Notes under the pieces: model-generated | Told to the model about the DNA's origin: nothing | The model's database searches: none | Seen by the model: the letters and a program-made list of their open reading frames with translations, nothing else | Source of the DNA: an uncultured Bacteroidota bacterium | Lineage (GTDB): Bacteria > Bacteroidota > Bacteroidia > AKYH767-A > JABDAW01 | Assembly: GCA_903844645.1 (NCBI GenBank) | Contig: CAIMUP010000107.1 | Coordinates: 1-64,000 of the forward strand | Length of the DNA stretch: 64,000 nucleotides | Direction of reading: 5' to 3' | Shown here: positions 1 to 64,000 of the stretch, one piece after another | Position numbering within the stretch: position 1 is the stretch's first letter | Layout: each line of letters begins with the position of its first letter | Translations under genes and position numbers: made by a program

Positions 1-56
1 AGTTTTTTTTATTTAATATCGGCAAAAGTAGGAAATAGTTGGTATTTTGATTGTTG

Positions 57-310
57 GGGTTGGTAAGAGGGTCTTGAGGGTTGGTAAGAGGGTCTTGAGG
101 GGAGGTAAGAGGGTTGTGGGGTGAGGTAAGAGGGTTGTGGGGTGAGGTAAGAGGGTTGTGAGGTGAGGTAAGAGGGTTGTGTGGTGAGGTAAGAGGGTTG
201 TGGGGTGAGGTAAGAGGGTTGTGGGGTGAGGTAAGAGGGTTATGGGGTGAGGTAAGAGGGTTGTGGGGTGAGGTAAGAGGGTTGTAGGGTGAGGTAAGAG
301 GGTTGTGAGG
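57..310. repeat. 21-bp tandem array A (unit gaggtaagagggttgtggggt, about 12 copies)
   Basis: gaggtaag recurs at 123, 144, 165 and onward with 21-bp spacing; intergenic, upstream of the + strand gene at 529. Confidence 0.97.
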
Positions 311-528
311 CAAAGTTTATGGCGGTCTGAACGGGGATTTGGGAAATTTTTGGGAATTGGGAGGGGGTGATTGGGGAGGGAAAAGATGGATTTATTGGTG
401 GGTAAAATCTGTATTGGGAGATGTTTTGTCTTTGGAATTGGTTTTGAGGGGGAAATAAAGTTGGATTAAATTTGCGGGATTATAAAATAAAATGTAATTT
501 TGCAGTCTTAATTATTAATAAAAATTTT

Positions 529-1470
529 ATGCCTGTAACATTAACAACTGCAAGACCTGTTCTGAAAGGGAAGACTTCCTTCAGCGTCTTCGACCAAATC
601 ATCGTCATCGGCATCGCCAAATACAAAACCAAACAACCCCTCTTCTTCGCCAAAAACAACAAGTGGACCATCGCCTGGGGAACCAATCTCCTCGCTGATA
701 AAGATGCCGCATCTGTCCTGCCCGACAACTTTTCGCGCCAAGCAGTCATTGATGCAAAACGTATTTTGATGGATGTGCAAACCGTAGATTGTATCATCAT
801 CGCAAACGATCTCAAAGAACTCATCGAAGCCTCCTTCCCCGAAAATCTATGGGCAGAAAAAAAGATAGAAGCCGGCATGGCACACTACGGCAAAGCCGCC
901 ACCAAACCCGGCGAATGTAGCCTCATGATGGCGTCCGGCGTTACCTTCATGGCAAATGTAGAAAACCATGCAGCACTCGTTGCCGGCGGAATGTTAGCAG
1001 GATTTCAAGCAGGTTATCTGGGTCAGAAAAATGCGTTCAACACCGCTCACGATGCCTATACCTCTGCCGTCAGCGATGCACAAGAAGCCACCGATATCAA
1101 GATAGCCGCCTACAACGCCATCTACACCAAATACATGCAGATGGCACGCGTCGCCAAGAACCTCTTCCGAAATGATCTCGCCATCCTGAACTTCATCGTC
1201 TTCGCAACCATCAAGCACACCATCCAGCCCGAATATCAAGCCGTAGAAACCGTGAGAATCAAGAAAAATTCATCCGAACAAATCGCCAATGCCATCCCAG
1301 GCACACCCATTATTAATATCGGCACCCTACCCGTCACCATCAACGATACCGTGATACTCGCAGCCGGAGCCACCATCAACAACACCTTCGGCGAACGCGT
1401 AAAAATCACCAATGGCAATGCCCTCTACCCCTGCGCAGTGAGAATGACAAGGATGGTGCATAAAAATTAA
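529..1470 (+). CDS. hypothetical protein
   Basis: Long ORF; ATG at 529 (MPVTLTT...) preferred over 472 because a TAnnTTTG-type promoter (taattttg) lies about 30 bp upstream of it. Confidence 0.7.
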   Translation: MPVTLTTARPVLKGKTSFSVFDQIIVIGIAKYKTKQPLFFAKNNKWTIAWGTNLLADKDAASVLPDNFSRQAVIDAKRILMDVQTVDCIIIANDLKELIEASFPENLWAEKKIEAGMAHYGKAATKPGECSLMMASGVTFMANVENHAALVAGGMLAGFQAGYLGQKNAFNTAHDAYTSAVSDAQEATDIKIAAYNAIYTKYMQMARVAKNLFRNDLAILNFIVFATIKHTIQPEYQAVETVRIKKNSSEQIANAIPGTPIINIGTLPVTINDTVILAAGATINNTFGERVKITNGNALYPCAVRMTRMVHKN

Positions 1471-1509
1471 CTTGCTATGATGGATTTGTAATCCATCATC
1501 AAAACCAAA

Positions 1510-1552
1510 AGCCCTCGAATATCTCCATCCGAGGGCTTTCGCTTTTTATTGA
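1510..1552. terminator. hairpin terminator between convergent genes
   Basis: agccctcg...cgagggct followed by T-rich sequence. Confidence 0.75.
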
Positions 1553-1563
1553 AGAATTAAGAA

Positions 1564-3690
1564 TTAAACCTTCTCTGGCTTCGGCAATAAAACTTTGCGA
1601 GACAGTTTCAGCTTATTGGTTTTCTTATCTACTTCGATTAATTTCACTTGGATTTTATCTCCGGCTTTCATCAAACCATCCATTGTTTCGTGGCGGTTCC
1701 AATCTATTTCAGAGATGTGCAACAAGCCGTCCTTACCAGGAAGTATCTCCACGAATGCCCCGAATGGCATGATAGATTTTACCGTGCCATCATACACCGT
1801 TCCTACCTCTGGAATGGAAACGATGCCTCTGATCTTGGCTAATACTTTATCAATAGAATCCTTGTCGGCTGATGCGATTTCGATGATTCCAAACTCGCCT
1901 TCTTCGGTAATCGAAATGGAAGCACCAGTCTCACGTTGCATCTCTTGAATAACCTTTCCGCCTGGTCCGATAACCGCACCGATAAACTCTCTTGGAATAG
2001 ACATTTTGATGATACGTGGAGCGAATGGTTTGTAATCTTCGCGAGGAGCGGCAAGGGTTTTATTCATCTCGCTAAGGATGTGCAAACGACCGGCACGAGC
2101 TTGTTCCAATGCTTGCAACATAATTTCGTAAGGCAAGCCTTCTACTTTCAAATCCATCTGGCATGCAACGATACCTTTTACAGTGCCCGTAACTTTGAAA
2201 TCCATATCTCCCAAGTGATCTTCATCACCCAGAATATCAGAAAGAACTGCGAACTTCTCACCATCAGTAATCAAGCCCATCGCGATGCCTGAAACAGGAT
2301 TCGTAATCTTTATTCCTGCATCCATCAAAGCCAATGAACCGGCACAAACAGTAGCCATCGAAGAAGAACCATTCGACTCAAGAATATCAGAAACCACACG
2401 AACGGTGTAAGGATTAATATCAGAACCCGGCAGTACCTTCTTCAAAGAACGCATCGCAAGGTTTCCATGCCCCACTTCCCTACGACCAACGCCACGCATC
2501 ATCTTCGCTTCTCCTGTAGAGAATGGCGGAAAATTATAATGCAATAAAAACTTGTTATAACCTTCAATCATAGCCCCGTCAATCATCTGCTCATCCAATT
2601 TACTACCCAAGGTAACAGTGGTTAAAGATTGAGTTTCGCCACGAGTAAATACCGCCGAACCATGTGCAGATGGCAAGTAACTTACCTCCGACCAAATGTC
2701 ACGAATTTCATTACCCTTCCTGCCATCCAAACGAACGCCTTCATCCAAAATCATTCGACGAATAGCCTCCTTCTCAACATCGTGATAATACTTCTTGATG
2801 AAAGGTTTTTTCGCATCTCTTTCTTCCTCTGGAATGGTTTCAATGAACGCATCACGAACCGCTTGGAACGCCTCATGTCTAAGGTGCTTATCATTATTAC
2901 ATTGCATAGCAACGGCATAAACTTTATCATAAGTTTCCTTCTTAACTAATGCTTTTAATTCAAGGTCATTGGTTTCGTGGCTGTATTCGCGTTTTGGTTT
3001 ATTGCCACATAGTTCGGCAAGTTCTAATTGTGCTTTGCATTGAATCTTTATCGCTTCGTGTGCAAACTGAATCGCCTCCAACATTTCCTTTTCAGAAACC
3101 TCGCTCATCTCACCTTCCACCATCATGATGTTATCCATCGTGGCAGCAACAATGAGGTTAATGTCGGCTCTTTCTATATCTGAAATGATTGGGTTAATAA
3201 TCAACTTTCCATCTATCCTTCCCACACGAACTTCAGAGATAGGACCTGCAAAAGGAATATCAGAAACAGCGATTGCAGCAGAAGCCGCCAACGCCGCAAG
3301 TGCATCAGGATAAATGTTTTTATCAGCAGAAATCAACGTAACCAATACCTGAATCTCTGCATGATAATCGTCCGGGAAAAGTGGACGCAGCGCACGGTCA
3401 ATCAATCGGCTGATCAGGATTTCATAATCCGAAAGCCTCGCTTCACGCTTAAAAAACCCACCTGGGAAACGACCCACAGCAGCATATTTCTCCTGATAAT
3501 CTACCGACAAAGGCAAATAATCCATTCCTTCTTTAGCTTCTTTATTGGAAACAACGGTGGCAAGAAGCATGCAATCACCCATTCTAACAACAACAGAACC
3601 ATCGGCTTGCTTTGCTAATTTACCAGTTTCAATCGTGACGGTTCTGCCGTCGCCGATGTCAAACGTTTTTGATTTTAAATTATAATTCAT
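1564..3690 (-). CDS. pnp: polyribonucleotide nucleotidyltransferase (PNPase)
   Basis: RNase PH domains, KH motif ([19 protein letters not shown]), S1 domain ([33 protein letters not shown]); sits downstream of rpsO. Confidence 0.98.
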
Positions 3691-3713
3691 TTTTTTTAAT
3701 TGTTATTAAATAT

Positions 3714-3750
3714 AAAAAAGGGCAATCGAATAATTGCCCTTTTAATTCTA
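3714..3750 (-). terminator. hairpin terminator downstream of rpsO
   Basis: aaaagggcaat...attgccctttt inverted repeat. Confidence 0.7.
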
Positions 3751-3765
3751 TTAAATCTATGCAGA

Positions 3766-4035
3766 CTATTTACGGAGACCTAAGGCTGCGATAACCTTAC
3801 GATACCTGTTGATGTCAACGTGCATCAGGTATTTCAGCAAGCGTTTGCGTTTACTTACTAACTGTATCAATGCGGTCTGCGTTGAAAAGTCTTTCTTGTT
3901 TGCTTTTAGATGTTGCGTCAACGCGGAGATGCGGGTTGAGAACATTGCGATTTGTGCTTCGCTGTTGCCGGTATCGGCTTCGGACTTTCCGTATTTCTTG
4001 AAAATCTCTTTCTTGGTTTCGGTACTTAATGCCAT
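3766..4035 (-). CDS. rpsO: 30S ribosomal protein S15
   Basis: MALSTETKKEIFKKYGKSEADTGNSEAQIAMFSTRISALTQHLKANKKDF...RKRLLKYL. Confidence 0.97.
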   Translation of the reverse strand: MALSTETKKEIFKKYGKSEADTGNSEAQIAMFSTRISALTQHLKANKKDFSTQTALIQLVSKRKRLLKYLMHVDINRYRKVIAALGLRK

Positions 4036-4113
4036 TCTATTAACTATTAATTTATTTATTAGGGCGCAAAGATATAAAAGTTTTCGGTAATCCAAAAACG
4101 ATGATTTGCTTTC

Positions 4114-4743
4114 TCATTTGGTTTCTATAAGTTTTCCTTCTTTATAAACCTCAATCTTTTGCAATTTTCCTTTTTCATCCCAGTATTTCTTCTCTCCTTC
4201 TTCAACATGCTTCACAAAATTTACTTCGCTCATCTTTTGCCCATTTTCATGCCACACCAAATAAAGTCCGTTAGCATAAGCACCCTCAATTCGATTATAT
4301 TGAAAGTGTTTTTGACCATTACAATAGTAACCTATACACAACGTATCATCATTAAAACAACATTTACACAATAATTGACCATTAGAACAATAGGTCTCAT
4401 CGGATCCCCAACCGAAAAAATCATTGGTAACTTTATAAAATGTTCCTTTCCTTTTTAACCTTCCATTTCTCCAATAATCATTATGAATACATATAGAGTC
4501 ATTTTCGAGATAAGATTCAAAGGCAAGTTGCTTTTTATTATGATCAAAATAAACTTTCCATGTCTTATATTCCTTGTTAAAATCTTTAGGATTTACCAGA
4601 GAATCAAGAATTATATCATTAGGTTCTGTATCATATCGAATGTTGGCAGTATCATCAATGAAAGTTATAGTTTGGGAATTTACCATCCCATTCATCCCAA
4701 CCAAGGCAAGCACCAAAACCATCAACCCCCTTCCGATTTTCAT
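4114..4743 (-). CDS. MORN-variant / YwqK-like repeat protein with signal peptide
   Basis: Repeats of the type YxNGQ..., WHENGQKMSEVNFVKHVEEGEKKYWDEKGKLQ. Confidence 0.7.
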   Translation of the reverse strand: MKIGRGLMVLVLALVGMNGMVNSQTITFIDDTANIRYDTEPNDIILDSLVNPKDFNKEYKTWKVYFDHNKKQLAFESYLENDSICIHNDYWRNGRLKRKGTFYKVTNDFFGWGSDETYCSNGQLLCKCCFNDDTLCIGYYCNGQKHFQYNRIEGAYANGLYLVWHENGQKMSEVNFVKHVEEGEKKYWDEKGKLQKIEVYKEGKLIETK

Positions 4744-4874
4744 CATCATCATTTTATTAATAAGCAGCAAAATTAGGAAAAAGGAAATGATTCCGGCAAA
4801 TGGCATTTTGAGAAAAGTTCCTTTTTACACCTGAAAACCGCCTTTTACAACGGGAAATTCTGCCCAGTCGAAGA

Positions 4875-5132
4875 CTAAAGTGTAAATGATTTAAGTCTGG
4901 GCGTAAATGATTTAAGTCTGGGCGTAAATGATTTAAGTCAGGGCGTAAATGATTTAAACCGGGTGGTAGTATGATTTAAGTCTGGGCGTAAATGATTTAA
5001 ACCGGGTGGTAATATGATTTAAGGTTGGGCGTAAATGATTTAAACCGGGTGGTAGTATGATTTAAGTCTGGGCGTAAATGATTTAAGTCTGGGCGTAAAT
5101 GATTTAAGGTAGGGTGTAAATGATTTAAGGTG
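4875..5132. repeat. 21/22-bp tandem array B (gtctgggcgtaaatgatttaa, interspersed with 22-bp accgggtggtagtatgatttaa)
   Basis: gatttaa at 4888, 4909, 4930, 4951, 4973, 4994, 5016, 5037, 5059, 5080, 5101, 5122; divergent intergenic region. Confidence 0.97.
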
Positions 5133-5271
5133 GCTACGAAATGGTCTTACACAGAAGGTTTTTGTAATAATCCATAACGACCAAGTACCTTTTCCTCGAA
5201 GGTATTTAATTTACCAACAGCTTCAGCAGCTTGGAACTTTGAATCCGAATCGGCAGTTTTTTTGTGAGATT

Positions 5272-5315
5272 ATTAGTCCACTCGCATCCGATACATCGGA
5301 TGCGAGAGGACTAAT
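5272..5315. repeat. 44-bp near-perfect palindrome
   Basis: ATTAGTCCaCTCGCATCCGAT-ac-ATCGGATGCGAGaGGACTAAT, 20/21 arm match, 2-nt loop. Confidence 0.9.
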
Positions 5316-5365
5316 CAAAAATTGTGGCGCAATAATTTCCCCTCCCGATTCCTAATTTTGGCGGC

Positions 5366-6550
5366 ATGATAAAACTGAAAATGGTTACGATATTGTGGCG
5401 GGCAATGCTTCTGCTGCACCCGGGTGTGGAAATGCCTTTTAACTTCGCGATGGAGGAAAATCATGGTAGAACGCGCATCGTTTTTATGAATGGCGACGAA
5501 CGGATTATTGCCGAGGAAGTGAAGGTAACGGATGATTCCATCTTCATCAAGATGCCCGTTTTCGATGCCGAGATTAAGGCGAAAATACTGAAGTTCAAAG
5601 ATGCTCCGGTGCGGATGGATGGCAATTTTATTAACCATGCCCGCACCAAAGATAACATCATTCGATTCACTGCCGATGCGAACCAAAACATTCGGTTTTT
5701 TACGGGAGGGAAAGCAGCAAATGCCGATTTTATGGGCAAATGGGAGGTTCATTTTTCGAGAAATACAGCCGATAGCAGCGATGCCATCGGAGAATTTAAA
5801 CAAAGCGGAACCGCCATTACCGGCACATTCCTGACTCCCACTGGCGATTACAGATATCTCGAAGGAAGTGTCATAGATTCAACGATGAATCTCTCGGCAT
5901 TCGATGGCTGCCACCTGTTTTTATTCAAAGGAAAGATGAAAAATGACGGGACGATAGAGGGCGATTATTGGTCGGGGGCGCATTGGCACGAACCTTTTAT
6001 CGGGAAGAAAAATAATGCTTACACTCTTCCCGATGCCGATACGTTGATGAAATTAAAAAAGGGGTATGAGGGTATAAAATTTTCTTTTGTGGATACCAAT
6101 AATGCCAAAGTGAATTTCCCGGATGCCAAGTATGATGGCAAGGTGGTGATCCTTCAAATCATGGGAACCTGGTGTCCGAATTGTTTGGATGAAACGAACT
6201 TCCTTGCTCCGTTTTACAAGGCAAATAAAGCGAAGGGTGTGGAGATCATCGGGCTTGCTTTTGAGAAATTCCCCGATTTTAAGAAGGCGAAGAGTAATAT
6301 TTCGAGGTTGAAAACGAGGCTCAATGTGGATTATCCGATATTGATCGGCTGCACGAATAATAAGGATTCCATTGCGAGAAACTTGCCGATGTTGGGCAGT
6401 ATTTATTCTTATCCTACCACTATTTTTATTGATAAAAAAGGGAAAGTACGGAAGATACATACCGGATTTTCGGGTCCGGCAACGGGTATTCATTATGAAC
6501 GATGGCAACAAGAATTCACTGCTTTTGTGGATAAATTGCTTAAAGAATAA
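5366..6550 (+). CDS. TlpA/thioredoxin-fold family protein
   Basis: GTWCPNCLDE CxxC motif in a C-terminal thioredoxin-like domain. Confidence 0.88.
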   Translation: MIKLKMVTILWRAMLLLHPGVEMPFNFAMEENHGRTRIVFMNGDERIIAEEVKVTDDSIFIKMPVFDAEIKAKILKFKDAPVRMDGNFINHARTKDNIIRFTADANQNIRFFTGGKAANADFMGKWEVHFSRNTADSSDAIGEFKQSGTAITGTFLTPTGDYRYLEGSVIDSTMNLSAFDGCHLFLFKGKMKNDGTIEGDYWSGAHWHEPFIGKKNNAYTLPDADTLMKLKKGYEGIKFSFVDTNNAKVNFPDAKYDGKVVILQIMGTWCPNCLDETNFLAPFYKANKAKGVEIIGLAFEKFPDFKKAKSNISRLKTRLNVDYPILIGCTNNKDSIARNLPMLGSIYSYPTTIFIDKKGKVRKIHTGFSGPATGIHYERWQQEFTAFVDKLLKE

Positions 6551-6600
6551 AATGACATTTGTTTTTATCTTCTAGAACCTTCGGCAGGGAGTTTTACGGT

Positions 6601-6715
6601 TGAGAATGGGAGAATCGCGGTAAGGGATGGGAGAATCGCGGTTGGGGATGGGAGAATCGCGGTTAGGGATGGGAGAATCACGGTTAGGGATGGTAGAATC
6701 GCTGTTTTTACGTGT
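6601..6715. repeat. 21-bp tandem array C (agaatcgcggttagggatggg, 5 copies)
   Basis: agaatc at 6611, 6632, 6653, 6674, 6695. Confidence 0.96.
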
Positions 6716-6811
6716 AGAATTCTTGGGGAAGGGGGATTTTATTAGCCCAAAAATGGGGAATCTTTCTTTATTCAAAAGAAAAATTAACCGTGAGTTTTGT
6801 AGTTTTGCAGG
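6701..6811 (+). promoter_or_regulatory. array-associated promoter cassette (copy 1) ending in taGTTTTG-type -7 element
   Basis: About 110 bp nearly identical to the reverse complement of 10903..11012; ends TTAACCGTGAGTTTTGTAGTTTTGC, a match to the Bacteroidota TAnnTTTG consensus. Confidence 0.75.
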
Positions 6812-6838
6812 ATTAATAACAAATAAAAATCTAATAAA

Positions 6839-7675
6839 ATGAAAACAAGAATCCTAATCCTATTAATACTTCTCGGAAGTATATCCTTAAAAATGCAAGG
6901 TCAAATTAACTACCAACATTCCTTTAGTATGAATCAAAATATCGGTGCTGCTTATTTTGCCATTATTGACATTGGCAATAATAATTATAAATATATGTTT
7001 CAAGATAACACAGGATTTAGATTATTTAATCTTGATTATTCACTTTATTTAGCAAACGTTGCTCCTCCTATTCCTTTATTCCAACCTCCTAACTATAACG
7101 AAGCTATGTATATTACACAAACATTGTTTGATTGCGATTCTACAAATATTGAATATGCGATCTGTTCTGAAACTCATCCAGGAAATTTTTACATTTATAG
7201 AACAGATGGAACTTTATTATTTGAAAAAGATAGTGCAATTGGAGCTTGTGAAGAAGGAGGTGGGTTTTATGCTCTTTCAACTACATTAAGACCAATTGAA
7301 ACTACACCTGATGGTACAAAATTATATTTATGGACTTGGAATAGTACTGGATTAGATAGTCTAATTATTTATTCTCTTTGTGGAGATCTTCCTACAATGT
7401 TTGATGAAATTAAACATTCACCTAGTTATGTACAGGTATTTCCAAATCCAACAGACAGGATAATTAACTTTAATATTAATCCACCAAATAACTTTGACCA
7501 ATTTACTCTTACAATATACAACTCTTCCTTTCAACAAGTTCATAAAATGGATGTGAAGGAAAAAAATGTTCAATTGGATTTAAAAGAAAAGTCTCTTGCC
7601 TCCGGTACTTATTTATTTGATTTAAGAACAAATAATAAAGTCTTTCAAACAGGTAAATTTGTTATCGAAAGGTAA
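6839..7675 (+). CDS. T9SS type A sorting domain-containing protein
   Basis: Signal peptide; C-terminal VQVFPNPTDRIINFNI...SGTYLFDLRTNNKVFQTGKFVIER. Confidence 0.88.
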   Translation: MKTRILILLILLGSISLKMQGQINYQHSFSMNQNIGAAYFAIIDIGNNNYKYMFQDNTGFRLFNLDYSLYLANVAPPIPLFQPPNYNEAMYITQTLFDCDSTNIEYAICSETHPGNFYIYRTDGTLLFEKDSAIGACEEGGGFYALSTTLRPIETTPDGTKLYLWTWNSTGLDSLIIYSLCGDLPTMFDEIKHSPSYVQVFPNPTDRIINFNINPPNNFDQFTLTIYNSSFQQVHKMDVKEKNVQLDLKEKSLASGTYLFDLRTNNKVFQTGKFVIER

Positions 7676-7686
7676 TAAATTTCATT

Positions 7687-7732
7687 ATCCTTTTATGATT
7701 GCGACCTTTTTGGGGAGCAACAATAAAAGGAT
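7687..7732. repeat. REP-like dispersed hairpin (copy 1)
   Basis: ATCCTTTTATgaTTGCgACC...GGaGCAAcaATAAAAGGAT; related copies at 9146, 9932 and 49909. Confidence 0.85.
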
Positions 7733-7746
7733 GATGATGATGGCTA

Positions 7747-9066
7747 TTAATCTTCTTCTCCGTCTTTGCCTCGGAAGTATATCGAGATGGGTACGCCTGA
7801 TAAATCAAAGTTTTCGCGGAGTTTGTTTTCGATGAAGCGTCGGTATTGTTCTTTGATGTATTGGGGCATGTTGCAGAAGAAGGCGAAGGCGGGTGTTTTG
7901 GCGGGTAGCATGGTGATGTATTTTATCTTGATGTGCTTGCCTTTCGTGGCGGGTGGCGGATTGTATTCGATGATGGGGAGCATTATTTTATTGAGTTTCG
8001 AGGTCGGGATTTTCGCGGCGCGGCTGTTGAATACCTGCACTGCGGTCTCTAATGCTTTGTGGATGCGTTGCTTCTCGTGGACGGAGACGAAGAGGATCGG
8101 GATGTCGGTGAATGGCGAGGTTTTGGCTTTGATGCTTTCGATGTATCGCTTGGTGGAATTGGTGTCTTTTTCTATCAAATCCCACTTGTTGACGAGGATC
8201 ACGATGCCCTTTTTGTTCTTGTCGGCGAGGTGGAAAATGTTGATGTCCTGGGCGGTCATTCCTTCCTGCGCATCAATCATTAAAATACAAACATCGCTCT
8301 CTTCAATCGAGCGGATGGCGCGCATGACGGAGTAAAATTCGATGTCTTCTTTGACCCTTGTTTTGCGGCGCAATCCTGCGGTATCTATCAATAGGAAATC
8401 GAAACCATAAGCGTTGTATCGTGTGTTGATACTATCGCGAGTAGTCCCCGCAATCGGCGTAACGATACTACGGTCCTCGCCAATCAAAGTATTCAGGAAA
8501 GATGACTTACCGACATTGGGCTGCCCGACGATAGCGAACTTAGGCAAGCCAGCGTTTTCATCCACATGTTCCTTGTCGAATGAACCGATGACCATATCAA
8601 GCAATTCGCCAGTGCCACTCCCACTCACGGCAGAGATGCAAAACACTTCGCCCAAGCCGAGGCTATAGAATTCATTCGAGTCAATAATCCGTTTACTGTT
8701 ATCAACTTTATTAGCGACGAGGATAACTTTCTTGTTCGATTTACGAATCAAACCAGCCACCTCCAAGTCCAGATCAGTAACACCCGTAACCACGTCCACC
8801 ATGAACAACAAGACATCAGCCTCCTCGATAGCGATCTTCACCTGCTTACGGATTTCGCTTTCAAAAATATCCTCCGAACCGTGGATATATCCGCCAGTAT
8901 CAATGACCGAAAACGCCTTGCCGCACCATTCCACATGACCATAATGCCTGTCGCGAGTAACGCCCGAAACCTCATCTACTATTGCTTCTCTCGATTCAAT
9001 CAGTCTGTTGAAGAGGGTGGACTTTCCCACGTTAGGTCGCCCGATAATTGCTACAATGTTGCTCAT
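7747..9066 (-). CDS. der: ribosome biogenesis GTPase Der (tandem G domains)
   Basis: Two GTPase domains: [14 protein letters not shown] and [16 protein letters not shown]-like C-terminus. Confidence 0.98.
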
Positions 9067-9145
9067 TATTATAAATATTTAGGCGGCAAAGATAAGATTC
9101 TAAGGGGTGATGGGATTTTGCCTAAGTTTAATCATAGTGTTCATC

Positions 9146-9192
9146 ATCCTTTTATTGTTGCACCGCAAGGGCGGATGCAATCATAAAAAGAT
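9146..9192. repeat. REP-like dispersed hairpin (copy 2)
   Basis: ATCCTTTTATTGTTGCACCGCAAGGGCGGATGCAATCATAAAAAGAT; overlaps the 3' end of the hepT-like gene. Confidence 0.8.
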
Positions 9193-9636
9193 AATATTAA
9201 AACGCGGAAAATCAATATGCCTATAAAACGCACTTTCCTTTGCCGCCAATAATTCTTCACCATCAAAATTTCCAGTCTTCAATTCAGCCTTAATAATTAC
9301 AACAATATTTTCCTTCAAAGGCTTCAATTCAGAATTGATGATATTAAATACAACATCAGCATCAATTCCAGTATAATCATGAGCCGCCCTGTTCCGAAAT
9401 CCCTTAATCTGAATCCAAGGAATTTTAGGATATTTTTCCTTCAGTTCAGGACTAATTTTGATAGTCTGCTCACTGATATTCCCCAGCAAAAGCAAGCTCG
9501 CATTAAATTCCATTTGTTCATCAGCATTATAGAAATCGTCAGCCGTTTCAAAATCTTTTGTATAAATATTTATCTTCTCAACCGACTCCAGAATAATCAG
9601 CAGATAAACCAAATCATTCTTAATATCGGGTAGCAT
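9181..9636 (-). CDS. HepT-like (DUF86) HEPN-domain ribonuclease toxin
   Basis: RNRAAHDY (Rx4HxY HEPN motif), paired with an MNT gene. Confidence 0.85.
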   Translation of the reverse strand: MLPDIKNDLVYLLIILESVEKINIYTKDFETADDFYNADEQMEFNASLLLLGNISEQTIKISPELKEKYPKIPWIQIKGFRNRAAHDYTGIDADVVFNIINSELKPLKENIVVIIKAELKTGNFDGEELLAAKESAFYRHIDFPRFNIIFL

Positions 9637-9904
9637 ATTGCATATCTTTCATAGCCCGTTTCAAGATGATAGGCTCGGCATATTTCTTAATGACCAAATC
9701 AATTTTAGCATGAAGATTTTCCTCCAATAAAGTCTTCAATTCCACTCGCTTTTCATAATCAATATCCTCCTCAATCAACAAGTCAATATCATTATACTTC
9801 TCCCCTCTGGCATAAGAACCAAAGACACCAATCCTCGACAATCCGAAGCGTTCAAAGACACCCTGACTCCTCAAAAAATCCTGTAAAGTTTGTATGTTAT
9901 TCAT
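9620..9904 (-). CDS. MntA-like nucleotidyltransferase antitoxin
   Basis: GVFGSYARGEKYNDIDLLIE (GSYARG...DxD minimal nucleotidyltransferase motif); overlaps hepT. Confidence 0.9.
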   Translation of the reverse strand: MNNIQTLQDFLRSQGVFERFGLSRIGVFGSYARGEKYNDIDLLIEEDIDYEKRVELKTLLEENLHAKIDLVIKKYAEPIILKRAMKDMQYATRY

Positions 9905-9931
9905 CCCGCAAAAATACTAATAATAAAGTTA

Positions 9932-9977
9932 ATCCTTTTATTGCTGCTCCCCAAGAAGGTCGCAATCATAAAAGGAT
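9932..9977. repeat. REP-like dispersed hairpin (copy 3)
   Basis: ATCCTTTTATTGCTGCTCCCCAAGAAGGTCGCAATCATAAAAGGAT, direct orientation relative to copy 2. Confidence 0.85.
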
Positions 9978-10000
9978 AATGAAATAAAATGCACAACGCA

Positions 10001-10130
10001 AGTCCCGTTAGGGACGAAATCATAATAGAAAACACATTCACTAAACACCTTCAAAACCCCGTAGGGGTGGCATATTGGTAGCAAATAATTCCAAACACAA
10101 CACCCTCAAAACCCCGTAGGGGTGGCATTA
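10001..10130. repeat. short 'ccccgtaggggtggcat' hairpin repeats
   Basis: gtcccgttagggac once, then aaccccgtaggggtggcat twice; related copies near 63290-63460. Confidence 0.75.
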
Positions 10131-10144
10131 TGGGAACAAATTAT

Positions 10145-10900
10145 TTAATTAAGATTAATCCCTTCAATCAAAAAAACATCGCCATACTTCACATAAGTCA
10201 GGTTCAGTTTCTTTTTCAAAGAGTCCGTTTGATAAGCCAAATAAAGAACCAAATGTTTCTCACTAAGCCCAATATTTTGAGTATTCAACAACGTATCAAT
10301 TTTAACAGCCCTCACATCATTCATGTATGCCTCAAACTTAATTATCGGAGTATAAGACCTGCACCGTTCACTCAACAGATTATTATAAATATCAGGAAAA
10401 CTCTTCTCCTTCAAGTCCTTAAAAAATGGAGCAGTCAAAGAATCAATAAACGAAAATTGTGAACTGTCTTTAATTATAAAACGAACAGCTTGAAGTCTTA
10501 TAGTATCTTTATTTTCTACCAGAAAAGTTCCGTAAATCTTCCCCGAACATTTTGCATAATCAACATCATAAATCACCGAAGCAACCGGCTTATCAAAGCC
10601 AAATTGGGTTTGCACTTTATAGATATTTATGCTATAAGAATTCAAATCCCCATAAAGTTGATTATGAAAATTCAGCAACATTTTCAAATCCTCCTCGCTT
10701 TGAAATTTCTTACAAATCTCCGTCATATTCTCATAAACCTTTGAATAATTCTTTGATTTTAAATCCTCAATAAAACCAACAAATAAGTCCTTGTTACAAG
10801 AAGCAATAAGGTTATGAAACATCCCATCAGTATGCTTTTTTGTCTTGCATGAAACGCAAAGAGCAAGAATAAGAACCAAACAAACTTTTATCTTCTTCAT
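10145..10900 (-). CDS. hypothetical lipoprotein
   Basis: MKKIKVCLVLILALCVSCKTKK lipobox. Confidence 0.75.
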   Translation of the reverse strand: MKKIKVCLVLILALCVSCKTKKHTDGMFHNLIASCNKDLFVGFIEDLKSKNYSKVYENMTEICKKFQSEEDLKMLLNFHNQLYGDLNSYSINIYKVQTQFGFDKPVASVIYDVDYAKCSGKIYGTFLVENKDTIRLQAVRFIIKDSSQFSFIDSLTAPFFKDLKEKSFPDIYNNLLSERCRSYTPIIKFEAYMNDVRAVKIDTLLNTQNIGLSEKHLVLYLAYQTDSLKKKLNLTYVKYGDVFLIEGINLN

Positions 10901-10902
10901 CC

Positions 10903-11012
10903 CGCCAAAACTACAAAACTCACAGTTAATTTTTCTCTTGAATAAGGAAAGATTCCCCTTTTTTGGGCTAATAAAATTCCCCCTCCCCAAGAATTCTACA
11001 CCAAAAAACAGC
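10903..11012 (-). promoter_or_regulatory. array-associated promoter cassette (copy 2)
   Basis: Reverse complement closely matches 6701..6811 and ends taGTTTTG just upstream of the 10900 start. Confidence 0.75.
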
Positions 11013-11170
11013 GATTCTACCATTCTCTACAGCGATTCTACCATTCTCTACAGCGATTCTACCATTCTCTACAGCGATTCTCCCATTCTCTACAGCGATT
11101 CTCCCGTTCTCTACAGCGATTCTCCCATTCTCTACAGCGATTCTCCCATTCTCAACCGCGATTCCCCCCT
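11005..11170. repeat. 21-bp tandem array D (agcgattctaccattctctac, about 8 copies)
   Basis: agcgattct at 11010, 11031, 11052, 11073, 11094, 11115, 11136. Confidence 0.97.
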
Positions 11171-11225
11171 TTCAAGTAATAATTTGTGGTTTTTGGCTGT
11201 ATGAAACATAAACCCTAAACTTTTT

Positions 11226-11233
11226 TATTTTTG
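11226..11233 (+). promoter_or_regulatory. Bacteroidota -7 element TAnnTTTG
   Basis: tatttttg immediately upstream of ATG 11239. Confidence 0.6.
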
Positions 11234-11238
11234 CCGGC

Positions 11239-12969
11239 ATGAAACAGCAAAAGAAACAGACCAATAAACCCGCCCCTGCAAAGGTACTCAAGAAAACGAA
11301 TAACGCTACACCCAATTGGGATAGCAATATCAGCCCGCAAGTATTTTCATACCTCGTAACGGGGGTGTTTTTCCTCGTGGCTTTATTAGGAATTACGCAT
11401 CATGAAATGTGGCGCGACGAACATCAGGCATTTCTCGTCGCTCGCGATGCGCATTCGTTGCCCCAGTTATTACAAAATATGAGATACGAGGGCAATCCCG
11501 CCTTGTGGCATCTGTTGCTTTTCTTTATCACTTGCTTTACGCATAATCCTGTGTATATGCAGGGGCTGCATCTGTTGATAGCTTGCGGATTCGTCTACGT
11601 TTTCAACCGATATAGTACGGTGGGGATGGTTACTAAAATACTTTTTTCGTTTTCTTATTTCGCGCTGTACGAATATGCTGTCATCAGCCGTAGTTATGGG
11701 CTTGGCGTGTTATTAATCTTCATCGCTTGCGCATTATTTAAACATCGTTCGAGGAATTATTTATTGATAGGAATCGTACTCGCATTGCTTTGCAATGTAA
11801 CGATCTATGCGGTGGTGATAGCGGCAGGGATAGCGGGGATATTGGTATTGGATTATATCTTTTATCAAGCAAAAAGCCGCGAGCTTACTTTGAAATTAAT
11901 CGGAGGTGGCGTGCTATTATTAATAGGTATTCTCGCTTCGATTTATCAGATACTGCCTGACAAGAATAATGGTTTCCCTGCCTTCTATGCAACAGAGTTT
12001 TTCGAGATGCCTCGATGGGGAACGGTCGCTTCTCGTATCTTTGTTTCCTATTTTTATATCCCCAATACCGATAGCATCCACTTCTGGAATACGAATCATT
12101 ATTTCCCGGAATATCCTACGCTCTCATTGCCCTTTTGGGGATGGCTTTCGGAGAATAAAGCATACCTTTGGGGATGGTATTATATGCCTGTTATTTTATT
12201 CATTACTGCCTCCATTATTTTCATGCGGAAGCCGCTGATTTGCTTGTTATACATGGGTGTAACGACGATACTTCTCGCCGTTTTTTATTACACCGATTTA
12301 ATTCACATGCGGTATTGCGGCTATCTTTTTATCGTCTTGGTAAGTTGTTATTGGCTTGCCGGATATTATCCCGAGAAAACCTTCAAAAATACTTTCTTAA
12401 ATACCCTTTCTAACATAGGAAAACGAATTTCGATACCCTTCCTCGTCCTTGTTTTATCCACCAATGTAATAGGTGCTATGGCAGCTTATAATTTTGATTT
12501 GAATAACAAATTTTCTGTTAGCAAAGATGCCGCAGATTATATCCATCAAAACAAATTAGATACCTTAAAGATAGTGGGCGTAACGGATTTTACCTTAGCT
12601 CCTTTGACCTCGTATTTAGATAACAAGATTTATTACTCGCAGATGCATGCTTACGGCAGTTATTGCGTGTGGAGCAAGCAAAGAAATGCAACAATTACCT
12701 TTAAAGATCTTGCCGAATCGGTTCTTGATTTGATGGGCAAAGAACGGCACGAGGTGTTGATGATTTCGACCAACCTTCAGAAGTTTTCTATGGATGGCGG
12801 CAAAACAAATGTCCCGCTGACAAGGGCGATGATTTCGCCTGATGTCAAGATAGATATGATTCAATCTTTTGAAGGCGGCATTATGGCTGATGAATGTTAT
12901 TATCTTTACAAAGTTCAACCTGCCGATACTTTAAGAGATGATTTGCACGATTATATCCGTCTGCATTAA
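11239..12969 (+). CDS. multi-pass membrane protein, glycosyltransferase (GT-C/ArnT-like)
   Basis: Many TM segments; ITHHEMWRDEHQAFLVARDAHSLPQLLQNMRYEGNPALWHLLLF typical of GT-C family N-termini. Confidence 0.75.
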   Translation: MKQQKKQTNKPAPAKVLKKTNNATPNWDSNISPQVFSYLVTGVFFLVALLGITHHEMWRDEHQAFLVARDAHSLPQLLQNMRYEGNPALWHLLLFFITCFTHNPVYMQGLHLLIACGFVYVFNRYSTVGMVTKILFSFSYFALYEYAVISRSYGLGVLLIFIACALFKHRSRNYLLIGIVLALLCNVTIYAVVIAAGIAGILVLDYIFYQAKSRELTLKLIGGGVLLLIGILASIYQILPDKNNGFPAFYATEFFEMPRWGTVASRIFVSYFYIPNTDSIHFWNTNHYFPEYPTLSLPFWGWLSENKAYLWGWYYMPVILFITASIIFMRKPLICLLYMGVTTILLAVFYYTDLIHMRYCGYLFIVLVSCYWLAGYYPEKTFKNTFLNTLSNIGKRISIPFLVLVLSTNVIGAMAAYNFDLNNKFSVSKDAADYIHQNKLDTLKIVGVTDFTLAPLTSYLDNKIYYSQMHAYGSYCVWSKQRNATITFKDLAESVLDLMGKERHEVLMISTNLQKFSMDGGKTNVPLTRAMISPDVKIDMIQSFEGGIMADECYYLYKVQPADTLRDDLHDYIRLH

Positions 12970-13018
12970 GGAAATTGGTATCGTTTTTCGAGGCGTTGAA
13001 ATCGTGATTCCATGAAGA

Positions 13019-13102
13019 ACGTACATAATCTGTCAGGTTATGTACATAACTTGACAGATTGTGTACGTAACCGATCAGATAGCATATACACTTTCAGGAA
13101 TT
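13019..13102. repeat. short 21-bp array N with a 34-bp near-perfect palindrome (13027..13060)
   Basis: acgtacataatctgtcaggtt / atgtacataacttgacagatt / gtgtacgtaaccgatcagata; convergent intergenic region. Confidence 0.85.
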
Positions 13103-13156
13103 CGGTTTTGCATTCAACGGATTATTAATAAGAAATATTGTAAGGAAATGAAGTGC

Positions 13157-16100
13157 CTAAAAAGTACGATTAATACCGACCACAAACCGAAATTTAAAGT
13201 ACTGTGGCTGTGCACTCGGGTCTTGATTATTATCCAGCGGAACGCGATTCAAAACTAATGGCATATCAAAACGAATAATTAAGGGATTAATGGCTTGCAA
13301 AGGACCCCATTTCTTAATCGTAATAGCAACTCCAACACCAGCATCAGCACGAAGATCAGCAAATACTAACGGCTGATCAATACTATTATAATTAATGATT
13401 CCGGCATCGCCAAACAGGTAGGTATTTACCTTAAAATAATCGCGAATTACCTTCGGTTTAATGAAAGAAAAGAAGCGATCAAAACCGATTTCGCCAGAAA
13501 CAGATTCGCCCGTGCTGCCCTTGTATGCGAAATAGGTCTTGCCATCACCGCTTTGCTGCGGAACGAGATAGCCCGCGAAGCCGCGTAGATTAAGCCCGCC
13601 GCCTTCCTGAAAATGATTCGTAGTAGCCCCATATCCCAGCCAATTTTCATTCACAAAACCGCGCGAACGTGTATATTTATTATCCATTAACTCCTCTGGA
13701 TTCGCGCCTGCGAGGTATAATTGGCTCTCTAACGGCATAGAATTTCCGGTAGTATATTGTGCAAAAAGGCGAGCGTTAAGATCTATCTTGCCGAACGTAT
13801 TTTTATTGGTAGCAAGCAGATTGAGAGAGGCAAAATTGTAATCCGAAAAGAGCGTGTTCGATCTTAAATTCATGGCTACAGTACCCGTTCCGTGGGCATG
13901 GCTATACGTATTCCTGATGCCTATATTAATCGTGTTGTTCCATTGATTACTTTGCGATAAATCTTGGTATAGCAGGTATTTTAATTCATTAATATCCTGG
14001 CGGTACATGGCTTTTATTCCGATGGATAATATCGTTTTTTCATCCTTATCAAAAGCTTTCTCCAAACCTGCAGAATAACTTTCCAAACCATCTAAATATT
14101 TGGCAGACAGGTGCATCGAAACGCCTTTAGACAGCCAATTTAAGGGTGTTTTATAATTAAAACGGTAGTTAATATAATCAAACGGATTATTAGTATAATC
14201 ACTTGGCTTGGAAGACTGATTGGTAAGCCCGAAATTCCCCCAAATATTTATATCAAAGATGTTTTTTAAGTTCATATAATTACCATTAATATGCAAACCG
14301 AGTTTGATTCCGTCGAAATAATTATACCATATATCCGGGCGTGCCTTGAATTCGTAATGCGCCCAATCAGGAGCGTTCGTAACATGGCTGTCCCATTTGA
14401 TAGTGTATGGAAAATGATACGAATTGTTGATAAGATTTACATCAGCAATTCGCATCGAAGTATCAATCCGAATATTTTCGATGCCTGATGGAACACAGAT
14501 ATTAGCCACATAAGTAGGATTTAATTTATCCCATCCTTCCCACTTCGGAAGTACATTAGCATCGGTATTTTTAGTGAACCAATTGCATGGAATCAGGTAA
14601 TCATAAGTCCTTCCATCATTAGCATAAACCCGAAACTCTATCGGCATTTGCATACGTCCGTATCTTTTGAAAGTAATGAGATATTTATCGGCAACAGAGT
14701 CATTGGAATTATCTTTTTTCACATTCTTAATGCCGTAATCTATAGTCTTATTCGTCTCCATCCAAGCATCAAAGAACCAATTCAAATCGGCATGGGTGTA
14801 TTGAATAATAGAATTACGAAAATCCTCAATATAAGGGTGGCAAAACTTCCACTGATGGAAATAATGTTGCATCGCTTTGAGAAATAAACTATCGCCTAAA
14901 ACATATTCTAAATTATAAAGCATCGTAGATGTTTTATAATAGACCATACCATAACCACCATGATTTAATGCACCGTTGAAGTAATCGGAATGGGTGTTAA
15001 TAGTGGTTTCTTCGCCCTTTATCGCTTCCTTTAAATAAGGCATGTATGACCTTGTATAGATATTTGTTTGAGGGACAAAATGTTTCCTTACATATCGGTT
15101 TTTTATCTTCCCTTTCACTTCGTATGGTCCGTCAATATGATCCATTCCCCACGATGTCAAAAACTGTGTAAACCCTTCATCTAAAGCAGCGCGATAAGTC
15201 TCATTATTCCCGACCATTCCATAGAACCAATTGTGCCCGACCTCATGTGCAAAGAGATAACGATAGCCAGGTTCTTGCCCGCCATCAAGCGTTAGCATCG
15301 GATATTCCATACCATCAGCAGCATCGGCAACAACTATCTTCGGATAAGCATACATCCCTATATCACGGCTATAACATTGAATGATTTTACTAAGAAAATC
15401 TGCTGCATTCTGCCATCTTCCGGCATGAGATTCTTGTGCAAGAGCAATGCATTTAATACCTTTCCATTCTACCTCACCTATCCGGTAAGTAGGGTCGCAG
15501 GTAAAGGCGAAATCATGGGTATTTTCGGAATGAAACCGCCATGTTTTCTTGGTATCATCAGGGATAATCGGGATGGATGGATCGCTATCCCATTTCTTCC
15601 CGACAAAGTTCTTAATATCTAATATCTTTCTTAACGAATCAGGCATTACTTCTTCTTTGTTTTGCAGCACTCCGGTAGCATCCAGGATGTAATGCGAGGG
15701 CAACGTAATGGCTACATCGTAACATCCGTAATCTCCATAGAATTCCCGATTCAAATGCTGGTTGGTATCCCAGCCAAACTTCTTATCATAAACAGAAATA
15801 CGGGGATAGAAAAGAACACCATCGTAATGCTTGAAACCCGCACTGACAATGAACTTCTTCATCCGCCGGCGGGTACTGCCATTGTCATAATAGGTCTTGA
15901 ATTTTATCTTAAAAGTAACGCTTTCTCCGCTTGCCAAGGGCTTATCTAACCAGACCTTCATGATAGAATAATCTATCTCATGCCGCAATGGTTTTCCATC
16001 AATAAGAATCGTATCAACGGTAGTTCCAAGCCCCGCACGTTCATACTTTCCGTAGTATGGCTTTGCTCCGTTATTCTTTTGCAAGTCATCCAAATAACTG

Positions 16101-16390
16101 CCTGGCTGAAAGGAATTCTGATACAAATGAAAGAACACAAAAGCCAAGGTATCTGGCGAGTTATTCCAATAAGTAAGCTCTTCATCACCATCTATAATAT
16201 CCGTTTTATCATCCAGCGAAACCTTGATATTATAATAAGTATCTTGTTGCCAATAACCCGCGTACGGCAAGCGATTCTGCCAATAATACACATTGGCTTT
16301 ACTACGAAAGGTATTCGTCGGAAGATGCTGCCCAATCATCAATACTGGCAGCAAACAAACAAGCAACAGATGAACCGATTTTCTAATCAT
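13157..16390 (-). CDS. M1 family metallopeptidase
   Basis: HEVGHNW...DEGFTQF zinc motif; signal peptide; outer-membrane-like C-terminal region. Confidence 0.92.
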   Translation of the reverse strand: MIRKSVHLLLVCLLPVLMIGQHLPTNTFRSKANVYYWQNRLPYAGYWQQDTYYNIKVSLDDKTDIIDGDEELTYWNNSPDTLAFVFFHLYQNSFQPGSYLDDLQKNNGAKPYYGKYERAGLGTTVDTILIDGKPLRHEIDYSIMKVWLDKPLASGESVTFKIKFKTYYDNGSTRRRMKKFIVSAGFKHYDGVLFYPRISVYDKKFGWDTNQHLNREFYGDYGCYDVAITLPSHYILDATGVLQNKEEVMPDSLRKILDIKNFVGKKWDSDPSIPIIPDDTKKTWRFHSENTHDFAFTCDPTYRIGEVEWKGIKCIALAQESHAGRWQNAADFLSKIIQCYSRDIGMYAYPKIVVADAADGMEYPMLTLDGGQEPGYRYLFAHEVGHNWFYGMVGNNETYRAALDEGFTQFLTSWGMDHIDGPYEVKGKIKNRYVRKHFVPQTNIYTRSYMPYLKEAIKGEETTINTHSDYFNGALNHGGYGMVYYKTSTMLYNLEYVLGDSLFLKAMQHYFHQWKFCHPYIEDFRNSIIQYTHADLNWFFDAWMETNKTIDYGIKNVKKDNSNDSVADKYLITFKRYGRMQMPIEFRVYANDGRTYDYLIPCNWFTKNTDANVLPKWEGWDKLNPTYVANICVPSGIENIRIDTSMRIADVNLINNSYHFPYTIKWDSHVTNAPDWAHYEFKARPDIWYNYFDGIKLGLHINGNYMNLKNIFDINIWGNFGLTNQSSKPSDYTNNPFDYINYRFNYKTPLNWLSKGVSMHLSAKYLDGLESYSAGLEKAFDKDEKTILSIGIKAMYRQDINELKYLLYQDLSQSNQWNNTINIGIRNTYSHAHGTGTVAMNLRSNTLFSDYNFASLNLLATNKNTFGKIDLNARLFAQYTTGNSMPLESQLYLAGANPEELMDNKYTRSRGFVNENWLGYGATTNHFQEGGGLNLRGFAGYLVPQQSGDGKTYFAYKGSTGESVSGEIGFDRFFSFIKPKVIRDYFKVNTYLFGDAGIINYNSIDQPLVFADLRADAGVGVAITIKKWGPLQAINPLIIRFDMPLVLNRVPLDNNQDPSAQPQYFKFRFVVGINRTF

Positions 16391-16409
16391 TTTTCAACCA
16401 ATTCGTAAC

Positions 16410-16907
16410 CTATCGTTTATCATCGGCACTGGGTCCGTACATGCCGGGAATAGGGACATCCAGCAGCCGGAGATACACCCCAAGCTGTGCCCGGTGATGA
16501 ATGAAATGATTCATCGCCATGCTGCGAATCACGACCTTTTTAGGCATCGTAAAAAGCACCATTTCGCCCCGTTTCAAGGTCCACAATTCTTGCAAGGCTT
16601 CATCGGTAATACTCTCCAAAGCAGCGATAGCATCCTCCAGGTTCTTATCAAACTGCGACACGAGCTCTTCACCCGAATCGAAGGTGGGACTAACCACCCA
16701 GTCCTTCATCAAGTCCATCGAATCGTGCTGAACAGCCCGCACCACCCAGATAGACAACTCCGCAACATGGGTCGCGAGCCGCCCGAGCTTCATAGATTTT
16801 TCGTGGGGCACCCACTCTTTCTGATCCGCCGGCACCAACGCCAGCAACTTCCGCGTAGCCGTAGCCTCGCTCCTTAATTCTGCAATAAAAGCTTTATTTA
16901 ATGACAT
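16410..16907 (-). CDS. DinB family protein
   Basis: MSLNKAFIAELRSEATATRKLLALVP...MNHFIHHRAQLGVYLRLLDVPIPGMYGPSADD. Confidence 0.88.
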   Translation of the reverse strand: MSLNKAFIAELRSEATATRKLLALVPADQKEWVPHEKSMKLGRLATHVAELSIWVVRAVQHDSMDLMKDWVVSPTFDSGEELVSQFDKNLEDAIAALESITDEALQELWTLKRGEMVLFTMPKKVVIRSMAMNHFIHHRAQLGVYLRLLDVPIPGMYGPSADDKR

Positions 16908-17134
16908 AAATTTAATATAATGAGCCGCAAAAATAATAATTAGAAAGAGAGAAATTATCACCCTACCCCTCATCGTCGTGTTGCAGCCCGCCAAAGCGGA
17001 GCTATCACACAACGATGATGACGATAAAAATTGGGATAAAACCATCCACAGCCCCGCCTCGGTCAGGAGGTATCCCATAAAACGGATAAAATTTTTAGGA
17101 AACCAAGAATAATTCCAAAATAAAGTTTTTTATT

Positions 17135-17330
17135 TTTCAGAAAAGCAGTTGTGGTTTTCAGAAAAGCAGTTGTGGTTTTCCGAAAAGCAGTTGTGATTTT
17201 CCGAAAAGCAGTTGTGGTTTTCAGAAAAGCAGTTGTGGTTTTCAGAAAAGCAGTTGTGGTTTTCAGAAAAGCAGTTGTGGTTTTCAGAAAAGCAGTTGTG
17301 GTTTTCTGAAAAGCAGCCCTGCTTTTCAAG
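17135..17330. repeat. 21-bp tandem array E (gaaaagcagttgtggttttca, 9 copies)
   Basis: gaaaagcag at 17140, 17161, 17182, 17203, 17224, 17245, 17266, 17287, 17308. Confidence 0.97.
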
Positions 17331-17666
17331 GTATTTAGGGTCTGTTTTGGCACTTTTATAAGCTAAAACAGGGGTCAACCTGAACGGAGGCGTGGGTTTC
17401 TATTAGTAATTTCGGTTTTGGAGGAGTTTTCGGGGGATGCCCTCCGCCAGATTCCGATTTTGATAGCAAGTACCGAGAGCCGGCAGCGAAACATCAGAAT
17501 TTTGGGCATTAATTCCTAAAAAAATAGCCTCAAAATCGGGATTCGGGACTTGTATTTTATAAAGAAAGTTTTGCAAAAGTTTGTCCATGTCAGAAATTTT
17601 TTAGAACTTTGTCCCCTCAAACAAAAAATGAATCCTTTGAAACATAAAATAATTAAATAAAAAACA

Positions 17667-20600
17667 ATGATGAAATCTCTATTAAAATTCGGAAAGATAG
17701 TCGCAGTACTATTGGTAGTTTTCTTTGCTGCAAACCAAAACAGTTACGCTACCCACGCGATGGGAGCGGACATTACGTACCGGTGTATCGGGAATAATAA
17801 GTACATTGTAACGTATGAGTTTTACTATGATTGCGCAGGGACGTATGTGATGCAGAATCCGTATCTGTTTAACCTGCATTCGACCTCGTGTGGGTTTGAT
17901 ACAACCTTTGCGATGACTCGTGTGGATTCGTTATCAGACATCGAGGTAACGCCGATTTGCCCTAACATTACGTCTCGCTGTACGAATCCGAACAGTACGT
18001 ACCCTGGGGTGAAGATTTATATCTATCGGGATACGCTGGATTTGAATATTCATCATTGTGATGATTTCATTATGTCCTATTCCATGGGGGCGCGGAATAA
18101 TGCGATCAATACGTTATCGGCTAATTATAATCTGACAGTGTTTGCGATGTTGAATGATTCGATCGGGCTGAATAATAACTCGCCTACGTTTAGTAATCTG
18201 CCGGTCCCTTATATCTGTGAGGGGCAATTGTATTGTTATAATAATGGAGCATCGGATGTGGATGGGGACTCTATAGTATATGCCTTGATGACGCCGCTTG
18301 CAGGAGCTACTTATCCGTTTACTCCGGTTACTTATAATGCCACATTTGACTCTGCGCAGCCCGTTACAACGAGTATTCCGCCTACGTTCCAAACAGAGAA
18401 CGGCACGTTTTGCCTTGATGCTTCGGCGTATGATGTTGGGGTTATCGCGATCTTGGTTTCTGATTATCGGAATGGGGTTTTGATAGGGCAGGTAGAGCGG
18501 GATATTCAGATTAATGTCATTCAGTGCTTGAATAATATCCCTACGGTAAGCGGTATTAATGGCGACAGCACCTTGTTTACCGATACGATTTGTTCGCAAG
18601 TGCCTTATACCTTCCAAGTCTTCAGCAACGATGCCGACCCGCAGGATACCGTAACTATGTGGTGGAATGGGAATATACCCGGTGCTACCTTTGTAGTTAC
18701 CGGAACACCTCACCCGACCGGAACCTTCACCTGGACACCTCCTGCCAGTGCTGCGAACACTATTAGTTACTGCTTCGCAGTGAATGTTAAGGATAATGCC
18801 TGTCCTTATGAAGGAGTATCAGTTCATGCCTATTGTTTGCGGGTTGTAGGGGCTAATATCGGATTTTTACATGGCAATGTCTGTACCCATGATGTCTCGT
18901 TCACCGATACCTCGACCATACCGGCAGGGACGATAACGGGATGGAACTGGAACTTTGGAGATTCGCTATCGGGGGCTAATGATACCTCGAGTACGCAGAA
19001 CCCACATCACGTCTATACAGATACCGGCATCTATACCGTTCAGTTAGTATTAACCAGTAGCTGGGGATGTAACGACACGGCTTATGAAACCATCCATGTG
19101 CAAATAGGACAAACAACCAGTTATACCTCTACCGATGCCACGTGCAGCAATTCTAATGACGGTACAGGCAGTGTCATCATTACGTCAGGGGGAATACCCC
19201 CATTTACTTTTCATTGGTCAAATGGAGCCACGACTGCCACAGTAGGCGGTTTAGCTCCGGGAACTTATAATGTATCTGTTACGGATTCGGTAGGTTGTCT
19301 GGTCATAGATAATGTGGTTATTCATGCTCCGCCACCATTAGTTGCTGATTCGGTACATCATAATATCTATTGCCATGATGCAAACAATGCCGGGCTTGCG
19401 AGTGTGAATCCTACAGGTGGCACAGGACCATATTTATTTCATTGGTCAGGATCTCCTTCTACCACGGGTACAGCATCTACGCTTATTGCGGGTAACTATG
19501 GAGTAACTGTTACAGATGCACACGGCTGTTCGATAACACATATGTTTCATATTAGTGCTCAGGCTACCTTAGGCTCTGATTCGGCACAGATTAATGTATC
19601 TTGCTTTGGAGGAAACAATGGCATAGCGATGGTTCATGTCTTCAGTGAGCCTGGTCCGTTTACGTATCATTGGTCTCCGAGCACCGCAGGTACTACCGCC
19701 ACAGTTTCTAATCTCCCTACCGGAAATTATACTGTTATTATTGATGATGGGTTGAATTGTTATGATACCATTGATTTCACAATCCTATCCCATCCACAGA
19801 TGATGATTATCTTGGATAGCGCAGCACCTATTCCATGTAATGGAAACCTATCCCTCGCGGTAGTTGTGGATACAGGTGGTACCGGAGGAACGTATAATTA
19901 CACATGGTCCACATCGCCTATTCAGCATACTGCTACGGCTACCGGCTTGCAGGCAGGGACTTATTTCGTTACTGTTACCGATTCTCTGGGTTGTTTAGCG
20001 GACACCAGCATTACCATTACGCAGCCTTCCGCTTTAGCCTCCACGCATTCCCATACCGATGTGATTTGCTTTGGCGGCAATACCGGAACGGCAACTTCTG
20101 TCCCGACGGGTGGCACTACCATCTATAATTACTCTTGGTCTCCTTCGGGAGGCAATGCTTCATTAGCAACCGGGCTTATTGCCGGCAATTATACCGTTGT
20201 TATCACCGATGCCAATGGATGTACCCTGACGGATTTTGTAACGATTGGAGAACCCACCGATTTGATCGTTACTGCGATACCCGTCAGCCAAACCATTTGT
20301 GCCGATACGACCATTAACATTGGTGCAACAGGCTCCAATGGAAGCCCTGGATACACCTTCTCTTGGAGTAATGGTCCCAATTCTCAAACCCAAAGCGTTC
20401 ATCCTACTTCTACCACTGTTTATACCGTTACCGTTACCGATACACATGGCTGTACGAAGACCAAAGATGTTACCGTCAACGTCAATGCTTTGCCTAATCC
20501 ACATGATTCTGCCACCTCCGTTTGTTGGGGCGATAGTTCCAGAATATGGGTGTATGACGGGCAGCCAGGATGGACTTACAACTGGTTGAGCCGTACTGGT

Positions 20601-21260
20601 ACGAACAGCTACCTGTCATTCCTATCAGGCACGACCGAGATAGACAGTGTGCAGGTTACGGATGCTAATGGATGTAAATCGAAATGGATTGTGGACAGCG
20701 GTTTCATCAAAGGACCCCACGTTATCGCGAACTTCATCCCCGATTCTCTCGAAGGCTTCCAACCGCTGGATGATATTTTCCGCAGCACTTCTTCTAATGC
20801 CGAAATCTTCTCTTGGTACTTCAACGATACTTACCACCACAACCATCCCGATTCTTTGATAGGACTTTATGATTCCATAGCCTTCCATTTATTCGACAGC
20901 GCAGGGGTGTATCATATCATGCTCGTTGCCGAAAATCTCTACGGATGCCGCGATACTATCATCAAAGATATTACCGTCAAGAAGACCTCGCATCTCGTTG
21001 TTTGGAACACCATTTCTCCGAACCATGATGGCAAGAACGATGAGTGGTTGCCCGACTTCCATAACATGGCTATCGTGAAAGCTACGATCTACAACCGATG
21101 GGGATTAAAGGTGAAAGAATGGACTACGCCAACGGGCTGGGACGGCACCGACAACGGAGGCAGGATTGTTCCTGATGGCACCTATTATTACGTCCTGTAT
21201 TGCCAAGGTGTGGACGGCATCAACTATTCCGACCACGGTTTTATTACCGTTATTAAATAG
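17667..21260 (+). CDS. large surface protein with PKD and SprB-type repeats and gliding-motility C-terminal (type B) domain
   Basis: SprB-like repeats (DGTGSVIITSGGIPPFTFHWSNGATTATVGGLAPGTYNVSVTDSVGC), PKD; C-term ISPNHDGKNDEWLPDF...YNRWGLKVKEW...GTYYYVL. Confidence 0.93.
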   Translation: MMKSLLKFGKIVAVLLVVFFAANQNSYATHAMGADITYRCIGNNKYIVTYEFYYDCAGTYVMQNPYLFNLHSTSCGFDTTFAMTRVDSLSDIEVTPICPNITSRCTNPNSTYPGVKIYIYRDTLDLNIHHCDDFIMSYSMGARNNAINTLSANYNLTVFAMLNDSIGLNNNSPTFSNLPVPYICEGQLYCYNNGASDVDGDSIVYALMTPLAGATYPFTPVTYNATFDSAQPVTTSIPPTFQTENGTFCLDASAYDVGVIAILVSDYRNGVLIGQVERDIQINVIQCLNNIPTVSGINGDSTLFTDTICSQVPYTFQVFSNDADPQDTVTMWWNGNIPGATFVVTGTPHPTGTFTWTPPASAANTISYCFAVNVKDNACPYEGVSVHAYCLRVVGANIGFLHGNVCTHDVSFTDTSTIPAGTITGWNWNFGDSLSGANDTSSTQNPHHVYTDTGIYTVQLVLTSSWGCNDTAYETIHVQIGQTTSYTSTDATCSNSNDGTGSVIITSGGIPPFTFHWSNGATTATVGGLAPGTYNVSVTDSVGCLVIDNVVIHAPPPLVADSVHHNIYCHDANNAGLASVNPTGGTGPYLFHWSGSPSTTGTASTLIAGNYGVTVTDAHGCSITHMFHISAQATLGSDSAQINVSCFGGNNGIAMVHVFSEPGPFTYHWSPSTAGTTATVSNLPTGNYTVIIDDGLNCYDTIDFTILSHPQMMIILDSAAPIPCNGNLSLAVVVDTGGTGGTYNYTWSTSPIQHTATATGLQAGTYFVTVTDSLGCLADTSITITQPSALASTHSHTDVICFGGNTGTATSVPTGGTTIYNYSWSPSGGNASLATGLIAGNYTVVITDANGCTLTDFVTIGEPTDLIVTAIPVSQTICADTTINIGATGSNGSPGYTFSWSNGPNSQTQSVHPTSTTVYTVTVTDTHGCTKTKDVTVNVNALPNPHDSATSVCWGDSSRIWVYDGQPGWTYNWLSRTGTNSYLSFLSGTTEIDSVQVTDANGCKSKWIVDSGFIKGPHVIANFIPDSLEGFQPLDDIFRSTSSNAEIFSWYFNDTYHHNHPDSLIGLYDSIAFHLFDSAGVYHIMLVAENLYGCRDTIIKDITVKKTSHLVVWNTISPNHDGKNDEWLPDFHNMAIVKATIYNRWGLKVKEWTTPTGWDGTDNGGRIVPDGTYYYVLYCQGVDGINYSDHGFITVIK

Positions 21261-21289
21261 AGAATAATTTCATTTCATTTTTCATTAGT

Positions 21290-21326
21290 GGAGGCTGTAC
21301 TGCAAAGTGCAGCCTCTTTTTTTGGG
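21290..21326. terminator. hairpin terminator
   Basis: gaggctgtactgcaaagtgcagcctcttttttt. Confidence 0.8.
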
Positions 21327-21398
21327 GATATAATTAATCAAATAATAAACCTTTTATTCATCCCCAAAAAAGTTTTTATTAAACAAAATACCAGCATT

Positions 21399-21605
21399 CC
21401 CAGTGCCGGTTTTGCCGATAGCAAACTCCATATCTTTATTCCCAGTGCCGGTTTTGCCGATAGCAAACTCCATATCTTTATTCCCAGTGCCGGTTTTGCC
21501 GATAGCAAACTCCATATCTTTATTCCCAGTGCCAGTTTTGCCGATAGCAAACTCCATATCTCTAAAACTGGTGTCGGTTTTGCCGATATGGACTTGCTAA
21601 TCAGT
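21399..21605. repeat. 42-bp (2 x 21) tandem array F (cccagtgccggttttgccgatagcaaactccatatctttatt, 5 copies)
   Basis: cccagtgcc at 21399, 21441, 21483, 21525, plus a degenerate fifth copy; convergent intergenic region. Confidence 0.97.
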
Positions 21606-21779
21606 GTTATTTAAGTATAAATGCCTTTTCAGGAATTCAGAGTATTTAATAACATTCCCAAAACCCTCCCTCCAAATCTCTGCTACGGTATTCAGTGTTA
21701 ATAAAATGGAATTAAAGAGAAATTCAACCACAGAACGAGGGGCTATTTTTCGGGGAATGAACCGAGCATTAAAATCTTA

Positions 21780-22664
21780 TTAAACAGCCCTTCGCTTACG
21801 CAAATAATATCCATAAAAAGTATGAGCAATAACCATCAGCACAATCATGGAAGCTCCCCAATAAAAACCGTCTTTCAAAGATTTGTTTTCATGGAAGATA
21901 GCGAAAGCTAAAACGATGCCGTAAACGGGTTCGAGATTGAGGGAGAGATTCATGGTAAAGGCAGAAATTTTTTGCAAAGCCCTCAACGAAATAGTGAAGG
22001 CGAGAGTGGTGCAAAAGAAACTTAGGATGGCGATATAAATCCAATTCTCGGCATCTGGAATAAGGACGACATCGGTCTGGAAATAAAGGTGCACCGGGAA
22101 GATAAGGGTGAGGAATAACAAGCCTCCGGAGAGTTCGTAAAAGGTAACCGTTTCGGGGGAATGGGTGGAGATCATTTTTTTATTGATAACTGAAAAAATG
22201 GAACTTAAAAAGGCACTGATTAATGCTAATATGATGCCCAATCCGAAGCCGACCTGTACTTGGTATATAGTATAAATACCGGCTATCGCGGCAATGCCGA
22301 AAAGCATTTCGACATAGTCCATTTTCGTTTTATAAAACAAGGGTTCGAGTAAGGAAGTGAAGAACGCGATGGATGATAAACAACAAAGGGTAATCGTTAC
22401 GTTGCTATGCTTGATAGCCCCGTAAAACGTGAGCCAATGCGCTACGATGATGACTCCTACCAAGGCTATTTTTAGTATGCTTTTGACGGGTAGGAATTTG
22501 ATTTGTTTGGTGTATAAATGGATTATCAAAAGGCTGATGACAGTTAGTAATAAACGATACCAAACCAGCACCCATTCCGACAACGTAATGAGCCTGCCCA
22601 ACACCCCTGTGAAGCCCCACAAAAAAATGGCGAGGTGCATTTGTAAGTAAGCCTTGCGCATCAA
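21780..22664 (-). CDS. EamA/DMT family transporter
   Basis: About 10 TM segments, two EamA-like halves. Confidence 0.88.
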   Translation of the reverse strand: MMRKAYLQMHLAIFLWGFTGVLGRLITLSEWVLVWYRLLLTVISLLIIHLYTKQIKFLPVKSILKIALVGVIIVAHWLTFYGAIKHSNVTITLCCLSSIAFFTSLLEPLFYKTKMDYVEMLFGIAAIAGIYTIYQVQVGFGLGIILALISAFLSSIFSVINKKMISTHSPETVTFYELSGGLLFLTLIFPVHLYFQTDVVLIPDAENWIYIAILSFFCTTLAFTISLRALQKISAFTMNLSLNLEPVYGIVLAFAIFHENKSLKDGFYWGASMIVLMVIAHTFYGYYLRKRRAV

Positions 22665-22670
22665 GAAGAT

Positions 22671-23249
22671 TTAGAAGTTGAGCACTGCTTCATAGACTTC
22701 CTTCACGGGCAATCCCATGACGTTGAAGTACGAACCGTCTATCTTTTCAATGCCAATGAAGCCAATCCACTCCTGAATTCCATACGCCCCCGCCTTATCG
22801 AAAGGCTTGTAAACACCGATGTAGTAATCTATTTCGGCATCGGATAACTCTTTGAAGAAGACGCTGCTTTTCACGAAGAAAGAAATCATTTTATCTTTAG
22901 AAGAAATGCAAACGCCTGTGTAAACATCGTGCTGTCTTCCGGAGAGCAGCTTCAGTATCCTGCGGGCATCGGCAGCATCTTCAGGCTTGTTAATAATCAG
23001 GTCGTCAAGGCAAACAATGGTATCGGCTGTGATGACCAGGGTATCATCGGACAGGATGTCTTTAAAGGCTTTTGCCTTATGTTCACAAAGGAAGATAGCA
23101 ACTTCTTCACGCTTTAAATAATCAGGGAAACTCTCGTCAATATCTTTAGTAAGAATGGTAAACTCCCACCCTAAATCTTTGAGAAGTTGTTGCCTTCTTG
23201 GAGACTTGGAGGCAAGGATAATGTTCTGTTTTGGAATGAAATTATTCAC
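22671..23249 (-). CDS. maf: Maf family nucleotide pyrophosphatase
   Basis: IILASKSPRRQQLLKDLGWEF...TADTIVCLDDLIINKP...YDVYTGV-like motifs. Confidence 0.95.
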   Translation of the reverse strand: MNNFIPKQNIILASKSPRRQQLLKDLGWEFTILTKDIDESFPDYLKREEVAIFLCEHKAKAFKDILSDDTLVITADTIVCLDDLIINKPEDAADARRILKLLSGRQHDVYTGVCISSKDKMISFFVKSSVFFKELSDAEIDYYIGVYKPFDKAGAYGIQEWIGFIGIEKIDGSYFNVMGLPVKEVYEAVLNF

Positions 23250-23260
23250 GGTATAATTAG

Positions 23261-24178
23261 TTAATGATTGAGGGTATAATTGAACACAAACATAGACAGA
23301 ACCCCAGTAAGCATAATGATTTTGGTGATGGTGCTCAAGATAGAATACGCTTGTTTACTCTTTGCCTTCACCACCAGATAAATCAAGCCAAGCAACGGAA
23401 CTTGCACCGCAAAGACAGAGTAAAGAATGAATATTTTATTACCGGAAAGGAATGGCATTGCGATGACATAACTAATGGATGCAATGACAATAGCAATCAA
23501 AAGTATGATGACTGTCTTCGTAGTATTCACTCCTGATACTATGGGCAATGTACGGCAATTTTCGGCTATATCTCCATCCATATCTTCGAGGTCTTTAATG
23601 ATTTCTCGTATCAATGAAATAAGAAATGCGAAGCCAGCATAGGCTATGATAAAATAATATAATTCTTTATAAGCATTAGGCTCGAATACCCCCACCACAA
23701 TAGGTATTAATGCAGATAATAACGCAATCACAAGGTTACCTATCAAGAAGTTTTTCTTGAAAGATGTCGAATAAAACCATAGTAAGCCGACCGTAATAAC
23801 ATTGATCCAACCAAAAATAATATGATGGATCTCGTAAGCCAACCAGAAGCCGATTATCACACCCAATGAACTCAAAATAGTATGTGCAAACATTGCCTTT
23901 CGCCTTGATATGCTTACGCCGATGATCAGCCTTTCTGGTTTGTTGATCGCATCAATCTTAGTATCAAAATAATCATTGATGATGTATCCTGCCGCAGCAA
24001 TAAACAATGTAGAAACAACTAAAAAAATAAAACCAATGGTGTTTAACGTAAAGGCTAATGGAACAAATTTTAAGGCTTGGCTATCGAATTCAAGAAGCAA
24101 ACAATACCTGGTTAAATACATCGTCAATGCGATGATAAGAAGGTTCGGGAAACGGATTAAACGAAGGATTGTTAACAT
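23261..24178 (-). CDS. UbiA-family prenyltransferase (geranylgeranylglycerol-phosphate geranylgeranyltransferase type)
   Basis: NDYFDTKIDAINKPERLIIG and DLEDMDGDIAENCRTLPIVSG UbiA motifs. Confidence 0.88.
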   Translation of the reverse strand: MLTILRLIRFPNLLIIALTMYLTRYCLLLEFDSQALKFVPLAFTLNTIGFIFLVVSTLFIAAAGYIINDYFDTKIDAINKPERLIIGVSISRRKAMFAHTILSSLGVIIGFWLAYEIHHIIFGWINVITVGLLWFYSTSFKKNFLIGNLVIALLSALIPIVVGVFEPNAYKELYYFIIAYAGFAFLISLIREIIKDLEDMDGDIAENCRTLPIVSGVNTTKTVIILLIAIVIASISYVIAMPFLSGNKIFILYSVFAVQVPLLGLIYLVVKAKSKQAYSILSTITKIIMLTGVLSMFVFNYTLNH

Positions 24179-24189
24179 GGTTTAATAAT

Positions 24190-24954
24190 TTACTTGCTTT
24201 GCTTTTCGATACTCTCCGAAAGTAATTCGTATATTGGTTTGTAAGAAGGAAAGTTCTTTAATAATTCAAGATGTTTCTTAATGGTTTTATCATCCTGCCT
24301 AGAGGCAGGACCTGTCTGGACATTGGCGGGTTTATTGGACATTACCTTATCAACAGTTTCTTTTATCAATGGTTTCAGAATATCAAATTCAAGACCCGAT
24401 GCGTAAAGAATATCATCTGCTATTTTATACAGATGATTGGTGAAGTTATTCGCGAATACCGCTGCTATATGAAGAGTCAGCCGTTGATCTGATGTTAGTT
24501 CGATTACTTGGTTTGAAATACCCATTGCTAATAACGTAACAACCTTCTTCGACTTGTCATTATTTGCTTCGATAAAGATAGGAATGTTGGTAAGGTCAAG
24601 CTTCATCATTTTATTAAATGTTTGAAGTGGATATAGCACTCCGTAGTCATTACTTGTCTTCTTCAAAACATCCATCGGGAGACTTGCAGAAGTATGTATA
24701 ATAACCTTTCCGAGGCATCTGAATTTATTAGTAAAACCTTCGATAGCGTCATCCTTCAAGGCAATAAAATAAACATCGGCATTAGGAATTATCTTATCCA
24801 TGTCATTAGTGAATTCACATTTTAAAATCGTTGCCAGAGCCTTTGCATTGACTTCGGTATTACTGAATACTTGTAGTATATCATGCCCAGATATACTAAA
24901 TGCTTTTCCCAAATGAGTAGCCACATTCCCCGATCCTATCAATACTATTTTCAT
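24190..24954 (-). CDS. Rossmann-like/DUF2520 domain-containing protein
   Basis: MKIVLIGSGNVATHLGKAF...YPLQTF...; neighbourhood with UbiA and Maf. Confidence 0.85.
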   Translation of the reverse strand: MKIVLIGSGNVATHLGKAFSISGHDILQVFSNTEVNAKALATILKCEFTNDMDKIIPNADVYFIALKDDAIEGFTNKFRCLGKVIIHTSASLPMDVLKKTSNDYGVLYPLQTFNKMMKLDLTNIPIFIEANNDKSKKVVTLLAMGISNQVIELTSDQRLTLHIAAVFANNFTNHLYKIADDILYASGLEFDILKPLIKETVDKVMSNKPANVQTGPASRQDDKTIKKHLELLKNFPSYKPIYELLSESIEKQSK

Positions 24955-25739
24955 AAGGCTTTGAATTGTTTGACTCCCCAATTGTTTTTATTGTAAATAA
25001 GTTTTGCCATAGCATAACCTGTTGCCGCACCAATGAATACATCAGATGCCCAATGCTTGTTATCATTCAACCGAGATAAGCCTGAAAGTGTGGCAACGGT
25101 ATAAGAAAGAATTACCAAAAGCGGTTTCTCTTTATACTCCGAAGCAATGATTGTAGCAATAGCAAAGCCCGAAGTAGTATGCCCTGATGGCGAAGAGTTA
25201 TAAGTAAAAGGAGTTGTCGGTCCTGCAAAGTTAAACTGATTATCGGGAGACTGTTGAGGGCGGTATCGTTGTATGATAAACCTTGGAAAAAACACCGCTC
25301 CTCCCGTCAATAGATAAGTCTTTACTCCGAGCAAAGCAACTTTCTTGCATCTATCATCTTTAAAAATTGTTCCTCCTGTATAAAACAAAAGCATTGCGCT
25401 CATCGAATAGAAACCGCTGCCCCATCGTTCAAATCCATAAGTAGAAAGATTATTGGTGAATGGTGTTTTGCTTCGTTGAAAGAAATCTTTGATTTTAAGA
25501 TCGCCAAATGATATTGCTGCCGAAGCAATTACTACCGAAGTGGCTGCAATTGCTTGATTCGTATTCCAATGAAACGGTGCAACAATTATATCCCTGGTAT
25601 CGGTAACATAGGATTTGAAATAGTGTTTATTAAAAGAAACTTTAACTGTTGTTGAATCACCATCAGGTGGCTGTGCAAAGGTAATAAAGGTGCTAAACAA
25701 CAGTAACACCGCAATCGCAAAAGGTAAAAAGTTATTCAT
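24951..25739 (-). CDS. PAP2-family phosphatase
   Basis: YRPQQSPDN...PSGHTTSGFA...SRLNDNKHWASDV (KXXXXXXRP-like / PSGH / SRxxxxxHxxxD). Confidence 0.92.
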   Translation of the reverse strand: MNNFLPFAIAVLLLFSTFITFAQPPDGDSTTVKVSFNKHYFKSYVTDTRDIIVAPFHWNTNQAIAATSVVIASAAISFGDLKIKDFFQRSKTPFTNNLSTYGFERWGSGFYSMSAMLLFYTGGTIFKDDRCKKVALLGVKTYLLTGGAVFFPRFIIQRYRPQQSPDNQFNFAGPTTPFTYNSSPSGHTTSGFAIATIIASEYKEKPLLVILSYTVATLSGLSRLNDNKHWASDVFIGAATGYAMAKLIYNKNNWGVKQFKAL

Positions 25740-25759
25740 AAGTTATTTATTAGAGTAGT

Positions 25760-26560
25760 TTAATGAGTTTCATTTTTCTTTGCTTCATTCCAATAAACAT
25801 CCATTTCTGTCAGCGTCATATCGGTTAATTTCTTGCCTGATTCATTCGCTTTTTCTTCAATATATTTGAATCGCTTGATGAAGGTAACATTGGTCCGTTC
25901 CAAGGCTTCATCAGGATTAATATCTATGAATCGAGAGTAGTTTATCAACGAAAATATCAGGTCGCCGAATTCCGATTCTATCCGCTTTTGGTCAGGGATT
26001 TCCTTCACGGTTTCTTCTTTAAACTCTTGCAATTCTTCCATCACTTTATCCCACACTTGGTCTTTGTTTTCCCAGTCAAAACCCGCTGCTCGTGCTTTTT
26101 CTTGGATGCGCATTGCCTTGATCATGGCGGGAATGGACTTCGTTACGCCATCCAATACCGACTTATTCCCTACCTCGCCATTCATCGCTTTCTCTTGCAA
26201 TTTCAGTTGCTCCCAATTCCGCTTCACATCTTCCTCGCCGCCCACTTTTACATCGCCATAGATATGCGGATGGCGATGGATCAATTTCTCGCAAAGCGAA
26301 TCAATGACATCTTTGATGTCAAACAAATCGGTCTCCGAAGCTATCCGTGCATAAAACACAATATGGAGCAACAAATCGCCCAATTCCTTCTTGATATGTT
26401 CCGGTTCGTTTTCGATGATGGCATCCGTCAGTTCGTATGTTTCCTCGATGGTCAGATGGCGCAGACTTTCCATCGTTTGTTTTTTATCCCAGGGGCATTG
26501 CTCCCGCAATTCATCCATTATTTTCAGCAATCTTGCGAAGGCTTCCGTCTTTTCGTTCAT
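25760..26560 (-). CDS. mazG: nucleoside triphosphate pyrophosphohydrolase MazG
   Basis: LREQCPWDKKQTMESLRHLTIEETYELTDAI...KKELGDLLLHIVFYA. Confidence 0.97.
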   Translation of the reverse strand: MNEKTEAFARLLKIMDELREQCPWDKKQTMESLRHLTIEETYELTDAIIENEPEHIKKELGDLLLHIVFYARIASETDLFDIKDVIDSLCEKLIHRHPHIYGDVKVGGEEDVKRNWEQLKLQEKAMNGEVGNKSVLDGVTKSIPAMIKAMRIQEKARAAGFDWENKDQVWDKVMEELQEFKEETVKEIPDQKRIESEFGDLIFSLINYSRFIDINPDEALERTNVTFIKRFKYIEEKANESGKKLTDMTLTEMDVYWNEAKKNETH

Positions 26561-26561
26561 G

Positions 26562-26632
26562 CCGCAAAAGTAGGAAAGTTTAAGGTTTAAAGTATAAGGT
26601 TTAAGGTCGTGTACAACTTTAAACCTTAAACG
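26562..26632. repeat. dispersed 'tttaaggtttaaagt...actttaaaccttaaa' repeat, copy 1
   Basis: Near-identical copy at 27611..27690; internally self-complementary; adjacent to a -7 element (tacttttg on the - strand). Confidence 0.75.
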
Positions 26633-26636
26633 CTTC

Positions 26637-27587
26637 TTAAAAGGCAGGGATATTTATCGGCATGAAACCTGCATTCTTCGGCTTGGAATGGAAGCGGTAT
26701 CCTAATGATATTTCATGCGCACCACCGGCAGCATTGCTTAACTTGGAGATGGTAATATCATAACTATATCCCAATTTGAATCCTTTAAATTGAACACCCA
26801 AGGTGGCAATGATTGCATCGCCAAAACGATACCACAAGCCGCCTATTAACCAGTTCCGCTGCACATACATTCAAAGATTAACTTGCTGAAAGTTTTCTTG
26901 CTGCACGATGATAAGATTCGGAGAGAGGTAAGTAGTAACCTTGCCTGAATCTATTGGAATCATGGCTCCAAAATTAGCAGTAGTTTTCATTGGCAAGGGG
27001 CAATTTGCCGAAATCATTGAGAAATTAGGTTCTGTAATATGTGTTAAAGATATTCCAGCATAAAATTCTTTTGTATAGGCTAACATTCCCCAAGATAAAT
27101 CAAGAAAGCTCGTTGTACCTCTTGGAGCAATTTCTTGAATTACGGTATCAAAACAAGGAAACCTGGGATTTTGATTATCGCCAGGGAAATATTTACTCCA
27201 ATCCAAATTCTCTTGCATATACGCACCTTCCAAGCCGACGCTAATATTCAACTCCTTATAGATATGTTGTTGGAAGGAATACATGCCACCAAAAGTTGTA
27301 GTGCTCATTGTTCCTGACCCTGCTTCATCTTTCATTGCTATTACGCCAAAGCCGCTATGCAGGGCATTAATATGATGATCAAATTCCAAATCATAAGTAA
27401 TGAATTGCCCAAGGATTTTGGGCCACTGATTCCGAAAATTAAACCCTAATCTCGCGCCGCTGTCGGTGCCGGCAAATGCCGGATTGAGGTATAATGGTGC
27501 GGCATAGAATTGCGAAAATTGTGCGTCTTGCGCAAAAGAAATTCCGGCTATTATTGCCAATGAAATTGTTACGATTAATCTTTTCAT
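26637..27587 (-). pseudogene. PorP/SprF family T9SS membrane protein interrupted by an in-frame TGA
   Basis: ...NFQQVNL*MYVQRNWLIGGLWYRFGD...; intact paralog at 31747..32703 reads NFQQLNLGLYVSRGPLVGGLWYRLGD. Confidence 0.85.
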
Positions 27588-27610
27588 GATGCTTGTATTT
27601 TTTTGTTAGG

Positions 27611-27690
27611 ATGCAAAAGTAGAAAAAAAGTTTATGGTTTAAAGTCTAAGGTTTAAGGTCGTGGACAACTTTAAACTTTAAACCTTAAAC
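27611..27690. repeat. dispersed 'tttaaggtttaaagt' repeat, copy 2
   Basis: Same orientation as 26562..26632; a shorter relative lies near 28893..28927. Confidence 0.75.
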
Positions 27691-27878
27691 AATCTCCGTC
27701 GGATGTATATCTTTGCCGAATTGAATTACAAAATGAACCTCAAAAAATCATTCCTTTTATTCTGCATAGAAACAGTGGTATCAAAAAAAATCACTGTTTT
27801 AGGTGGAATATTTAGCCTTAAATGGCTGATTACAACGGAAGATTGCACGACAAGGTCAGGAATTACTATTCCAAACTC

Positions 27879-28092
27879 GTCTGCCCAGGACACTCGGGCA
27901 GATAAAGCTGGTCTTCCAACCGCAGTTTCTACGCCAGGAACAACAGTTTCTATGGCACGAACTGCAGTTTCTATCACAGGTTGCGCTGTTTCTACAGCAA
28001 AAACTGCTAACCCTACGCCAGAAACTGCTGTTTCCAGAGCGGGTTCAACTATTTCCCGAGCAGAATCTTCTGCCCGAGTGTTCTGGGCAGAC
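27879..28092. repeat. degenerate 21-bp array G bounded by two TCTGCCC-N9-GGGCAGA dyads
   Basis: cagtttctacgccaggaacaa / cagtttctatggcacgaactg / cagtttctatcacaggttgcg / ctgtttctacagcaaaaactg ...; boundary dyad centres at 27891 and 28080 (189 = 9 x 21). Confidence 0.9.
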
Positions 28093-28155
28093 CATTTTAG
28101 AAGGATATTCACCATAAATCAGCCGCTTTTAGAAGCTATTTAATAACAGAAATCA

Positions 28156-28863
28156 ATGGCAAGAAGGAATTGGATGCCTCGGAGCATACCCGCAAGAGCA
28201 AAGTTTTTGGAACATCTGGATGAAAATTTAATTCATTATAAAGACGACTTGGGCATCTCTCAAGACACGCTTGATTTAGTGCATAAGTGCAACCTGATCT
28301 ATGCCTATTTCATCAAGAATAAGAAAAATGTGGCTTCCTTTCTGAAGGCTTTTAACAGTTATTTTAATGAATTGAATGAAGGGAAATCGGGGAAGAATAT
28401 GAGCGTGCTTCCGAAGCTTTCTGACTTTGGATTGGATCCTGAAATAGTGCCTTCCAACATTTTTGGATTCATCAGCGAGCTGCGCCGTATTCTTATGAAT
28501 CATCCTAATTATTCGTTCGGCATCGGGCGTGCATTACTATTTTATGGGGCAGAAATTAATTTCAAAAAAGACAAGTATAAACCAACCTTAAAAGTGATTG
28601 TGAGAGGGAAAACGATCAAGATTATTACCTCGGTTATTGATGTCAAAATGCATAAGATAAAATTGAAAATCGGTAAGAGTAAAGTGTGGGTGGACTTTGA
28701 AAAATTCGGCAAAGCAAGCCTTGAATTCGAGATTCCTATCAACACAAAAAATGTGGGCATTCCGGTTTTGATAAAATTAATAGGAGTTATTAAAGACATG
28801 GATATTGGCAATGAATCGGATGTTGTAGAGATTCTTTATCGCTCCGATTATAAGAAGAACTAA
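28156..28863 (+). CDS. hypothetical protein
   Basis: Complete ORF; no family recognised. Confidence 0.7.
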   Translation: MARRNWMPRSIPARAKFLEHLDENLIHYKDDLGISQDTLDLVHKCNLIYAYFIKNKKNVASFLKAFNSYFNELNEGKSGKNMSVLPKLSDFGLDPEIVPSNIFGFISELRRILMNHPNYSFGIGRALLFYGAEINFKKDKYKPTLKVIVRGKTIKIITSVIDVKMHKIKLKIGKSKVWVDFEKFGKASLEFEIPINTKNVGIPVLIKLIGVIKDMDIGNESDVVEILYRSDYKKN

Positions 28864-28936
28864 TTTGCTTATTTTGCAGCATAATGATTGAATCCACGAA
28901 CCTTAAACTTTAAATCTAAAATCTTAAACCAACAAT

Positions 28937-30178
28937 ATGCTTTGCGAAATAATCACCATAGGGGATGAAATTCTCATCGGACAAATCGTGGACACCAACT
29001 CTGCCTGGATGGCGCAGGCATTGAACAATGCAGGCATTATGGTGAAACAGATTTCATCGGTTTCGGATAACAAAGATCACATCATGAAAGCCCTCGACGA
29101 AGCCCGTACCCGTGCCGATGTCATCCTTATTACCGGCGGCTTAGGACCTACCAAAGATGATATTACCAAGGCGACGTTGGTGGACTATTTCCAGACAACG
29201 CTGGTGCGCAATTGGGATGTATATCGCGACGTGAAGAAGATTTTTGAATCCCGCGAACTGCCCTACACCGCCATCAATGAACGGCAAGCCGATGTCCCCG
29301 CAAACTGCGTGGTCATCGGGAATACGAAGGGCACAGCCCCCGGAATGTGGTTCAACGAATTCGGGAAAGTGTTCGTGTCCATGCCTGGCGTTCCGTATGA
29401 GATGAAGGCGATGATGGAGACCTTCGTCATCCCTAAACTGAAGGAACAATTCAAGACCCCAAACATCATCCACCAAACGATTTTGATACAAGGTATCGGC
29501 GAATCATTCCTCTCTGAACGCATCGCCGATTGGGAAGATCGTCTGCCGGAAGGATTCAAGTTAGCTTACCTCCCATCTACCGGAATGTTGCGCCTTCGCC
29601 TCACCGCTATTGGAGAAGATAAACCGAAATTGGAACAGCAAATCAAAGAACTAATGAATGCGCTGACTCCTTTGATTACTCAATACATTGTCGGCTACAA
29701 CGACGAGACGATGGAGCAGATAGTGGGACGTTTATTATCTGATAAAGGGAGGAAACTGTCCACCGCCGAGAGCTGCACCGGAGGATATATAGCCCACCGG
29801 ATCACCAGCGTACCGGGCAGTTCGGCTTACTTCGAGGGTTCGCTGATTACTTATTCTTATGAGATAAAAGAAAATATCCTCGGCGTAAAAAAAGAAACCT
29901 TGGAACAATACGGAGCGGTCAGCGAGCAAGTAGTTTTAGCGATGGCGACTGCTGCGAGAGCACAATTCAAGACCGATTACTCGATAGCTGCATCGGGCAT
30001 TGCAGGACCAGGTGGCGGCACGAACGATAAGCCTGTAGGTACGGTTTGGATTGCGATTTCCACACCCCATCGTACCATCGCGAAGAGATTTCTTTTCGGA
30101 AATGACAGGGAACGGAACATCATCCGCACCTGTATCACGGCATTGAATCTGCTGCGCCAAGAAATCTTGAAAGATTGA
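28937..30178 (+). CDS. cinA: CinA family competence/damage-inducible protein (nicotinamide-nucleotide amidohydrolase)
   Basis: CEIITIGDEILIGQIVDTNSAWMA, TGGLGPTKDD, TAESCTGGYIAHRIT, ASGIAGPGGG. Confidence 0.97.
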   Translation: MLCEIITIGDEILIGQIVDTNSAWMAQALNNAGIMVKQISSVSDNKDHIMKALDEARTRADVILITGGLGPTKDDITKATLVDYFQTTLVRNWDVYRDVKKIFESRELPYTAINERQADVPANCVVIGNTKGTAPGMWFNEFGKVFVSMPGVPYEMKAMMETFVIPKLKEQFKTPNIIHQTILIQGIGESFLSERIADWEDRLPEGFKLAYLPSTGMLRLRLTAIGEDKPKLEQQIKELMNALTPLITQYIVGYNDETMEQIVGRLLSDKGRKLSTAESCTGGYIAHRITSVPGSSAYFEGSLITYSYEIKENILGVKKETLEQYGAVSEQVVLAMATAARAQFKTDYSIAASGIAGPGGGTNDKPVGTVWIAISTPHRTIAKRFLFGNDRERNIIRTCITALNLLRQEILKD

Positions 30179-30187
30179 TTTGGTATA

Positions 30188-30230
30188 AAACTAAAAAAGG
30201 AGACTGTTGAGCCTCCTTTTTTAATTATGA
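30188..30230. terminator. hairpin terminator between convergent genes
   Basis: aaaaaggagactgttgagcctcctttttt. Confidence 0.75.
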
Positions 30231-30244
30231 TTAATAAAAAGAAT

Positions 30245-31720
30245 TTACTTTATCGAAGCTGTTTTCGGTTTATCGCCCAGTCCTACAGGGCTTCCGACAC
30301 GTGCCATCGAACAACGGAAACCTATGTAATCGGTGGATTGTTTTTCATCTAAGAAGCGACGTGTTCCTGGCGACATCCAGTATGCCCTATCCTTCCACGA
30401 ACCGCCTTTATATACATGGGCTTTGTCGTTGATCATGGAGGTAACTCCGTAGGCATATCTGATATCTAAGGAGTCTTTGGTCGCATCGTTTACGCTACCG
30501 TCGAGGTAATTAATATTGTCGCCGCGTTGATAATTTCTGCGACCGATATTATCGGAATCGGTAACGACTCTGTATTTAATTCTACCGAGCGAATCTTTCT
30601 CATCAATAGCACCTTCGTCATCCCGAACCTGTGTCTTGAACACGTTCCCTCGGAAGGAGTTGAAGTCGTTGAAATCCTCCATCGAAAGAGGTCTGTAAAC
30701 ATCCATCACCCACTCGCTGACATTGCCTGCCATGTTATATAAACCATAATCATTGGGCCAATAGGAATGTACGGGAGCCGGGATGTCGGCATTATCGTTT
30801 AAGTTTCCGGCAACACCCATGTTATCACCGCGTCCACGCTTAAAGTTTGCCATCATTTCGCCTTTGAATTTCTCATCGGCATTCCGAACGATGTGCCCAT
30901 TCCAAGGATATTGTCTTCTATCATACACCCTTTCAAACTGGGTGTTTCCGATCAACCCAAGAGAAGCATATTCCCACTGCGCCTCGGTAGGCAGGGTGTA
31001 GCGAGGAAGCAAAATTCCATCTTCCATTCTTACTTTCCGAGTGCCTTTGCCGGCAGGGTTTAAGTCTTCGACATCCTGCTTGACCATCCCGACATATTGT
31101 CCGGCTAAGTAAGCATCGGTGTTGAAATTATCTTCATTAACCTGATTATAATTCACTTTCAGGATGCCTTCACGGACAAGAATTATTTCATTAACTCTAT
31201 CTGTTCTCCAAGCACAGTAGTCAGTCGCTTGCAACCAGTTAATTCCTACCACAGGATATTCATTGTAAGCAGGATGACGGAGATACAATTCGACATAAGG
31301 CTCATTGTATGCCAATTTATCTCGCCATACTAAGGTATCGGGGAGAGCTTTTTTATAGATTTCAGGATAGTCATTACCGAAAACACGGGCTAACCAATAC
31401 AAATACTCACGATAGTGAACATTCGCGATTTCGGTTTCATCCATGTAGAAGGAAGCGACTGTAACACGACGAGGAATGTTATCCCAGTCAATGGTAATGT
31501 CCTGTTCCGTGCGACCCATGGTAAATGTACCACCTTCGATAAGGACTAATCCCGGACCGGTCTCTTGTTCTTCATAAGGAACGACCTCGAAACCGCCATT
31601 CTTAGGGTCGTTATAGTTCCATCCGGTTGTAGAGGAATGCTCTTTACCGCAGGAACTGATAAAAATCACCATTGCGAGTGAGGCTAATGCACCGAAATAA
31701 CTTTTGATTTTACTTTTCAT
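30245..31720 (-). CDS. SUMF1-domain lipoprotein of the gliding/T9SS GldJ/GldK type
   Basis: Lipobox ISSCGKEHSSTTGWNYNDPKNGGFE; FGE-sulfatase-like domain; downstream of a PorP/SprF gene. Confidence 0.85.
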   Translation of the reverse strand: MKSKIKSYFGALASLAMVIFISSCGKEHSSTTGWNYNDPKNGGFEVVPYEEQETGPGLVLIEGGTFTMGRTEQDITIDWDNIPRRVTVASFYMDETEIANVHYREYLYWLARVFGNDYPEIYKKALPDTLVWRDKLAYNEPYVELYLRHPAYNEYPVVGINWLQATDYCAWRTDRVNEIILVREGILKVNYNQVNEDNFNTDAYLAGQYVGMVKQDVEDLNPAGKGTRKVRMEDGILLPRYTLPTEAQWEYASLGLIGNTQFERVYDRRQYPWNGHIVRNADEKFKGEMMANFKRGRGDNMGVAGNLNDNADIPAPVHSYWPNDYGLYNMAGNVSEWVMDVYRPLSMEDFNDFNSFRGNVFKTQVRDDEGAIDEKDSLGRIKYRVVTDSDNIGRRNYQRGDNINYLDGSVNDATKDSLDIRYAYGVTSMINDKAHVYKGGSWKDRAYWMSPGTRRFLDEKQSTDYIGFRCSMARVGSPVGLGDKPKTASIK

Positions 31721-31746
31721 ATCTGTATTCTTATTAATTTAATCAA

Positions 31747-32703
31747 TTAAAACGATGGACAACTAATAGTCCTGAATCTTCTCTTACGTGGGTGGCAATC
31801 GAACTGGTAACCTAATGAAATTTCATGGGCACCTCCCGCTGCATTGCTCAATTTCGAGATGGTAATATCATAACTGTATCCAAATTTAAGCCCCGAGGTT
31901 TGTATTCCAATCAATGCGATGATAGCATCACCCAAACGATACCACAATCCCCCAACCAATGGTCCTCGAGATACATACAGCCCGAGGTTTAACTGCTGGA
32001 AGTTCTGTTGCATCACAAACAAGACGTTTGGAGATATATAGGAGGTGTTATGTCTCGAATCATCCATAGGGATTAACGCCCCAAAGTGCCCCGTGAACTT
32101 CATCGGAAGGGGGCTGTTGGCAGAGATAAATCCTTCATCGGGCTGTAAAAGGTGATCTACGGATACGCCGCCGTAAAATTCATTGGTATAGCCTATGATT
32201 CCGGCATCCAAATCCAAGAAACTGCTGGTTCCTTTCGGTGCAATCTCTTGCGTAGTATAAACAAACCCATAGCGAGGGTCTATTTGGTCGCCAAAAGTCA
32301 ATTTACTCCAATCCAAGTTCTTCTGCATGTAGCTTGCCTGAAAGCCCGCATTAATCGTGAAGTCGCGATTCACATTCATCTGGTAGGAATAAATCCCGCT
32401 GATGTTTGTGGTGGAAATTGTTCCCGTTCCGGCATTATCTTTCCATGCCAAAATACCAATTCCGCCGCTCAAGGAGGCGACATATTGGTCATATTCCACG
32501 TCGTAAGTAATAAATTGCCCAAGGATGGCGGGCCATTGATTACGATAATTCATGGTAAAGCGAGGACATCTCACCGAGCCGGCAAAAGCAGGATTCAAAT
32601 ACAGCGGAGCTGCATAAAACTGCGTAAATTCAGGGTCTTGAGCGAACGATAAACTCACTGCCATCGCCAAAATCGCCATTAGTACAACTTTCTTCATCTT
32701 CAT
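31747..32703 (-). CDS. PorP/SprF family type IX secretion system membrane protein
   Basis: QDPEFTQFYAAPLYLNPAFAGS...YSYDITISKLSNAAGGAHEISLGYQF. Confidence 0.93.
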   Translation of the reverse strand: MKMKKVVLMAILAMAVSLSFAQDPEFTQFYAAPLYLNPAFAGSVRCPRFTMNYRNQWPAILGQFITYDVEYDQYVASLSGGIGILAWKDNAGTGTISTTNISGIYSYQMNVNRDFTINAGFQASYMQKNLDWSKLTFGDQIDPRYGFVYTTQEIAPKGTSSFLDLDAGIIGYTNEFYGGVSVDHLLQPDEGFISANSPLPMKFTGHFGALIPMDDSRHNTSYISPNVLFVMQQNFQQLNLGLYVSRGPLVGGLWYRLGDAIIALIGIQTSGLKFGYSYDITISKLSNAAGGAHEISLGYQFDCHPRKRRFRTISCPSF

Positions 32704-32937
32704 TTGTTCGGTTTTTTAAAAGCCAATAATACGAAAACCGTTTCATTTGGTTTCATTCGTTTTGCAGTTTTCATACTTCGTGCCATTGTTGTTAGTAAAA
32801 ATTTATATTTTATTTGGAGCGACAAAAATAGGAAAAATTTTATTAATAAATACAAGCATTTGCAAAAAAAACTTCGCCATGCCCCTTTTCGCCATCATAA
32901 TTGGGGTCAAAAAAGCACATGTTTTACTCTAGTTTAT

Positions 32938-33084
32938 ACCCAGAATCCTGAGGACGATACCCAGAATACCGCGGACAATACCCAAAATACCAAGGACAAT
33001 ACGCAGAATACCAAGGATAATACCCAGGATACCAAGAACAATACCCAGAATATTGACCCTTGTCCCCAGAATATCAAATGTAAT
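32938..33084. repeat. 21-bp tandem array H (acccagaataccaaggacaat, 7 copies)
   Basis: Starts at 32938, 32959, 32980, 33001, 33022, 33043, 33064; divergent intergenic region. Confidence 0.97.
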
Positions 33085-33234
33085 CCCTAAAAATTCTCGA
33101 CGACCACCCTTCATCCAAAAAAATATTAACAATACCTTGTTGAAAAATTTGAGGGGAGCCATGTTTTTGCCAATGCCCGATTTATTATTTTTGTGCCTTC
33201 ATTTAATGATAATATTTATTTTAGTAAAAAAGTT

Positions 33235-33339
33235 ATGGCAAAAGGAAAAACCACTGTGAAGGAAACCAAAAAGGCTCCTACGAAAACGCCGAAGGAAAAA
33301 AAAGCCGAAAAGATTGCCAAGAAGGCAGGCAAAAAGTAA
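33235..33339 (+). CDS. 34-aa lysine-rich small protein (MAKGKTTVKETKKAPTKTPKEKKAEKIAKKAGKK)
   Basis: TATTTTTG -7 element at about 33187, ATG at 33235, terminator-like hairpin downstream (33357..33390). Confidence 0.6.
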   Translation: MAKGKTTVKETKKAPTKTPKEKKAEKIAKKAGKK

Positions 33340-33354
33340 GGTTTCCGCAAAATG

Positions 33355-33390
33355 AAATGCCCCGCCGGATGTTGTGGGGCATTTTTTTTC
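33355..33390 (+). terminator. hairpin terminator
   Basis: atgccccgccggatgttgtggggcatttttttt. Confidence 0.8.
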
Positions 33391-33413
33391 GAGATCATTA
33401 TTAAGATCATAAA

Positions 33414-33818
33414 ATGAATGTCTGGGAACGGGATTTCAGTGGCGAATTAAGCTACAAAGCCAGCCGTAGCAGCGGCGCAGGGGGGCAAAATGTGAACAAG
33501 GTTTCTACGAAAGTGGAATTGAGTTTCGATGTCCTGAATTCATCCATCTTGAAGGATGAAGAAAAGGATTTAATGATGGAAAAAGCAGTTGCGAAAATCA
33601 ATACGGAAGGCATCTTGAAACTCGTTTCCCAAGCCGATCGGACGCAACTTGGCAATAAAGAAATCGTGAAAGACAAATTCCTGAAACTCCTCGTCAAAAT
33701 ATTCACGAAAAAGAAGAAAAGAATCGCTACCAAAGTCAGCAAAGCCGCCAAAGAAAGACGGTTGGATGAGAAGAAAATCCAATCGCAAAAGAAAACAGAA
33801 CGGAAAAAGCCGTTGTAA
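33414..33818 (+). CDS. arfB: class I peptide chain release factor-like aminoacyl-tRNA hydrolase (ArfB/YaeJ type)
   Basis: SGAGGQNVNKVSTKVEL GGQ motif; basic C-terminal tail. Confidence 0.93.
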   Translation: MNVWERDFSGELSYKASRSSGAGGQNVNKVSTKVELSFDVLNSSILKDEEKDLMMEKAVAKINTEGILKLVSQADRTQLGNKEIVKDKFLKLLVKIFTKKKKRIATKVSKAAKERRLDEKKIQSQKKTERKKPL

Positions 33819-33833
33819 GCCGTTTTCTTGGAA

Positions 33834-34397
33834 TCAATAGAGGTAATTCAACTTCCCGATGGCAATACTGAACAGGATTGAGCCATGCGTTTGATGCGAA
33901 TTCACATCGGCAAAGATATGTACCCCGAAGCCGACCGATTTGATGGGGCAATAGTAAAATTTTCCTTGCACAGCGATGCCCACACGGTCGCTTTTTTCAG
34001 TGATTAAGGATAATAAATTATAGTCGTAGTAATAATCTCGCATCATTGAATAACTTAAGCCCGCCTGAAATGCAGATACCGTCTTTTTCTTCTTGATAAT
34101 ATAGCCGGCAGTGGCATAATAGTCCGATGATCTGATGTAATTAGATGCCCTAGCCCACGTTCGTGAAGCCCCAATAGTAATAAGGGTGCTATCCCCGAAC
34201 TGCATATTAACATCGGAGATAATGGACTTCCCTATCGTGCTCAATCCCGCACCGGCATCCACCCAAAGCCCGTCAATAAAAGCATACCAATAGGGTTTCT
34301 CCGACTCTTGATGACCGATTTGTGCATAACTATGCGCAGTGATTACAAGTCCTGAAATTAATAAGATAAACAGACGGAGGGATTTGAAATAATTCAT
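33834..34397 (-). CDS. hypothetical exported protein (outer-membrane-beta-barrel-like)
   Basis: Start at MNYFKSLRLFILLISGLVITAHSYAQ signal peptide. Confidence 0.75.
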   Translation of the reverse strand: MNYFKSLRLFILLISGLVITAHSYAQIGHQESEKPYWYAFIDGLWVDAGAGLSTIGKSIISDVNMQFGDSTLITIGASRTWARASNYIRSSDYYATAGYIIKKKKTVSAFQAGLSYSMMRDYYYDYNLLSLITEKSDRVGIAVQGKFYYCPIKSVGFGVHIFADVNSHQTHGSILFSIAIGKLNYLY

Positions 34398-34509
34398 CGT
34401 AGCATAACGAAATAGAGGCGGCAAAAATACAGATTTGCAAAGACCTATTCCGAAAGTAACCACCAATTTTCGATATTTGCCCTCCCTGAAGAAAAAAAAG
34501 AAGCGTAGC

Positions 34510-35391
34510 ATGGCTGAAGAAAAGAAGAAAATTAAACTGATAGACCGCCTGAAAAACAAATACAGGCTCGTTATCATGAACGACGATACATTCGAGGAAA
34601 AAGTATCCCTTAAACTATCGCCAATGAACGTCTTTGTCTTTGCGGGAACGATTATTTTAACCTTGGTAACGGGCATGATTTACCTTATCGCCTTCACGCC
34701 TTTGCGAGAATACGTTCCGGGATATGCTGCCGATATAAACAGCCAGGGAACCGTGATTATGATGAACATAAAAGCCGACTCGTTGGAGCGCGCCATGAAG
34801 GCAAAAGATAATTACATCCTGAACTTAAAGAATGTCTTGAATGGCAATGTGGGTAGGGATACTGCCTCATCAAAAATGAATAATGCACCCGTCCGATTCG
34901 ACACCATCAAGTCATTAACGAAGACCAAGGCAGACTCCCAATTGCGTTCCCAATTCGAGACCGATGCGAGCTACGATTTATCCATCGGCGACAACAATAA
35001 TAAAATTAATTCCATCTCCGGATTTTTCTTCTTCCCGCCCCTGAAAGGTACGGTAACCAACACCTTCGACCCTACCGGGCAACACTTCGGGATAGACATC
35101 GTGGCACCGAAGAACGAAGCAGTAAAAACAACCCTCGATGGGACCGTAATCTTTTCGTCATGGACTGTCGAAACGGGGTATGTAATAGGAATCCAACATG
35201 CCAACAATTTAATCTCTGTCTATAAACACAATGCCACGCTCTTAAAGAAAACAGGCAACAATGTAAAAGCCGGAGAAGCCATCGCCATCGTAGGCGATTC
35301 GGGGGAAATGACCACCGGACCTCACCTTCATTTTGAGCTTTGGTACAATGGCATCGCGATAGACCCTACGGAATACGTGGCTCTGAAATAA
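34510..35391 (+). CDS. M23 family metallopeptidase
   Basis: HFGIDIVAPKNEAVK...GPHLHFELWYNGIAIDPTEYV. Confidence 0.95.
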   Translation: MAEEKKKIKLIDRLKNKYRLVIMNDDTFEEKVSLKLSPMNVFVFAGTIILTLVTGMIYLIAFTPLREYVPGYAADINSQGTVIMMNIKADSLERAMKAKDNYILNLKNVLNGNVGRDTASSKMNNAPVRFDTIKSLTKTKADSQLRSQFETDASYDLSIGDNNNKINSISGFFFFPPLKGTVTNTFDPTGQHFGIDIVAPKNEAVKTTLDGTVIFSSWTVETGYVIGIQHANNLISVYKHNATLLKKTGNNVKAGEAIAIVGDSGEMTTGPHLHFELWYNGIAIDPTEYVALK

Positions 35392-35397
35392 AGGAAT

Positions 35398-35435
35398 AAA
35401 AAAAGCGGCACATAGTGTGCCGCTTTTTTGTTTTA
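35398..35435. terminator. bidirectional hairpin terminator
   Basis: aaaaaaagcggcacatagtgtgccgctttttt. Confidence 0.85.
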
Positions 35436-35453
35436 TGATTTAGGATGTGTGAT

Positions 35454-37106
35454 TTACTTCTGCACAACAAACTTCCCTCGTGCGATGGTTAATGAGCTTG
35501 TCGAATTACTTACTTCATAGAAATAAATGCCTGCGCTCCAGGTGGAAATAGAGATGGTAGTAGAAATGCCGGTAAGCTTTTCTTTATAGACTTCTGTGCC
35601 CATGATGTCTGTAATGATTAATTGTTCATTAGGAGTTGGCATGGATTGATGGATGGATAGAAGGGTGGTGGCGGGGTTGGGGTAAATGGAAATGGAAGTT
35701 TTATTTGTGATGGATTCTATAATAACTGTTTCAAGGCAAGGAGGAGATGTTGTGTTATTTGATTTAGCAACAAAAACTGTTTCATATCCACCAATATTTA
35801 AAGTATCATTCCCGAAAATAATTGGTGTAAGCAAATCTCCACCAATGTAAATACTACCTGATGGACTTACTGCTACAGCATTATTATCATCCCCTCCACT
35901 TGGCAATAACTCTGCGAAAACTATATGACCGCAAGGATTATATTTAACAAGGAACATAATATCAACTCCATTAGCTAAAGGCTGTAAGGTAATTGTATCA
36001 AAAGTTACAGGAACATTTGATTGATAAATATGACCTGAAATGTATGAATTGCCGATTGCATCAACAGCAACTTTCCAACTCTGACTATAATTTTGTCCAG
36101 TTGTAGTTTGAGCCCAAATAGCATTACCTAAAGGATCATATTTGACAATGAAGAAATTACCCGAAGTGTTATTGGTAAGCAAAACGGAACCAAAATTGAT
36201 ACTTAAGGAATCAAAAAATCCTGTAGTATAGCTATTACCGTATGAGTCTGTTGCAATACTAAATCCTTGACCGAACCCGATACCAGTCGTACCTCTTACC
36301 CAAATCTCATTACCATTAGAATTATATTTTGCCAAAAAAAAGTTTGCTGGATGAGTACTTACTAAACTGTCTAAATCAAAGTATGCAGTATAATTTCCAA
36401 AAGACCCCGTTAAATAAATATTTCCATTATGATCTGTACAAACAGCATAACCTCCAGCTACTGCGTGTGCAAAAAGGACATTTCCATTAGGATCAAGTTT
36501 GACAAGAAACGCACCACCATTGTTTGTTCCATGAATTGTATCTGTTCCAAAAATTAATGTTGGGGTTGTAAAAATACCTGTGATATAACAATTGCCGATT
36601 GCATCCGTAGCCACAGAATATATGATTTCAGTTCCTGTTACTTCTCCAAAACCTTTAACCCATAATTCATGTCCAGACGAATCATATTTTGCAACAAAAA
36701 TATCATTCCCTCCAGATAAATTAACACTATCCGTATCAAAATTTATCGGGAAATAATGTGCCCTTCCTGCCATAAAGCTATTCCCAAAGTTATCGGTAGC
36801 AACTCCACAGGTAAAAGCATAACCATTACCTCCAGGGCTTTTTACCCAAAGTAAATTTCCTAAGGAGTCGTATTTAGCTATATAAACCTGATAGCCGTAG
36901 GAAGTAAAATGAGTAGTGTCAAAGGTAACAGACCATTCATAGGTTCCTGTAAAATAAACATTATTGGATGCATCAGTTGCAACATCCCAACCTTCTCCCC
37001 AACCAGTTGAAGGGGCACTTCTACCCCAAAGCCAATCAGGAGTCTGCGCCTTTGCATTCAAGCACAAGAAGGCGAACACGATTACGATTGTGTAAATTCT
37101 TTTCAT
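35454..37106 (-). CDS. SBBP/beta-propeller repeat protein with T9SS type A sorting domain
   Basis: Repeated FVAKYDSSGNELWVKG...DAIGNCYITG; C-term SISIYPNPATTLLSI...IARGKFVVQK. Confidence 0.9.
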   Translation of the reverse strand: MKRIYTIVIVFAFLCLNAKAQTPDWLWGRSAPSTGWGEGWDVATDASNNVYFTGTYEWSVTFDTTHFTSYGYQVYIAKYDSLGNLLWVKSPGGNGYAFTCGVATDNFGNSFMAGRAHYFPINFDTDSVNLSGGNDIFVAKYDSSGHELWVKGFGEVTGTEIIYSVATDAIGNCYITGIFTTPTLIFGTDTIHGTNNGGAFLVKLDPNGNVLFAHAVAGGYAVCTDHNGNIYLTGSFGNYTAYFDLDSLVSTHPANFFLAKYNSNGNEIWVRGTTGIGFGQGFSIATDSYGNSYTTGFFDSLSINFGSVLLTNNTSGNFFIVKYDPLGNAIWAQTTTGQNYSQSWKVAVDAIGNSYISGHIYQSNVPVTFDTITLQPLANGVDIMFLVKYNPCGHIVFAELLPSGGDDNNAVAVSPSGSIYIGGDLLTPIIFGNDTLNIGGYETVFVAKSNNTTSPPCLETVIIESITNKTSISIYPNPATTLLSIHQSMPTPNEQLIITDIMGTEVYKEKLTGISTTISISTWSAGIYFYEVSNSTSSLTIARGKFVVQK

Positions 37107-37180
37107 TGTATTACTATATTTTATTTAAGATTTTCCAAGATAACATCCCTGTCATAAGCCCGGACATCGCTATTGTATAT

Positions 37181-37510
37181 TAGGAATGGACGTTTGTGTG
37201 TAAGGATGACATCATTCTGTGTAAGAATGACATCATTCTGTGTAAGAATGACATCATTCTGTGTAAGAATGACATCATTCTGTGTAGAGAATGGACGTTC
37301 GTGTGTAGAGAACAGACATTCGTGTGTAGAGAACAGACGTTCGTGTGTAGAGAACAGACATTCGTGTGTAGAGAATAGACGTTTGTGTGTAGAGAACAGA
37401 CGTTCGTGTGTAGAGAACAGACGTTTGTGTGTAAGAATGACATCATTCTGTGTAAGAATGACATCATTCTGTGTAAGAATGACATCATTCTGTGTAGAGA
37501 CTGCCTTTCT
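37181..37510. repeat. mosaic 21-bp array I: X4-Y7-X3 (X = gtgtaagaatgacatcattct; Y = gtgtagagaacagacgttcgt)
   Basis: X at 37198, 37219, 37240, 37261; Y at 37282 to 37408; X at 37429, 37450, 37471. Confidence 0.98.
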
Positions 37511-37604
37511 CTGGTAAGGAACCGAATGGTTTAAGGGGAAATTACCTTTGTTAAGGGTAGAGCCGATGCTTTTCGATGCCGTACTATCCGAAATCATGGT
37601 GATT

Positions 37605-38330
37605 TTAAGGAATGGAGGTATAAATCACATCGCTGAAATGGAGAAAATCTACACCGTGGGTCAGTGTAACTTTGCCTTTGGCATTTAGGGGAGGATAATT
37701 CAAAGCCCTGTTGTGCACCAAAGGTGCAGTGCCGTGCATGATTGCAGCGTAGCGAACGCCTACTATCGTGCCACTGGCGAACCCTGCAACGATGAGTTCG
37801 ACAAAGGGAAGGGCTATCCTGTCGGCCCAAGTTGGTGGCAATACGTCTTTTGCGGTCGTAATGCCATACTCATAAATATAGGTAATATCTCGCCCTTCGG
37901 AACCTACTCTTGAATGAAAACTTCCGATATCGGAAGGTAAAAACTCGAATATTCGCTGCTGATGCGCCGCTTCTCCCTGTGGCACAAAGCCCGTGCGGTG
38001 AGCTATCGTTTCAAAAATTGTACGGTTTCCAGCGGCGACTTTATTTCCAAAAAATTCCACATCGCCCTTTGCGGCTATAATCATCGAAGTTAGTTTATTG
38101 ACCTCTGTTTGTTCTGACTTGGTCAAAGCTGGGTGCGGATCGCTACCTCTTGTACCCACCATTCCCTGGACTACGGCTGCCTGCGCCTGAATAGCAGCAT
38201 CGGAATAACGATGAGAGGTTACATCTGTATCGCCGGTGGTTTTGATACCATAAGCAAGCGATATAAGTTCGTTGACCGATTTCTTGCCAAGGTTTAATAC
38301 GATGTGGAAATAAGATATTACGTTTTTCAT
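37605..38330 (-). CDS. hypothetical protein
   Basis: Complete ORF, no family recognised. Confidence 0.65.
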   Translation of the reverse strand: MKNVISYFHIVLNLGKKSVNELISLAYGIKTTGDTDVTSHRYSDAAIQAQAAVVQGMVGTRGSDPHPALTKSEQTEVNKLTSMIIAAKGDVEFFGNKVAAGNRTIFETIAHRTGFVPQGEAAHQQRIFEFLPSDIGSFHSRVGSEGRDITYIYEYGITTAKDVLPPTWADRIALPFVELIVAGFASGTIVGVRYAAIMHGTAPLVHNRALNYPPLNAKGKVTLTHGVDFLHFSDVIYTSIP

Positions 38331-38518
38331 TTTACTTTATTTTTAAGTGAATAATTTTTATTTCGAGGCGCAATATTACAAAACGCTTTCCACATGACCA
38401 AATAAAGGGTAAAAATTTATTTAGAATACTGTTGAATTAAAAGTGCTTTATAGAGCCATTCATCGGGCATTAAAGGCAAAAAACTTAGGAAAGAGGACGA
38501 AAATAAATGCCCTAATAG

Positions 38519-40345
38519 TTAAAAAAGATGATAAATTGTGCTGATAATCGCCACCGTCATCACCATGTAAAGGATGGTCAGCCCGAATCCGACCTTTATA
38601 TAATCAATAAACTTATATCCTCCAGGACCATAAACCATCAGATTGGTTTGGTATCCGAAAGGTGTCATGAATTCGGCACAACCAGCTAATGCGACACAGA
38701 GTATAAATGGCGTGGGATCAGTCAATCCGAGCTTCGTCATGGAAGCCATTGCAATTGGGAAAGTGATTGCCACTGCGGTCTTGTTTGTGGCAAACATGGC
38801 AAGGATATTGGTCATTAAATAAATACCGAATAGGATGGCGGCGTTGCTATGGAATCTCTCAAAGCCACCGATGATCCAACTGGCAAATAATTCATCGGCA
38901 TGGGAATTATGAATCGCCTTGCCAATGGCTATTGATAGGACTAAGATGAGGAATAATTCGAGGTCGGCACTCTGTCTTATTTCCTGGAACTTGACGATCT
39001 TCAACGGCACACAGATACATAGTACCACGACTAATCCCATCAATAAAATCCCTGGCATAACTTCAAAGGCAGAAAGGACAAATGATGCAACGATTCCGCC
39101 AATAAGTATCGCGACTTTGAGCTTGTTATAATTCTTGATTTCTCTTCCATCGGAGATAAAATAAAAGTCATCGCTGGCATCAGCAATACTTTTGAAATCA
39201 GTGCCGGCAAGGAGTAATAATAAATCGCCTGATCGCAAAATTACTTCACCTATCTTTCCTGAAAGCCGCTCTCCATCACGGTTTACGGCAATGATGGCGG
39301 CATCATACTTCCCTCTGAAGTTCGCTTCTTTAATCTTTAATCCCACAAGGTTAGAACGATTCGAGAGAACGACTTCCTTCACTTCCATGTATTCCCGTTC
39401 GGGCATGATAGAGTATTTCGGAAGCGTCAAATCTTTAGGGTTCTTCATCAAATCAATGATGGTATCGGTATCTCCGGCAAAGAGCAGGATGTCGTCTTGC
39501 ATAATAATCTCCTCGGGAGATACTGGCGAAAGCGTTTCATCTTTCCTTACTATCTCCACCAAAAATAATCCACGCAAATTGCGAAGCTTTGCCTGCTCTA
39601 TGTTTTTCCCGATGAACGAAGAACCGCTTGGCACTTGCGTTTCGACCATATACTCACGAGTCTTCTCTTTGAAATCAGACAGGGCATCTTTGCGAGATGG
39701 CAACAATCGAGTTCCGATATAAAGCAGGTAAAGAATTCCAATAATGGCGATTGGCAAGGCAATGGGAGTGAAAGAAAATATCGGAACACCGCTTGGATGC
39801 AGCATCTTATAATCGGCAAGAACCTTGAAATTATCGCAATTTGTTTTATCAATAGCAAGCCCGTTCACAAACATGTTTGTAGAAGTGCCGATGAGCGTCA
39901 TTGCCCCGCCCAGCATGGTTGCGTAGGACAAGGGCAACATTACTTTGGATGGCGAAATCCCTTTCTTCTTTGCCCAATCATACACATGTGGCATCGCGAT
40001 AGCGACTACCGGAGTATTATGAAACCAAGGGGCAAGATTCGACACCGTGAACATCATCCTTGCCATGAACGCTTTGTAGGATAGTCTTTGATGAAACAGC
40101 CGGCTGACAATAGCATTCAGCGCATTGGTTTTCTTGATGACATCACTCAATATCAGCAGCAGAAGGATGATGATTAATTGCTCATTAGCCAAGCCTCCGA
40201 TGACATCTGTGAGATTAATTATCTTAAATAAAAACAAAGCTATGACGGCGATGAGAAACGTGAGCAAAGGGCGGAATAGCTCTCTATACAAGCCGAAAAT
40301 AAGGAAGGCTATGACTGCTATTATGATAATAATTTGGGAATTCAT
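38519..40345 (-). CDS. SLC13/DASS-type permease with two TrkA_C (RCK_C) domains
   Basis: NLAPWFHNTPVVAIAMPHVYDWAKKKGISPSKVMLPLSYATMLGGAMTLIGTSTN; RCK_C-like central region. Confidence 0.92.
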   Translation of the reverse strand: MNSQIIIIIAVIAFLIFGLYRELFRPLLTFLIAVIALFLFKIINLTDVIGGLANEQLIIILLLLILSDVIKKTNALNAIVSRLFHQRLSYKAFMARMMFTVSNLAPWFHNTPVVAIAMPHVYDWAKKKGISPSKVMLPLSYATMLGGAMTLIGTSTNMFVNGLAIDKTNCDNFKVLADYKMLHPSGVPIFSFTPIALPIAIIGILYLLYIGTRLLPSRKDALSDFKEKTREYMVETQVPSGSSFIGKNIEQAKLRNLRGLFLVEIVRKDETLSPVSPEEIIMQDDILLFAGDTDTIIDLMKNPKDLTLPKYSIMPEREYMEVKEVVLSNRSNLVGLKIKEANFRGKYDAAIIAVNRDGERLSGKIGEVILRSGDLLLLLAGTDFKSIADASDDFYFISDGREIKNYNKLKVAILIGGIVASFVLSAFEVMPGILLMGLVVVLCICVPLKIVKFQEIRQSADLELFLILVLSIAIGKAIHNSHADELFASWIIGGFERFHSNAAILFGIYLMTNILAMFATNKTAVAITFPIAMASMTKLGLTDPTPFILCVALAGCAEFMTPFGYQTNLMVYGPGGYKFIDYIKVGFGLTILYMVMTVAIISTIYHLF

Positions 40346-41039
40346 GGCGGCAAAAATAGGAAAGAAAAGGTATAGGGAATAAGGGTATGAAGTATCAAGG
40401 CATTGGGGTTGGTTATTGGTGAGGTATTATAGAAAGTTTTTGGAGTGATTGGGAAATTACGGGCATGCGCTTACCTTTTACAGGGCTTTGTAAATATGAA
40501 ACTTTATACTGCCTTTGGAACCATTAAATTTGCTCATAATTTGATGGGAAATGGGGAGGCTGAAAAGTCGAAAAATGGCAGTTCATTTAACATAATATTT
40601 TAGAAATGCCTTGATAATGAGCAAGATCCACCATAGAGATGGAAGAATTTGAGGATTGCGTGGACTATTTTGCCGCAGAGCCGGAGGGTTTTGTCATTAG
40701 GCTGTAGGATATGGTGGATGAGGGGTGAAAACAGTGTTTTTATGGGTAGGCGATTGGTGGTGTGGTGGAGCAAAAGTGGCAATTATGGCAGGAATAAGGC
40801 ATTTGAGGGTAGTATTTTGGGGTAGGAGGGGTAAAAAATCTCATAGAGATGGAGGGTTTAGGGAATTTGGTGGAGGGTGTTTTGGGAAGCTTGGAGGATT
40901 TGAAAATTGGAGGATTGGGTGGTTTGAAAATGGTGGAGGATGAGGGGATTTATCGGAAGGATTTTGATGTTTAGGGGAAGGATTGTTTTATCGTGGTAGT
41001 GGTTCTTAGAAAGTGGGGAAAGGTTCACATCTGAATAGA

Positions 41040-41110
41040 CGGGGTTATGACGGATTAAAAATCCGTCGCTCATAGGACGCGATTGCAAATCGCGACCAGC
41101 AACGACGTTA
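41040..41110. repeat. pair of short palindromic hairpins
   Basis: GACGGATTaaaAATCCGTC and CGCGATTgcAAATCGCG. Confidence 0.6.
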
Positions 41111-41172
41111 GGATTACCGTTTTGTGAACATCCCGACCATCTGGGTTTGAAACTTCCAAACGGTTGTGTAAA

Positions 41173-41538
41173 TTAGTTTTCATCTTCATCGTTATCGGTT
41201 TCCAGATGAAGGCGGTGCATCATGCGATGTACCATTGGTGAGAATATAATACCGACTGATGTTATTAAAGTGATACCGCTATAGAGAGCATATAATGATG
41301 CAAAGTATTTGGCGGAATCGGAATGAAGGGTATCTACAGGACCCATACCTCCTAATATCATACTTGCATTTAACAGGGCATCAACAAAGGATAGTTTGCC
41401 AAAATACATATATCCTCCAATGCCAATAGCGAGCGAAAGAAATAGAAATACGAGAGCTAACAGACTGTTATTTATAAGCCGATTATAAAATTTCTTTTTT
41501 GATAGTAAGGGTTTTGATTTATGTTCGTATTTAAACAT
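41173..41538 (-). CDS. small membrane protein
   Basis: Two to three TM segments. Confidence 0.65.
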   Translation of the reverse strand: MFKYEHKSKPLLSKKKFYNRLINNSLLALVFLFLSLAIGIGGYMYFGKLSFVDALLNASMILGGMGPVDTLHSDSAKYFASLYALYSGITLITSVGIIFSPMVHRMMHRLHLETDNDEDEN

Positions 41539-41651
41539 TTTAGGCCATTTTTATCATTATAAAAGTAGTGTTATAAATATTAGAGTGATTTCAAATCTTG
41601 CATATCAGGAGATCTATTAAAAGAAGGTTCGACTGGATTATCTTTTAGGTT

Positions 41652-42884
41652 TTAGAGTTTTTTCTTTAATTCCAGAATCCTTTGGGTATGGTAATTGGCT
41701 CGTTCAAAATTCCCAAGATCGAGGTATATTTTTATCAAATTTTCATGTGTCAAAATTTCATCTGGGTCTTGTTCCAATGCTTTTAGCATGTGTTCTAATG
41801 CCTTTTCAGATTGTTTAAATTGTTGAGCAATAGAGCCAAGATTATTCAATGCCCGAAGGTTTTCAGGATCAAAAATCAAGCAGGCTTTATAACTTTTTAT
41901 CGCCTCGACAATTTCTCCTGCCTGATGTAATATAACCCCTTTTTGATAATGCAAATTAGCCTCTTCAGGATATTTTCTCAAGCCTTCATCAAGATAGAAT
42001 TTCGTCTTCTCCAAATCACCTGCCTCACCATAATACCCTATCAGGAAAGTATAACACGTTTCGGTAGTATCATCGTCCGGTAATTTCTCAAGACAAGTTT
42101 GATAAGTTTCCTTAGCTTCTTCCACTCTTCCAAGACGATTATACAACCAGCCAAGACCGGTATAATAATGGTAACAGTGAGGTTCTTCCATTACTTCTAT
42201 TTGTTTTAATTTCCAAATCAAAGCGTTTTCATAGTCCATGGCATCCTCATACATATAACACATTTCGCCATAATATTCGGATGCCATATCCGGGTCATCC
42301 ATATCCTTTTCATATTCTTTAGTGATTATTGATGCTGCCAAATCTACATCTCCGTGCTTTGCATAAACTTTACTCATCCAATGAAGAACCATTGAATCAT
42401 TTGGGTCTATTTCATTGGCTATATTCAACCACTCCATCGCCTTTGCTTCATTTTTATCGGTGTATGTATAATGAGAAATCAGATAAGTGTAACCTTCCAT
42501 ATCTTTAGGATTATCCTCTATCTTTTTCAAATATTCGGCAACACGACTATTATTCCCTTCCTTGATTTTTGCTTCAGTCTTTCCAATTTCTTTTGCAGAT
42601 TCCTTCACTTTATATTTAAGATGAATACACCGCTCAAAACAAGTTTTGGCTTGAGAAGCCCAATGCCAATGTTGTTCACTATAAATCATTCCTAATTCAA
42701 AATGATATTTCCCTTTGTATGGATCTATAGCGATTGCTTTTTCAATCCATTCCTGTCCATAATGCAAAAAATTGGGTTCTGATTTATCGGCATAAACCAA
42801 TACGCCCATTTTATAATAATTCTCTGCAACATCAGGATTTTTTTCGATGGCAGCATTCAGTTCGTTTTTTGTTAAATTTTTCAT
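41652..42884 (-). CDS. tetratricopeptide repeat protein
   Basis: Multiple TPR motifs (EEANLHYQKGVILHQAGEIVEAIKSYKACLIFDPENLRALNNLGSI). Confidence 0.9.
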   Translation of the reverse strand: MKNLTKNELNAAIEKNPDVAENYYKMGVLVYADKSEPNFLHYGQEWIEKAIAIDPYKGKYHFELGMIYSEQHWHWASQAKTCFERCIHLKYKVKESAKEIGKTEAKIKEGNNSRVAEYLKKIEDNPKDMEGYTYLISHYTYTDKNEAKAMEWLNIANEIDPNDSMVLHWMSKVYAKHGDVDLAASIITKEYEKDMDDPDMASEYYGEMCYMYEDAMDYENALIWKLKQIEVMEEPHCYHYYTGLGWLYNRLGRVEEAKETYQTCLEKLPDDDTTETCYTFLIGYYGEAGDLEKTKFYLDEGLRKYPEEANLHYQKGVILHQAGEIVEAIKSYKACLIFDPENLRALNNLGSIAQQFKQSEKALEHMLKALEQDPDEILTHENLIKIYLDLGNFERANYHTQRILELKKKL

Positions 42885-43048
42885 GCGGCAAAATTAGAAA
42901 TGATAAAGAAGAAATAGTATATGTCAGATGAATTAGGTTAAACTTATTTGGATTCAACATTACCAAAGTTTTGAACTTTGGTAAAGTTAGCTGAATTCCC
43001 CATCAAATAAAAATGATACATTTGCAGCCTTATTAAAAACAAGATGCG

Positions 43049-43978
43049 ATGGAAGACATTGGAAAAGTAGAAAGTGCTGAAGAAGAATTTGATTACAGTA
43101 TTACCTGTACTGATGTCAATGTTATTCAGTTTGATTGGTTAAAGGAAGATTTGGTGGATACTTCGGTTTCAGAATTTCATTTCAGTACCACTAACGACAT
43201 TGTATATGTTGAAGAGGGTGTATTCATGTTCCATCTGGATTTTAGGATTGAATTAGAACGTTTTTTCTTTATTCATCTTCGTACAGTTTTCAGGATGGAG
43301 ATTGAGGAGGATAAAGTGTTTAGATTTCATCCGCAAAAGGATATGGTGATGATGACTTATGATTATATTAAGGATGCTGTGGGACAGTATTATGAGGATG
43401 CAGGAAAGAAATTTAATTTGGCAAACTTCGATGAGATTCCGATGGATTTTTGGGATGATTATATCCGAAAGTTATACAAGGATAAAATTAATTTTGGAAT
43501 AGATGGCGATGGGAATCCTAAAGATTTATTCAAGATATACTACACTTTTCAACAAGACTATGGGTCTGCATTAGTGATAAGAGGGACGACTTTAATAATG
43601 GATGAGATATTTTTTAACAACCCTGCATTTAACAGAACAGCGAATCAAAAAAGATTGGAACAGATTATCCCTCCAAACTTTTATCTTACTTTGCGTGGCG
43701 AACTTAACAAATTAGACAAAGGACCCGTAGGCATCAACTACAAGCAATTTATTTTCCTCATTGTTGCCATAGAATGTGTTTGTCATATTCTCACTACCGA
43801 ACATTTGGATTATATGGAAGCGCGGTTGGATGAGATGAATTTTGGAGAACAGTATAGAAAGGAGTACATTCAAGTTGCCGAACCTTTTGCAAGAGACTCT
43901 AAAGCGAATATTAAAAAGGGTGGTATGACAATAGGGAATTGGGAGATAGCTTATGATTGGGATAAACTGATTACGTAA
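43049..43978 (+). CDS. hypothetical protein
   Basis: Complete ORF with TACATTTG promoter about 30 bp upstream. Confidence 0.7.
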   Translation: MEDIGKVESAEEEFDYSITCTDVNVIQFDWLKEDLVDTSVSEFHFSTTNDIVYVEEGVFMFHLDFRIELERFFFIHLRTVFRMEIEEDKVFRFHPQKDMVMMTYDYIKDAVGQYYEDAGKKFNLANFDEIPMDFWDDYIRKLYKDKINFGIDGDGNPKDLFKIYYTFQQDYGSALVIRGTTLIMDEIFFNNPAFNRTANQKRLEQIIPPNFYLTLRGELNKLDKGPVGINYKQFIFLIVAIECVCHILTTEHLDYMEARLDEMNFGEQYRKEYIQVAEPFARDSKANIKKGGMTIGNWEIAYDWDKLIT

Positions 43979-43984
43979 TCAATT

Positions 43985-44431
43985 TTATTTCCATTCAGCA
44001 ACAGTCCTTTTTAACATCAGTTCATCCTCAAGAAACTTATTATATCCTTGTGGAATAACAGCACAGATGTTTTTATTCCTGAATTGAACAGTCCAAACGC
44101 CTGTAGCATTGCACATAATCTGATTCAACACTTGTGTAAGCACAAATAGTTTCATTGAGTTACTTAGACCTGATTCGACATAATAAACAGACTTCAGTGT
44201 AAAGCCTGCAATCTTGGTTCCTTTTTTCTTATCCCTCATGCAAATTTTTATTGAAAGAGTGATTTTATCTAATGAAGGATTTATTCTTTCGGCATTAAAG
44301 AAGAAAGGTATATCGAATCCCGATTCTTTAGGATTAAATATCTTGTGGTTGATATAACTAAAATGAGTGAACGCCTCACTGACTTCGAGACTCACAAATT
44401 TTATTTCTGCGCTTTCATTAGTTCCAGTCAT
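43985..44431 (-). CDS. hypothetical protein (possible SecB-like fold, weak)
   Basis: Size, beta-rich pattern and tandem arrangement with 44418..44918; family by appearance only. Confidence 0.55.
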   Translation of the reverse strand: MTGTNESAEIKFVSLEVSEAFTHFSYINHKIFNPKESGFDIPFFFNAERINPSLDKITLSIKICMRDKKKGTKIAGFTLKSVYYVESGLSNSMKLFVLTQVLNQIMCNATGVWTVQFRNKNICAVIPQGYNKFLEDELMLKRTVAEWK

Positions 44432-44918
44432 TACGTATTTGATTTAGAAAATAATCATCCTTAACGGAGGTGTTGATTTCGGGAGGAATCATCATGGATA
44501 AAGAACTGCCGGATAACTTGCTGCAATATATTCCTTGTAATGCCCAATTGGTGAAGTCGAATATTGCTTTTATAGCATCGAGCTTGGTGTTTTCCTTTAT
44601 TTTGTTGGTAACTGCAAACTCGCTGATACATTCAAGAGTTACGATTCCTTTTTTTTTAGCATCATTTTTATAAACCATTGAAACACCAATCTTAATTTCT
44701 ATTTTCCTCATCTCATCATTGCCCGGAAAAATTAAGACGGAATGGAGCGCATTCCATATTATATCATCACCATTAACAAAAAGCATATTTACATCTTTGG
44801 GAATATACTCGTTCGTAACTTTCAATGATTTCATAGTAAAAGAAACATGTTCCCGCTGATCAGTATCCTTCTTAAACTCCACATTCGACTTGATATTTTT
44901 ACCCTCGTACTTACCCAT
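44418..44918 (-). CDS. hypothetical protein (possible SecB-like fold, weak)
   Basis: Overlaps the downstream gene by 14 bp; SLKVTNEYIPKDVN... and C-terminal IPPEINTSVKDDYFLNQIRNDWN. Confidence 0.55.
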   Translation of the reverse strand: MGKYEGKNIKSNVEFKKDTDQREHVSFTMKSLKVTNEYIPKDVNMLFVNGDDIIWNALHSVLIFPGNDEMRKIEIKIGVSMVYKNDAKKKGIVTLECISEFAVTNKIKENTKLDAIKAIFDFTNWALQGIYCSKLSGSSLSMMIPPEINTSVKDDYFLNQIRNDWN

Positions 44919-45288
44919 ACTCTAAACTTTTATTTCATTCTAATGGCGCAAAGATAGGTAAATAGAATCATTAGGGATTCTTAGAAATAATATGATGAGA
45001 TTGCTATCCTGTAAAAACTTGACTTTCAGCCCGATTCACGGAAAAGGGGAGTTACCACAGATTTCTCGGATTAACCCAGATTATAGTTTTTGTTTTGCCC
45101 TGTAGGGGCAGGATATTGGCAGAAAAGAATGAGGCGGTATAGTGGTAAAGCACCGTAGGTGCTTGATGTTTTTATAGATGAGAAATTAATAGGCATAATC
45201 TCATTTGTTTTTATTTGTGTAATTTTGGCGAGCGAAAATAACTGATAAACGTTAGACGAAACGAATTTGACAATTTAAAAACCAGAAG

Positions 45289-46437
45289 ATGATAATTTCA
45301 AGATTGATATTAAAAAACTGGAAAAACTTTAAGGAGATAGATATTGAAATGCAGGATCGTGTTTTTATTGTTGGTGCTAATGCTTCGGGCAAATCAAATC
45401 TTTTAGATGTCTTTCGTTTTTTAAGAGATATTGCAAAACCAGGAGGGGGCTTGCAGAAGGCAGTTACTGATAGGGGAGGGATTTCAAAAATCCGTTCACT
45501 TGCTGCTCGAAAAAAACCAAATATAGAAATTGAAGTTCATCTTTCTGAATTTGGCTCCCGCGAAGTTTTATGGAAATATGCAATTGGTATTAAACAGGAA
45601 CCACGAGGGGACAGATTGCCTTTTTTGTTTTATGAAAAGGTTTGGAAGGGAAATAAATTAATCCTTGACAGACCAAATGATGATGATGAAAATGATCGTG
45701 CGAGAAGAACTCAAACCTTTCTTGAGCAAATAAATACAAATAAAGATTTCAGAGATATTGTTCGATTTTTTGATAATACTCTTTATCTTCATTTAGTACC
45801 TCAATTATTAAAATACCCACATGCGTTTACAGGTCCCGATTTGCCTGATGATCCTTTCGGAAAGGGCTTTCTTGAGAGAGTTGCTAAAGCGAGTGAAAAG
45901 CAGAGGACGGCATGGTTAAGTCGTATCCAACACGCATTAAAATTAGCTGTACCTCAACTTAACGAATTAAAGTTTACAACTGAAATGGGTTATCCACATT
46001 TAGAAGCATTATATGAGCATTGGAGACCTGGTGCAGGAAAACAAAAGGAAGATCAATTTAGTGATGGAACTTTAAGGTTGATAGGATTATTATGGAGTTT
46101 GCAAGAGGGGGATTCTTTGCTGTTATTGGAAGAACCAGAACTTTCGTTAAATAGTTCTATTGTTTCAAAACTTGCTCCAATAATTTACACATTACAAAAG
46201 CCAAGAAAACGTCAGGTAATAATTTCTACTCACAGCATGGATTTATTAAATGATAAAGGAATATCATTAAAGGAAATAATAGTTTTGGAGCCCGCTGTTG
46301 AAGGAACAAAAGCTTGTGTTTCTTCAACAATCAAGGATGTTACAATTATGCTAAATGCAGGTATGACTCCAGGTGGTGCAATTCTCCCAAGGATTAAACC
46401 AAAGAATATTAATCAACTTACTTTAGAACTAAAATAG
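45289..46437 (+). CDS. AAA-family ATPase (AAA_21/OLD-like ABC-type)
   Basis: Walker A GANASGKSN, Walker B LLLLEEPELSLN, H-loop ISTHSMDLL. Confidence 0.92.
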   Translation: MIISRLILKNWKNFKEIDIEMQDRVFIVGANASGKSNLLDVFRFLRDIAKPGGGLQKAVTDRGGISKIRSLAARKKPNIEIEVHLSEFGSREVLWKYAIGIKQEPRGDRLPFLFYEKVWKGNKLILDRPNDDDENDRARRTQTFLEQINTNKDFRDIVRFFDNTLYLHLVPQLLKYPHAFTGPDLPDDPFGKGFLERVAKASEKQRTAWLSRIQHALKLAVPQLNELKFTTEMGYPHLEALYEHWRPGAGKQKEDQFSDGTLRLIGLLWSLQEGDSLLLLEEPELSLNSSIVSKLAPIIYTLQKPRKRQVIISTHSMDLLNDKGISLKEIIVLEPAVEGTKACVSSTIKDVTIMLNAGMTPGGAILPRIKPKNINQLTLELK

Positions 46438-46438
46438 C

Positions 46439-47041
46439 ATGGATATTATTCCCCTGAATCTTGCATTTGAGGATCAATTAAGCGAGTTTGTAATGATAAA
46501 AATGGCGGAATCAACATCAAAGTTTCATGTTTCGTATTCCTATACAGAAGGAGGGTTCGGGTATTTAAAGAAAAACATAAACGGATGGAATGATGCTTCT
46601 AAAGGATGTCCATTTTTTGTATTGACAGATCTGGATTTAAAAGATTGCGCACCAACATTGATAGAAGAATGGCTGGCAAAAGAACCGCATCCGAACTTAA
46701 TATTCAGAGTTGCGGTGAAACAAGTAGAGGCATGGCTACTTGCAGATATAGAAGGCTTTTCAAAATATACCGGAATCTCGATTGCAAATTTTAATGATAA
46801 CATAGAAGGTGTGATTGATTCAAAGGCTGAATTGCTTCGTTTGGTAAGGCGTTGCAGAAAAAGAGAAATTAGAGAAGATATTTTACCTTTAGATGATTAT
46901 GCTAAAATTGGTCCAAACTACAATGGACGATTAAGTGAATTTGTAAATAAACATTGGAATATAAAAAGAGCAATGGAAAGATCGGATAGCTTGAAACGTG
47001 CTATGAGTCAGCTATCATCTTTTGAGTGGGTAATTAATTAA
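46439..47041 (+). CDS. DUF4276-like / TOPRIM-like putative nuclease
   Basis: VLTDLDLKDCAP acidic motif and RVAVKQVEAWLLADIEGF typical of the family; starts 2 bp after the ATPase. Confidence 0.7.
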   Translation: MDIIPLNLAFEDQLSEFVMIKMAESTSKFHVSYSYTEGGFGYLKKNINGWNDASKGCPFFVLTDLDLKDCAPTLIEEWLAKEPHPNLIFRVAVKQVEAWLLADIEGFSKYTGISIANFNDNIEGVIDSKAELLRLVRRCRKREIREDILPLDDYAKIGPNYNGRLSEFVNKHWNIKRAMERSDSLKRAMSQLSSFEWVIN

Positions 47042-47094
47042 TCCATTCTTGATTAAAGACCTGAATAATTGTCTCGTCTAAGCTTAAAAAAATT

Positions 47095-48030
47095 ATGGAA
47101 ACACCAGCAAATATAAGTAATCTAATAAAGAGACTAAATATAATTAAAGCGCTGATTCTATTGGAGGAGTTTGATGAATTGACAAATCACATTCAGAAAT
47201 TAAAGGGTCATACGCATGATAAGATTATTCAAGAAATTATTACCAATATTGATTCAAAATTTTATTCTGATACAGTTGCTAAGATTGAAAAATTCATTAT
47301 TCAAAATCAATCCTTGACAGTATATCAAGACCCTGAAATTGAGGCTTTAAGGATTGAAATAAAAAAGTTGGAAATGGATGTTACTTCTTCAAGTGATGAG
47401 GTTACTGAAATAGAGAAGCTAATTCATGATTTTGGAATTAGGCATAACAATGAATTGGGCGAAATTGTTAGTGAGATTCTTAAATTGCGAAAGGAAAAAT
47501 TAGAAAGTGAAAAGGATATAAATGAAAAGAAGAAAGAGGAATATGAAGAGGCAAAAAAAGATTATGAAGAATATAGTAAGCAATATGAAGAAACAAAATT
47601 AGAGAAGCAATTTGCATTGACAGATGAAGAGAAACAAGAACTAAAGAAGAAATATCGGAAGGCAACTAAACTTTGTCATCCCGATGTAGTAACAGATGAT
47701 TTAAAAGAATATGCAGAGAGTGTATTTAGAGATTTGCAAAAAGCTTATGAAACAAATGATTTGAAAAAGGTATCTGAAATACTTGATACGCTTGAAAAAG
47801 GAGAAATATTTGTTCCGAAATCAGAAGGTATAAATGAGAAAGTAAAATTAAAATCAGAGCTAATAAAGCTGCGACAAAAATTAAATGATATTAGACAAGT
47901 ATTATCTGAATTGAAAGAATCTGAAACATACCAAACCATAAGTGAAATTGAAAATTGGGATGAATATTTTGACAACACAAAAGAGCAACTTCGAGAACAG
48001 TTATTACATTTAGCCGATGGAAGAAAATAA
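47095..48030 (+). CDS. coiled-coil protein with J domain
   Basis: LKKKYRKATKLCHPDVVTDDLKEYAESVFRDLQKAYETND (HPD motif). Confidence 0.85.
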   Translation: METPANISNLIKRLNIIKALILLEEFDELTNHIQKLKGHTHDKIIQEIITNIDSKFYSDTVAKIEKFIIQNQSLTVYQDPEIEALRIEIKKLEMDVTSSSDEVTEIEKLIHDFGIRHNNELGEIVSEILKLRKEKLESEKDINEKKKEEYEEAKKDYEEYSKQYEETKLEKQFALTDEEKQELKKKYRKATKLCHPDVVTDDLKEYAESVFRDLQKAYETNDLKKVSEILDTLEKGEIFVPKSEGINEKVKLKSELIKLRQKLNDIRQVLSELKESETYQTISEIENWDEYFDNTKEQLREQLLHLADGRK

Positions 48031-48553
48031 AATTGTAAAGTATGATAGTGGGCAATTACAGAAAGTAGGGAATCAGATTGCAATTACAAAAAAGTTGGTT
48101 TCAAACACAAATGAGAAATTAGCTATTGATTATTTTAACAAAGGAAGAGATTGCCAGCAATTAAAAGATTATGAAGGAGCATTATTATATTTTACAAAAG
48201 CAATAGAATTAAAATCTGATTATGGCGAGGCACTTTTGCACCGTGCAAGTTCATTTTGCATGGTAGAAGATTATCATTCTGCAATAACAGATATAACAGA
48301 ATATATTAGATTAAAACCAAATTCCGAAAAAGGATACTTTGAAAGAGGACTTTTTAAGAGGCATTTAAAAGATTACCAAGGATCTTTAAATGATTATAAT
48401 AAAGCTATTGAATTAAATCCTAAAGATTCACTAAGCTATGTGTTTCGCGCTTTTTTAAAAGAAGAAATAGGTGATAAAGAGGGTTCTGATTTAGATTGGA
48501 AACAGGCTTTACAGTTAGATGAAGATGTAAAGAAGAAAACTCAGAATGTCTAA
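48017..48553 (+). CDS. TPR protein with N-terminal 'IVKYDSGQLQKVGNQIAITKKL' tag
   Basis: TPR repeats; overlaps the upstream J-domain gene by 14 bp. Confidence 0.85.
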   Translation: MEENKIVKYDSGQLQKVGNQIAITKKLVSNTNEKLAIDYFNKGRDCQQLKDYEGALLYFTKAIELKSDYGEALLHRASSFCMVEDYHSAITDITEYIRLKPNSEKGYFERGLFKRHLKDYQGSLNDYNKAIELNPKDSLSYVFRAFLKEEIGDKEGSDLDWKQALQLDEDVKKKTQNV

Positions 48554-49217
48554 TAAAGAAAATACTGGCATAATAAAATGGGAGTCATCAACTATTCTCA
48601 AAGTGGGGAATCAGATAACGATTACGAATAAGTTGCTTTATAATAGTTTTGATTATTTAAAATGGTGGGAAGATTTGGAAAGAGAATGGAAGAATAGATT
48701 TATTGCTTGTATTGAATTGGAAATAGCATGGATAAATTTGGGAAGAGTTTTACAAGAACGGGAATTTACTCAAGATGAATTACGAGTAAAAAAAATATTT
48801 GAAAACTATAATCAAGGCGATAATGAAGACAATTATATTCCAAACATTGAAGCAATCAAATATCTAATTAGGATGACCAAAAAAATTATTGTTTTTAATG
48901 AAGTAAAGAATCTTGAACCATTAAAATTATTTACTGAATTAGAAGAATTGGAAGTTCGAGATATAGAGATTGAAAGTTTAGAACCACTTTTTAGATTGCA
49001 GAAATTGAAGGAATTGAATTTAAGCAAAGCAAATATAGGTCGTATTGAAATTGCTGAATTCAGAGAAAGGAATCCTAATTGTATTGTCATTATACCTGAA
49101 TTAATGGCAAAAGAAAACGAAATATTTGCTAAAATGATTTGGGACAAAGCTGAAAAGTTAAAAGCTAAATTAAAGGCAGAAGGGCTTCAGAAAGATTCCA
49201 TGAAAAGTGATGATTAG
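48546..49217 (+). CDS. leucine-rich-repeat-like protein with N-terminal 'IIKWESSTILKVGNQITITNKLL' tag
   Basis: LEPLKLFTELEELEVRDIEIESLEPLFRLQKLKELNLSKANI; overlaps the upstream gene by 8 bp. Confidence 0.8.
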   Translation: MSNKENTGIIKWESSTILKVGNQITITNKLLYNSFDYLKWWEDLEREWKNRFIACIELEIAWINLGRVLQEREFTQDELRVKKIFENYNQGDNEDNYIPNIEAIKYLIRMTKKIIVFNEVKNLEPLKLFTELEELEVRDIEIESLEPLFRLQKLKELNLSKANIGRIEIAEFRERNPNCIVIIPELMAKENEIFAKMIWDKAEKLKAKLKAEGLQKDSMKSDD

Positions 49218-49333
49218 TCGAATAGCAATAGAAAAATTCAAACAAAAGAATTCAGAATGCAATGTGATTTTACATGAATTAACAGAAAATGAATGAAACC
49301 TTTCAGCAGCCGAAAAGGCAACTTACAGGATTC

Positions 49334-49735
49334 TTAGATTCTTGCCAAGATTCTTCTAATCACTGCCAACATTCTCCTAATCACTGCCAACATTCTTCTA
49401 ATCATTGTCAACATTCTCCTAAACACTGCCAGTATTCTCCTAATCACTGACAACATTCTTCTAATCACTGCCAGTATTCTCCTGAACACTGCCAAGATTC
49501 TACTAATCACTGCCAATATTCTCCTAAACATTGCCAACATTCTTCTAATCACTGCCAAGATTCTCCTAAACATTGCCAATATTCTCCTAAACATTGCCAA
49601 CATTCTCTTAAACATTGCCAACATTCTTCTAATCATTGCCAACATTCTTCTAATCATTGCCAGTATTCTCCTAAACATTGCCAATATTCTCCTAAACATT
49701 GGCAATGTTCTTCTAAACATTGCCAATTTTCAGGG
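49334..49735. repeat. 21-bp tandem array J (aacattctcctaatcactgcc, about 19 copies)
   Basis: tgcc/tgtc at 49343, 49364, 49385, 49406 and onward. Confidence 0.97.
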
Positions 49736-49908
49736 GCGGGCGAGCATACGACATTATCGCCTGCAAGTAATTGAATTCAATATAGTTATTGCCCGAACTT
49801 TTTGCGTCGAAAACTGTTTTGATAGCGTACTTGAGTTTTTTGAGCTAAAAATAAGGTTCAAAAATTGACCATATTTGTACAGATTTTTCGTTATTAAGTT
49901 TTTCTTTC

Positions 49909-49951
49909 ATCCTTTTATGATACCGACCTCTGGAAGGTGCAACAAAGGGAT
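49909..49951. repeat. REP-like dispersed hairpin (copy 4, diverged)
   Basis: ATCCTTTTATGATACCGACCTCTGGAAGGTGCAACAAAGGGAT. Confidence 0.65.
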
Positions 49952-50016
49952 AATAGAAGAATTTCCTATTTTTGCCGCGATTAAATAATAATTCTAACCA
50001 AATAAATACTATTAAA

Positions 50017-53000
50017 ATGAATTTCTCTACAACAAATCACAACAGTTCTTGCCACGGCAAGCCAAACATTTCTCAAAACAATAATTTGAGAAAACATCAA
50101 CTCTTATTAACCCTGATGCTGTTACTATTAGTCAGTTTCATCAGCGTTCAATCCTATTCTCAAGGCACTTGGCAAGCGGTTGCAACACCGGCTCCGCATC
50201 AAAATGTAGGCGGATTCATCGTCCTCTCCGATGGCTCTGTGTTATGCAAATCTGCCTCTGGCGGTACGCCGGCTGGTGATGGAAACTTGTGGGATAAACT
50301 GACTCCTAATATTCTCGGGAGTTATGTCAATGGTACTTGGAGTACCATTGCTGCCATGCAACGAACACGTGTTTTCTTTTCATCCCAGATGCTGATGGAT
50401 GGGCGCGTGTATGTGGCTGGTGGTGAATATGGAACCGATGGAACGCAAGCCGGAGCGCACGGAGAAGTTTATAATCCGCTGACGAATACCTGGTTACAAT
50501 GCCCTGCCCCGGGCATCATCATCAGCGATGCCAATTCAGAAATTCTGCCTAATGGGACTATCTTACAGGCAGCGGTGAATCAATCGCAACCGACGGCTAT
50601 GCTGATTTATAATCCTACGTCAAATACCTACACCGCCGGACCATCTGCCATTCACGGGCATAATGAATCTGCATGGGTTAAACTGGCGGATAACAGTATC
50701 TTGTATGTTGATGAATCAGCCCAAACCTCCGAACGATTTATTCCTTCCTTAAACCAATGGGTTGCGGATGGGAATATTCCGGTAGCTCTGTATCAAAATA
50801 ATACTGCCGAAATGGGACCGGGGTTTTTATTGCCTGATGGTCGTGCATTTTTTATTGGGGGAACACCGCATACGGCATATTATACCCCTTCAGGGAACAG
50901 CAGCCCTGGCACATGGACAGCCGGACCTGATGTTCCGAACGGATATGTTATGGATGATGCTCCAGGAGCAATGATGGTGAATGGAAATATTCTTATCGCC
51001 GTAGATGTTCCTGTTGAAACTGCACCAACACGCTTCTATGAATTTAATTACCTCACCAATACCTTTACACAAGTGGGCGCACCGGGTGGTGGCACTTCTT
51101 TGGCAGGGATTTCAACATTCCAAACGACAATGGTTTGCTTGCCAAACGGACAAGTTCTTTTTGGCATTGGGCAGGCGGGTACTGCTTCATCAACGTATTA
51201 TGTTTATACACCAAACGGTAGTCCGTTAACCGCCGGGAAGCCCACCGTTGCAAGTATTACACAAACAAATTGCAATGCATTCTCCATTACCGGAACATTG
51301 TTTAATGGTATATCGGAGGGAGCTGGTTACGGAGATGATTTTCAGATGGCTACAAATTATCCCATAGTTCGATTATCGAATGGTGGCAATGTTTATTACG
51401 CAAGAACTTTTAATTGGAACAGCACAGGAGTTATGAGAGGAAGCGCACCCGATACTACACAATTTACTTTGCCGGCAGGGTTGCCCCATGCAGTATATTA
51501 TTTGAAAGTAGTCGCTAATGGAATTGCATCGGACAGTGTTCAGTTTATTCCTTTTCCTTTGTTGAGTAGTACAACTACACCACCATCAGTTTGTAGTGGA
51601 ACAGCCTTTACTTATACCCCCACAAGTTTAAATGCAGGAACTACTTTTGCATGGACACGAGCCGCCGTAACGGGAATTAGTAATGCTGCGGTTACTACGC
51701 CACAGGCTACAAATCCGAATGAAGTATTGATAAATACGACTGCAAATCCTGTCAGCGTTGTTTATTTATACCGACTGACAGTAAATAACTGTACCGATTC
51801 AGCAACAGTAACTGTTGTTGTGAATCCTTCTCCAACAGCTTCTATCACTGGAACAAATACTATTTGTCAGGGAGTAAATACGTCATTAACAGCGACAGGT
51901 GGAGGAACTTATTTATGGAATACCGGTGCCACTACCTCTGGAATAACAGTAACTCCTGCAAGTACTACAACCTATACTATAACAATTACTTCAGGTAATG
52001 GATGTACCGGCTCGGCAAGTAGAACAGTTACCGTGAATGCTTCGCCAACTGCAACCATTTCAGCCAATGGCAACACCACCTTTTGTCAAGGTGGGTCAGT
52101 AATCTTAACATCATCTGCTGGGGCTTCTTACCTTTGGTCGAATGCGGCAACTACACAATCCATCACTGTTACTACATCGGGAAATTATTCAGTAAGCGTT
52201 ACCAATGCTAATGGATGTTCCGCTGCTTCGTCATCAACAACAGTTACTGTGAATACCTTGCCAACTGCAACCATTTCAGCAAACGGCAACACCACCTTTT
52301 GTCAAGGTAATTCAGTAATCTTAACATCATCTGCTGGTGCATCTTACCTTTGGTCGAATGCGGCAACTACACAATCCATCACAGTTACTACATCGGGAAA
52401 TTATTCAGTAACAGTTACGAATGCTAATGGATGTTCCGCTGCTTCATCATCAACAACCGTTACCGTGAATGCTTTGCCAACCGCAATTATTTCAGCAAAT
52501 GGCAACACCACCTTCTGTCAAGGAGGGTCAGTAATCTTAACATCATCTGCTGGTGCATCTTACCTTTGGTCGAATGGTTCAACTTCGCAAACCATAACTG
52601 TTACTACTTCAGGAAATTATTCAGTAACCGTTACGAATGTTAATGGATGTTCCGCTGCTTCATCATCAACAACCGTTAACGTGAATACTTTGCCAACCGC
52701 AATTATTTCAGCAAACGGCAACACCACCTTTTGTCAAGGTAATTCAGTAATCTTAACATCATCTGCTGGTGCATCTTACCTTTGGTCGAATGCGGCAACT
52801 ACACAATCCATCACAGTTACTACTTCGGGAAATTATTCAGTAACTGTTACGAATGCTAATGGATGTTCCGCTGCTTCGTCATCAACAACAGTTACTGTGA
52901 ATACCTTGCCAACTGCTACTATATCAGCAAACGGTAACACCACCTTCTGTCAAGGTAATTCAGTTATCTTAACATCATCTGCTGGTGCATCTTACCTTTG

Positions 53001-54738
53001 GTCGAATGCGGCAACTACACAATCCATCACAGTTACCACTTCAGGAAATTATTCAGTAATTGTTACGAATGCTAATGGATGTTCCGCTGCTTCATCATCA
53101 TCAACCGTTACCGTGAATGCTTTGCCAACCGCAATTATTTCAGCGAATGGCAACACTACCTTTTGTCAAGGTAATTCAGTAGTCTTAACATCATCTGCTG
53201 GGGCTTCTTACCTTTGGTCGAATGCGGCAACTGCACAATCTATTACTGTTACTACTTCGGGAAATTATTCAGTAACTGTTACCAATGCTAACGGATGTTC
53301 TTCATCATCAAATTCAATTACCGTTACCGTCAATACCACCACTACCGCTTCAATTACTGCTAATGGCAACACCACATTTTGCCAAGGTGGTTCAGTAATC
53401 TTAACATCATCGGCAGGTGCCTCTTACCTTTGGTCGAATGCGGCAACTTCGCAATCCATCACCGTTACTACATCAGGAAACTATTCCGTAACCATGACCA
53501 ATGCCTCTGGTTGTACCGGAATTGCTTCACAATCGGTAACGGTTAATCCATCAGCAAGCCCCGCCATCACTGGTCCTTCGGCAATATGCAATGGTGCTGC
53601 CATCACATTAAGTGCCGGTTCATTCGCCTTATACATTTGGAGCAATGCCGCCACCACTTCTTCCATTACAATTACTGCTGCCGGCACCTATCGCGTTACT
53701 GTTACCAACGCCAATGGCTGCACCGGAACGGCTTCCAGAGTTATTACCGCAGCTACAGGTTCTACCCCTGTAATTACTGCAAGTGGACCTATCAGTTTTT
53801 GTCCTGGTGGCTCTGTAACCTTGAGTACCACTGCGTTTCCGGCTTACATTTGGAGTAATGGAAGCACCACTTCTTCCATCATAGTTTCTACAGCAGCGAC
53901 TTATAAAGTTACCGTAACGAATGCCAGTGGATGCACGGGTTCTGCATCAAAAGTGGTTACTGTTTATGCCGCTCCCGTACCGATGATTACCATAACCAAC
54001 ATGAATACTTTTTGTACGGGTGGTTCCGCAACCCTTACTGTCAGTGCGATCTTCGCTTCTTATTTATGGAATACTGGTGCCACGACCCGACCTATTAATG
54101 TGAGCACAAGTGGAACATTTACCGTTACTGTTACCAATACCAATGGCTGCACTGGCTCGGTTTCTACGGTAATGAATAATTCTTGCAATGCTCCCACAAG
54201 CCTTACCACCACTGCCATTACGGGTACTTCGGCAACAACTAATTGGGTGCAGCCGATTTGTTATTATGGTTATTCCATTCAAAGAAGTATTCACAATGCC
54301 AATGTTTGGACGACCTTTGTGATTACTCCAAATACACATTATACTTTCTCTGGTTTGGCTTTGAATACTACTTATGATTGGCAAATCAGAACTAATTGCA
54401 ATGCGGCACAAACCAATGTTTCGGCATGGAGTCCGATCACGACATTCACTACTTTGCCGGCAAGAGATGGTGGTGAAATGGATAACAATTATTCTTTCCA
54501 GGTGATTCCGAATCCCGCTTCTAATCAGACTTCCGTAACTTTCATGTCTGACAATGAAGAAAATTATTCAGTTAAATTAATAGACCTTTCAGGCAGGATT
54601 ATTCACACCGAAATGAGCCATGCCACGATAGGCGAAAATCAAATGATGATGGATATTTCTCAAGTATCGAAAGGGATTTATTTTGTCATTCTCCAAAAGG
54701 GCGACGCGGTTTTGAATACCAAATTAGTGATTGAATAA
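50017..54738 (+). CDS. large T9SS type A sorting-domain protein: galactose-oxidase/kelch-like N-terminus plus tandem near-identical Ig-like repeats
   Basis: VYVAGGEYGTDGTQ...EVYNPLTNTW kelch-like; 72-aa repeats ISANGNTTFCQGGSVILTSSAGASYLWSNAATTQSITVTTSGNYSVTVTNANGCSAASSST; C-term VIPNPASNQTSV. Confidence 0.9.
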   Translation: MNFSTTNHNSSCHGKPNISQNNNLRKHQLLLTLMLLLLVSFISVQSYSQGTWQAVATPAPHQNVGGFIVLSDGSVLCKSASGGTPAGDGNLWDKLTPNILGSYVNGTWSTIAAMQRTRVFFSSQMLMDGRVYVAGGEYGTDGTQAGAHGEVYNPLTNTWLQCPAPGIIISDANSEILPNGTILQAAVNQSQPTAMLIYNPTSNTYTAGPSAIHGHNESAWVKLADNSILYVDESAQTSERFIPSLNQWVADGNIPVALYQNNTAEMGPGFLLPDGRAFFIGGTPHTAYYTPSGNSSPGTWTAGPDVPNGYVMDDAPGAMMVNGNILIAVDVPVETAPTRFYEFNYLTNTFTQVGAPGGGTSLAGISTFQTTMVCLPNGQVLFGIGQAGTASSTYYVYTPNGSPLTAGKPTVASITQTNCNAFSITGTLFNGISEGAGYGDDFQMATNYPIVRLSNGGNVYYARTFNWNSTGVMRGSAPDTTQFTLPAGLPHAVYYLKVVANGIASDSVQFIPFPLLSSTTTPPSVCSGTAFTYTPTSLNAGTTFAWTRAAVTGISNAAVTTPQATNPNEVLINTTANPVSVVYLYRLTVNNCTDSATVTVVVNPSPTASITGTNTICQGVNTSLTATGGGTYLWNTGATTSGITVTPASTTTYTITITSGNGCTGSASRTVTVNASPTATISANGNTTFCQGGSVILTSSAGASYLWSNAATTQSITVTTSGNYSVSVTNANGCSAASSSTTVTVNTLPTATISANGNTTFCQGNSVILTSSAGASYLWSNAATTQSITVTTSGNYSVTVTNANGCSAASSSTTVTVNALPTAIISANGNTTFCQGGSVILTSSAGASYLWSNGSTSQTITVTTSGNYSVTVTNVNGCSAASSSTTVNVNTLPTAIISANGNTTFCQGNSVILTSSAGASYLWSNAATTQSITVTTSGNYSVTVTNANGCSAASSSTTVTVNTLPTATISANGNTTFCQGNSVILTSSAGASYLWSNAATTQSITVTTSGNYSVIVTNANGCSAASSSSTVTVNALPTAIISANGNTTFCQGNSVVLTSSAGASYLWSNAATAQSITVTTSGNYSVTVTNANGCSSSSNSITVTVNTTTTASITANGNTTFCQGGSVILTSSAGASYLWSNAATSQSITVTTSGNYSVTMTNASGCTGIASQSVTVNPSASPAITGPSAICNGAAITLSAGSFALYIWSNAATTSSITITAAGTYRVTVTNANGCTGTASRVITAATGSTPVITASGPISFCPGGSVTLSTTAFPAYIWSNGSTTSSIIVSTAATYKVTVTNASGCTGSASKVVTVYAAPVPMITITNMNTFCTGGSATLTVSAIFASYLWNTGATTRPINVSTSGTFTVTVTNTNGCTGSVSTVMNNSCNAPTSLTTTAITGTSATTNWVQPICYYGYSIQRSIHNANVWTTFVITPNTHYTFSGLALNTTYDWQIRTNCNAAQTNVSAWSPITTFTTLPARDGGEMDNNYSFQVIPNPASNQTSVTFMSDNEENYSVKLIDLSGRIIHTEMSHATIGENQMMMDISQVSKGIYFVILQKGDAVLNTKLVIE

Positions 54739-54767
54739 AGGACAATTCATAGCTTCTTTTATCCCAA

Positions 54768-54804
54768 CAAAAAAGCCTCCCGATAGATTATCGGGAGGCT
54801 TTCT
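54768..54804. terminator. hairpin terminator
   Basis: aaaaaagcctcccgatagattatcgggaggcttt. Confidence 0.85.
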
Positions 54805-54827
54805 TTATTTCCAAGATTATTTTATTA

Positions 54828-55497
54828 AATAATGGTGAAGAAAAGCACAAAACTTTCGGGGCTGCGATTGTCTCCTTTAGGGTTTTCATACCAAAAAACG
54901 ACGCAACATTTCTTGCCCACATCGGCTGCCGAAAAACTCATATCGAAATCTATCGTACCGGAAGCTGGATAAGGCAAAAAAAGTAGAGGTGGCAGGGATA
55001 GGTGCATCTTGTTCAATAATTAACCGCTTCATACCGATTCTTGCCACATCCACAGGCTTTTTGCCATCATCGGCATGACCTTCTTCGGTACTCGAAATGT
55101 GGATAGAATTAATTAAATGGCTGCTTCTGACCACCTCGCCATGCGGAGCAAATCCGTAAGCCGGAATTTCGCCGCGAGGATCAGCATCTACATGGATTTC
55201 AAGCACCAAAGAATCATCCCCGGAAAGCTCTACATTCATGTCATACTTTAATTGCAGCTTCACCCTGTTCATATAACTGTGGTACTCGACGTACAGTTCA
55301 TTAATATCGTCAGTACTACCATGCGTTTGGGTGGCTACATGCGAGTATTTAGTCCACTTCGGAACCCACGCTTCTTCTATCGCATTGAGAGCGGTAATTT
55401 GTGTCGTTGAGATTCTTAATCTCACTGCATTTAAAATAAGGTACGCGATTGCGATAGGCAACCAGGTGTTGAAACTGTTTAATTTTTGACTTATCAT
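54828..55497 (-). pseudogene. hypothetical protein with apparent frameshift at a 7-nt homopolymer
   Basis: Frame of 54886..55497 degenerates after ...PATSTFF; the overlapping frame continues LPYPASGTIDFDMSFSAADVGKKCCVVFWYENPKGD...; A7 at 54976..54982. Confidence 0.65.
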
Positions 55498-55746
55498 TTT
55501 ATTTAGTTTTTGATTAATCCCGTTCTAACGGGTATTTGTTATTAAGGATGCAAACATAGCTTTATTTTATTAAATGAAAAAACCGATGTATAAAAATAGG
55601 ATATTGAGATTTCTTGAATTGGGAATTAAACTACCATTTAGGATTCCCATTATTTTTTAATTCATTAAAAAATGATATGTAATACAACGGAATATTCCAT
55701 TCAAAACTTTCAAAGTGGAGCTTTCCAGAGAAAATATTTCATCCAA

Positions 55747-55780
55747 AATTAAAAAAAATCTGTACAGATTTTTTTTAATT
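55747..55780. repeat. 34-bp perfect palindrome AATTAAAAAAAATCTGTACAGATTTTTTTTAATT
   Basis: Centre 55763.5; second palindrome AATTCTGTACAGAATT centred at 55784.5 (21 bp away). Confidence 0.95.
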
Positions 55781-55790
55781 CTGTACAGAA

Positions 55791-56010
55791 TTAAATTTCT
55801 TATGCCCATAAGAAAATTTCTCATACCTCTAAGAAAATTTCTTGTGCCCGTAAGAAAATTTCTCATACCCCTAAGAAAATTTCTTATACCCGTAAGAAAA
55901 TTTCTTATACCCCTAAGGAAATTTCTTGTGCCCGTAAGAAAATTTCTTGTACCCGTAAGGATATTTCTTGTACCCCTAAGAAAATTTCTTGTCCCTGTAA
56001 GAAACCTCCT
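55791..56010. repeat. 21-bp tandem array K (aagaaaatttcttatacccgt, about 10 copies), palindromic core AAGAAA-A-TTTCTT
   Basis: Exact 21-bp spacing; divergent intergenic region. Confidence 0.97.
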
Positions 56011-56098
56011 TTCGTCCCAAACTTTTCTTCCCCCTGCCGGCATTAATTTTATTCATCATTATTTTTATTAATTTCGCACCCTAATAAATTTATAAGAT

Positions 56099-56854
56099 AT
56101 GAAAAGAATCCTTATTGTTACCGCCATGATCGTCTGCGCAATCGCAGCAAATGCCCAGAAAAAAGGAAAAGAAGCCGATGCTCCTGCCACAAAACCAGCT
56201 GCCACGGTGGCTCCGCGAACTTCTAATGAAGCAGAAGTAAAAATCTATGAAACAGCCCTCAAATACGGCGATATAGAGGTCGCACGCACTGCGATTTATG
56301 CTTTATTAATCAAGCATCCCGACAGTATCAGCTACTTGGATACCTTGGCTCGGCTGTATTTTAGCGGCGGGAACTATGTGCAATGTGCGCTCACTTCTAA
56401 GGATTATTTAACGAAGGATTCATCGAACTTATTCGTTCGTGAAATGCTCGCTATTTCGTTCAGTTCTTTGAATAAAAACAAAGAATCGTTAGAGCAGTAC
56501 GAGTTGCTCTATGCCAACACCCACAGCGTTTTCCATGCCTATCAGATAGCGGTTTTGCAGTACGTCCTGAAGCGTTTCGGGGAATGCGAAACGACTTGCG
56601 CCGTGATTTTATCGGACCCTAAAGCCGGGGATCAAAAAGTTTCGATTTCTGCCGATCAAAATAACAACCAACAAGTGCCTATCAAAGCCGCTACTTACAA
56701 CATTCGCGGCGTGATGTTTAAGGAAATGAATAAGACCGACGAGGCAATCGCCAGCTTTCAGGAGGCAGTGAAGATTTTCCCCGAATTTGCGCTCGCCAAG
56801 GCGAATATTGAGGCGTTGAAAAATCCTAAAAAGGAGGCTCCAGCGAAGAAATAA
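56099..56854 (+). CDS. TPR-containing exported protein
   Basis: Signal peptide; TPR pattern. Confidence 0.8.
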   Translation: MKRILIVTAMIVCAIAANAQKKGKEADAPATKPAATVAPRTSNEAEVKIYETALKYGDIEVARTAIYALLIKHPDSISYLDTLARLYFSGGNYVQCALTSKDYLTKDSSNLFVREMLAISFSSLNKNKESLEQYELLYANTHSVFHAYQIAVLQYVLKRFGECETTCAVILSDPKAGDQKVSISADQNNNQQVPIKAATYNIRGVMFKEMNKTDEAIASFQEAVKIFPEFALAKANIEALKNPKKEAPAKK

Positions 56855-56865
56855 AGTATCCGAAC

Positions 56866-57900
56866 ATGACTTTTGATGCGATCATAAAGGATTTAAAGAA
56901 TAAGATTTATCAGCCTGTGTATTTCCTTCAGGGCGAGGAATCTTATTACATAGATGTGCTTTCGGATTACATCGAGAAGAACGTTTTGGATGACAATGAA
57001 AAGGAGTTTAATCAAACCGTGCTTTATGGCAAAGATGTGGATGTCGCCACGATTATCTCCTATGCCAAGCGGTTTCCGATGATGTCGAATTACCAGGTCA
57101 TTATCGTCAAGGAAGCCCAAGATATCAGGGGTTTGATTAAGAAAGCAGACAGCACGGGGAAGGAAGTGAAGGACGATTTTTTGGCATACATCGAAAGCCC
57201 TTTGAAGAGTACGCTGCTGGTGATGTGTTATAAATATGCCTCGATAGATAAGCGCACCAAGATTGCCAAAACCCTTGACAAAACGGCGGTTCTGTTTGAA
57301 TCGAAGAAGTTGTATGATAATAAAATTCCGGATTGGATAGTGGATTATTTATCCAAAAGGAAATATAAAATCGAACCGAAAGCTTCACAATTAATGGCGG
57401 ATTATCTGGGCGTGGATTTGAGCAAGGTAGCGAATGAATTGGATAAACTGATGGTCAATATCGCCGCCACAGAAGCCATTAACGAGAAGCATATTGAGCA
57501 ATACATCGGCATCAGCAAGGACTTCAATGTCTTTGAATTAAGCACCGCTCTCGCCAAGAAAGATGTGATGAAGGCGAATCGAATTGTAAGATATTTTGGT
57601 GCAAATCCGAAGGCGAATCCTTTAATCATGACCGTCGGCGTGCTCAATACTTACTTTACGAAGATTTTAAAATATCATTCCCTGCCCGATAAAACCAGGA
57701 ATAATGCGGCAAGCGAAATCGGGGTGAATCCTTTTTTCATTGGCGAATATGAATTGGCTGCAAAGAATTATTCGGTGAATAAACTGATGCATGTTTTTAA
57801 TTATTTGCGGGAATATGATTTGAAATCGAAGGGCGTGGAAGATACGGGTACCGATGACGGCGAATTGCTGAAGGAATTGGTTTATAAGATTCTGCATTAA
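56866..57900 (+). CDS. holA: DNA polymerase III subunit delta
   Basis: PVYFLQGEESYYIDVLSDYIEKNVLDDNEKEFN...LGVDLSKVANELDKL...FNVFELSTALAKKD. Confidence 0.95.
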   Translation: MTFDAIIKDLKNKIYQPVYFLQGEESYYIDVLSDYIEKNVLDDNEKEFNQTVLYGKDVDVATIISYAKRFPMMSNYQVIIVKEAQDIRGLIKKADSTGKEVKDDFLAYIESPLKSTLLVMCYKYASIDKRTKIAKTLDKTAVLFESKKLYDNKIPDWIVDYLSKRKYKIEPKASQLMADYLGVDLSKVANELDKLMVNIAATEAINEKHIEQYIGISKDFNVFELSTALAKKDVMKANRIVRYFGANPKANPLIMTVGVLNTYFTKILKYHSLPDKTRNNAASEIGVNPFFIGEYELAAKNYSVNKLMHVFNYLREYDLKSKGVEDTGTDDGELLKELVYKILH

Positions 57901-57964
57901 ATTGGGAATGACATTATCCACTATTAAATTCCCTTTATCCCGTTGGTTGGCGGCGAAATCCAAG

Positions 57965-58045
57965 CCGATGACGGAGAAATCGGGGCGGATCACGGAGAAA
58001 TCGGGACGGATCACGGAGAAATCGGGACGGATTTCCGGAAAAGGG
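57965..58045. repeat. short 21-bp tandem array L (gatcacggagaaatcgggacg, about 3.5 copies)
   Basis: acggagaaatcgg at 57971, 57992, 58013. Confidence 0.93.
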
Positions 58046-58104
58046 GAACTCCTTTCCCTTATAAAAGAACAGATTATTAATACATTAACTATAATACCAC
58101 TAAA

Positions 58105-58509
58105 ATGAATCATTGGTTAGTAAAATCGGAACCTACCACTTATTCCTTCCAGCAATTAATGAAGGATAAGGAAACCTGCTGGGACGGCGTGCGGAATTTT
58201 GCGGCGCGAATTCACCTTCGAGGAATGAAAAAAGGGGATTTGGTCTTGTTTTATCACAGCAATATTGATGCAGGCGTAGTCGGCATTGCGAAGGTAAAAA
58301 AGGAGGCATATCCCGACCCAAAGGCTACGGAAGGCGACTGGGTGGCTGTGGATTTAATGTTTCATAAAACCTTGAATATATCGGTTACCTTAGCCCAAAT
58401 TAAGGCGGAAAAAAAGTTGGCGAATACGGGCTTGGTGCGGATCGGAAGGTTGTCAGTAATGCCACTCACGACCGAAGAATTCGACTTGATTTGCGAGATG
58501 GCGAAATAG
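58105..58509 (+). CDS. EVE domain-containing protein
   Basis: HWLVKSEPTTYSFQQLMKDKETCWDGVRNFAARIHLRGMKKGDLVLFYHS. Confidence 0.95.
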   Translation: MNHWLVKSEPTTYSFQQLMKDKETCWDGVRNFAARIHLRGMKKGDLVLFYHSNIDAGVVGIAKVKKEAYPDPKATEGDWVAVDLMFHKTLNISVTLAQIKAEKKLANTGLVRIGRLSVMPLTTEEFDLICEMAK

Positions 58510-58557
58510 GATTCATAAAATTAAAGTAATTTAGCAGCCTTATAAAAATAGTATTTA

Positions 58558-59250
58558 ATGAAATTAAAACGACCAATAAAAGCCCTCGCCATCGTTGCCC
58601 TCGCAGCGGTATTTATGCTCCTGAATAATGGCTGCAAAAAAGCTAATGATACTACCCCTCCAATTATCCTGCTGAAGGGCGCAAATCCTTATTATTTGAA
58701 TTTGAAAAGTGCCTACATTGAATATGGTGCAATCGCCAATGATAATGTGGATGGAGAAGTATCCAATCAGATTGTAATCACGGGGGTTTCCGCCATCAAC
58801 ACCACTTCAAAAGGAATCTTTTCGGTTAATTATTCCATCACCGATGCAGCCGGGAATTCATACCATACCACGAGGAAAGTTGTGGTCATCAATAGTGCCG
58901 ATTCTTTGGCAGGAAATTACCGCGTTCATGATACCTGCATGGCTACTGATTCGAGTAGTTTCAATTCACGTATTTCCACTTCTAATACTGTTGATGGCAT
59001 GTTCAAGATTTATGATTTTATACTCGCTGGAGATAGTATTGTTGGGAGTTTGACATCGGATACCACGATTACTTTTGTCCCGAATCAGTATCTTGGAGGT
59101 GGCGATTCTTTAATCAATGCCTATGGCGTAGTTTCCTTTGTGGATACGGCTTTTAACGGTTCAGCCCCAATCAGGAATCTCACAATTTATTACAAATGGT
59201 ACAATGGCATCGGAACAGATTCTTGTATTGCTAAATATTTTCACCAATGA
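58558..59250 (+). CDS. DUF5011 (Ig-like) lipoprotein
   Basis: LLNNGCKKANDTTPPIILLKGANPYYLNLKSAYIEYGAIANDNVDGEVSNQIVITG. Confidence 0.85.
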   Translation: MKLKRPIKALAIVALAAVFMLLNNGCKKANDTTPPIILLKGANPYYLNLKSAYIEYGAIANDNVDGEVSNQIVITGVSAINTTSKGIFSVNYSITDAAGNSYHTTRKVVVINSADSLAGNYRVHDTCMATDSSSFNSRISTSNTVDGMFKIYDFILAGDSIVGSLTSDTTITFVPNQYLGGGDSLINAYGVVSFVDTAFNGSAPIRNLTIYYKWYNGIGTDSCIAKYFHQ

Positions 59251-59909
59251 TAAAAAGATTCTTAACAATAGTTATTAATACCCTACTTGTATTCTTTGTT
59301 TCTGGATGTACAAAGACGGATATTACTCCTCCTGTAATAACATTATTGGGCAACAATCCCGATACCTTGATACTTAATCAAAAGTATGTCGAACCGGGCT
59401 ACTCTGCTAAAGATGATAATGATGGAGATATTACGAATCATGTAGGTATTTCAAGCCAGCCAACATTAAACAAGGACATTGCAGGAAACTATTTAAGATA
59501 CTATTCTGTGAATGATGCCTCGGGTAATAAGGATACTGTTGTGAGGACGGTAACGGTCTATAATCAAGCTTCATTTCTTTCAGGCAAGTACTCTTGTAAA
59601 TCTAATTGCACCTATACAGGGGGAGTGGATTTTACTTCCACAGTTTCCCCTTCCAATTATGTCAATTATTATCTTCTCTTCAGCAATTTTGGGGGATCAT
59701 TTGGTGTTAATATTATTGATAGTGCAATTTTTAATCCTAACACGAATTTACTTACTTTTGGAAACAATCAATCGCTTGGTGGAAATAAAACATTAGTATC
59801 TGCTTCAGGCACTGTTACTGGGGTTGCACCTCATTGTACTATTACTATTATCTATACTTGGACAGATGGTATTAATACGGATAACTGCACCGCGATTTAT
59901 TCCAATTAA
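59247..59909 (+). CDS. DUF5011 (Ig-like) lipoprotein, tandem paralog
   Basis: SGCTKTDITPPVITLLGNNPDTLILNQKYVEPGYSAKDDNDGDITNHV; 4-bp ATGA overlap with the upstream gene. Confidence 0.85.
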   Translation: MIKRFLTIVINTLLVFFVSGCTKTDITPPVITLLGNNPDTLILNQKYVEPGYSAKDDNDGDITNHVGISSQPTLNKDIAGNYLRYYSVNDASGNKDTVVRTVTVYNQASFLSGKYSCKSNCTYTGGVDFTSTVSPSNYVNYYLLFSNFGGSFGVNIIDSAIFNPNTNLLTFGNNQSLGGNKTLVSASGTVTGVAPHCTITIIYTWTDGINTDNCTAIYSN

Positions 59910-59961
59910 GTTTCTTTCCGAATAAATATAGGGTCTCTTCCGAGTCTCTTTTATACCCCTG

Positions 59962-61848
59962 ATGTTAAAACTTCAAGTCAATATTCTCCAGCTCATTCGC
60001 AGGATGTCGCTTTTGTTGTTGTTGTATTCTTTATTGAGGTTTATATTCTTTATTTCTAATTTATCATACTTCTATCAACTGGGCTTTAAGAATCTTAGTA
60101 TTGCTTTTTTTGGTGGGCTGCGATTTGATATTTCGGCTATTTCTTTTACGAATGCTTTATTTATCCTTCTGCACCTGATTCCCTTTAAGGGCTTTGCTTC
60201 TCGTAGCTATCAGTTGGTGTTGAAGACTTTATTTCTGTTGGTCAATATTCCTGTTATCATCTTGAATTGTTCTGATATTGTTTATTATAAATTTACTTTG
60301 AAGCGTGGTACTATGGATGCCTTTGATATGGCGGAGATGAGTGATGATTTCAAGAATGTATTGCCACAATTCATTAGAGATTATTGGTATGTTGCAATAA
60401 TTATTTTCATACTTATTTTCTTGATGATTAAATTGTACAATCGTACTTCTAATACCTTTAATACTGCTTCCAAAAAGGTGAATCTTATTGTCGTAATTAT
60501 TATTAGCATATTCACTGTTATTGGTGCACGGGGCGGGTTACAGCTTCGTCCTTTGAGTATCTTTCATGCTGCTGAATATGGTTCTCCGCAAACTGCTCCC
60601 TTGGTCTTGAATACTACTTTTACTATGATTAAAACCATTGGGAAAACGAAACTGTCTTCAGAGAAATACTTTGATGATAAAACCCTATCTGACGTTTTTA
60701 ATCCTATTCATCAACTTACCAATCACGAACCTTTCAAGAAGATGAATGTAGTCATTATTATCATGGAAAGTTTCTCAAAAGAATATATCGGGGGGTTGAA
60801 TTCATTCTCAGGCTATACTCCTTTCCTCGATTCATTGATTTATGAGAGCTTGGTATTCAACAATGGCTTTGCTAATGGAAAGAAATCCATTGAAGGCATT
60901 CCTGCGGTGTTGGCGGGAATGCCCGTGATGATGAATGAACCTTTTATTACTTCGCAATACTCCGGAAATAAGATTACAGGCATTGCCGATATTCTTAAAC
61001 AAGAGGGTTATTCCACGTCATTCTTTCATGGAGGAAGCAATGGCACTATGGGCTTCGATGGCTTCACTAAATCTATCGGCTTTGATAATTATTACGGGAG
61101 AAAAGAATATAACAACGATGCGAACTATGATGGCAAATGGGGCATCTTCGATGAGCCTTTCTTTCAATACTTCGCGAAGGAATTAAATAAAACTAGCCCT
61201 CCCTTCATTAGTTGCATCTTTAGTCTTTCTTCGCATCATCCTTACACGATTCCAGAGAAGTATAAAGGCAAATTCATGAAGGGTACGTTGCCCATACATC
61301 AGAGTATTCGGTATGCTGATTATTCTTTGCAAAAGTTCTTCGAGGCTGCCGCCAAGATGCCTTGGTTTGACAACACTTTGTTTGTCATTACTGCCGATCA
61401 TACTTTTGAATCGGAGCATGCTGAATACCAGACACCCGTAGGCAAGTACCGGATTCCGATTATCTTTTATCAACATAATTCTTCCTTGCATTCGAGGAGT
61501 GATAACATCACACAACAGGTAGATATTATGCCTTCTATTTTAGATTATTTGCATTACCCGAAGCCCTTTTATTCCTTTGGTTCGAGTGTATTTAATCCTT
61601 TGGGGCAGCACGTTGCGGTTAACTGTTTGGAGGGCATTTATCAGATTATCACTCGGGATTATTCCTTGCAATTCGATGGCACTAAAAGTCTTTTCTTGTC
61701 CAATTATTCTGACGATGTTTTGATGCGGAACAATCTTCTCAACAAAGAATTAATTACAAAGGAAGCGTTGGAACAAAAACTGAAAGCTATTATACAGACT
61801 TACAACCAGGCGATGATACATAACAAATTTTCTCTTCCTAATCATTAA
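59962..61848 (+). CDS. LTA synthase-like membrane sulfatase/phosphotransferase
   Basis: VIIIMESFSKEYIGGLNSFSGYTPFLDSL...FANGKKSIEGIPAVLAGMP...FVITADHT. Confidence 0.92.
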   Translation: MLKLQVNILQLIRRMSLLLLLYSLLRFIFFISNLSYFYQLGFKNLSIAFFGGLRFDISAISFTNALFILLHLIPFKGFASRSYQLVLKTLFLLVNIPVIILNCSDIVYYKFTLKRGTMDAFDMAEMSDDFKNVLPQFIRDYWYVAIIIFILIFLMIKLYNRTSNTFNTASKKVNLIVVIIISIFTVIGARGGLQLRPLSIFHAAEYGSPQTAPLVLNTTFTMIKTIGKTKLSSEKYFDDKTLSDVFNPIHQLTNHEPFKKMNVVIIIMESFSKEYIGGLNSFSGYTPFLDSLIYESLVFNNGFANGKKSIEGIPAVLAGMPVMMNEPFITSQYSGNKITGIADILKQEGYSTSFFHGGSNGTMGFDGFTKSIGFDNYYGRKEYNNDANYDGKWGIFDEPFFQYFAKELNKTSPPFISCIFSLSSHHPYTIPEKYKGKFMKGTLPIHQSIRYADYSLQKFFEAAAKMPWFDNTLFVITADHTFESEHAEYQTPVGKYRIPIIFYQHNSSLHSRSDNITQQVDIMPSILDYLHYPKPFYSFGSSVFNPLGQHVAVNCLEGIYQIITRDYSLQFDGTKSLFLSNYSDDVLMRNNLLNKELITKEALEQKLKAIIQTYNQAMIHNKFSLPNH

Positions 61849-61860
61849 TATCTTTGCCGG

Positions 61861-62748
61861 ATGGAGAAGAAAAAAATACGGTTTATCATCAACCCGAAAT
61901 CGGGTGTGGGGAAGCATAAGAATATTGTAAAATACATCGAGCAATACTTGGATAAAACCCTCTTTCATTACGAGGTTGTGTTCACGGAGAAGCCCGGACA
62001 TGGGATCAGTTTATCCAGGCAGGCTGCGGAGATGGGATACTATGCGGTAGTGGCGGTCGGGGGTGATGGAAGCATCAATGAAGTGGCCAGCAGCCTGATC
62101 AATTCGGACACTGCCTTGGCGATTATTCCGACCGGTTCGGGGAATGGTTTCGCGAATCATTTTCATATTCCGCATGATATGAAGCAAGCGATTCAAGTGA
62201 TTAATACTGGCAAGATAAGTGTCGTGGATACGATGGTTGCCGATGAACAAACGGTGATCGGAATCTGCGGTGTGGGCTTCGATGCACACATAGCGCATGA
62301 GTTTGCGAGCTATGGTAAGCGGGGCTTTTCATCTTATATAAAGGTGGTGTTGCGTGAGTTTCCGAGGTATAAAAATTTGAAGTATAAGATGGAAGTAAAC
62401 GGCAAGATTGTGGAGCATCAAGCGATATTGATTACGTTTGCGAATGCCTCGCAGTTCGGGAACAATGCCGTGATCAATCCTCAAGCAAATGTGCAGGACG
62501 GGATGATGGAGATATGCATCATGAAGCCTTTCAACCTGCTGCAATTCCCGATGATGGTGTATTCTTTATTCCATAAAAAAATTGATAAGATGCCGTACAT
62601 GGAAGTCATTAAAACAGACCAGGTAACGCTGTTGAACAACATAAAAAAGATAGCGCATATTGATGGCGAACCGGTGTTCATCGAAGAGCAGACGGTGTTC
62701 AAGATAATACCAAAATCGTTGCGGGTGATTATCCCGAATGAATCGTAA
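61861..62748 (+). CDS. diacylglycerol kinase-family lipid kinase
   Basis: IRFIINPKSGVGKHKN...VVAVGGDGSINEVASSLI...IIPTGSGNGFANHF. Confidence 0.95.
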   Translation: MEKKKIRFIINPKSGVGKHKNIVKYIEQYLDKTLFHYEVVFTEKPGHGISLSRQAAEMGYYAVVAVGGDGSINEVASSLINSDTALAIIPTGSGNGFANHFHIPHDMKQAIQVINTGKISVVDTMVADEQTVIGICGVGFDAHIAHEFASYGKRGFSSYIKVVLREFPRYKNLKYKMEVNGKIVEHQAILITFANASQFGNNAVINPQANVQDGMMEICIMKPFNLLQFPMMVYSLFHKKIDKMPYMEVIKTDQVTLLNNIKKIAHIDGEPVFIEEQTVFKIIPKSLRVIIPNES

Positions 62749-62777
62749 TTTTACCTTTCATTAAACTAAAATATAAG

Positions 62778-63287
62778 ATGATTAATTCAGGAAAAAAAGT
62801 GTTTATCCGTAAAGATAAATCGGTGTTGGATGAGATAGATATTATTCCGAGCAAGGGCTCTAAAACCACTGCTGGAGTAAGCATCAAGGAAGTGATTCTT
62901 CGCGATGTAGAGCTGGTGGAAGCCAGCGAAGGAAAGTTTCGTATCGAGTACAGCATCATCGCAATAGAGGATAATATTATCATGCCTTTGCGAAATAAAT
63001 CCATTGCTATGGAGGGGCTAAAAGTGGTAATGGTGAACCCTTGGGGATTGTCTCCGAAGGAATTGTTTTGCGCTTGTCTGATGGCGAGAAATGGGATGAC
63101 GATGCTTGCGATAGAATCGGCTACCGGCATTTCCGAGAATGAGGTTCGGGGGGCTATCCGAAGGAGTTACGAGAAGAGCGAGCTGCATAAAAATACCATC
63201 TTCAACCCTGCCTTTATTTTGTTATATGCCGACTATGTGTTGCCCATCAGTTTGATATGGATTTATCCTGTGAAGAAGGGGAAGTGA
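62778..63287 (+). CDS. hypothetical protein
   Basis: Complete ORF, no family recognised. Confidence 0.65.
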   Translation: MINSGKKVFIRKDKSVLDEIDIIPSKGSKTTAGVSIKEVILRDVELVEASEGKFRIEYSIIAIEDNIIMPLRNKSIAMEGLKVVMVNPWGLSPKELFCACLMARNGMTMLAIESATGISENEVRGAIRRSYEKSELHKNTIFNPAFILLYADYVLPISLIWIYPVKKGK

Positions 63288-63465
63288 ATCCCGTAGGGAT
63301 GGCATCTTAATAGCGATTCATTCGCTGCACTAAACTCGGAATCCGGTAGGGATGACCTCGTGTTAAAAACATTTTTATTCGTCAATGCCATCCCTACGGG
63401 ATTCATGTAATGTAGGTCAGTTATTTTTCTATTATGATGCCATCCCTTCGGGATTCATGAAACCG
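63284..63465. repeat. cluster of four 'gaatcccgtagggatggcat' elements, two direct and two inverted
   Basis: gaatcccgtagggatggcat, gaatccggtagggatgacc, then atgccatccctacgggattcatg, atgccatcccttcgggattcatg. Confidence 0.85.
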
Positions 63466-63752
63466 ATTTTATTATCTGTAATTTTATTATTAATCCCTTT
63501 CCCTCCAAAAATTTCCCCTCCATCCCTCCAAACATTTTTCATTAAATATTAAAAATAGACACTTTCGGGTTTTGCGGAGGATTCTATTCTGTGTTAATTT
63601 GCCGAATCAAACAGAAGTAAATGAATCTCGCATTAAATACAAAGCTAATAAATCGCAAAGCGGCAAACCACTCCTATAGTATAGAGAGTAATGCCCCGAA
63701 CCGTTCATTCCCTGTGAAATTCATGGATGACAACGGGAAATACCATTCACTA

Positions 63753-64000
63753 CACTTCAAACATGTGAAGTGCAATGATCAGTACTGTTTGCCTTACTTC
63801 GCAAATGTGAATAGCAATGATCAGTACTGTTTGCCTCACTTCACAAATGTGAATAGCAATGATCAGTACTGTTTGCCTCACTTCACAAATGTGAATAGCA
63901 ATGATCAGTACTGTTTGCCTCACTTCACATGTGCGAATAGCAATGATCAGTACTGTTTGCCTCACTTCACATGTGTGAATAGCATTGAACAGTGTTTTAA
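63753..64000. repeat. 42-bp (2 x 21) tandem array M with two alternating palindromes
   Basis: gcaatgatcagtactg at 63772, 63814, 63856, 63898, 63940; runs to the window edge. Confidence 0.97.

What the first reader, a model, noticed from the sequence alone, without database searches (positions are those of the whole stretch)
57..64000. A genome-wide '21-bp ruler': at least 14 intergenic tandem arrays with unrelated sequences but one shared period
Seen directly: arrays at 57-310, 4875-5132, 6601-6715, 11005-11170, 13019-13102, 17135-17330, 21399-21605 (42 bp), 27879-28092, 32938-33084, 37181-37510, 49334-49735, 55791-56010, 57965-58045 and 63753-64000 (42 bp). Apart from the related pair at 6601 and 11005, I see no common consensus sequence, yet every period is 21 or 42; the only deviation is the 22-bp unit type mixed into the 4875 array. 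Every array is intergenic. Ordinary replication slippage gives a spread of periods. A constant period across unrelated sequences implies a ruler. 21 bp is two turns of B-DNA, so every unit presents the same helix face. Inference: the arrays could be phased binding sites for one or more oligomerising DNA-binding proteins, or products of an enzyme that duplicates a fixed 21-nt length. I know of no described Bacteroidota repeat class that fits.
Basis: partly seen in the sequence, partly recalled or inferred. Interest (0 to 1): 0.93.

Follow-up and report, generated by a model that had tools for sequence, protein, structure and literature searches.

The report
Genome-wide 21-base-pair phased repeat arrays
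In one genus of little-studied Bacteroidota, DNA between genes is studded with about one tandem repeat array every four to seven kilobases, nearly all with a unit of exactly 21 base pairs (two turns of the helix), and in the best-studied family the unit is a conserved mirror-symmetric core plus a freely changing spacer, which looks like rows of protein-binding sites held on one face of the DNA.

Summary
In 804 kb of this genome, 209 of 251 tandem arrays have a period that is an exact multiple of 21 (132 at 21; two at 20; one at 22). Arrays cover 3.9% of the DNA, about one locus per 4.3 kb, or roughly 890 genome-wide by extrapolation. Two same-genus genomes show the same. A same-family genome and 80 other Bacteroidota loci show nothing comparable.

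Units are not all unrelated. Families share a constant flank but carry different units beside unrelated genes. In one 15-copy family the unit is TTTTC-n-GAAAA plus a locus-specific 10-bp spacer; within arrays the arms change least (4.9%), the spacer more (11%), the dyad centre most (36%). Register-shifting indels are about 3.3-fold depleted relative to ordinary intergenic DNA.

I infer phased operator-like sites kept at two helical turns. The binding protein is unknown and most arrays show no obvious dyad. Fixed-step copying or neutral concerted evolution remain possible. Reverse transcriptase, Cas1 and Argonaute are absent from this genome.

The general class (constant 20-23 nt size, variable sequence) was already described but unexplained. 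Density, strictness, constant-flank design and the selection signal are added here.

The parts
55..307 (.). 21-bp array, 12 copies (G-rich unit TGGGGTGAGGTAAGAGGGTTG); overlaps the end of contig C89
4882..5143 (.). 21/22-bp mixed array between divergent genes; unit holds TAAATGATTTA
6606..6706 (+). 21-bp array, family F1 (unit ATGGGAGAATCGCGGTTAGGG)
6707..6819 (+). F1 constant flank (TGTAGAATTCTTGGGG...) between the array and the start of the 6839 gene; about 20 related copies in the genome
10893..11007 (-). second F1 constant flank in the window, inverted
11008..11168 (-). 21-bp array, family F1
13021..13102 (.). short 21-bp array with dyad ATAAyCTGnCAGrTTAT, between convergent genes
17134..17330 (+). 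21-bp array, family F2 (unit = TTTTCnGAAAA dyad + 10-bp spacer GCAGTTGTGG)
17331..17440 (+). F2 constant flank (AAGGTATTTAGGGTCTG...); 15 copies in this genome, none found in G001-G003
21396..21605 (.). 42-bp array made of two dissimilar 21-mers, between convergent genes
27881..28090 (.). weak 21-bp array bounded by two inverted 21-nt copies (CTGCCCAGGACACTCGGGCAG) 189 bp apart; the boundary copies are conserved in G002
32936..33084 (.). 21-bp array, 6-7 copies
37184..37510 (.). 21-bp array alternating two palindromic unit types (GAATGACATCATTC and GAACAGACGTTC); left flank 37087-37196 shared with contig C54
49334..49735 (.). 21-bp array, about 19 copies; family with arrays on C103 and C2
49727..49840 (.). 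flank 99% identical to the flank of the C103 array
55780..56010 (.). 21-bp array with dyad TTTCTTA-n6-TAAGAAA upstream of the 56099 gene; related array on C79 with shared left flank
57951..58045 (.). 21-bp array in a gene junction that is 15-22 bp long and array-free in two same-genus genomes; same unit found in a G001 array elsewhere
63753..64000 (.). 42-bp array of two dissimilar 21-mers at the contig end; first copy holds CACTTCAAACATGTGAAGTG

Best explanation
The arrays are platforms of protein-binding sites. In the clearest family each 21-bp unit carries a dyad-symmetric core of about one helical turn, and the rest is a spacer that may take any sequence as long as the centre-to-centre distance stays 21 bp, so every site faces the same side of the DNA. 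About 8-9 sites in a row would let a dimeric protein bind cooperatively along one face, as an array operator or as a nucleoid or insulator-like platform upstream of or between genes. Concerted evolution within each array (slippage or unequal exchange) keeps copies alike and renews the spacer, while selection keeps core and spacing. Copies spread, often with a flank, to unrelated genes; different families have different cores. Shown: strict period across unrelated units, constant-flank dispersed families, fewer substitutions in dyad arms than elsewhere, depletion of register shifts, preferred array size, genus restriction. Inferred: that a protein binds, that it is dimeric and cooperative, what it does, and that arrays without a visible dyad work the same way.
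For: F2 family: 13 arrays beside one constant flank share TTTTC-n-GAAAA (arm positions 85-100% alike between loci) with differing 10-bp spacers; within arrays, substitutions are 4.9% in arms, 36.1% at the centre, 11.2% in the spacer (arms versus spacer p=4e-7). Conserved arms with a free centre fit a dimer's operator; sequence-conserved arms without clear compensatory change fit this better than a hairpin. Across 28 arrays with stems of 6 or more, stem positions vary 10.8% and other positions 17.6% (p=5e-10; 23 of 28 arrays). Dyads are enriched: 41 of 160 unit consensuses with stem >=5 against 13 in shuffles. Register: 0.030 uncompensated indels per substitution in arrays against 0.100 in other intergenic repeats of the same genome (p=3e-25). 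Many units beside near-identical F1 flanks are as different as random yet 21-based. Array size is unimodal, median 8.3, 9.2 and 8.7 units in three species.
Against: About 72% of units have no dyad stem of 5 or more. No motif is shared across families, so one protein cannot recognise all arrays by sequence. There is no 10.5-bp periodic signal within units. Presence at orthologous gene ends is only weakly conserved (5' ends, G000-G002: odds ratio 5.3, p=0.047; other comparisons not significant). Arrays occur in divergent, convergent and tandem gaps alike. No binding protein was identified; HU-HIG proteins are not expanded. F2 units were picked by similarity to the core (at most 3 mismatches), which slightly lowers the arm rate, and shared descent of the family contributes to arm conservation between loci.
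Confidence: 0.5

Rival explanations
1. Fixed-step copying: an enzyme or replication intermediate repeatedly copies a 21-nt stretch (paired nicks two turns apart, or iterative templated synthesis), so any sequence becomes a 21-bp array and errors in step length are not propagated.
For: Period is blind to sequence; 35 of 74 42-bp arrays have low lag-21 identity, so whole multiples of 21 occur; register is kept; array GC (0.42) resembles coding DNA (0.41) and not intergenic DNA (0.355).
Against: Two-copy 21-bp duplications, the expected first product, are nearly absent outside arrays (4 in 804 kb). No RVT_1, Piwi or Cas1 in this genome; Y1 transposases of the genus are truncated or broken. It does not predict slower change in dyad arms.
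Confidence: 0.2
2. Neutral satellite: all arrays descend from one old dispersed 21-bp array; sequences diverged by concerted evolution and the shared period is inherited, without function.
For: Dispersed families with shared flanks beside non-homologous genes; unit sequences turn over while the flank stays; intergenic DNA in general is repetitive (21% of control segments match elsewhere in the sample).
Against: Neutral drift should spread unit lengths: the indel load is about 3.3-fold lower than in other intergenic repeats and only 3 of 135 simple arrays have 20 or 22 bp. Arms change more slowly than spacers.
Confidence: 0.2
3. RNA-level elements: arrays are transcribed as chains of small hairpins acting on mRNA stability or termination.
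For: Dyads enriched; the related literature class has been suggested to give small RNAs (PMC8161180).
Against: No convincing compensatory changes (14 both-side complementary changes against 1-16 in slid controls); the arms are conserved as sequence; many units lack dyads; all gene-gap orientations are used.
Confidence: 0.06
4. Coding repeats: 21 bp is seven codons and the arrays encode heptapeptide repeats.
For: All periods are multiples of three; slight deficit of stops in the best frame (2 against 5.9, sd 2.0).
Against: No period-3 composition signal; no 18-, 24- or 27-bp peak; no 3-bp uncompensated indels; arrays sit between genes; two array ORFs tested have no Pfam match.
Confidence: 0.04

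Closest known systems
Constant-size bacterial satellites with 20-23 nt repeats (Subirana and Messeguer; Bacillus simplex group and other phyla, PMC8161180)
   Same: Non-coding arrays of one repeat size (20-21, with some at 40-41) and variable sequence, species-specific families, and the proposal that a protein needs the constant size.
   Different: 27 and 29 such arrays in two Bacillus genomes listed as rich in them (their detection rules differ) against 186 loci in 21% of this genome; strictly 21, not 20-21; no short sequence common to the arrays; constant flank with variable unit, and slower change of dyad arms, were not seen in the parts of that paper I read.
TAACTGA heptamer direct repeats of Beggiatoaceae, Cyanobacteria and some Bacteroidetes (PMC4679880)
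   Same: Abundant intergenic tandem repeats, some in Bacteroidetes, proposed as regulator-binding sites.
   Different: One fixed 7-nt sequence, in most species few copies and just upstream of start codons; here many sequences and a 21-bp unit.
REP/BIME elements with RAYT (Y1) transposases (general knowledge)
   Same: Dispersed intergenic palindromic repeats, sometimes tandem.
   Different: REPs are sequence families tied to an intact transposase; here units differ and the Y1 genes are broken in the genus.
Plasmid iterons (general knowledge)
   Same: Direct repeats of about 20-22 bp, same helix face, cooperative binding.
   Different: Iterons mark one origin beside a Rep gene; here hundreds of chromosomal loci.
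CRISPR arrays (general knowledge)
   Same: Constant flank beside an array of constant part plus spacer.
   Different: Spacers are alike within an array; no cas1 in this genome.

Membership tests
Constant-size 20-23 nt satellites | Repeat size constant at 20-23 nt (with doubles) across many arrays in a genome | tested here: met
   132 of 251 arrays at 21, 209 at exact multiples of 21
Constant-size 20-23 nt satellites | Non-coding | tested here: met
   Mostly intergenic; no period-3 signal
Constant-size 20-23 nt satellites | Several sequence families per genome, species-specific | tested here: met
   F1 about 20 related copies in G000, few elsewhere; F2 15 copies in G000, none in G001-G003
Constant-size 20-23 nt satellites | A characteristic short sequence in most arrays of a species | tested here: not met
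   No k-mer common to the arrays; cores are shared only within families. The source states this for most, not all, arrays, so it is not a strict criterion
CRISPR | cas1 present | tested here: not met
   No Cas1 domain in G000
CRISPR | Different spacers within one array | tested here: not met
   Spacers alike within each array
REP/BIME | Cognate intact RAYT (Y1) transposase | tested here: not met
   Only partial or stop-containing Y1 matches in the genus
TAACTGA-type heptamer repeats | 7-nt unit | tested here: not met
   No lag-7 identity in G000 units
Iterons | Single locus next to a replication initiator gene | tested here: not met
   About one array per 4.3 kb; initiator genes were not searched for
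Operator arrays for a cooperative DNA-binding protein | Conserved dyad core at constant helical spacing | tested here: inconclusive
   Met for F2 and for 28 dyad arrays as a group; about 72% of arrays have no clear dyad
Operator arrays for a cooperative DNA-binding protein | Cognate protein binds | not testable with these tools
   Needs pull-down, DAP-seq or ChIP

The most novel reading that the evidence does not exclude
A genus-specific system in which an unknown filament-forming DNA-binding protein (or a few of them) occupies hundreds of 21-bp-phased platforms and organises the chromosome or sets transcription domains, with locus-specific spacers homogenised within each array and spread as constant-flank cassettes.
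Probability: 0.15. Interest if true: 0.92.

Novelty: new variant of a known kind. Interest (0 to 1): 0.7.

Why it matters
Constant-size, variable-sequence satellites in bacteria have been an unexplained curiosity seen at tens of arrays per genome. Here is a lineage with hundreds, with internal signs of what is constrained: spacing and dyad arms, not spacer or dyad centre. That turns 'why 21?' into a testable question, with defined DNA baits (the F2 core, spacer variants, spacing variants) for finding the protein. If an organising protein exists, it would be a new way of marking a bacterial chromosome; if not, the arrays are an unusual natural record of fixed-length repeat evolution.

Tried and rejected
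Curvature or 10.5-bp phasing inside units: no signal. Coding repeats: no period-3 signal, weak stop deficit only. RNA hairpins: no clear covariation. A common motif across families: none. Dyad centre locked to the array boundary: my first phase test was flawed, because in a circular 21-mer each dyad has two equivalent centres 10.5 bp apart; allowing for this the phase looks uniform, so no nick-site register is claimed (the loop sizes of that call are ambiguous for the same reason). Heptamer origin (3 x 7): no lag-7 identity. Rfam on the window: nothing. Reverse transcriptase, Argonaute, Cas1, Y1 transposase or HU-HIG expansion as genus-specific factor: no. Empty-site alignments between species: intergenic DNA is too diverged for base-level junctions, except the 57900-58105 gene junction. 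The strict indel count (24 in 269 arrays) is biased toward in-register arrays, so I rely on the wider count. The J Bacteriol 2020 source paper was not held.
Full report
OBSERVATION. Tandem Repeats Finder confirms the listed arrays. Fetching 804 kb of the same draft genome (G000; 3.84 Mb, 143 contigs; the window is contig C107) gave 251 non-overlapping arrays, 209 with a period that is an exact multiple of 21: 132 at 21, 41 at 42, 26 at 63. Only two have period 20 and one has 22. Arrays fill 3.9% of the sample. Merged into loci there are 186, one per 4.3 kb, which extrapolates to roughly 890 in the genome. A Markov resample yields 7 arrays, one at 21.

SCOPE. Two same-genus genomes carry the same signature: G001 45 of 57 arrays in 259 kb; G002 82 of 168 in 573 kb. 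In 88 kb of a same-family genome (G003) there is one short 21-bp array, and G004 has two in 37 kb; other genomes of the order show next to none. Eighty Bacteroidota loci (1.4 Mb) have 16 arrays at 21 of 131, and none at 42 or 63. A PNPase tree puts the genus, with G003 and G004, on an unnamed branch of Bacteroidota near Cytophagales and Sphingobacteriaceae. The trait therefore looks genus-level.

ANATOMY. Of 74 42-bp arrays, 35 have lag-21 identity below 0.5, so whole multiples of 21 occur, while 31-32 and 52-53 bp do not. Copy number is unimodal with medians of 8.3, 9.2 and 8.7 units in three species, and two-copy 21-bp duplications outside arrays are almost absent. The upper end of the size range may be cut by short-read assembly. 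Array GC is 0.42 against 0.355 for other intergenic DNA. Arrays occur in 59% of divergent, 32% of convergent and 28% of tandem gaps of 30 bp or more (a simple gene caller was used). There is no period-3 and no 10.5-bp signal.

FAMILIES. Array consensuses are mostly unrelated, with a small excess of close pairs, but BLAST with flanks shows that many arrays are members of dispersed non-coding segments of 150-450 bp. In most of the pairs checked the flanking genes are not homologous. Family F1 has the constant flank TGTAGAATTCTTGGGG...; a pattern search gave 24 matches in G000 and two each in G001 and G002, most of those outside G000 weak. Its arrays carry different units: among pairs with at least 85% flank identity, unit identity is either 16-20 of 21 or 8-12 of 21, the latter being the random level. 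One F1 copy has no array. Family F2 (flank at window 17331-17440) has 15 copies, all in G000; the unit is TTTTC-n-GAAAA plus a 10-bp spacer that differs between loci. Intergenic DNA as a whole is repetitive in this genome (21% of control segments match elsewhere in the sample), so dispersal is not unique to arrays.

SELECTION. In F2, within-array substitutions are 4.9% in the ten arm positions, 36.1% at the dyad centre and 11.2% in the spacer; arms against spacer p=4e-7. Caveat: units were accepted with up to 3 core mismatches, and the between-locus conservation includes common descent; the spacer of the same units is the control. Over 28 arrays of all families with stems of 6 or more, stem positions vary 10.8% and the others 17.6% (p=5e-10; lower in 23 of 28). 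Dyads are enriched among units: 41 of 160 with stem >=5 against 13 in shuffles; 66 of 235 in the larger set. Compensatory changes are not clearly enriched, which fits recognition of sequence and not of pairing. Uncompensated indels per substitution are 0.030 in arrays against 0.100 in homologous intergenic pairs of the same genome (p=3e-25). The array set was chosen by period within 2 of a multiple of 21, so some bias toward in-register arrays remains.

TURNOVER. The array at 57951-58045 sits in a gene junction that is 15-22 bp and array-free in G001 and G002; the only other copy of its unit found is a G001 array in another place. Presence of an array near the 5' end of orthologous genes is weakly shared between G000 and G002 (6 both, 8 and 4 single, 28 neither; p=0.047) and not at 3' ends. 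Upstream of the 56099 orthologue both G000 and G002 have an array, with different units.

MECHANISM. I favour phased operator-like sites: dyad core, free spacer, fixed two-turn spacing, homogenised within each array, spread with flanks. Conserved arms with a hypervariable centre are what a dimeric DNA-binding protein leaves behind; fixed spacing keeps successive sites on one helix face and would permit cooperative binding. Shown are the sequence constraints; the protein, the cooperativity and the role are inferred. The weak points are the majority of arrays without a visible dyad, the absence of a common motif, and the lack of a candidate protein. The fixed-step copying model explains sequence-blindness but not the slower arms nor the missing two-copy stage, and the enzymes I could think of are absent (RVT_1, Piwi, Cas1) or broken (Y1). 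Neutral descent explains the shared period but not the narrow length distribution.

KNOWN. Subirana and Messeguer described constant-size, variable-sequence arrays (20-21 or 52 nt in Bacillus; 20-23 nt in other phyla), noted that 20-21 nt is two helical turns, and suggested a protein that needs the constant size to polymerise on DNA (PMC8161180). Their table lists 27 and 29 arrays of that size for two of the genomes rich in them. The present case is a much denser and stricter variant in Bacteroidota, with added evidence on families and on selection. Their wider 2020 survey was not available, so I cannot say whether this genus was in it.

Noticed in passing
window 7679-7754, 9124-9168, 9929-9989: A 45-60 bp imperfect palindrome (ATCCTTTTATTGTTGC...GGTCGCAATCATAAAAGGAT) repeated in the window, at other G000 contigs and many times in G002: a REP/MITE-like family separate from the 21-bp arrays.
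   Followed up: partly
window 27881-27901 and 28070-28090: Two inverted copies of CTGCCCAGGACACTCGGGCAG, each itself a hairpin, exactly 189 bp (9 x 21) apart, conserved in G002 while the sequence between them is less so; no Rfam match. Possibly a structured RNA or binding element.
   Followed up: partly
window 10044-10145 and 63276-63322: Repeats containing CCCCGTAGGGGTGGCAT; the same motif forms a 55-bp tandem array elsewhere in G000 (L036:17123-17275).
   Followed up: no
window 49972-54738: Large ORF with seven 216-bp (72 aa) coding repeats: ordinary protein repeats, not part of the 21-bp rule.
   Followed up: no
C8:10256-10507, C3:3755-4011, C1:23615-23737, C104:92427-92579 (loci L028, L021, L237, L249): A GC-rich repeated intergenic element (GCGCGTCCCCTGCTGCC...GGCAGCAGCGGTCGGGCTGTTCGG) in about ten or more copies, sometimes next to arrays with different units.
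   Followed up: partly
G000:C138:9272-9511; G001:C203:27321-27678; G002:C43:3706-3963; G002:C56:3754-4110: Y1 (RAYT-type) transposase genes are truncated or broken by stops in the genus that has the arrays, whereas most relatives in the order keep full-length ones.
   Followed up: no
L220:16716-16973, L230:11285-11403 (G002): G002 carries many 7-bp arrays (AGTGAAT, AATAGTG type) in addition to the 21-bp ones; 18 of 168 arrays there have period 7.
   Followed up: no
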